Below, piece after piece: positions 1 through 28,647 of a stretch of DNA of 28,647 nt. Positions within the stretch are counted from its first letter, which is position 1; the number at the start of each line of letters is the position of its first letter. This DNA comes from a virus: IMG/VR virus record IMGVR_UViG_3300032087_006300, positions 1 to 28,647 of that record; one strand, 5' to 3'. The notes beneath the pieces were generated by a model. It did not search any database, was not told the origin of the DNA, and was given only the letters and a program-made list of their open reading frames with translations. A program made the position numbers and the translations under genes.

Positions 1-91
1 ACTTTTAAAAGTACCGTGATGGGTACAAACTACATTTTTATTCATATAACTTTTTTATTTCATCATGTATTTTGGGTATACGGTTAAACTG
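1..91. repeat. Terminal direct repeat, left copy
   Basis: These 91 bases recur without a mismatch at the right end of the window (offset 28,556). The copy contains the end of the gene at 38-835 and the start codon (43-45, minus strand) of the gene that continues at the far end. This is what a circular genome looks like when a contig is closed with a short overlap. The left 12 bases are also a perfect palindrome (acttttaaaagt), but they lie inside a coding region. Confidence 0.97.
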
Positions 92-835
92 GTGTACTAT
101 ACTAAAATCTTTCCAATGAGGTATAGGTCCGTATTTTCTTTCAATTGCTCTTCTAAAACCCCATGATTCAAAAAATTGAGTAGGACCTCCTGTAGCCATA
201 TGTAAACACCATTTATCGTAAATGAAAAACTTTTTTAATCTTTTGTAATCTGTATCATAAATGTTAATATTCATAGCTGCTTGATCGTGTATATCATGAC
301 CTTTTTGACTCCTTAAACCTGTTAGCCAAATATCACTAACAAAATTACTTAGTGCTCTTGGTGTACCACCTATAACACCACTACAAAATACTTCACGGTC
401 TTTATGTTGTTGTTTTTCATTTGGGTAACATTTAGCCATAACGTCAGTATTCCATGGTTCTTCACCATGTGTTACTCCTTCACCAGCTACAAAAACATCA
501 TAATTGTATAAATCCATTTTTTCAAAAGGATCATGTAAAAAAGCAACGTCAAATACATCTGTGTATAGTATTGCATCGTAATCGTTTACCTTAGAGCTAA
601 TAAAGGTACTTACAGGTAATAAACGTTGGTTATTTACCGTTTCAGAAGTATCGTTAGATACCTTCTCATACACTATGTTATTGTTTTCTAACGTAATTAT
701 GTCTTGTTCAGTAGCATTCCAAGCAAGTAATATAACATCTCCTCCGGTAACTATTTTAAATGAATTATTCCAAAGTAAAATTTTATCTATATTTTGAGTT
801 ATGTTATTACAAACTCCTGTAAGTAATTTTCTCAT
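38..835 (-). CDS. Putative GT-A glycosyltransferase, PLOD/procollagen-transferase-like pattern
   Basis: This 265-aa protein reads like a nucleotide-sugar-dependent transferase of the GT-A fold. Visible landmarks are ILYTDVFDV at about residues 89-97 (DxxD in the usual DxD metal-site position), FVAGEG at 115-120, a YP pair at 137-138, CSGVIGG at 151-157 and DIHDQAAMN at 181-189. This order (acidic metal motif, E, YP, SG-GG, then DQ) resembles the glucosyltransferase domains of lysyl hydroxylase (PLOD) and related collagen-modifying enzymes, though I infer this from pattern only. The start overlaps the end of the upstream gene by 4 nt (ATGA), and its end overlaps the next operon gene by 8 nt across the contig join. 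No signal peptide or membrane segment is visible, so it should act in the host cytoplasm. The substrate is unknown: a host glycan or a virion protein are both possible. Confidence 0.72.
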   Translation of the reverse strand: MRKLLTGVCNNITQNIDKILLWNNSFKIVTGGDVILLAWNATEQDIITLENNNIVYEKVSNDTSETVNNQRLLPVSTFISSKVNDYDAILYTDVFDVAFLHDPFEKMDLYNYDVFVAGEGVTHGEEPWNTDVMAKCYPNEKQQHKDREVFCSGVIGGTPRALSNFVSDIWLTGLRSQKGHDIHDQAAMNINIYDTDYKRLKKFFIYDKWCLHMATGGPTQFFESWGFRRAIERKYGPIPHWKDFSIVHQFNRIPKIHDEIKKLYE

Positions 836-2055
836 AATACTCTTGTAATTTTTTCACACCACCCTTTTGATTCACTATGAGCCCAGGAAACAATATGGTG
901 TGGTTTAGGACCTTGATAAGTTATCCATCTTGTAAACTCTCGTCCTTCTTTAGTACTTTGTATACCTGAGTTAAACATATTACCATCTATATCTTCTCTA
1001 TGTAAAGAATTATTTTCTTCGTCTTCACAAATTACTGCACAAAATGTATAATCGTTTTCTTTAAAATTAGTGTGACTGAAACTAACAATTTCTTTAAATG
1101 TTTGGTAAAATATATCGTCTGGTGATCCAGGCGGTGGTATGTTATCTTTACATTTTTGAGTTATTGACCTATCTTTAAAGTTTATACCAGCATATGTTTC
1201 ATATTCTTGTAGACTTCTTACATTACCTAAACCGTATTTTTCTTCTATAATTTCATTTTCTCCATCCACGTTCAGTAAAGATCTAACTTTAGCATGACAT
1301 TTTAAATTTTTATCATTCCAAGTTGAATCATCATCCCATTGTTTAGTTCTACCATTTCTTGTATATTCATGCCATGCAATAACTTTATTAGGGTAAAATA
1401 AATCATAACCATGTGTAAAAGATCTAACTGCAAGAGTTATTTCTTCTCCATGAAAATAATATTCTGGGTCATGTTGTACTTCTATACAATGTTCACCTAA
1501 AGTAAAAGCAAAATGTGCTGAATAAAAACGAGCTCTTTGTGGTGTTAATGTTTTATCTTCTATGTAATAAGGTAAGAAAAACACTATACCTTCAGGGGTA
1601 AATCTATCAAAAGACATACCCCAAGGTACGTTAACCCGTCCGTCAGGTTCATTTTCTGGGTTATAGGAAGGGATGTACGAAGTAAGTAACGGTTTTTGAT
1701 GCCCTAGTTTTTGTAAACTTTTAACCATATCAATACATAGTACATCCCAATCTTGTGTAAATCTGTGATGAGAGTCTAATTGTAAAGTGTATGTTTCACC
1801 TTTATACTCTTGTTGTATTAAGTTTCTAGCCCAACAAGCTCCTTTAGAAGTTGAGTAATCAATATCCAGAATAGTAACTCTATTATCATTTTCGTATAAT
1901 TTTAAATTATCCCATTTATCTTGTGGGTTATGCTGCCAAGCTATACAAACATGTAAATTATCTGGATGTTTAGCTTTATCAAATAAGTCTTTTAGAGTTG
2001 GTAATAACTCAGGATCTCTATAACTAGCAATCTGAACAAATATTGTTTCTGTCAT
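832..2055 (-). CDS. GT60-like polypeptide GlcNAc-transferase (PF11397 type)
   Basis: This 407-aa protein matches the GlcNAc-transferase family (CAZy GT60, Pfam PF11397) over residues 3-230. The N-terminal signature IFVQIASYRDPE (5-16) is followed by GACWARNLI (72-80), the metal-binding LQLDSHHRF (91-99; D94, H96), LLTSYIPSY (123-131), FHGEEITLAVRSFTHGYD (201-218) and a final WHEY (228-231). Characterised eukaryotic members transfer GlcNAc to hydroxyproline of Skp1 (Dictyostelium) or to Thr of mucins (trypanosomes), so a protein acceptor is plausible. About 100 residues after 300 fall outside the family core and I do not recognise them. It is the second gene of the minus-strand operon, with 4-nt overlaps on both sides that suggest translational coupling. 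There is no export signal. The family call is strong; sugar donor and acceptor here are unknown. Confidence 0.87.
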   Translation of the reverse strand: MTETIFVQIASYRDPELLPTLKDLFDKAKHPDNLHVCIAWQHNPQDKWDNLKLYENDNRVTILDIDYSTSKGACWARNLIQQEYKGETYTLQLDSHHRFTQDWDVLCIDMVKSLQKLGHQKPLLTSYIPSYNPENEPDGRVNVPWGMSFDRFTPEGIVFFLPYYIEDKTLTPQRARFYSAHFAFTLGEHCIEVQHDPEYYFHGEEITLAVRSFTHGYDLFYPNKVIAWHEYTRNGRTKQWDDDSTWNDKNLKCHAKVRSLLNVDGENEIIEEKYGLGNVRSLQEYETYAGINFKDRSITQKCKDNIPPPGSPDDIFYQTFKEIVSFSHTNFKENDYTFCAVICEDEENNSLHREDIDGNMFNSGIQSTKEGREFTRWITYQGPKPHHIVSWAHSESKGWCEKITRVL

Positions 2056-2546
2056 TTATTTCTTTTAGTATGATGAACGTATGCATCGGTGTACATATAA
2101 TTTAATTTAGGTTGAAGTTTTTCAATCCATTCACGTTCGAGTTTTAATCTTGTTTTTCTGTCATTTTCGATTGCTAATATATAACTGAATAGTACTTTAG
2201 CTCCATAGTATTTAACATTACCTGGAAAGTAATTTACTTTATGCTGTTGTATTCTATGTTTAATTTTATTAGATGAACCTACATACAACCCTTTGGTGGT
2301 AACTAATAAGTAAACTCCTTTTTTATCTCTTGCAAACATAGCTATTTGAGCTTGTTTAACATCTTTTTTCCAACGATTAGGGTTTTGTTTTCTCCATGCT
2401 TTAGAAGTACGTTTAGTCATTTTTGCATAATGACATTTTTTGCAGTAGTTATAACAGTATATCTTACCTGTTTGTTTATTGGTTATAGTGTAATAATCTG
2501 TTAAAGGTTTATCAGTATTACATTTAGTACAAACTTTTGATTCCAT
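2052..2546 (-). CDS. GIY-YIG homing-type endonuclease with N-terminal zinc-finger-like region
   Basis: This 164-aa protein has a GIY-YIG nuclease core: GVYLL at 77-81, LYVGSS at 87-92, the catalytic-type Arg at 98, the H102 region, and LEREWIEKLQPKLNY at 136-150 carrying the conserved Glu and the closing Asn. The N-terminus holds Cys6-x2-Cys9 and Cys35-x2-Cys38, probably a zinc-binding DNA-recognition element, followed by a basic linker (45-66). Small phages often carry such free-standing GIY-YIG genes as homing elements. It is the first gene of the glycosyltransferase operon, downstream of a good Bacteroidetes-type promoter, and its last codons overlap the next start by 4 nt. It may have brought the operon in or be a later insertion at its head. 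Confidence 0.82.
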   Translation of the reverse strand: MESKVCTKCNTDKPLTDYYTITNKQTGKIYCYNYCKKCHYAKMTKRTSKAWRKQNPNRWKKDVKQAQIAMFARDKKGVYLLVTTKGLYVGSSNKIKHRIQQHKVNYFPGNVKYYGAKVLFSYILAIENDRKTRLKLEREWIEKLQPKLNYMYTDAYVHHTKRNK

Positions 2547-2561
2547 TCTTTTTATTTTATT

Positions 2562-2592
2562 AAAATATAAGCACTTTATAATAAATACACAA
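2562..2592 (-). promoter_or_regulatory. Bacteroidetes-type promoter for the glycosyltransferase operon
   Basis: On the minus strand a TTG (2592-2590) is followed after 20 nt by TATATTTT (2569-2562), close to the Bacteroidetes consensus TTTG-N19-21-TAnnTTTG. The GIY-YIG start codon lies 15 nt beyond the box. The four plus-strand promoters in this window have the same layout. Confidence 0.55.
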
Positions 2593-2656
2593 CTTTTCCA
2601 AAAAAATATACAAAATAGTTGATTCTTTGATAAAAAATATATAACTTAACTACTGA

Positions 2657-2689
2657 AGGGTAGGCGCTTGAGTTTACCGCCATAACCCT
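2657..2689 (+). other. Hairpin element A in the divergent intergenic region
   Basis: AGGGT (2657-2661) pairs with ACCCT (2685-2689), and inside it GGCG (2663-2666) pairs with CGCC (2678-2681), leaving an 11-nt loop with TTGAGT. There is no T run on either side, so it is not a normal intrinsic terminator. Its left arm and loop (2658-2673) match element B at 10086-10101 in 13 of 16 positions. The 285-nt gap 2547-2831 otherwise holds only the minus-strand promoter and the A/T tract. Confidence 0.45.
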
Positions 2690-2721
2690 GAAGAGGATGA
2701 ATGGATAAATGGTTTTACTTG

Positions 2722-2763
2722 TATAATTATTATATATATTATTATATATTATTATATAATTTA
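2722..2763. repeat. 42-nt pure A/T tract with iterated ATTATTATAT-like units
   Basis: No G or C occurs from 2722 to 2763, and the run is built of repeated ATTATTATAT-like units that are partly self-complementary. It lies between the divergent operons, downstream of hairpin A and about 70 nt before the scaffold gene. It could be a late promoter region, a DNA-unwinding element or both. A TTG at 2719-2721 with a partial -7 box (2743-2750) is too weak to call a promoter. Confidence 0.6.
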
Positions 2764-2831
2764 GAGAGATATATATAAATTACCTATTTATTTTTTGAAA
2801 ATTCTTTTTATTAACCACTAATAATTCTAAT

Positions 2832-3542
2832 ATGACAAAAGAGGAATTAAAAACACTGGTTAAAAAGTACTTCAATTTGACAGAAATTAATACATCCGAA
2901 ACTAATAACGAAGAGGTAAAAGAGCAATCTTTTGCAGAAGCTACACTTGCGGACGGCACTAAAGTGACAAATATGTCTGATGCCGAATTCGAAGTAGGGC
3001 AAATTCTACATGTTATTACGGAATCGGGGGAACACGTTATTGCTCCAGCAGGTGAGCATGACACAGAATCCGGTATTAGTATCACTGTTGATGAGACAGG
3101 TACTATAACCGGTATTGCAAGACCTGATCAAGAAGGGGAAGGCAGTTTAGCCGATCACGATACTGTTGAAGAACAGATGTCGGAGGAAGTTACTGAAGAA
3201 GTAACTGAGGAACCTTTAAAAGAGGAATTAGCTGAAGAAGAAGAAATCGTTGAACAATTAGAAGAAGATAGTATTCAAGAAGCAGTAGTATCAGCAATAG
3301 CTGAGATTGTTGCTCCAGAAATTGAAGCACTAAAATCTAAACTAACTGAACACGAAGAATTGCTAAAAAAATACATGTCTGAACCAGCTTCAGAACCTGT
3401 AGAAGAAGCAAAAGCTAAATTTTCAGCTACAATAACTCCTAGAACTCAAGTATGGGATAAGGAGCCTTTCAATCAAAAAAGAGCTCAATACGATATGATA
3501 TTGAAGCACAAGGAAAAACAAGTAAAATCAACTCAAAAATAA
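2832..3542 (+). CDS. Putative capsid scaffolding/assembly protein
   Basis: This is a 236-aa acidic protein immediately before the capsid gene (6-nt gap). After an N-terminal helix, residues 34-95 form a beta-rich domain with ATLADGTKV (37-45), VGQILHV (55-61), APAGEH (71-76) and ISITVDETGTI (82-92), a pattern often seen in Bacteroidetes phage proteins next to the capsid gene. Residues 100-150 are very rich in Glu (VTEEVTEEPLKEELAEEEE), and 150-182 look like a coiled coil. The C-terminus is basic. High charge, coiled coil, basic tail and position before the capsid protein are typical of scaffolds. No catalytic protease residues are evident; the protease seems to be the separate gene at 26021. 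Function is inferred from layout and position. Confidence 0.55.
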   Translation: MTKEELKTLVKKYFNLTEINTSETNNEEVKEQSFAEATLADGTKVTNMSDAEFEVGQILHVITESGEHVIAPAGEHDTESGISITVDETGTITGIARPDQEGEGSLADHDTVEEQMSEEVTEEVTEEPLKEELAEEEEIVEQLEEDSIQEAVVSAIAEIVAPEIEALKSKLTEHEELLKKYMSEPASEPVEEAKAKFSATITPRTQVWDKEPFNQKRAQYDMILKHKEKQVKSTQK

Positions 3543-3548
3543 TTCACA

Positions 3549-4451
3549 ATGGGATTAAATGTATCAGCTCTGAATGATTTCAACAATGAGGTAGCAGGTA
3601 AAGTAGTACCTAAAATGGTATTCGAAGGATACACTACTTCTATCTTACCTATCCAAGAAGGAATCAAATACCAAGAGCCTTTAAACATCATGGAGGTTGA
3701 TCTACAGGTTCAAAGCGGAAACTGTGTATCTTCTCCTTCTGGTAGCTTAACTGCTACTCAACGTAACATTACGGTTACTAACAGAGTATCTTACGACGGA
3801 CTTTGTTTAGATGACCTTAACAGCAAATATTTAGGAATTTCTGCACTATCTGCAGGTTCTTACAACGAAACATTTGCTTTAGCAGAAACTTATACTGATA
3901 TGATTGTAAATCAGATGAAAAAATCTGATGATTCATTCTTATGGAACAACTCTAACTTAGGAGTACTTACTTCTGGTTCTACAGCAGGTGTAGTAGTACC
4001 TAACGCTGCTACTGGTTCAGTATCTTCTGCAACTATTTTAGGCATCACTGATGCACTAATTGACAATATTCCTTCTGATATCGCTGACAGAGACGACTTA
4101 ACAATCTGGATGTCAACAGGTAACTTTAGAAAATTCATCACTGCTTTAAGAGGTATTAACAACTATTACTTCGACCCAGGATCAATTTCTAACAGAACTG
4201 GAATTCTACAAATTGCATATCCATTCCAAAACGTAAAAGTTGTTGGTACAGCGGGTATTACAGGAGATAGAATTTGTTTAATGCCAGATGCTTATGCAGT
4301 GGTAGGAACAGATTTAATGTCTGACGAAACTTCATTCCAATTATGGTATGATGTGAATGCAGACCAACTGAAACATAGATTAAAATCTAAATTGGGTGTT
4401 CAAGTAGCATTCCCAGAATATATCGTATCAAACGATAAAGCTGCTCAATAA
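3549..4451 (+). CDS. Probable major capsid protein
   Basis: This 300-aa protein is probably the HK97-fold shell subunit. It follows the scaffold-like gene, precedes the tube and portal genes, and is closed by a strong intrinsic terminator. Its codon use also stands out: AAC, TTC, TAC, GAC and ATC are frequent, while most neighbours use the T-ending codons, as expected for the most abundant protein. Landmarks are VVPKMVFEGYTTSILPIQ (19-36), a Cys-containing beta stretch near residues 58-82, and a long helical segment around 95-125 (ETFALAETYTDMIVNQMKK), consistent with the spine helix of this fold. There is no N-terminal delta domain, which fits a separate scaffold. Assignment is from context, size and layout, not a recognised catalytic motif. 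Confidence 0.68.
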   Translation: MGLNVSALNDFNNEVAGKVVPKMVFEGYTTSILPIQEGIKYQEPLNIMEVDLQVQSGNCVSSPSGSLTATQRNITVTNRVSYDGLCLDDLNSKYLGISALSAGSYNETFALAETYTDMIVNQMKKSDDSFLWNNSNLGVLTSGSTAGVVVPNAATGSVSSATILGITDALIDNIPSDIADRDDLTIWMSTGNFRKFITALRGINNYYFDPGSISNRTGILQIAYPFQNVKVVGTAGITGDRICLMPDAYAVVGTDLMSDETSFQLWYDVNADQLKHRLKSKLGVQVAFPEYIVSNDKAAQ

Positions 4452-4461
4452 TTGAAGCTTT

Positions 4462-4488
4462 AAACGGGCGGTTTCGGCCGCCCTTTTA
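4462..4488 (+). terminator. Intrinsic terminator after the capsid gene
   Basis: GGGCGG (4466-4471) pairs with CCGCCC (4478-4483) over a 6-nt loop (tttcgg), followed by TTTTATT. It is one of the very few GC-rich stretches in the genome and begins about 10 nt after the capsid stop codon. Confidence 0.9.
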
Positions 4489-4511
4489 TTAACTAATAAA
4501 AATTAATAACT

Positions 4512-5060
4512 ATGGCTTGTGATATTTCAAGCGGATTTCAATTAGGCTGCCGTGATAACAGCGGTGGTATAAAATCCGTATATATTTTATCAGGCTCGGT
4601 AACTACAATCACAGAATCTTCAGGAGAAATTACTGATATTTCTGGTGACGGAATTTTCTACCAGTTCGACTTAACTAAGAACACGGGAGATTTTACCGAA
4701 ACACCTAACCCGAGTCTAGAAAACGGTACTGTGTTTTATACACAAACTGTTAATACAGCCTTCCACAAGCTTCAAACGAGTATCAGAAATCAAGTAAAAG
4801 TATTAGCTCAAAACCCTGACTTAAAAATTGTTGTTGAAACAAACAACGGTGTTGAGTCACCTTATACAGGCAAATTCTTTTACGTTGGTAGATATAGAGG
4901 AGCTACATTGACTGGAGGCTCAGGTACATCTGGAACAGCATTTGGTGATGCTAACCAGTATGCGCTAACATTTGAAGGACTTGAACCTGAACCGGCTCAA
5001 GAAATTTCAACTTCAGGTAATTTAACAGATGCTTTAACAGGTATTACTGTTTCTTACTAA
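4512..5060 (+). CDS. Probable major tail (tube) protein
   Basis: This 182-aa beta-rich protein starts MACDISSGFQLGCRD, a form common to small structural proteins of Bacteroidetes phages (MACDI..G...C.D). The middle (residues 75-125) has the strand-helix-strand look of tail-tube proteins: TAFHKLQTSIRNQVKVLAQN, then DLKIVVETNNG, then KFFYVGRYRGATL. A Gly/Ser/Thr-rich turn (131-143) and LTFEGLEPEP (154-163) complete it. Like the capsid gene, it uses more C-ending codons than its neighbours and has its own intrinsic terminator, which suggests a very abundant protein. The tube role is inferred; a head decoration protein is the main alternative. Confidence 0.52.
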   Translation: MACDISSGFQLGCRDNSGGIKSVYILSGSVTTITESSGEITDISGDGIFYQFDLTKNTGDFTETPNPSLENGTVFYTQTVNTAFHKLQTSIRNQVKVLAQNPDLKIVVETNNGVESPYTGKFFYVGRYRGATLTGGSGTSGTAFGDANQYALTFEGLEPEPAQEISTSGNLTDALTGITVSY

Positions 5061-5071
5061 TATAAAAAAGG

Positions 5072-5110
5072 AATAAGGGAAGGGTTATTTGAGATTCTTC
5101 CCTTTTTTCC
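5072..5110 (+). terminator. Intrinsic terminator after the probable tail tube gene
   Basis: AAGGGAAG (5075-5082) pairs with CTTCCCTT (5097-5104), loop 14 nt, and the right arm runs into six Ts (5103-5108). A flanking AAAAAAGG/CCTTTTTT-type extension makes it partly bidirectional. The next gene starts 15 nt later with no clear promoter between, so read-through probably drives the portal block. Confidence 0.85.
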
Positions 5111-5124
5111 TATATTAAAAAGAT

Positions 5125-5583
5125 ATGATTAATTTATACAAAACTCAGTCAGCTTCTTCATTTGTGATGTATCCAGAAGATACACCATTTAGTGCAAGTA
5201 CAGCTGCTCATTATAAATTATCCGTATCTCAAAGTTTAGATCAAAGTAACAGTTTAATAACTGTAAATCGTTTAAACACCAGATACTCATCTAATTGGTC
5301 TAACGTATTAGTATTAAGTACTGTAGATAGTACTCAAATACCTACAGCATCAGGTCAATATCAAGCTGAGTTATTATATCAAGCAGGTGATAAAGCTAAA
5401 TGGGGAATACAACATACCTTATTTGGAACCACCAATGCTCTTTGGTCTAATGTATCACAAAGTTACTATTCTGGTAGTGTAATTTCTACAGATAGAGCTT
5501 ATGTGTTTGGAACCAATGAACAAACAATTACAGAGTACACCGGCTCTGATCAAATCGGTAAATATATAACCTATAATTCGTAA
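5125..5583 (+). CDS. Structural protein of unknown role before the portal
   Basis: This 152-aa protein is not recognised. It is Ser/Thr/Tyr-rich and looks all-beta: an N-terminal MINLYKTQSASSFVMYPED, central alternating strands (LSVSQSLDQSNSLITVNRL), and a tail with repeated short SxSYYSGSVIST-type strands. There is no signal peptide and no membrane segment. It sits between the tube terminator and the portal gene, with one base separating it from the portal start, so it is almost surely part of the virion block. Head decoration, fibre-anchoring or neck roles are possible. The ASGQYQAELLYQ segment (84-95) recalls small beta-sandwich domains found beside phage adhesins, which is a weak resemblance only. 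Confidence 0.6.
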   Translation: MINLYKTQSASSFVMYPEDTPFSASTAAHYKLSVSQSLDQSNSLITVNRLNTRYSSNWSNVLVLSTVDSTQIPTASGQYQAELLYQAGDKAKWGIQHTLFGTTNALWSNVSQSYYSGSVISTDRAYVFGTNEQTITEYTGSDQIGKYITYNS

Positions 5584-5584
5584 G

Positions 5585-6781
5585 ATGGCAGAAAATAAAA
5601 AATTCAAATTTCAACGAATACCTTCACCAAACAATTTTAAAGCATTTGATTGGTCTGAAAAAGGTAAAGATGAATATGTTAAGTTTGGAGATGATAACTT
5701 ATTTCCTCAAACCACAATTGACATTTACAATAAGTCTTCAATCCATGCAGCAGCTGTTAATGCCATCGTTCAAGGTATTATAGGAAAAGGATTAACTGCA
5801 AATGAAGAAGTATATCTTAAGAGTGCTAATCGTAAAGGAGAGACATGGAATGACTTGTATGCGAAAGTAGCATTAGATTATAAATTACATGGATCATTTG
5901 CACTAGAAGTAATTTGGTCAAGAGATAGAAGTATGGTAGAGTTTCACCATATTGACTTTTCTCATATAAGAGCAGCTAAAAAAGATCACAGAGGACATAT
6001 TCCAGGATATTATATTAGTTCAGAATGGAACAGAATTGGTAGAAGTAGAGCAGTAGTTACTGATCAAGAAGCTTTATATATACCAAGTTTCAATCCATTA
6101 TTAAAAGAAGAACACCCTCATCAATTATTCGTACACCAAAATTACAGACCAGGTCAAACATATTACCCACTACCAGACTATGTAGGTGCTTATAGAGTAA
6201 TTGAATTAGATACAGAAATAGATAACTTCCATACAAATAACATTCGTAATGGTTTAGCTCCTTCTCTATCAATTACTACATTTACAAATGGTTCAGATGA
6301 ACAATTAAGAGAAATTGAAGCACAGTTAAATGCAAACTATGCCGGTGGAGAAAATGCAGGTTCATTAATGTATATTGATGTAGATAGTCCTGAAAATGCA
6401 CCACAAATAACTCCAATACCACAAAATGGAGCAGATGGATATTATGTCACAATTAATGACATGGTGGTACAAAAAATATTAACTGCACACAGAATTACCT
6501 CACCTATGATATTAGGAATTAAAACTGAGGGTCAATTAGGTGGTAGATCAGAAGTAGTAGATGCTTATTTACTTTTCCAAAATAATGTAATAGTTCCTTA
6601 CCAACAAGATATATTAGGTAGTTTAGAAGTTTTAATGCATTTAAACTATCCAGATGCAGTATTAGGTGTTGAACAAAAGAAACTATATGATGATGGTACT
6701 GAAGAAGAAGAAGTGATTGTAGATACTGATACTACTGACCAAGAAGAAGCAGACATTCAACAACCAGAACTTATAGCATAA
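5585..6781 (+). CDS. Portal protein
   Basis: This 398-aa protein has the size and layout of a portal of the Bacteroidetes siphophage type. It forms the ring at the unique capsid vertex through which DNA enters and leaves. Landmarks include EYVKFGDDNLFPQTTIDIY (30-48), then the helix AAAVNAIVQGIIGKGLT (55-71), a Trp/Tyr-rich body with HIDFSHIRAAKKD (122-134), and a late helical segment VVDAYLLFQNNVIVPYQQD (324-342) typical of portal stems. The C-terminus (370-393) is an acidic tail. Its stop overlaps the connector gene start by one base (TAATG). Portal following capsid, rather than terminase-portal-capsid, is the reverse of the common order. Confidence 0.8.
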   Translation: MAENKKFKFQRIPSPNNFKAFDWSEKGKDEYVKFGDDNLFPQTTIDIYNKSSIHAAAVNAIVQGIIGKGLTANEEVYLKSANRKGETWNDLYAKVALDYKLHGSFALEVIWSRDRSMVEFHHIDFSHIRAAKKDHRGHIPGYYISSEWNRIGRSRAVVTDQEALYIPSFNPLLKEEHPHQLFVHQNYRPGQTYYPLPDYVGAYRVIELDTEIDNFHTNNIRNGLAPSLSITTFTNGSDEQLREIEAQLNANYAGGENAGSLMYIDVDSPENAPQITPIPQNGADGYYVTINDMVVQKILTAHRITSPMILGIKTEGQLGGRSEVVDAYLLFQNNVIVPYQQDILGSLEVLMHLNYPDAVLGVEQKKLYDDGTEEEEVIVDTDTTDQEEADIQQPELIA

Positions 6782-7368
6782 TGACAGACGTATTTTTAAT
6801 ATCAGAAGCAAAAGTAAGACAGTTCACCGACATTAATAATAATGTTGATACTGAGCTTATTAAAAATAATATCAGAATAGCACAAGACTATTATTTACAA
6901 CAAACCATTGGTACAAAGTTGTACGAAAAATTAATGGATGATGTACAAAATAATACTTTAGCTGGTTATTATGCAACCTTACTTAATGATTATGTACAAG
7001 ACTACTTACTTTATTGTACATATTATGAAACTTTAGAGTCAATTTATTTGAGACCAAGAAATAATGGTTTACTAAGACCAAATGGTGGAGAAAATTCAGA
7101 CCCTGTAGATAAAGACATTTACAATATGAAACGTCAATCTATAGAAAATAAGATGACTTTTTATAATGAAAAATTGACTCAATATATAATCGAAGAAGAA
7201 GCAAACTTCCCAGAATTAGCAACAACAGATAAACTTTATGAACAAGTAGCAGATTATACCAACAAATACAAAAACCCGTTTGTCTTAAGAAGAACTGCTT
7301 ATGCAGATTGGGCTCAACATTATGGTATTAGACTATATGATTCAAGATATAAACAATACCCACAATAA
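6781..7368 (+). CDS. Head-tail connector (DUF6712-like)
   Basis: This 195-aa mostly helical protein directly follows the portal with a 1-nt overlap. The N-terminus MTDVFLISEAKVRQFTDINNNVD and then IAQDYYLQQTIGTKLYEKL (around 32-51) are typical of gp6-like head-tail adaptors in Bacteroidetes phages, which bind below the portal ring. A second helix pair (YATLLNDYVQDYLLYCTYYE, about 62-81) and a positively charged C-terminus follow. The family call is from sequence style and from the portal neighbour. Confidence 0.65.
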   Translation: MTDVFLISEAKVRQFTDINNNVDTELIKNNIRIAQDYYLQQTIGTKLYEKLMDDVQNNTLAGYYATLLNDYVQDYLLYCTYYETLESIYLRPRNNGLLRPNGGENSDPVDKDIYNMKRQSIENKMTFYNEKLTQYIIEEEANFPELATTDKLYEQVADYTNKYKNPFVLRRTAYADWAQHYGIRLYDSRYKQYPQ

Positions 7369-7370
7369 AA

Positions 7371-9941
7371 ATGGCAACATCATTAGAAAATCAGTACATA
7401 GACGAGTCGTACCAAAAACTGGTACAAATTACAGGTTCTACAATTGCAGATGGTACAGGTAGTGCCATTACTTATTTAGATATATCTGCTTCTTATGCAG
7501 TATCTGCTTCAGTTGAAATTACAAAAGAAGTATCTTCTTCTTATGCCGATTTTGCTAGTACTGCTTCTTATGCACTAAGTGCTCCTGATACTACTTTTCC
7601 TTACCAAGGAAATGCAGCTATTACTGGTAGTTTAGGTGTTCAACAATCTGGTTCTTCTTACGCAATTGATAGTGTAGGTAATATAAAAGTACAAGGTACT
7701 AATGCTGCAATAGATGTAGTTGATATTAGTACAGGAAAAACAGCTGTTATACAATCAGATCAAGTATATATAAAAACTACTGCCACTGATGTTAGAGGTC
7801 CAATTTTTGATGAAAATGGTATACTTTTAGTATCTAAATCTTCTGACCCTGGTATAAGTGACAAGACAGTAGCTTTAACTACAAAAATAAACCCTTATAG
7901 TCCAACTTTTGATACAGATTGGGGGTTAAAATACCATAAAAGTATATCAGAACAATATGACATGCTAACTGTTAATACATCTACCGATGTAATGAAAACA
8001 AATTTAGCATTAAGTAGTTCAAATAGTATTACAGCTTCAGCATTCAAAGGAGATGGTTCAGGAGTAACAGGAGTTATTTCTGCTTCTTATGCAGTAACAG
8101 CTTCTTATGCTTTATCAACAGAACACGTAAGTGCATCTTATGCTACTTCAGCAAGTCATGCAGAAAATGCAGACACAGCTCTTTCAGCAAATACATCTAC
8201 CACAGCAGCCTTTGCCTCAGCAGCAGCAACAGCTTCTTATGTAGATTATACAAATGTAGCAAACAAACCAACATTAGTATCTAGTTCAGCTCAAATAGAC
8301 TTAGCACAAGCATTTGGAACAGCATCTCAAGCTTTAACAGCTTCTTATATTGATGCAGCTAATATAAGTGGTTCAATAACAAATGCAGAGTTTGCTGAAT
8401 ATGCAAACAATACTATTGTATATGGTAAAAACTTAACAGGAGGTATAATATCAAAAGGTACTCCTTTATACTTTACAGCTTCTGGTACGTCAGGTAATAC
8501 AGTTGGTGTATATCCAGCAGATGCAGGTAATCCTGCAAGAATGCCAGCAGGTGGTGTAGCAGGACAAGATATTGCTATAGCAGGAGAAGGAAGAGTATTC
8601 TTAGATGGATTCTTAAACGGAGTAGATACTTCAGCATTTAATTCTGGAGATGCAGTTTATGTAGCAGTAGGAGGAGGATATACAAATATTAAACCAACAG
8701 GCTCTGCTAACTTAATTCAAGCATTAGGATATGTAGAAAAATCAGATATAAATGGTTCAGGAGTAATTCAAGGATCAGGTAGAGCAAATGACGTACCTAA
8801 CATTACTCAAGATTATACTTGGGTAGGAAATGCAGATGGAGTAGCAACTGCTACAGCCGTAAATACTTTATCAGTAGCAACAGCTTCGTATGTTGACTAT
8901 AGTAATGTAACTAATAAACCAACTTTATTAAGTAGTTCAGCTCAAATAGCATCTGACATATCTGGTTCATTTACAGCAGCTAGTTCTTCATTAGCTACTA
9001 GAATAACTTCTCAAGAAAACTTTAGTAGTTCATTAAATGCTACTTTTGCAACAGATGCAGAATTAAATGCAGCAACAGCAAGTTTAAGTTCTAGTTTAGC
9101 AGTAGATATAGCAAAAAATACAATAACTGGATCAGATCAAGAAACAAGATTAGATGCTTTAGAAGGTAAATCATTAGTATCATCATCAGTATTAAGTTCA
9201 GCAGCACAAGGTCAAGTAAAACTTACTACAAATGGCGTTGATGGTTCAATAGTAGATTTAGGATTAGAAAGCACAGATTCACCTACATTTGGAGGATTAA
9301 CAGTATCTGGTTCATTAAAAGTAACAGGTAGTTCACATACAATCAAAGGTAATTTAACCCAAACAGGGTACACAACTCAGAACTTTAACGCTCCTGGAAC
9401 TAACCAAGAAGTAGCATTTTTTAATGTAAATGGTTCACAGGTATCTGGTAAAAATTACAATAGAGTATTTTATGGTCAAGCAGATTATCCATCATTTGGA
9501 TTAGTATATAATGATTACTTTGCATTAGAATATTACGACGGCTTTGGATATAATTTCGGTACAGAACTTGCGATAAATGGTAAACAAGCTGCAATTACAG
9601 CAGTTCCTTCTGGTTCTGGGTTTAGTAAAAGAGCTTCAATTGCTGTAGCAGATAACTATAATGGTACTTCATTAGCTAATATTTTTGGAGATAATACATA
9701 CATTAATGGTAGAGACTTCTTACAATTAAATACTAACTCTGGTGCTAAAGTATTATTAAGTGGTGGTGATGTACAAATTTCAGGTTCAACTGGTATAAAT
9801 GTAAAAGATACTGTTACCTTTAATGAAACTATAAAATTAACTGCACAAAATCCATTACCAGCCGGAGCAGTAGGTGAGTTAGCAGTATCTGCTTCTAATT
9901 TATATTACCATAACGGAACATCTTGGTCACAAATTAATTAA
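7371..9941 (+). CDS. Large tail fibre with ASYA repeats
   Basis: This 856-aa fibre-like protein is rich in Ser, Thr and Ala. Its first 340 residues contain at least eight copies of an ASYA/ASYV motif, usually as S-ASY-A-x-S-A-S, a feature of phage fibres that probably form triple-stranded beta stalks. A longer unit, ASYVDYxNVxNKPTLxSSSAQI, occurs twice (nt 8231-8300 and 8881-8950). Between the copies lies a globular segment with KNLTGGIISKGTPLYF and GEGRVFLDGF, then YTWVGNADGVATATAV, seen in hinge regions of marine phage fibres. The C-terminal end, PLPAGAVGELAVSASNLYYH, resembles a common fibre tip. No chaperone with an intramolecular protease is visible. It likely contacts the host surface. 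Its position after the connector, away from the baseplate genes, leaves open whether it is a head or tail appendage. Confidence 0.72.
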   Translation: MATSLENQYIDESYQKLVQITGSTIADGTGSAITYLDISASYAVSASVEITKEVSSSYADFASTASYALSAPDTTFPYQGNAAITGSLGVQQSGSSYAIDSVGNIKVQGTNAAIDVVDISTGKTAVIQSDQVYIKTTATDVRGPIFDENGILLVSKSSDPGISDKTVALTTKINPYSPTFDTDWGLKYHKSISEQYDMLTVNTSTDVMKTNLALSSSNSITASAFKGDGSGVTGVISASYAVTASYALSTEHVSASYATSASHAENADTALSANTSTTAAFASAAATASYVDYTNVANKPTLVSSSAQIDLAQAFGTASQALTASYIDAANISGSITNAEFAEYANNTIVYGKNLTGGIISKGTPLYFTASGTSGNTVGVYPADAGNPARMPAGGVAGQDIAIAGEGRVFLDGFLNGVDTSAFNSGDAVYVAVGGGYTNIKPTGSANLIQALGYVEKSDINGSGVIQGSGRANDVPNITQDYTWVGNADGVATATAVNTLSVATASYVDYSNVTNKPTLLSSSAQIASDISGSFTAASSSLATRITSQENFSSSLNATFATDAELNAATASLSSSLAVDIAKNTITGSDQETRLDALEGKSLVSSSVLSSAAQGQVKLTTNGVDGSIVDLGLESTDSPTFGGLTVSGSLKVTGSSHTIKGNLTQTGYTTQNFNAPGTNQEVAFFNVNGSQVSGKNYNRVFYGQADYPSFGLVYNDYFALEYYDGFGYNFGTELAINGKQAAITAVPSGSGFSKRASIAVADNYNGTSLANIFGDNTYINGRDFLQLNTNSGAKVLLSGGDVQISGSTGINVKDTVTFNETIKLTAQNPLPAGAVGELAVSASNLYYHNGTSWSQIN

Positions 9942-9947
9942 TAACTT

Positions 9948-10067
9948 ATGAGAACTTGGACAAGAGAAGAGTTAAATGCTCTTACAAACGAACAATTTAA
10001 TGCTTTAACAAAAGAAGAACAAGCTGAAGTAATAGAACAAGGAAGAGCATTTAAAATACAAGAATAA
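9948..10067 (+). CDS. 39-aa hypothetical protein after the fibre gene
   Basis: A complete ATG-TAA frame of 39 codons begins 6 nt after the fibre stop, in the position of a coupled gene. The product starts MRTWTREELNALTNEQ, continues with FNALTKEEQAEV, is strongly helical, and has an internal near-repeat (T-x-EE/EQ-x-NAL). Another 39-aa gene with an LSPEELQKAK segment sits in front of the tape measure (24258). No function is known. Start spacing, composition and the recurrence of the type make it more than a chance frame. Confidence 0.55.
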   Translation: MRTWTREELNALTNEQFNALTKEEQAEVIEQGRAFKIQE

Positions 10068-10085
10068 AGTTTAAAATATTTTATA

Positions 10086-10135
10086 GGGTAGGTTATTGAG
10101 TACTTTTAAGTCTGCCAGCACTAGTTTACCTACCC
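10086..10135 (+). other. Long-stem hairpin element B
   Basis: GGGTAGGT (10086-10093) and ACCTACCC (10128-10135) form a perfect 8-bp stem around a 34-nt loop that itself contains ACTTTTAAGT (self-complementary). The arm and loop start GGGTAGGTTATTGAGT matches hairpin A (2658-2673) outside a 3-nt block. It is followed five bases later by a separate intrinsic terminator, so termination alone does not explain it. The 159-nt gap 10068-10226 also holds that terminator and the next promoter. Confidence 0.5.
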
Positions 10136-10140
10136 GATTA

Positions 10141-10172
10141 AGAGTCCATTAAATATGGGCTCTTTTTTTTTT
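10141..10172 (+). terminator. Intrinsic terminator ending the head/fibre block
   Basis: AGAGTCC (10141-10147) pairs with GGGCTCT (about 10156-10162; one G-U pair) over a short A/T loop and runs into a tract of ten or more Ts. This is a textbook terminator at the end of the 2832-10067 transcription unit. Confidence 0.92.
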
Positions 10173-10181
10173 AGGTAAAAG

Positions 10182-10212
10182 TTGACTATGTATTATAAAA
10201 GTATTATATTGT
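10182..10212 (+). promoter_or_regulatory. Bacteroidetes-type promoter for the sigma-factor operon
   Basis: TTG (10182-10184), a 20-nt spacer, then TATATTGT (10205-10212). It lies directly after the terminator and 14 nt before the TTG start codon, so the 5' leader is very short. Confidence 0.65.
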
Positions 10213-10226
10213 AAATAAACTCTGTT

Positions 10227-10784
10227 TTGGATACACTTACAAAAGAAGAAAAACTCGTTAGAGATAGTATAACACAAATTTACGATCAATTAAATATTAA
10301 TTGTAGAAAAGTGTGCGGTGCTGGTTATGATAAACACGGTGGTGATCTACTGGCTATGTGTATAGAGTTTTATTTAGAAAAACCTCTAGAGTATCAGTTA
10401 AAAGTAATCAATGATGGTAAATTGGAGCATTTTCTCACCAAGATGATGGCGTTTCAATTAAAATTAGGCACAACCAGATATTATCATCATTATAGAAAGT
10501 TTAACGAAAGAATTAGAGATTATTTTCCTAATCATAATTATGGTAGAGATTATTTAAACGACAACGCTGCTTTTGCAGATGAAGATAATGAATCTTTGAA
10601 ATGTATTAAATACCATATCGATAAGTTAAACCCTTATGAAAAAATGATTATAAATGAATTCATTATAGAAGGTCTTACTTATACAGCAATTAGTGAAAAA
10701 TACAATATTACTTACACACATATTAAAAGAGATTTAATTAAACTAAAAAAACAATTAAAAAAACAATGTCAGCACTTTTTATAG
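10227..10784 (+). CDS. Sigma-70-family-like RNA polymerase factor
   Basis: This 185-aa protein has the arrangement of short sigma-70-like factors found in Bacteroidetes phages. A region-2-like half (residues 10-95) includes NCRKVCGAGYDKHGGDLLAM (25-44) and a helix ending TRYYHHYRKF (83-92). A C-terminal helix-turn-helix like region 4 follows: NPYEKMIINEFIIEGLTYTA, then ISEKYNITYTHIKRDLIKLK (about 135-174). Such a factor could direct host polymerase to phage promoters. The first codon is TTG at 10227; no upstream ATG or GTG is in frame, and the promoter box only 14 nt away limits the choice. The gene overlaps the next one by 19 nt and leads an operon of five overlapping genes. A DNA-binding regulator that is not a sigma factor remains possible. 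Confidence 0.68.
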   Translation: MDTLTKEEKLVRDSITQIYDQLNINCRKVCGAGYDKHGGDLLAMCIEFYLEKPLEYQLKVINDGKLEHFLTKMMAFQLKLGTTRYYHHYRKFNERIRDYFPNHNYGRDYLNDNAAFADEDNESLKCIKYHIDKLNPYEKMIINEFIIEGLTYTAISEKYNITYTHIKRDLIKLKKQLKKQCQHFL

Positions 10785-10948
10785 CTATTGCAGTAAATGT
10801 AGTTTTGATGATTGCTTTACTCTCAGTTATTTTTAAACCTAAAGTAATAAAATACTATACGGATAAAAGAAAAGTAAGAGAGCAACAAGAAGTTCAAAGG
10901 ATACAAAGTATAGTAAACGATTACTTACGACAAATTCAAAATGATTGA
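10766..10948 (+). CDS. Small single-span membrane protein
   Basis: This 60-aa protein has one clear transmembrane segment at residues 4-23 (LFIAIAVNVVLMIALLSVIF) followed by a basic, helical tail (KYYTDKRKVREQQEVQ, about 29-44). The layout is like an N-in, C-out single-span protein with a short coiled tail, as in small spanin or regulator proteins, but it is too short to match either. It overlaps the sigma-like gene by 19 nt and the next gene by 8 nt. Confidence 0.6.
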   Translation: MSALFIAIAVNVVLMIALLSVIFKPKVIKYYTDKRKVREQQEVQRIQSIVNDYLRQIQND

Positions 10949-11231
10949 AATAAATCTATTAAATATATTAGGTACAGCAGTTTTGGGTAACATGATTGCA
11001 CATTGGTACCTCCCAATACAACCGGCTAAGAGGGCGTTTATCAAGTTTTTTACTTTTCTTCCATTCATTTCTACTTCTCTTGATAAAGCCTTAAATTGCA
11101 GTAAATGTTCGAGTTTCATATTAGGGATTGCACTCTTTTTAAATATCCCTGCTGCAGCTCTTGTCGGTTTATTGGGTCTTATTATAAACTTTATAATCGA
11201 TTATATAAATTATTGGTATGAACGAGAATAA
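10941..11231 (+). CDS. Phage membrane protein with CxxC pair
   Basis: This 96-aa hydrophobic protein has about three membrane segments: near residues 6-23, 57-70 and 70-90. Before the second lies LNCSKCSSFILGIALF (52-67), a CxxC motif at the membrane edge as found in a family of small phage and bacterial membrane proteins (DUF1360-like). Its function is unknown. It overlaps both neighbours (8 nt and 14 nt) within the sigma-factor operon. A holin role can be considered, since no other holin/endolysin pair is evident, but nothing in the sequence shows it. Confidence 0.6.
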   Translation: MIEINLLNILGTAVLGNMIAHWYLPIQPAKRAFIKFFTFLPFISTSLDKALNCSKCSSFILGIALFLNIPAAALVGLLGLIINFIIDYINYWYERE

Positions 11232-11436
11232 TAAAGATTGGTTACTTAATGAGTTTCCAAAATATAGAGGTAGATTACTTAAAGGTGAAGTATTAAAAGC
11301 TTATTATGATGCAGAACGTATTTTACTTAATTTACCAGAAATAAAGAAAAGAGGTTGTGGTTGTCATTATGGATCTATGGCTAGAGAAGTTGATAGATTA
11401 TATGACCAATGGTTATCAAATGAAAATGAAAAATAA
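11218..11436 (+). CDS. 72-aa hypothetical protein with Cys-Gly-Cys motif
   Basis: This is a helical protein, WLLNEFPKYRGRLLKG near the start, with KRGCGCHYGSMAREVDRLYDQW (44-65) near the end. A CGC motif followed by a Tyr/Ser/Arg helix is a recurring feature of a small protein family in Bacteroidetes phages, with no known role. The start codon lies 14 nt inside the preceding gene. There is no membrane segment. It probably belongs to the early operon. Confidence 0.6.
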   Translation: MNENNKDWLLNEFPKYRGRLLKGEVLKAYYDAERILLNLPEIKKRGCGCHYGSMAREVDRLYDQWLSNENEK

Positions 11437-11833
11437 ATTTTACATGACAGATGATTATGTTAAGGAAGTCGAACATTATTTATATAACGACATTCCTCTT
11501 TCAGATCATCCTATCTATAAAGAGATAAACACAACTTTAGACCATAAATACTTAAAAAGTATTTTATTACCTGATGAAAAGTATAAACAACTAAAAGGTG
11601 AAAGAGACCATGTAATTTATACTAATAAAGGAAGGTTTATTAATACTAGAAAATATAGACAATACAAACCCACCCTTACGACAATAAATGTACACATATA
11701 TGTACAAAGACAAAAACAAAATGTACCTGAATTATTTGAAAACAACGGATGGGAGTTTGATATTAAACAAATTTTTGACAATTATAAAACAAACAATTGG
11801 ATGTTTGAATTTGGTTCAAAGTGGTGGAATTAG
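11420..11833 (+). CDS. Hypothetical protein, last gene of the sigma operon
   Basis: This 137-aa protein is not recognised. Three in-frame ATGs are close together (11420, 11426, 11444), and 11420 gives a short overlap (17 nt) with the preceding gene. A longer frame from 11357 would overlap by 80 nt and is less likely. The sequence is rich in Lys, Tyr and Asn, with a central beta segment TLTTINVHIYVQRQ and an aromatic end (NNWMFEFGSKWWN). There is no signal or membrane segment. Its stop codon is followed at once by the -33 element of the next promoter. Confidence 0.55.
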   Translation: MKMKNKFYMTDDYVKEVEHYLYNDIPLSDHPIYKEINTTLDHKYLKSILLPDEKYKQLKGERDHVIYTNKGRFINTRKYRQYKPTLTTINVHIYVQRQKQNVPELFENNGWEFDIKQIFDNYKTNNWMFEFGSKWWN

Positions 11834-11864
11834 TTGGTATTCTGAAGAAAAGTTCTTATCTTTA
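11834..11864 (+). promoter_or_regulatory. Promoter of the first lipoprotein gene
   Basis: TTG (11834-11836), 20 nt, then TATCTTTA (11857-11864). The spacer, TCTGAAGAAAAGTTC, is nearly the same as in the promoter at 12501-12531, so this is not just a consensus match. The start codon is 22 nt beyond the -7 box. Confidence 0.75.
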
Positions 11865-11886
11865 TAGTATAAATTAAATAAAGGTT

Positions 11887-12495
11887 ATGTTAAGAAAGTA
11901 TTTTTACACATTATTTGCTATATTATTAACAAGCTGTACGGCAGAAACTTATATTGAGTTTGATGACCTTATGCTTGAAATTAACGGATTAGAATTACAG
12001 TCTAATTTAGGTTTAGATTCTAGTTTGGTTGATAAACTACAACAAACAACAACACCTAAAGAATGTTTTGAAGTAGACATTAAAGGTATAGAAGAAAGCT
12101 TTACTGGTTATCTTGCTTTAGGTATTACTTTTGAAATGTATTTAAGTGCTATAGGTAGTACTATGCAATTAACTTTTGACAATATGACAGTTTCAAGAGT
12201 TGAAGAATGGGACGAGTGGGCAAAGAGTGTATATGGTGTAGATATAAATGTAGGTCATATAACATTTGATTTAAATAATTCAGATATAGATATGATACTG
12301 GTATATGATTATGATAATAAACAATATCTAATGACAATATTTACAAATGTACCAGATTATAATGATTCTCGTATACATTTTGGATTTAAAAAACCTACTG
12401 GTGTGCAATATGTAGATACTGACAATGTATTTTGGTTTGACTGTAGTAACGATGCTTTTACTCAAGGTATAGAGTGGGTTAAAAATAACTCATAA
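11887..12495 (+). CDS. Phage-encoded lipoprotein
   Basis: This 202-aa protein has a signal-peptidase-II signal: basic start (LRK), hydrophobic core, then LLTSC with the lipidated Cys at residue 17. The mature part is acidic, mostly beta with a central helix, and carries Cys51-like and C-terminal FDCSND Cys residues that might pair. No domain is recognised. It has its own promoter and lies between the early operon and the packaging genes, the place where lysogenic or host-modifying morons sit in other phages. A surface or periplasmic role such as superinfection exclusion (compare T5 Llp-type lipoproteins) is possible but untested. The segment after Cys (TAETY) does not match the Bacteroidetes surface-export signal well. 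Confidence 0.72.
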   Translation: MLRKYFYTLFAILLTSCTAETYIEFDDLMLEINGLELQSNLGLDSSLVDKLQQTTTPKECFEVDIKGIEESFTGYLALGITFEMYLSAIGSTMQLTFDNMTVSRVEEWDEWAKSVYGVDINVGHITFDLNNSDIDMILVYDYDNKQYLMTIFTNVPDYNDSRIHFGFKKPTGVQYVDTDNVFWFDCSNDAFTQGIEWVKNNS

Positions 12496-12500
12496 AAAAG

Positions 12501-12531
12501 TTGTTACTCTGAACAAAAGTTCATAACTTTA
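12501..12531 (+). promoter_or_regulatory. Promoter of the second lipoprotein gene
   Basis: TTG (12501-12503), 20 nt, then TAACTTTA (12524-12531). The spacer contains the inverted pair GAAC-AAAA-GTTC. The first lipoprotein promoter has the same spacer with GAAG in the left arm, which breaks one pair. Confidence 0.75.
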
Positions 12532-12547
12532 TATAAAGAGAAAAGAA

Positions 12548-12763
12548 ATGAATAAACTATATACATTATTACTTAGTATTTTATTATTTACGAGTTGTGC
12601 CAAAGAGTCATTAGAAATATGTGGTACGATTACAGATGGGAGGGTGACTATTACTTCTACAGGCGACGCGATTTTTCGATTATGGATAGATGGTAATCCA
12701 GAGTATGTTACACAATATACATATGAAAGTTCGACTATAGGCCAATATTTGTGTTTACAATAA
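12548..12763 (+). CDS. Small phage lipoprotein
   Basis: This is a 71-aa protein with a typical lipoprotein signal: MNKLYTLLLSILLFTSC, lipid-anchored Cys at 17. The mature protein is only 55 residues, starting C-AKES, which carries a Lys-Glu pair just after the Cys like the surface-export signal of Bacteroidetes lipoproteins (K-D/E-D/E). It has two more Cys residues (GTITD context and near the end) and is predicted beta. It is preceded by a promoter almost identical to the one ahead of the other lipoprotein gene. It may sit at the host cell surface; exclusion of other phages or receptor blocking are possible roles. Confidence 0.72.
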   Translation: MNKLYTLLLSILLFTSCAKESLEICGTITDGRVTITSTGDAIFRLWIDGNPEYVTQYTYESSTIGQYLCLQ

Positions 12764-12809
12764 TATACACATAAGTAAAAATAGGTATCTCATGACTATT
12801 TATACCATA

Positions 12810-12817
12810 TAACTTTA
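12810..12817 (+). promoter_or_regulatory. Possible -7 box before the terminase small subunit
   Basis: TAACTTTA is identical to the box at 12524-12531 and lies 13 nt before the start codon. No TTG stands 19-21 nt upstream (the bases there are atct), so the promoter is uncertain. Confidence 0.3.
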
Positions 12818-12830
12818 CTATATAGCGAAT

Positions 12831-13265
12831 ATGTCAACAATAGAGAGAGTTAAGCAGAAACAGGGAGAGAATAGGGAATCACCCACACACTCGAATCGAG
12901 AGAGATTAACCCTAGTAGAAGTACAGAGAAGGGTGGATGACTGTATCGATCTTCGATATAAGGCAGATAAACCTATCTTACAAAGACAGTGGTTGGATTA
13001 TTGTGAAAAAAATTATGGTGATAAAAGTAAACCACAATATTTAAACTATTGGATGTCTGCCAAAGAACAATATGAAGAAAGCTGGAAAGGAAAGCTGGAT
13101 GCATTATTAGAGCCGGCAATGCAAGAGTTAAACGATCTATTACACTCAGACAACCCATTGATAAAACAAAAAGCTATAGACCAAATCTATAAGATGTCAG
13201 GATACGATATACAAAAACATCACGTAGTAACCCAGGATATAACTATAGGGTTTGGACAAGAATAG
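12831..13265 (+). CDS. Probable terminase small subunit
   Basis: This 144-aa protein precedes the large terminase gene by 71 nt. The N-terminus is basic and polar (VKQKQGENRESPTHSNRER). The middle holds helices with LTLVEVQRRVDDCIDLRY, then WLDYCEKNYGDKSKPQYLNYW (about 51-71), in the form of a DNA-binding helical domain. A long helix (LDALLEPAMQELNDLLHS, about 88-105) for oligomerisation follows, and the C-terminus is beta (VVTQDITIGF), as in small terminases that contact the large subunit. The call rests on neighbour, size and layout. Confidence 0.62.
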   Translation: MSTIERVKQKQGENRESPTHSNRERLTLVEVQRRVDDCIDLRYKADKPILQRQWLDYCEKNYGDKSKPQYLNYWMSAKEQYEESWKGKLDALLEPAMQELNDLLHSDNPLIKQKAIDQIYKMSGYDIQKHHVVTQDITIGFGQE

Positions 13266-13302
13266 GAATAATTTATTATAAGAAATATCTATAGTAATTA
13301 TT

Positions 13303-13332
13303 TTGTTATTAAAATTAATTTTCTTATCTTTA
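13303..13332 (+). promoter_or_regulatory. Bacteroidetes-type promoter directly at terL
   Basis: TTG (13303-13305), 19 nt, then TATCTTTA (13325-13332). The ATG begins only four bases after the box, at about the expected transcription start, so terL may be read from a leaderless mRNA. Confidence 0.6.
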
Positions 13333-13336
13333 GCTA

Positions 13337-14578
13337 ATGAACATTACGCTCTTCACACCATATGCTAAACAGAATGAATTCATATCCAGATTTGCAGATA
13401 CTGATAATTTATTTGGTTGTGTTAGTGCTCCTCGTGGTAGTGGAAAGACTCTTCTAGCAATTAACTTACTACTTTACTGGTTATTACAACAACACAATAG
13501 AAAAGGTGGTTGGATAGCTCCTGTATATTCACAGGCTAAGTCTGTAATGGATCAAATAGTAAATACTTCACAAGATGTTATAAGTTCTTCCAATAGAATG
13601 GAAGGTACTATAAATTTTATTAATGGTAGTACATTAAAGTTTCTCAGTAGTGACTCTCCAGACAACATAAGAGGGTTTAGATTTACTCACCTTATATTAG
13701 ATGAAGCAGCCTTTCATAAAGAGAATGCTATACAAACGGCAATACTACCTACATTAAACCCACTAGGTAAGAAATGTCTTATGATATCAACACCTAGAGG
13801 TAAGAACTTCTTCTTTAATTGGTACAATAAACCTGAGAGTGTATCGATGAAGTTTCCACTTAGTGAATGTCCTTATATCAACCCAATACTTATAGATGAG
13901 GCTAAAAAGAGTTTACCACCTGATATCTTTAAACAGGAGTTTGAAGCAGAGTTTGTTGACTCCGGAAATGACGTATTTGTAGGTATAGACAAAGTATCAA
14001 CGATCAACCTATTTGATTTAACTCGTAGAGTGGATGTATATGCCGGAATAGATACCGGTCTATCGGACGACAAGTCCGTACTAACACTTATAGATGGTAC
14101 CGGAAGAGTAAGATGGATAGAGGCTACCAATAAACAAAACATACAAGATATTGCCGAAAAGTTTTTATCTATCATGGGTCATTTTAACATAGTAGGAGGT
14201 TATATTGAAACAAACGGTATAGGAAGAGCAATGTACGATTTAGTACAACCGTTCTATAGACGCATTAGACCATTTAATACCAATCAGGACAACAAAACAG
14301 AAATGGTTCGTAAATTAATAAGTGATATTGAAAGTCTTAACCTAGAGTTACCTACACAAGAGTTACTACCAGAGTTACACTCAGAGTTTAGCACATACAC
14401 TTATAAGATGTCGGCCAATGGTAAACTTTCGTTTACTCACATGCCAGGAACGCATGATGACTATATTGACTCATTGATGCTTGCCAATTATTCAAGAGTA
14501 CAATTTATAAAACGCAACAATATTCGTATCAAATCAACCCAAGGGGTTAAAACAAACTGGGGTAAACTACCTACATAG
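13337..14578 (+). CDS. terL: Terminase large subunit
   Basis: This 413-aa protein is the ATP-driven motor that packages DNA into the prohead and cuts it. The ATPase half has Walker A APRGSGKT (31-38), Walker B HLILDEAA (118-125, D122 E123) and the coupling motif ISTPRG (150-155). The RNase-H-like nuclease half has VYAGIDTGLSDDKS (234-247, D239), YIETNGIG (289-296, E291) and HDDYIDSLMLA (373-383), which supply the acidic metal ligands. All key residues are present and the length is normal. It is preceded by its own promoter and followed by the tail assembly chaperone gene, not the portal. The nuclease motifs are complete, so it should be active. Headful or cos packaging cannot be decided from sequence. 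Confidence 0.95.
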   Translation: MNITLFTPYAKQNEFISRFADTDNLFGCVSAPRGSGKTLLAINLLLYWLLQQHNRKGGWIAPVYSQAKSVMDQIVNTSQDVISSSNRMEGTINFINGSTLKFLSSDSPDNIRGFRFTHLILDEAAFHKENAIQTAILPTLNPLGKKCLMISTPRGKNFFFNWYNKPESVSMKFPLSECPYINPILIDEAKKSLPPDIFKQEFEAEFVDSGNDVFVGIDKVSTINLFDLTRRVDVYAGIDTGLSDDKSVLTLIDGTGRVRWIEATNKQNIQDIAEKFLSIMGHFNIVGGYIETNGIGRAMYDLVQPFYRRIRPFNTNQDNKTEMVRKLISDIESLNLELPTQELLPELHSEFSTYTYKMSANGKLSFTHMPGTHDDYIDSLMLANYSRVQFIKRNNIRIKSTQGVKTNWGKLPT

Positions 14579-14611
14579 ACAAGAAGTAAACACACAGTAA
14601 TATTTATTTTT

Positions 14612-15367
14612 ATGAACAAAAAAACTCTATCTATCACTATTCCAGATTATCTCACCATAGAGCAATATCTGAATATGAACTCATACAAAGGTGATAGTAA
14701 CTTTGGCAGACTAGTTCATTCGGTGGCAGTAATGACCAATACCGAAAAAAGTGAGGTTAGAAAATGGCCGGTTGATGTATTGACTGAACTTGGAAATGAC
14801 TTTGCCAGACTTGCTGACCACCACAATGAATTTCACTCAATAATTGAATGGAATGGTACACTGTATGGATACGCTCCTATTAAAGCATCGACCTTGGGAG
14901 AATATATTGACATAGAAAATCTTGCAAAAGATTTCGAAAAAAACATGCATAAAATCGCGGCCATACTATATCGACCTATTGAAACACACCGATTTAAATC
15001 ACTTGAATTTGCCATTAAACAAAAAATTAAAATGGTAAAAAATAAAGTTGAAAATGTATTTGATTGGTATACTGTTGAATTATACGATAATAAAAAACGT
15101 AAACAAGTAGAGGAAGAGTTTAAAGACTTTCCGGCACATATCTTCTTGGGTGCTATTAGTTTTTTTTTGTCGACCGTAAGTCTATATTCGATCAATACTC
15201 TTTATTTGCAGGGGCAGATATCAAACAGGATGAAGACACAAATGATGAACGATCAAATGGAAGTTCTTTCTCAGACCACTGGGGTTGGTGGGGGACTCTT
15301 TACCAACTCTCTAAGTCCAATATATTATCAATTACAGGGGACAAATCGATCACAGACATCAACGTAA
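14612..15367 (+). CDS. Tail assembly chaperone, zero-frame product
   Basis: This is a 251-aa open frame, of which about 185 residues before the T9 run look like a tail assembly chaperone of Bacteroidetes phages: WNGTLYGYAPI (about 85-95), STLGEYIDIENLAKDF (98-113) and NMHKIAAILYRPIETH (116-131). After the run (15160-15168) the zero frame continues for 67 codons with a Met/Gln/Ser-rich sequence without family-like features, while the -1 frame gives a typical chaperone extension. The natural products are therefore probably a short form and a -1 frameshift fusion of 284 aa, in the manner of lambda gpG and gpG-T. Such chaperones hold the tape measure during tail building. It lies 33 nt after terL and about 9 kb before the tape measure, which is unusual. 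Confidence 0.75.
   Translation: MNKKTLSITIPDYLTIEQYLNMNSYKGDSNFGRLVHSVAVMTNTEKSEVRKWPVDVLTELGNDFARLADHHNEFHSIIEWNGTLYGYAPIKASTLGEYIDIENLAKDFEKNMHKIAAILYRPIETHRFKSLEFAIKQKIKMVKNKVENVFDWYTVELYDNKKRKQVEEEFKDFPAHIFLGAISFFLSTVSLYSINTLYLQGQISNRMKTQMMNDQMEVLSQTTGVGGGLFTNSLSPIYYQLQGTNRSQTST
15160..15168 (+). other. Slippery T9 run, predicted -1 frameshift site
   Basis: Nine T residues read AGT TTT TTT TTG in the zero frame. In the -1 frame a TAG stop lies at 15157-15159, directly before the run, so the -1 frame opens exactly at the run and then stays open to 15465. The shift can only take place here. Ribosomal slippage, or RNA polymerase adding one base in the run, would give the same fusion. Confidence 0.8.
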
Positions 15368-15465
15368 TAACAGCATTAAACTATTTAGAAATAGACAAAG
15401 ACTATAACCAACAGATGCAAAAGCTTGAAAAACAGGCAATTGAAATGAACAAATATAGAAGATAA
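15160..15465 (+). CDS. Tail assembly chaperone extension in the -1 frame (T-like domain)
   Basis: This frame has no start codon of its own and no stop between 15160 and 15462 (101 codons). It is read by -1 shift from the chaperone gene and ends 2 nt before the next gene, leaving no gap. Its content looks real: after an acidic linker ([15 protein letters not shown]) comes [20 protein letters not shown], then [19 protein letters not shown] and a basic helical end. This HWGWW-x-LY-x-L plus terminal helix is the recurring form of the frameshifted part of tail chaperones in Bacteroidetes phages. The fused protein would be 284 aa. A one-base assembly error in the T run is the main alternative. Confidence 0.8.
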
Positions 15466-15467
15466 AA

Positions 15468-17165
15468 GTGAAGGTACAAAACATTGCATATTCAGAAATA
15501 ATTGACCTATTCATTCAGGCTTGTGATGAAAATTTATCTGTATCTACGTTTGATACCGGTACTATAGATTTTCTAGATGCCAATGCAGTCAATAAAAATT
15601 ACCCTTATATATATTTACGTCCGATATCATCACCTGGAGTAGTGGATGGTACACGAACTCTTACATTTGAACTTTACTCAATGGATGTTCCAAATGTTTA
15701 TGATCAGTCACCGGTACAATTATTATCGGCGTGTGAGGAAAGAATATATCAAATTTGCAGCTGGTTTAACAGAGGAGAAACAGACATACAGCAGACTTAC
15801 GAAATAAATATTACAGATGTTTCACCGGTCAATGAAGCATTTGAAGATAGAGTATTTGGTTGGGTTGCTACCATTGAAGTAGTAACACCTTGGAATTGGA
15901 ACTATTGTGATTATCCAAAAGTATGGCCGACGGCTACACCTACACCAACTGCCACTGCCACACCTACGGCAACACCGGTCATACCTACAGCTACGCCTAC
16001 GGCTACTGCAACTCCAACTCCTACCGGACCTACTCCTACTCCAACAAGTACAGGTACGCCTACGCCTACACCAACTATTAGTCCTACTCCGACTGCAACT
16101 CCGTTGCCAACTCCGCCGCCTAGTCCAACACCTACGCCTACGGCAGCACCACCGTCGTTTGAATTTTTAATTAACGAATTGAATCAATCAGGCAATTTAA
16201 CAGGAAGTTGTGACTTCTCTTCTTCAGCAACTGTACCAGTGTATGTACAATGGTTTGACGATGATCCTTCTTACCCAGATAGATTGGTTGGTAAGCAAGT
16301 TTATAGCGACAGTAATTTATCTACAGTTTATACAGGTTCAGCAGTATTTGATGGAACAGTCAATAGATTAGTATCTTATGATGATCAAGCAGCAGCCATA
16401 CAATTAGAATGGTATGTAGGTACAACTAGAAACATAGTTAACACTGCAATAAGTTGTAACTATCCAGTAGTTGATGCAGAACCAGTTTCAGACCAAACTC
16501 TAGATTCAGTTAACTTAAATGGACGTATTGAAGATTATGCGGGAAGAACATTAGATATGTTCGGCTTTGAATGGGGATTAACCTCTGGTAGTTTACTAAA
16601 TGTAGTAACAGGTAGTTACGTTAATTTACAAAGTACATTTAGTGGTAGTGTTGATAATTTAGAGCCTAACACAACAGTTTACTATAGAGCATGGGCTAGA
16701 GATGAAATAACTGAATATTATTACTACAGTAGTATTATTTCAGGTAGTACAGCAACAGCTTATCCACAAAAAATAAAAATTGATGACGATGCTATATTAG
16801 GTCAAAGAACTACTTTAGAACTAGCTTGTGGTGATGTATACGATCAGGCAGTTACTCAATGTAACTTAGTAGTACCAGCTGAAACAGTATTCTACATACC
16901 AGGTTTAACACCATTTGATAGTGGTTCGTTTGAAATAGAAAATCAAGTATTACCTGCTTATGTTTATTATGATGCAGAGTTTAAACACCATGTAAGCGGT
17001 AGTCAGTTAACGACAATTAACAGATACGAAAACCGTGAAATGTCTTACGGTGATGATCCAGGTGTAACCGGTGTTGGTATATTTAGTGATGTTACTTCTT
17101 CATTGAATCCTTTGAATAGATGGGCATTAATTAACTCTTGTAGTTTATCTTGTGTAAACGTTTAA
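15468..17165 (+). CDS. Tail-terminator-like protein fused to a Pro/Thr stalk and adhesin-like domains
   Basis: This 565-aa protein starts with GTG at 15468. Residues 1-150 look like a tail terminator or tail completion domain ([36 protein letters not shown], then [15 protein letters not shown]), expected at this position before the gp10-like gene. Residues 154-230 are a mucin-like stalk of repeated [12 protein letters not shown] and PTPTPT units. After it comes a Cys-bounded module (C248-C330) with [20 protein letters not shown], the same module that is repeated in the 1619-aa tail protein. The rest, with YYRAWARDE around residue 410, looks like a fibronectin-III fold. A small tail-end protein carrying a long displayed arm is unusual. 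Codons vary within the stalk, so the repeat is kept at protein level. Confidence 0.7.
15927..16157 (+). repeat. Pro/Thr stalk region in the tail-terminator-like gene
   Basis: About 77 codons of Pro, Thr and Ala with few others. Third positions are mixed (cct, cca, ccg; act, aca, acg), so the DNA is a degenerate 6-bp periodic tract. The open +1 frame across it (15907-16170) is a by-product of this. Confidence 0.9.
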
Positions 17166-17166
17166 T

Positions 17167-17481
17167 ATGGCAAAACATCAATTAATAAAAGCAATCGAAT
17201 TATTCACCAAGGAATGGGCAAAGAATATGAAACAGCTCGCTCCTTACCGAACAGGTACGCTTAAGAAGAGTATTAAGACGTTTGCTGATATTCAAGGAGA
17301 GAAAGTAAAACCCGGCGTAGAGATGATATATTATGGTCAATACGTAAACGACGGTACATATAAAATGGCAGCACAACCATTTATTAATGATGCATGGGCA
17401 GAAACAAGATTTGATAAACAAGTAGATCAAGAAATAGAACAATATTTAGACCAAGAGTTCGATAAAGTATTTAAAAAGTAA
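17167..17481 (+). CDS. HK97 gp10-like tail completion protein
   Basis: This 104-aa protein has the hallmark of the HK97 gp10 family: RTGTLKKSI (28-36), then YYGQYVNDGTYKMAAQPFI (55-73), where the product wraps the neck and helps join head and tail. The end is helical and acidic. It starts 1 nt after the previous stop, and its stop overlaps the next ATG by one base. Length is slightly short but within the family. Confidence 0.82.
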   Translation: MAKHQLIKAIELFTKEWAKNMKQLAPYRTGTLKKSIKTFADIQGEKVKPGVEMIYYGQYVNDGTYKMAAQPFINDAWAETRFDKQVDQEIEQYLDQEFDKVFKK

Positions 17482-18593
17482 TGGCAATAACAGTATCATC
17501 AGCACCCAGCTACCCTAATGCAACTTATACACATCTACTGTATACAATAAGCAGTACACAATCTGGTAGTCCTCAGTTTCAATATATAATGGATGTTAAA
17601 CAAGGAGGTACATTACTTGCTCGTTTAAAACAATACCCAAACCCTAATGCGGTAGGTATATTTGATGCAGCTAGAGTACTTTCTGATTATATTGAATATG
17701 ATGAAAACTGGAAAACATCTACAGTTAGTTCACCAGTACAGTCAGTACAAGCTTTTGACATTTTATTTGGTGAAGAATATGGTACATCAGTATCATCTTC
17801 TACTGTAATATATGATGGTAATGGTAATCCAGGTAACCCTGGTGTTACTCCAGGTACAGCTACTGTATTTGGTGGTGTAGTTGATCCAAACAATGGAAGT
17901 TCATTTAACTGGCAACCTCAAAACATATTATCTAACAGACCAACTTCAGGACCATTACAAATTACATATGATGAATACGAAACTTTATCTATATATGTAA
18001 CTTCTTCTGTAACAGCTACAGTAGACTATAACCCAGGTAGTCCTTCCACTTATACTTTATCTTCTGGGTTTAATACTATACCTATTGGTAGTAAAAATAT
18101 TAACAGTGCAGTACAATTTACAGAAATTATAGTAGATGTAAATGGATTCCAATATACTTACACACTTGCAGAAAATTGCAACTATGATAGAGTTAGATTT
18201 GCATTTATAAACAAATTTGGATTTTGGGATTATTACGGATTTAATTTACCAGTAAAAAAGGAAACAACCACTACAAGAAAAGGTTTAACAAGACCTATGG
18301 TTAATTATAGTGGTGTATTAGGTTCGTATAATGGTCAAAGAAGAGGTAAGGATTGGTATAATATTCAATATGAAGATAACTATACTGTTACTACTCCATT
18401 TTTAAGTCAAACAGAAGCTGCTTGGGTTAGTGAAATATTTGAATCACCTTCAGTTTATTTACAAGTAGGAGATAATTTTATTCCAATTGTTATTACAAGT
18501 GGTAATTATTTACACAATACTAACTTAAGAGGACAAAAAACGTTCCAATACGAAATACAATATCAATACGCTAACAATAGAATAGGTAGATAA
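17481..18593 (+). CDS. Tail-tip or baseplate structural protein
   Basis: This 370-aa beta-rich protein lies directly before the large hub-like gene, with one-base overlaps on both sides. It begins SSAPSYPNATYTHLLYTI, followed by ARLKQYPNPNAVGIFDAARV (48-67), where a short phrase of the type NP...G.FD..R.L..Y recurs in Bacteroidetes phage baseplate proteins. Later landmarks are FAFINKFGFWDYYGF (about 236-250), and a C-terminal immunoglobulin-like stretch ending FQYEIQYQYANNR. The pattern fits a distal tail (Dit-like) component. No enzyme motif is seen. The exact role is inferred from order and style. Confidence 0.6.
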   Translation: MAITVSSAPSYPNATYTHLLYTISSTQSGSPQFQYIMDVKQGGTLLARLKQYPNPNAVGIFDAARVLSDYIEYDENWKTSTVSSPVQSVQAFDILFGEEYGTSVSSSTVIYDGNGNPGNPGVTPGTATVFGGVVDPNNGSSFNWQPQNILSNRPTSGPLQITYDEYETLSIYVTSSVTATVDYNPGSPSTYTLSSGFNTIPIGSKNINSAVQFTEIIVDVNGFQYTYTLAENCNYDRVRFAFINKFGFWDYYGFNLPVKKETTTTRKGLTRPMVNYSGVLGSYNGQRRGKDWYNIQYEDNYTVTTPFLSQTEAAWVSEIFESPSVYLQVGDNFIPIVITSGNYLHNTNLRGQKTFQYEIQYQYANNRIGR

Positions 18594-21500
18594 TGGCAGA
18601 TCTGGTAGTAAGAGTCGAGTATAACAATACTGTATACGACTTAGACATTGAAAAAGATATTCCTTTACGACTTGATATATCATCGGTTGAAAATCAAGCT
18701 ATTGGAAAATTCTTTGGTGTAGGTTCTCAGACTTTTGACTTACCAGGTACTAAAAATAACAACCAATTTTTTAAGCACGGATATAAAGTAGTAGCAGAAG
18801 ATATTCCTGCTTTCTATAATACTATACCAGGAAGATTAATACTTAACGGAGAGACAATCTTAGACGGTCAGTTTCAATTATTAGAGATAGTTGCTGATAG
18901 TCAAGGTTATGCTACATATAAATGTCGTTTGACAGACCAAGTAGTAACGTTTAATGATGTTTTGGCATCTAAATTAATCAAAAATTGTGACTGGTCAGAC
19001 TTAACTCATAATTTAACATATGCCAATATTACAGGTAGCTGGTTAGAAGATGGTTTGTTAAGTGGTAGTATTTTTTACCCTATGGTATTTTATGGATTTG
19101 ATAATCCAGATAACATACAGTTACCTTATTTTTCTTTTTCTGGTTCACAGGGTGCTTATTTAACTAATAGTTTAACACCTATACAAGCTCAACAGTTTTT
19201 ACCTGCTGTTAGAGTTAAAGATACACTCGATAAAATATTTGACCAAGCAGGATATAACTATACTGGTAGTTTTGTTACTGGTTCAAATTTTGAACAGCTA
19301 TACATTTTACCAAAAGCACAAGATACATTAGGTATAGTAGGAGAAGAAGGAGAAGTAGCAACGTGTTTAGTAACTTTAGGTTCAAATCAAACAATTACCG
19401 GTGGTAGTACTGATGTAGTTACTTTTAGTACAGAACTTTCAGATCCACAAAATAGATTTGATACAGTATCACATGATTATGCAACTGTAGATATAGGAGA
19501 CTATACTTTTAGTACTCAAGTACAATTTTTTAACCCTGCTGCCTTTGGAGGAGACGTAACTATTAAGTTAGAACTTATGATAGGTACTAATCCTACTAGT
19601 GGTACTGTTATTTCATCTGGAGAAAGAACGTTTACTTCAGCAGATGGCTTTGCGGTATTTACTTTAAGTGCAGGAGGTACTGTTTATAGTAGTGCAGCTA
19701 ACGATGTTTGGGCAAGAGTTACCTATACAATTAACAGCGGTTCACCAGGTAGTTTAACATTATCCTTTGGTACACAATTTGAATGTACTGCTGCACCTTC
19801 TGCAGTTGTTGGTGCACCGGTAAATATGGGATTACAATTTGGTCCAAACACAAAAAGTATTGATGTACTAAACGGTTTAATTGAACAATTTAACTTAGTT
19901 CTTACACCAGTCAAAGGAAATGAAAAGACTATTAGTATAGATTCTTTTGATACTTGGATGAGAAATGGTAGTATTAAAGATTGGACAGATAAATTTGATG
20001 AAGCTACAAGAATATCTATAAATCATACAGTAGATGAACAACCAAAACAGTTGTTATTACAAAATGTAGATGATGTAGATAGATTTTCTAAAGCAGCAAT
20101 TGAATCAGATCCTTACTACCAATATGGAACACTACGTATTATAGCTGACAATAATGTTTCTCAGGGTGAAAGAAAAATAGGTAGTTATTTTGCTCCTACG
20201 GTGTTAGGAGGTCCTTTTGACCCATTAACAACAGGTACAGGAACCAGTGGAGATGGTACATTACAAATTGATCGAAGTAGTAACTTCGTTTTCCCCCACT
20301 TATATAAGTATGAAAATAGTAAAGTAACATCTTATAGTTTTAAACCAAGAATTGGATATAAAGTTACTGGTACTTTACCTCAAACAATATATATTGGACC
20401 AGCTGGAGGTGGAGCTGATGCAATTACTGGTCAGTATGCTACTTTAGCTAACGTAAGTGACTTACCTGCTATAACTAGTAGTTTAAACTTACACAATAAT
20501 GATACTTATTCTACGTTTACAGATACAAATAATGTAAATGGTGGTAAAAATAATTATGAAAATTATTGGGAGACTTATATAGAAAGTTTATACTGGGATG
20601 AATCAAACAAAGTAACAATGAATATTGAGTTTGATCAGTATGAATATCAAGACATCAATCTTAACGATAGAATTTTTATAAAAAATAATTTATATCGTAT
20701 TAATAAAATTTCAGGGTTTAATCTTACCCAAAAAGATACAGCAGTATGTGAATTAATTACTCTTTACCCAGAGTACTTTAGTGGTTTAGACTTTACCGGA
20801 TGTACATTTACAGTTAGTGGCAGTGAAAGTGTAACAGATTGTGTTGGTAACACTCCAACTCCAACAGCAACTTCTTTACCAACCCCAACTCCAACGCCTA
20901 CTGCTACTTTAGTACCAACATCAACACCAACACCAACAGGTCCAACACCGACCCCAACACCGACTTCAACGTCAGCAGGTCCTACTCCGACTCCTACACC
21001 TACTAGTACACCTGGTGGTGGTACGCCTACACCTACACCAACTCCTACTCCGACACCAACAGCTACAACACCAGTTGGAGTATTTAATTTAGGTATTAGT
21101 GCCGGTAGTACTAACCAAAACCAATGTGGTGCAACTATTACTGGTAGTGTTTATGTAACAGGTTCGGCACCAATGGAAACTTGGACACAGTATGGTCAAA
21201 GAATTTATACTGATAGTAGTTTAACTACAGCATTTAGTGGAGGTAACAGATTCCACAGAATTACTTCTGGTAGTAATGATGCAGTTTGGTCAGTAAGTAG
21301 TACAGGTTTAGTATCAGTAGCTGGTCCTAATTGTAGTGGTTCATTCCAATTCTATAGTAACTTAGGTTTCTTAACAGAAGGTAATGAATGTTTTGCTACT
21401 GCATCAACTGCAAGATATACTACTGATTTTAGTAACGTTGATGATATTCAAGTTGGAGATAGAATATATAGTGATTCTAGTTTAACATCTGAATTAGCTG

Positions 21501-23452
21501 ATGGATATCATTATGGTATAAGTAATACTCAAGGTGATTTACCAGCTTATGGATTTGAATATTCTTTAGGCTTTGGTGTTACTAATTTAGGTGCTTGTGA
21601 TGCAGGTACACCGATTTCAATGTCTAGTTACGGTATTACATCTACAGAAGCTTGTCAGGATACAAGCTGGCAGTATATTGCATATGTTTCTGGTGGAGCT
21701 GATCCTTATACATTATCTGTAGGTGATACAATTTACGAAAACCCACAATTAACATTACCATTTGATATTGCAAATAACGTTTACTGGGGTGTATATAGTG
21801 GTAGTGTAGAAACACCTGTTGTTTGGTACAGACTTTACAATGGAGTAGTTCAAGATAGTGGTTCTTGTGGTAGTGATGTTTCTTATGCAGTATTTAGAGA
21901 TGAAGGTTCAACTGCAGGTAACGAAGGATGTTTCAATACACATACAGATACAATATATACTAGACAGCCATTATCTGAAATAGTAGATGCTGGTTCTGGA
22001 ATATTCTATAGTAATGAATTTGCTTCATTATTATTCCAAGGTGGAACTAAGAGATATAGTTTATATCAATCAGCTTCAGCAGAGGTAAGTGAAAGTAGAG
22101 CAATCTTTACAATAACTAATGCCGGTATAGGTACATTATTTGAAAGCTGTAGTTTAGTTAACTACGAATATAAATTAGCAACAGTTAGTAATACTTCTTA
22201 CGATACTTGTAATGCAGAATTCCAATATTCAATTTACAGTGGAGACTTTGATGGTGTACAAGCTATGCAAGATGGTGATAGACTTTACACTAACAATAAT
22301 TTATCAACAGAAGTAGCAGACGGAACATTTGGTGTAATTACTAACTTAGATGATCCATCTTGTATTGGATATGCTACAGGAAGTGTTGGTAGAAGATTTA
22401 CCTACAGTTTGATTAGTGGTGTTACACTATTAGATAGTGAATTCTCAGGTAGTTATTGTGTTGGTACTCCTAACGGTAGTGGATATTATGGATACTTACA
22501 AGTAACTGGAAGTTGTGGAGGTTCTCAATCAGGTACAGTATATCCAGAAGATTTATTCTGGGGTACTAGAAATACAGTAAATATTCTTCAAACTGGGGAT
22601 AGATTATACAATAATAGTGATGGTACTAACGAAGTAGCTTCAGGTACTTATGGATTATCTACATTTGATGATGCAAATGATTCATTCCCAATCATTGATA
22701 GAACTTATGCTTATATAAGTGTAACTTATGTAAACGGTAGCGGTATTAGTGCAATTACATATTGTGATACTTGTGCACCATTCCTACCAACACCGACACC
22801 TACACCAATAGTACCTACTGCAACACCAACGCCAAGTCCAAGTCCAACACCTAGTCCTACACCGACTCCAACTCCAACAGATACGGTTTATGCGTTGAAC
22901 AAAACAGTGTCACAAACATTCTCTGGAGTAGTATGTGCAGCTAATGCAACTGACGGAGACTTCTTTACATTAAGAAGTAGAGGATTAAATATTCAAGTTG
23001 GAGATATTATGTATGCTGATGGTAATTTAACTACACCATACAATGGAGGAAATGATTACTATGGAGTTGCAACAGAAAATGATACTACACCAGAAGTTGA
23101 AATTAGAGTACAAGCTAACGGATATGTATCGAGTGTAACAAATTGTCCACCACCACCGACACCTACTCCAACTCCAACAGCTACTCCAGTACCAGTACAA
23201 AACTATAGAAGTAGCAATGGATACGGTAATACATCTTCTGCTTGTGCTGATACATCGTTAAATGCAATATGGGCTGTTGCAGATGCAGCTTCATTACAAG
23301 TAAATGATTACATTTATACAAACAGTGCAATGACAACACCGTTTAATGGAGGTGGTCAGTATTGGGGAATAGAATCTGGAACTACATCCTTTAGAGCAGC
23401 AATGTTAATAGCTTCTGATGGTAGAATACAACTAATATCAAATTGTCCATAA
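18593..23452 (+). CDS. Giant tail-tip protein: hub-like head, Pro/Thr stalks, eight Cys-bounded modules
   Basis: This 1619-aa protein is the longest in the genome. Residues 1-750 are beta-rich and look like a baseplate hub or tail-tip protein (start VVRVEYNNTVYDLDIEK, later GFNLTQKDTAVCELITLYPE near 706-725). Residues 754-827 are a Pro/Thr stalk. From about 845 on come eight modules of roughly 90 residues, each starting and ending with Cys and centred on a GDxIYxxxxLT-type motif (around residues 866, 953, 1042, 1133, 1226, 1333, 1469 and 1569). Two shorter stalks (1398-1432, 1519-1535) separate the last modules. Modules of this kind could bind surface carbohydrate, and the Cys pairs suggest disulfides or at least a common fold. 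The C-terminus is the last module (GRIQLISNC). There is no protease or lysin motif that I recognise. Confidence 0.72.
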   Translation: MADLVVRVEYNNTVYDLDIEKDIPLRLDISSVENQAIGKFFGVGSQTFDLPGTKNNNQFFKHGYKVVAEDIPAFYNTIPGRLILNGETILDGQFQLLEIVADSQGYATYKCRLTDQVVTFNDVLASKLIKNCDWSDLTHNLTYANITGSWLEDGLLSGSIFYPMVFYGFDNPDNIQLPYFSFSGSQGAYLTNSLTPIQAQQFLPAVRVKDTLDKIFDQAGYNYTGSFVTGSNFEQLYILPKAQDTLGIVGEEGEVATCLVTLGSNQTITGGSTDVVTFSTELSDPQNRFDTVSHDYATVDIGDYTFSTQVQFFNPAAFGGDVTIKLELMIGTNPTSGTVISSGERTFTSADGFAVFTLSAGGTVYSSAANDVWARVTYTINSGSPGSLTLSFGTQFECTAAPSAVVGAPVNMGLQFGPNTKSIDVLNGLIEQFNLVLTPVKGNEKTISIDSFDTWMRNGSIKDWTDKFDEATRISINHTVDEQPKQLLLQNVDDVDRFSKAAIESDPYYQYGTLRIIADNNVSQGERKIGSYFAPTVLGGPFDPLTTGTGTSGDGTLQIDRSSNFVFPHLYKYENSKVTSYSFKPRIGYKVTGTLPQTIYIGPAGGGADAITGQYATLANVSDLPAITSSLNLHNNDTYSTFTDTNNVNGGKNNYENYWETYIESLYWDESNKVTMNIEFDQYEYQDINLNDRIFIKNNLYRINKISGFNLTQKDTAVCELITLYPEYFSGLDFTGCTFTVSGSESVTDCVGNTPTPTATSLPTPTPTPTATLVPTSTPTPTGPTPTPTPTSTSAGPTPTPTPTSTPGGGTPTPTPTPTPTPTATTPVGVFNLGISAGSTNQNQCGATITGSVYVTGSAPMETWTQYGQRIYTDSSLTTAFSGGNRFHRITSGSNDAVWSVSSTGLVSVAGPNCSGSFQFYSNLGFLTEGNECFATASTARYTTDFSNVDDIQVGDRIYSDSSLTSELADGYHYGISNTQGDLPAYGFEYSLGFGVTNLGACDAGTPISMSSYGITSTEACQDTSWQYIAYVSGGADPYTLSVGDTIYENPQLTLPFDIANNVYWGVYSGSVETPVVWYRLYNGVVQDSGSCGSDVSYAVFRDEGSTAGNEGCFNTHTDTIYTRQPLSEIVDAGSGIFYSNEFASLLFQGGTKRYSLYQSASAEVSESRAIFTITNAGIGTLFESCSLVNYEYKLATVSNTSYDTCNAEFQYSIYSGDFDGVQAMQDGDRLYTNNNLSTEVADGTFGVITNLDDPSCIGYATGSVGRRFTYSLISGVTLLDSEFSGSYCVGTPNGSGYYGYLQVTGSCGGSQSGTVYPEDLFWGTRNTVNILQTGDRLYNNSDGTNEVASGTYGLSTFDDANDSFPIIDRTYAYISVTYVNGSGISAITYCDTCAPFLPTPTPTPIVPTATPTPSPSPTPSPTPTPTPTDTVYALNKTVSQTFSGVVCAANATDGDFFTLRSRGLNIQVGDIMYADGNLTTPYNGGNDYYGVATENDTTPEVEIRVQANGYVSSVTNCPPPPTPTPTPTATPVPVQNYRSSNGYGNTSSACADTSLNAIWAVADAASLQVNDYIYTNSAMTTPFNGGGQYWGIESGTTSFRAAMLIASDGRIQLISNCP
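20852..21073 (+). repeat. First Pro/Thr stalk of the giant tail-tip gene
   Basis: About 74 codons of PT, PTPTAT and PTPTPTST units, with one PGGG break. Codon choice is mixed. It connects the hub-like domain with the first Cys-bounded module. Confidence 0.9.
22784..22887 (+). repeat. Second Pro/Thr/Ser stalk
   Basis: About 35 codons of PTPTP, PTATPTP, PSPSPTPSPT and similar, placed between modules 6 and 7. Confidence 0.88.
23147..23196 (+). repeat. Third, short Pro/Thr stalk
   Basis: About 17 codons (PPPPTPTPTPTATPVPV), placed between modules 7 and 8. Confidence 0.85.
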
Positions 23453-23453
23453 T

Positions 23454-24254
23454 ATGGCAGGATCAGTAACATTATATTTAACATCAGCATCAGCAGGAGC
23501 AGGTAACTTTCAAATTTACCACACTAGTGCTGATCCTGGTAATCTAATAGCACAAAACGTAAGTTCGGCTTCTTTAGCTGCAGGATATTGTACTAATGAA
23601 GTGTATAGTACTTATGTGGTAAAAAGTGATACAGTTGATTGTCAAAATCAAGTATTAGTTTACCCAGGAGGAGCTCCAGTACCAACTCCTACTCCTACAT
23701 TAGTAGGTCCTACACCAACTCCAAGTACTTTACCTACTTTAACTGATGGTTGGAGAATAACTGCAGGTGCTGTAACATTTGGTGGAGGTAGTGTAATAGG
23801 ATATCATAGAGGAACTGTTTATGGTTGTCCAACTCCTGCTGTAGCAATAGGAAGTGAAGTTAGTCCTACTACAACTACGGTTAATTTACCAGGTACTGAT
23901 TGTTATTGGACTAGTATATTTGGTGCTAATATATCAAAAGGGTATGGTGTAACAGGGATTGGTGCTGCATCTAATATTACATTGACTCAATTTACTTACG
24001 ATAATAGTTCTGGTATATTAGTATTTGCAGCTACTAATGGTACTGCTACTAGTAATATCGGTAATGGTAGTTTATCAGGTACAATTGTAGGTAATAATAG
24101 TACAAGTGGTACTTGGTCTGTTAATTACACTGTTGGTACAACATATGTAGATAATAATGGTGCAGGTACAAGTTACACAGTAGAAAGTACTGGGACTATG
24201 TCTATCAGTGGTTTAACTCTTACCAATGGTGTAACGTATAATATAACTGTTTAA
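23454..24254 (+). CDS. Tail appendage protein with short Pro/Thr linker
   Basis: This 266-aa protein starts 1 nt after the giant tail-tip gene. Residues 3-72 form a small beta domain (SVTLYLTSASAGAGNFQIYH, then LAAGYCTNEVY and DCQNQVLVYPGG) of a type found at ends of Bacteroidetes phage tail proteins. A linker at about 75-95 has PVPTPTPTLVGPTPTPS. The remainder is Gly/Ser/Thr-rich beta with TVYGCP and TDCYWTS Cys sites and no Lys beyond the middle, consistent with an exposed fibre or adhesin. Third protein in this region with a Pro/Thr linker. Exact role unknown. Confidence 0.6.
   Translation: MAGSVTLYLTSASAGAGNFQIYHTSADPGNLIAQNVSSASLAAGYCTNEVYSTYVVKSDTVDCQNQVLVYPGGAPVPTPTPTLVGPTPTPSTLPTLTDGWRITAGAVTFGGGSVIGYHRGTVYGCPTPAVAIGSEVSPTTTTVNLPGTDCYWTSIFGANISKGYGVTGIGAASNITLTQFTYDNSSGILVFAATNGTATSNIGNGSLSGTIVGNNSTSGTWSVNYTVGTTYVDNNGAGTSYTVESTGTMSISGLTLTNGVTYNITV
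23676..23738 (+). repeat. Pro/Thr linker in the 266-aa tail protein
   Basis: Twenty-one codons that are mainly Pro and Thr, with the same mixed codon use as the larger stalks. Confidence 0.85.
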
Positions 24255-24257
24255 AAA

Positions 24258-24377
24258 ATGGCAAAAGTAAAAGATTTATCACCAGAAGAATTACAAAAAG
24301 CAAAAAATGAAATTTTAGCTATGGGTATACCTTTGGTAGAACTTAATAACATAGAAATTGAACAAGATAGACAATAA
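24258..24377 (+). CDS. 39-aa hypothetical protein before the tape measure
   Basis: A complete ATG-TAA frame of 39 codons begins 3 nt after the preceding stop (MAKVKDLSPEELQKAKNEIL, then AMGIPLVELNN) and ends 26 nt before the tape measure start. It is strongly helical and charged, with an SPEEL helix start. Spacing, good start and coding-like content support it. Position just before the tape measure recalls the small chaperone genes of other siphophages, but the real chaperone is at 14612. Confidence 0.6.
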   Translation: MAKVKDLSPEELQKAKNEILAMGIPLVELNNIEIEQDRQ

Positions 24378-24403
24378 TCTAGTGAATTAGTTTATTTATT
24401 ATT

Positions 24404-25993
24404 ATGGCTACAAAAACCTATAAAATAGATATTGATGTCGAAAGTAAAACACTTGGACAACTAGAAGACGAATTAGCTCAGATTAATGATGAGTTAAAAC
24501 AGGTCGATAGAAATAGTCAAGCATTTACAGACTTATCTAAAAAATCACAAGCTCTAACAGCAGAAATTGAAAAAACTAACAATGCCATTGATGGTATTAA
24601 GTTAGAAGATAAATTACAAGCTGCTGATGGAGCAATTAAGGTTTTTGGTGGTAGTTTACAGACTGTAGTAGGTACTTTAGGTACTCTTGGTATAGAATCA
24701 GAAGTATTTGGTGAATTTGAAGAAAAAGCAGCCTCAGCTATTGCTGTAGGTATGGGTATTAAAGATGTATCTGAAGGCTTTGGTCAATTTACCATGGTAA
24801 TGAAGAAATCTGGTATTGCTGCTAAATTATTTGGTAGTACAACCAGTAAAGCTCTTATTGCAACAGGTGTAGGAGCATTTGTAGTACTTTTAGGAACAGT
24901 AATTGCATATTGGGATGATATTACCAAAGCAGTTAAGAGGTTTGCAGATTCAACACCATTTGTAGGTAAGGCAATTGATGCAGTAAAAGATGCATTTAAT
25001 ACTTTATTTGATGCTGCTAGACCAGTATTAGAGTTTTTAGGTATTTTACCAGATGAAGCTGAAAGAGCTCAAATGGCTATTGTTGAAACTACTAATGTAG
25101 CAATATCAGAGTTAGAAAGAGAGTTAGCTATAGCACAAGCAGCTGGTGAATCAGCAAGAAAAATATTTGAACTCAGAGAAGAGTTAATTAAAAATGAAAT
25201 AGAAAATCTCAAAGCAGCAAATGCTGAAAAAGAAGAGATTTACAAAAAAGAAACAGAACTATTAGCATTACAAGCAGCCGAACAGAAACGACTTAGAGAA
25301 GAAATGGCTAATAATGTTGTTAGAGAAAAAGTAACAACAGTAAATGCAATAGGTCAAGCTGGAATTGTTGAGTTAGAAACTGCAAAAATTGTCGCAGACA
25401 ATACAAAAATAATTAATCAACAACAGTTAAGAGATAATGAAGAGTATGCTAAACAAGTAATACTTAATCAACAAAAATTAGATGCTGCAAGACAGATGTC
25501 GTTTGATAACGTTGTAGCTATTGCTGGTGCAGAATCAAAAGTAGGAAGAGCAGCATTAATTGCTAAACAAATCTTACTTGCCAAAGAATTAATTGCTGAA
25601 GCTAAAAGTACATTGACTTTTGCAACTTTAAAAGGTTCAGAAGCTACAGTAGCAACAGCAACAGGTGCAGCAAAAACAGCAGCTATTGGATTTCCGCAAA
25701 ATATTCCTTTACTTATAGCATATGCAGCACAGGCAGCAGGTATTATTGCTGCAGTTGTGAGTGCAGTTAAAGGAGCTAAATCAGCTGCTAAAGGTGTAGG
25801 TGGGACAGGTCCATCGGTAAACATTCCAACACCTAGAGGAGCAATAACACCACCGGTGTCAGCACAACAACAACAAGCTCCAGAAACGCAATTGACAGCA
25901 ACACCAACTATAAGAGCTTATGTTCTATCAGGTGATGCTACTTCTGCTCAAGAAGCAGATGCTAAGTTAAATGCAAGAAGAACTTTAGGATAA
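24404..25993 (+). CDS. Tape measure protein
   Basis: This 529-aa protein has an N-terminal coiled coil (TLGQLEDELAQINDELKQVD, 17-36), a helical middle and two hydrophobic segments: 150-169 (ALIATGVGAFVVLLGTVIAY) and 434-455 (around PLLIAYAAQAAGIIAAVVSA). The C-terminal end AYVLSGDATSAQEADAKLNA is a common ending in tape measures of Bacteroidetes phages. The protein sets tail length and may help DNA cross the inner membrane. At roughly 0.15 nm per residue it would suggest a tail near 80 nm, an estimate only. It is shorter than most tape measures and lies well downstream of the chaperone. Confidence 0.85.
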   Translation: MATKTYKIDIDVESKTLGQLEDELAQINDELKQVDRNSQAFTDLSKKSQALTAEIEKTNNAIDGIKLEDKLQAADGAIKVFGGSLQTVVGTLGTLGIESEVFGEFEEKAASAIAVGMGIKDVSEGFGQFTMVMKKSGIAAKLFGSTTSKALIATGVGAFVVLLGTVIAYWDDITKAVKRFADSTPFVGKAIDAVKDAFNTLFDAARPVLEFLGILPDEAERAQMAIVETTNVAISELERELAIAQAAGESARKIFELREELIKNEIENLKAANAEKEEIYKKETELLALQAAEQKRLREEMANNVVREKVTTVNAIGQAGIVELETAKIVADNTKIINQQQLRDNEEYAKQVILNQQKLDAARQMSFDNVVAIAGAESKVGRAALIAKQILLAKELIAEAKSTLTFATLKGSEATVATATGAAKTAAIGFPQNIPLLIAYAAQAAGIIAAVVSAVKGAKSAAKGVGGTGPSVNIPTPRGAITPPVSAQQQQAPETQLTATPTIRAYVLSGDATSAQEADAKLNARRTLG

Positions 25994-26020
25994 CAATATA
26001 TAAATATATACATATATATT

Positions 26021-26815
26021 ATGAAAATTTTTGAATTAATTATTGACAAATTAGATGAACTAACAGGTGTAGATGCAGTTGCACTTGTAGAAAACCCAGC
26101 AATACAAGCAGATTTTTTTGCATTTAAACAAACAGATATTGAAGATGCAATTACATTAAATATAATAAAACAAGCTATAAAAGAAAACTTTGTAGATAGA
26201 ATACCAGGTGAAAGTAAAGAGGACTACATGGAAAGATGTGTACCTAAATTAAGATCTGAAGGATATGATCAAGATCAGTCAGTTGCAATATGTTTAGATA
26301 CATTCGATTTAGACGTTACTTCATTACCTGATTATACAAACGAAATAAAAGAAGAGAAACGCTCTTTTACAGATAATAACGCTAAATTTACGTTTTCTCT
26401 TAACGAAGATCAACAAATGGTTGTAGGACCATTAATGATCCCTAACAAATTAATTTTTAGAGTAGATGAAAACGGTGATCCTTACTATGTTTTCTTTAGT
26501 GAAGACACTATAAAAGATATTGCTGAAAAATTAATGAGAGAAAAATATATTGATAAGATAAATCTTGAACATAATCCAGATGAAACAGTAAATGGATACA
26601 TGGTTTCTACTTGGATTATAGAAGATGAGCTAAAAGATAAACAACAAGTTTATGGATTTAACTTTCCCAAAGGTACTTGGATGGGTCAATATAAAATTGA
26701 AGATAAAAGTGTTTGGGAAAAAGTAAAAGCTGGTGAAATTAAAGGGTTTAGTGTAGAAGGGTTTTTTGGAGATAAATTTATTCAAGCAAAAAACATACCA
26801 GATGGAATCAAGTAA
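26021..26815 (+). CDS. Prohead maturation protease, XkdF-like (S78 type)
   Basis: This 264-aa protein matches the XkdF-type phage serine protease (PF14550-like). The N-terminus, DELTGVDAVALVENPAIQAD (12-31), is usual for the family. After a Cys-containing helical insert (54-93) come VVGPLMIPNKLIF (134-146), INLEHNPDE (180-188, H184 likely catalytic) and EIKGFSVEGFF (239-249, S244 likely nucleophile). It would cleave scaffold and capsid N-termini during head maturation. Normally this gene sits beside portal or capsid; here it lies at the other end of the late block, after the tape measure. Its end overlaps the next start by 14 nt. Confidence 0.82.
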   Translation: MKIFELIIDKLDELTGVDAVALVENPAIQADFFAFKQTDIEDAITLNIIKQAIKENFVDRIPGESKEDYMERCVPKLRSEGYDQDQSVAICLDTFDLDVTSLPDYTNEIKEEKRSFTDNNAKFTFSLNEDQQMVVGPLMIPNKLIFRVDENGDPYYVFFSEDTIKDIAEKLMREKYIDKINLEHNPDETVNGYMVSTWIIEDELKDKQQVYGFNFPKGTWMGQYKIEDKSVWEKVKAGEIKGFSVEGFFGDKFIQAKNIPDGIK

Positions 26816-26963
26816 TGTTCAAACCGCATCTATTGGTTATTTTAGTTCAAGTGTTATTAGTTTTCTACATTTTGAAGACATTATACTCGCTATACTTTTA
26901 GGTTTCTTTGGAGCTTTAGGAGCTTGGGTATTTAAGTATTTAATGAGTAAAATAGATAAATAA
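26802..26963 (+). CDS. Small holin-like membrane protein
   Basis: This 53-aa protein starts at the ATG at 26802; an upstream in-frame ATG at 26766 is less likely because it would overlap the protease gene more. After a polar start (MESSNVQTASIGYFSSS) comes one hydrophobic segment (about 24-45, DIILAILLGFFGALGAWVFK) and a short basic end. Small proteins of this shape are common at the end of late blocks in Bacteroidetes phages and may be holins, but no lysin gene stands next to it. Confidence 0.6.
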   Translation: MESSNVQTASIGYFSSSVISFLHFEDIILAILLGFFGALGAWVFKYLMSKIDK

Positions 26964-26966
26964 AAA

Positions 26967-27037
26967 AAGGAAAGTAGCCAGCTTTTTAGTATGAGCGTAC
27001 AAAATGAATAACCGTGCTGACTACTCCCTTTTCAGAA
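26967..27037. terminator. Structured element, probable bidirectional terminator between convergent units
   Basis: AAAAGG...AGTAGCCAGC on the left pairs with GCTGACTACT...CCTTTT on the right (9 of 10 in the inner arm, an A-rich/T-rich outer arm), around a loop of about 30 nt with a possible second hairpin. A/T-rich flanks can act as U runs on both strands. It lies between the last plus-strand gene and the last gene of the minus-strand operon. The 109-nt gap 26964-27072 holds nothing else that I see. Confidence 0.6.
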
Positions 27038-27072
27038 CAGTTACGTAGCAATTATAATATAGGAATTATTTT

Positions 27073-27876
27073 TTAATTATCAAACATAAATGGTTTAAAA
27101 TACTGTCTCCAGTCACTTTTTATTAGTTTAAAAGTTTCTGGATTTTTTTTTATAATAAAATCAAAGTATTTTTCGTCACTTCCTATAAGTCCTTTATCTA
27201 AATACTCTCTTACCAAATTTATATATTGTTTTTTCAACGGGTTTAACCTAAAACCAGGTATTGTAAAGCATCCTCCGTGTGTAAATCTCATTTGAGATAG
27301 TATATGAGTGTCATTATTATGTATTGAGATGTTATCGTGGTGTTGGAAAAAAGTTGGTTTAGTGTTATCAATCTTATTTACGTCTGGCCATTTAGTGTTT
27401 TTATATAATTCAGGTTGTTCTCTATATAAAGCAAAATCTTTCCATATTAATAAGTCATTTGGAAAAAATTGGTTTAAATATACTTCATACATAAAAGAAA
27501 GTTTACTAAACATTATAATATTATACCAAGGTTGACACATTTCTGGTACGTCGTCAAACTGTACTACTTTACTAAACTGGGTACTTTTCATTAAACTGTC
27601 AATATCGTTATAGAACATTTTATACATTTCTAATTCGGTTTTTTCTTTTACAATTACCTTAGTATTATTTAAATGTTCGTCAAATTTTTGTCTAATTTTT
27701 ATTATGTCTAATGAAAACTTTTCTTCTGTAAAAATAACAATAGGACAGTCTATACTTAATACTTGTTCACCCCAGTGTAAATAAGTATGGTAGGACATTT
27801 TAAAGTTTTTCCAATTTTCTCTACCTATATCATATAAACAGGTAACTATTACAGGTTTTTTTAAATCCATTCCCAA
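27073..27876 (-). CDS. HtrL/YibB-like putative glycosyltransferase
   Basis: This 267-aa protein belongs by pattern to the HtrL/YibB family (PF09612), considered glycosyltransferases in surface polysaccharide loci. The N-terminus is PVIVTCLYDIGRENWKNF (8-25), the family's TxxYDIGR-like start. Further on come CPIVIFTEEKF (44-54), QPWYNIIMFSKLSFMYE (115-131), LLIWKDFALY (142-151) and HGGCFTIPG (200-208). No signal or membrane segment is seen. It is the last gene of the minus-strand operon and overlaps the preceding gene by 16 nt. Reaction and acceptor are unknown. Confidence 0.68.
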   Translation of the reverse strand: MGMDLKKPVIVTCLYDIGRENWKNFKMSYHTYLHWGEQVLSIDCPIVIFTEEKFSLDIIKIRQKFDEHLNNTKVIVKEKTELEMYKMFYNDIDSLMKSTQFSKVVQFDDVPEMCQPWYNIIMFSKLSFMYEVYLNQFFPNDLLIWKDFALYREQPELYKNTKWPDVNKIDNTKPTFFQHHDNISIHNNDTHILSQMRFTHGGCFTIPGFRLNPLKKQYINLVREYLDKGLIGSDEKYFDFIIKKNPETFKLIKSDWRQYFKPFMFDN

Positions 27877-28601
27877 TTTATTTTACCGTGTTTATGTTTT
27901 ACTTTAACTAGTTCGTCATTAAAGTAGTTAGATTGTGAATCACTGTTAAATATTGTGTCTAACGTCATTCCAAAATAATTTAATACAGTAGGTACAAACC
28001 CTTCTGAATAACCGTAGATACCTTCTTTTAGTAATTGTGTTAATTTAGCCAAAGCGTTATTACTTAATCTAACAATAGGAAAGAAACTACCAAAATATTC
28101 TGTTGTATCTGGAAATAATATGTCACCTACTCCAGGAAATCTTTCAAACCATGTAGGCCCTGATGTTGTATTGTAGTCTATAACAGGTATGTTTAATTGA
28201 GATTTTACTGATGGTTCTTTAAAACAGTAATACGATATAAAATCACTTCTATTTGTTTCAAATGATTTAAAAAAAGTGTCAAAATTATCTATAGTTACAT
28301 CATCATCAAAAAACCAGTAATAATTATAATTTTTATTGTTTATATAATAATAAACCATCCTTAGGTGTGCATAAAACCAAATTATGTTACGGTTACCATA
28401 AGAATTCCAATAATGTTTTTTACTTACACTACCTTCGAATTTAAAAGTGTTTCTAATATCTTGTTCTGTGTATTGTAATCCTACATTTAATGGTTGATAA
28501 GTAACGTCTGTTAAATAGTCAAAATTTAAACCTGCATTTGACCAGTAATTATCGTAACTTTTAAAAGTACCGTGATGGGTACAAACTACATTTTTATTCA
28601 T
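27861..28601 (-). CDS. Putative GT-A glycosyltransferase with DDD motif
   Basis: This 246-aa protein has a GT-A-style metal motif: YYWFFDDDVTIDN at about 94-106 (D99-D101), directly after NIIWFYAHLRMVYYYINN (72-89). Later come DFISYYCFKEPS (120-131), GSFFPIVRLSN (171-181), GYSEGFVPTV (197-206) and the end HKHGKINWEWI. This set is found in phage- and capsule-associated transferases of marine Bacteroidetes, named here only from pattern. Its start codon sits in the terminally repeated 91 bases (28599-28601, same as 43-45), which puts it 8 nt inside the gene at 38-835 on the circular map. It overlaps the next gene by 16 nt. Confidence 0.68.
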   Translation of the reverse strand: MNKNVVCTHHGTFKSYDNYWSNAGLNFDYLTDVTYQPLNVGLQYTEQDIRNTFKFEGSVSKKHYWNSYGNRNIIWFYAHLRMVYYYINNKNYNYYWFFDDDVTIDNFDTFFKSFETNRSDFISYYCFKEPSVKSQLNIPVIDYNTTSGPTWFERFPGVGDILFPDTTEYFGSFFPIVRLSNNALAKLTQLLKEGIYGYSEGFVPTVLNYFGMTLDTIFNSDSQSNYFNDELVKVKHKHGKINWEWI

Positions 28602-28647
28602 ATAACTTTTTTATTTCATCATGTATTTTGGGTATACGGTTAAACTG
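28557..28647. repeat. Terminal direct repeat, right copy
   Basis: Exact copy of bases 1-91. From 28594 to 28647 it contains the last codons of the gene at 38-835 (minus strand), which should not be annotated as a second gene. Confidence 0.97.

What the first reader, a model, noticed from the sequence alone, without database searches (positions are those of the whole stretch)
832..23738. Glycosyltransferase operon plus mucin-like tail proteins: a possible self-glycosylating virion
A 28.5-kb genome spends about 3.2 kb on four glycosyltransferases, one of them a GT60-like enzyme. Known GT60 enzymes act on protein Thr or hydroxyproline, including Thr-rich mucins. The same phage has at least three tail proteins with PTPTPTAT stalks (15927-16157, 20852-21073, 22784-22887, 23147-23196, 23676-23738) that look like mucin acceptors. 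The gene at 38-835 resembles collagen-type hydroxylysine/glycan transferases. Together they could build an O-glycan on the exposed tail appendages, to hide them or to bind host lectins. I know of no described phage system of this type. Seen: motifs and stalks. Known: GT60 acceptors. Inferred: that they act together.
Basis: partly seen in the sequence, partly recalled or inferred. Interest (0 to 1): 0.87.

Follow-up and report, generated by a model that had tools for sequence, protein, structure and literature searches.

The report
Phage enzymes that sugar-coat tail stalks
A small bacterial virus from environmental DNA carries four sugar-transfer enzymes that, judged from gene neighbours in many viruses and some bacteria, most likely attach sugars to the proline/threonine 'mucin-like' stalks of its own tail proteins; no chemistry has been done on it yet.

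Summary
The window is a complete phage genome (91-bp direct end repeat) with four predicted glycosyltransferases in one reverse-strand cassette: a GT60 enzyme (PF11397, E=1e-71), an HtrL/YibB protein and two unclassified proteins, one with a modelled GT-A fold. Three consecutive tail genes carry Pro-Thr stalks. In this phage family, Pro-Thr stalks occur with the GT60 cassette (5 of 5 records covering the tail) and never without it (0 of 7). GT60-free relatives have no stalk, or poly-Thr stalks followed by a different candidate enzyme (PHROG 4417). Elsewhere, 33 of 50 GT60 records carry Pro-Thr repeats against 0 of 50 random viral records, and the genes lie closer than uniform placement predicts. 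In six bacterial loci a stalk protein with a twin-arginine-like signal borders GT60. Cultured jumbo phage XacN1, which encodes a GT60 relative, has published virion glycoproteins. Best reading: GT60 starts O-glycans on stalk Thr in the cytoplasm and its neighbours extend them. Virion glycosylation is already known; I found no description of this enzyme/acceptor pairing. The 'collagen-type' label and the biological purpose are unsupported, and no sugar has been shown on any protein here.

The parts
832..2055 (-). GT60 (PF11397) glycosyltransferase, 407 aa, proposed initiator; catalytic part plus a C-terminal module (about residues 326-407)
   Evidence: PF11397 1.2e-71; phrog_24687 1e-171; invariant DSH motif; C-terminal module also on some YibB proteins
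38..835 (-). GTcol: GT-A fold glycosyltransferase, 265 aa, proposed extender
   Evidence: phrog_1579 2.8e-5; model pTM 0.80, Foldseek to GT-A enzymes with E down to 8.6e-9; conserved in the cassette
27861..28601 (-). Predicted glycosyltransferase with DDDV motif, 246 aa; no known family
   Evidence: invariant FxDDDV, position in the cassette in all relatives that cover it; model unreliable
27073..27876 (-). HtrL/YibB family protein, 267 aa, proposed glycosyltransferase
   Evidence: PF09612 1e-19; near GT60 in 24 of 35 GT60 clusters
2052..2546 (-). GIY-YIG endonuclease-like gene at the upstream end of the cassette; possible mobility gene
   Evidence: PF01541 2.4e-8; kept in the close relatives L004-L009
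15468..17165 (+). Tail protein A, 565 aa: conserved N-terminal about 153 aa, then a Pro-Thr stalk, then a variable C-terminal part
15972..16163 (+). Pro-Thr stalk of tail protein A (proposed acceptor)
18593..23452 (+). Tail protein B, 1619 aa: conserved N-terminal about 750 aa, then stalks alternating with repeated C-terminal domains
20873..21082 (+). Pro-Thr stalk 1 of tail protein B (proposed acceptor)
22766..22903 (+). Pro-Thr stalk 2 of tail protein B (proposed acceptor)
23117..23200 (+). Pro-Thr stalk 3 of tail protein B (proposed acceptor)
23454..24254 (+). Tail protein C, 266 aa, with a short Pro-Thr stalk
23667..23747 (+). Pro-Thr stalk of tail protein C (proposed acceptor)
1..91 (.). 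Left copy of the 91-bp direct end repeat (right copy 28557-28647), which shows that the cassette is contiguous

Best explanation
The cassette is a phage-encoded, cytoplasmic O-glycosylation set for the phage's own Pro-Thr tail stalks. GT60 adds the first sugar (probably alpha-GlcNAc, inferred from characterised GT60 enzymes) to Thr residues in the PTPTPTAT-type stalks before or during tail assembly. GTcol, the DDDV protein and the YibB protein, which are exchanged in some relatives, extend or decorate that sugar. The result would be extended, glycan-covered tail appendages. Shown: the genes, the stalks, their matched gain, loss and swapping, and their adjacency. Inferred: transfer of sugar, the acceptor residue, the sugar, the order of action and the benefit to the phage.
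For: (1) Family test: among relatives sharing capsid, portal and a 182-aa protein, all 5 GT60-positive records that cover the tail (window, G152, G154, G166, G177) have Pro-Thr stalks and all 7 GT60-negative ones lack them. (2) Swap: poly-Thr stalk relatives (G158, G168-G171) carry PHROG 4417 instead, next to the stalk gene; stalkless relatives (G153, G156) carry neither. (3) GT60-positive lineages are not sisters and the cassette lies at two different sites. (4) A relative keeps GT60 while the other three genes are replaced by FkbM and GT32-type enzymes. (5) 33 of 50 unrelated GT60 records have the repeat pattern against 0 of 50 random records; proximity within records p=1.8e-5. (6) The complete cassette follows a stalk tail gene in an unrelated phage, L065. 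(7) Six bacterial GT60 genes border a stalk protein with a twin-arginine-like signal. (8) XacN1 encodes a GT60 homologue, carries Pro-Thr stalks and has at least two virion glycoproteins (PMC5852040).
Against: No biochemical evidence of transfer. The family test rests on few, partly related lineages and many fragmentary records. About a third of GT60 records show no PTPTPTPT pattern, and 41 of 50 stalk records show no GT60 (fragments and other enzymes may explain part). Which XacN1 proteins are glycosylated was not determined here. One of the four proteins is a glycosyltransferase only by motif and context.
Confidence: 0.72

Rival explanations
1. The enzymes glycosylate other virion proteins (for example capsid or tail tube), and the Pro-Thr stalks are plain flexible linkers that come with the same kind of tail.
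For: Known mycobacteriophage glycans sit on capsid and tail-tube C-termini (PMC12619734 citing Freeman et al. 2023). Pro-Thr linkers occur in many phage records without GT60: 41 of 50 stalk records.
Against: The capsid protein is kept (81-89% identical) in relatives without the cassette, which lose the stalks instead. Stalk type and enzyme type change together. In bacteria GT60 borders stalk proteins where there is no virion.
Confidence: 0.15
2. The cassette modifies host surface glycans (serotype conversion or superinfection exclusion), and its association with stalks is indirect.
For: Phage-encoded glycosyltransferases of this use are well known, and YibB lies near lipopolysaccharide core genes in E. 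coli (general knowledge).
Against: No flippase or polyprenol-linked transferase was recognised in the window; GT60 is a polypeptide-acceptor family by description; the stalk-linked gain and loss is unexplained by it.
Confidence: 0.07
3. Shared habitat or host makes GT60 and Pro-Thr stalks common in the same phages without any functional link.
For: Random control records come from mixed habitats, and the GT60 records are on average longer.
Against: Within one phage family the two still co-vary. Within records they are closer than uniform placement. Direct adjacency recurs in Bacteroidota, Gemmatimonadota and Vicinamibacterales.
Confidence: 0.05
4. The enzymes glycosylate modified DNA bases for protection against restriction.
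For: Phage glycosyltransferases with this role exist (general knowledge; mentioned in PMC12619734).
Against: No base-hypermodification gene (hydroxymethylase, thymidylate synthase-like) was recognised among the window proteins searched, and GT60 is not a known DNA-modifying family.
Confidence: 0.01

Closest known systems
GT60 polypeptide alpha-GlcNAc transferases (PF11397; Dictyostelium Skp1 hydroxyproline enzyme and Trypanosoma cruzi mucin enzyme, from general knowledge)
   Same: Same Pfam family at 1.2e-71 with the conserved DSH motif; proposed protein acceptor with dense Thr and Pro
   Different: Phage-encoded, with an extra C-terminal module shared with some YibB proteins, and set in a cassette with other transferases; acceptor and sugar untested
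Mycobacteriophage virion glycosylation (Freeman et al. 2023, cited in PMC12619734)
   Same: Phage-encoded glycosyltransferases modify virion proteins on exposed extensions
   Different: There the sites are C-termini of capsid and tail tube; here the proposed sites are internal Pro-Thr stalks of tail proteins. The original paper was not held, so its enzymes were not compared
Xanthomonas jumbo phage XacN1 glycoproteins (PMC5852040)
   Same: Encodes a full-length GT60 homologue (44.8% identity), YibB-like proteins and Pro-Thr stalks; at least two virion glycoproteins detected, attributed by its authors to phage enzymes
   Different: Jumbo phage with a different partner set including a carbamoyltransferase; no link between GT60 and stalks was drawn in the passages read
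Chlorovirus PBCV-1 capsid glycosylation (named in PMC5852040)
   Same: Virus-encoded glycosyltransferases act on a virion protein
   Different: Major capsid protein of a virus of eukaryotic algae; no Pro-Thr stalk acceptor (general knowledge)

Membership tests
GT60 (PF11397) | Significant match to the family profile over the catalytic region | tested here: met
   1.2e-71, 242 bits against a cut-off of 21
GT60 (PF11397) | Metal-binding DxD-like motif conserved | tested here: met
   QLDSHHRF: D94, S95 and H96 invariant in 10 phage homologues
GT60 (PF11397) | Transfer of GlcNAc to protein Thr or hydroxyproline | not testable with these tools
   needs biochemistry
Phage virion self-glycosylation system | Glycosyltransferase genes in the phage genome | tested here: met
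   two by family profile, one more by fold, one by motif only
Phage virion self-glycosylation system | Enzyme and candidate virion acceptor gained and lost together | tested here: met
   5 of 5 against 0 of 7 records covering the tail; few independent lineages
Phage virion self-glycosylation system | Glycan on purified virion protein, lost when the gene is removed | not testable with these tools
   only a published observation on the GT60-encoding phage XacN1, without gene removal (PMC5852040)
Mucin-type acceptor stalk | Long low-complexity stretch with dense Thr/Ser and Pro | tested here: met
   five stalks in three proteins
Mucin-type acceptor stalk | O-glycans on the Thr/Ser residues | not testable with these tools
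   needs mass spectrometry
   no Pfam family at all; structural matches are general GT-A enzymes, no collagen enzyme among the 50 shown
HtrL/YibB (PF09612) | Profile match over the full length | tested here: met
   1e-19, residues 9-263; far below the cut-off of the E. coli YibB equivalog

The most novel reading that the evidence does not exclude
Long-form GT60 enzymes (with the C-terminal module) define a general cytoplasmic 'bacterial mucin' system shared by phages and bacteria. GT60 primes O-glycans on Pro-Thr stalks, exchangeable partner enzymes set the glycan, bacteria export the finished stalk by a twin-arginine-type route, and phages build it into tails. Stalk sequence and enzyme family are swapped as matched pairs: Pro-Thr with GT60, poly-Thr with PHROG 4417, which would then be an unrecognised glycosyltransferase family.
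Probability: 0.42. Interest if true: 0.88.

Novelty: new variant of a known kind. Interest (0 to 1): 0.74.

Why it matters
It would help explain why many environmental phages carry both glycosyltransferases and Pro/Thr- or Thr-rich stalks, give a sequence rule for predicting which virion proteins are glycosylated and by which enzyme, and extend mucin-type protein glycosylation to phages and to a little-noticed group of bacterial surface proteins. Cultured test systems exist: phage XacN1, phages with PHROG 4417 such as PLE3, phiFL1B and 1706, and the bacterium Jiulongibacter sediminis.

Tried and rejected
AlphaFold of 27861-28601 failed (mean pLDDT 40.7), so no fold claim is made for it. Sequence searches of the PDB with all four enzyme alignments gave nothing meaningful. 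tblastn of the N-terminal part of tail protein B against phage isolates found no match. Profile comparison of the PHROG 4417 alignment with GTcol and YibB showed no detectable homology, and Pfam and PDB searches were empty, so its glycosyltransferase nature rests on context and a DSD/DAD motif only. The stalk finder gives false positives in GC-rich bacterial DNA and misses Ser-rich stalks; bacterial stalks were therefore read by eye. Within +/-10 kb of GT60, stalk density did not rise steadily towards the gene; the closeness shows only against whole records. Short GT60 proteins (about 300 aa) in Magnetococcales and Actinomycetota were not clearly linked to stalks and were set aside. DNA modification and serotype conversion were considered and judged unlikely (see rivals). 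Full-text searches for GT60 or PF11397 together with phage found no paper in the held library. The paper first describing mycobacteriophage virion glycosylation is not held and is cited second-hand. The host of the window phage was not determined.
Full report
What is there. The window is a complete phage genome of 28,647 bases with an identical 91-bp sequence at both ends. Four adjacent minus-strand genes that span the joined ends encode GT60, GTcol, a DDDV-motif protein and a YibB protein, with a GIY-YIG endonuclease-like gene at the upstream end. The plus strand carries portal, terminase, protease and tail genes. Tail genes A, B and C carry Pro-Thr stalks at the stated coordinates.

Enzyme identity. 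GT60 is secure (PF11397 1.2e-71; PHROG 24687). YibB is secure as a family member, though that family's own function is not established. GTcol is a GT-A fold protein by structure prediction (pTM 0.80) and Foldseek; the collagen label is not supported. The fourth has no family and no reliable model, only an invariant DDDV motif.

Test inside the phage's own family. Relatives were found through the conserved 182-aa protein at 4512-5060 and the tail protein. Of 30 relatives searched whole, seven have GT60 and four have the Pro-Thr pattern; all four have GT60. The three GT60 records without stalks (G151, G164, G167) are fragments that stop short of the stalk genes. With the window, that is five of five GT60-positive records covering the tail with Pro-Thr stalks, and none of seven GT60-negative ones (G153, G156, G158, G169, G170, G171, G175). 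Two of the latter have no stalk; five have poly-Thr/Ser stalks at the same place. In G158 the gene for PHROG 4417 (unknown function) lies directly downstream of the stalk gene, in G169, G170 and G171 one small gene further on, and fragment G168 has both features; PHROG 4417 is absent from the four Pro-Thr and the two stalkless relatives searched. G175 ends just after its poly-Thr tail gene, so its enzyme is unknown. GT60-positive lineages are not sisters on a tree of portal, capsid and the 182-aa protein, and the cassette lies between the protease and capsid genes in one group but between stalk genes and the tape-measure gene in others. These are few lineages, so this is strong but not conclusive evidence.

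Exchange of partners. Relative L084 (70% identical in the tail protein) keeps GT60 but replaces the other three genes with an FkbM methyltransferase and a GT32/capsule-type enzyme. L004 has an extra DUF3431-type gene, also found in the L065 cassette. This fits a fixed initiator with variable extenders.

Test outside the family. In 50 GT60 records from other phages, 33 contain the PTPTPTPT pattern; in 50 random viral records, none. Protein-level stalk density near GT60 is 0.86 per 10 kb against 0.06 in random loci; the only random locus with stalks, L162, comes from the only random record with GT60. Conversely, 9 of 50 stalk records (about five lineages) have GT60 against 1 of 50 random ones. 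Against uniform placement inside each record, GT60 lies nearer to a stalk than expected (20 clusters, Fisher p=1.8e-5; records over 60 kb, p=1.4e-4). In L065 the whole cassette follows an 885-aa stalk gene; in L070 a 156-aa stalk gene ends about 50 bases before GT60. YibB accompanies GT60 in 24 of 35 clusters, and the GT60 C-terminal module recurs on YibB proteins of several cassettes.

Bacterial counterparts. The scan of bacterial genomes gave long-form GT60 genes bordered by a stalk protein in Saprospiraceae (L274), a Bacteroidia MAG (L275), Jiulongibacter sediminis (L276), two Gemmatimonadota MAGs (L281, L302) and a Vicinamibacterales MAG (L282). All six stalk proteins have a twin-arginine-like RR-hydrophobic segment before the stalk (read by eye); L274 also ends in a type 9 secretion sorting domain. 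Since the twin-arginine route exports proteins finished in the cytoplasm (established knowledge), this suggests cytoplasmic modification before export, as would be needed for phage tails. The signal type was not tested with a dedicated predictor.

Published support. XacN1 ORF334 is a full-length homologue (44.8% identity). That phage has many Pro-Thr stalk sites, and at least two virion glycoproteins were detected; its authors suggested the phage glycosyltransferases as the cause (PMC5852040). So virion glycosylation by phage enzymes is not a new idea; the link of GT60 to Pro-Thr stalks is what I did not find described in the held library.

Mechanism and certainty. I put 0.72 on GT60-primed O-glycosylation of the Pro-Thr tail stalks. 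Acceptor residue (Thr rather than hydroxyproline, as no prolyl hydroxylase was recognised among the window proteins searched), sugar identity and benefit are inferences. A stiffening and protective coat is plausible; shielding and lectin binding are open.

Limits. Many records are fragments, related records are not independent, the random control is not matched for habitat, and nothing here shows a sugar on a protein.

Noticed in passing
G158, G168-G171 (L406-L407, L413-L418, L425) and isolate loci L432-L441: PHROG 4417 (unknown function) lies at or near a virion protein gene; in 8 of 10 isolate phages examined that protein ends in or carries a Thr-rich run (e.g. Lactococcus 1706 major tail ...VTTTTTTTTTTHHD, phiFL1B major tail, PLE3 capsid), not in bIL285 or VPE25. 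It is a candidate poly-Thr glycosyltransferase.
   Followed up: partly
L274, L275, L276, L281, L282, L302: Bacterial GT60 genes border Pro-Thr or Ser-rich stalk proteins with a twin-arginine-like signal; in L281 and L302 a PqqD-like domain precedes the stalk.
   Followed up: partly
window 832-1080 (about residues 326-407 of GT60); L065:13430-14548, L055, L074: A C-terminal module beyond the GT60 catalytic domain recurs at the end of YibB proteins in several cassettes; it may bind the shared acceptor or hold the enzymes together.
   Followed up: partly
window 2052-2546: A GIY-YIG endonuclease-like gene caps the cassette in close relatives; it was not detected in the search of the second cassette group (G164, G166, G167, G177). 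It could be a mobility gene.
   Followed up: no
window 21203-23355: Tail protein B carries repeats with a GDxIYxDxxLTTPFNGG-type motif between and after stalks, possibly receptor-binding units.
   Followed up: no
L316 (XacN1 ORF330-ORF334): GT60, a carbamoyltransferase and two YibB-like genes lie together in cultured phage XacN1, resembling the Jiulongibacter sediminis cluster.
   Followed up: partly
L091:4368-4800: A related tail protein has TTTTLAPTTTT stalks instead of PTPT stalks; its contig is too short to show which enzyme goes with it.
   Followed up: no
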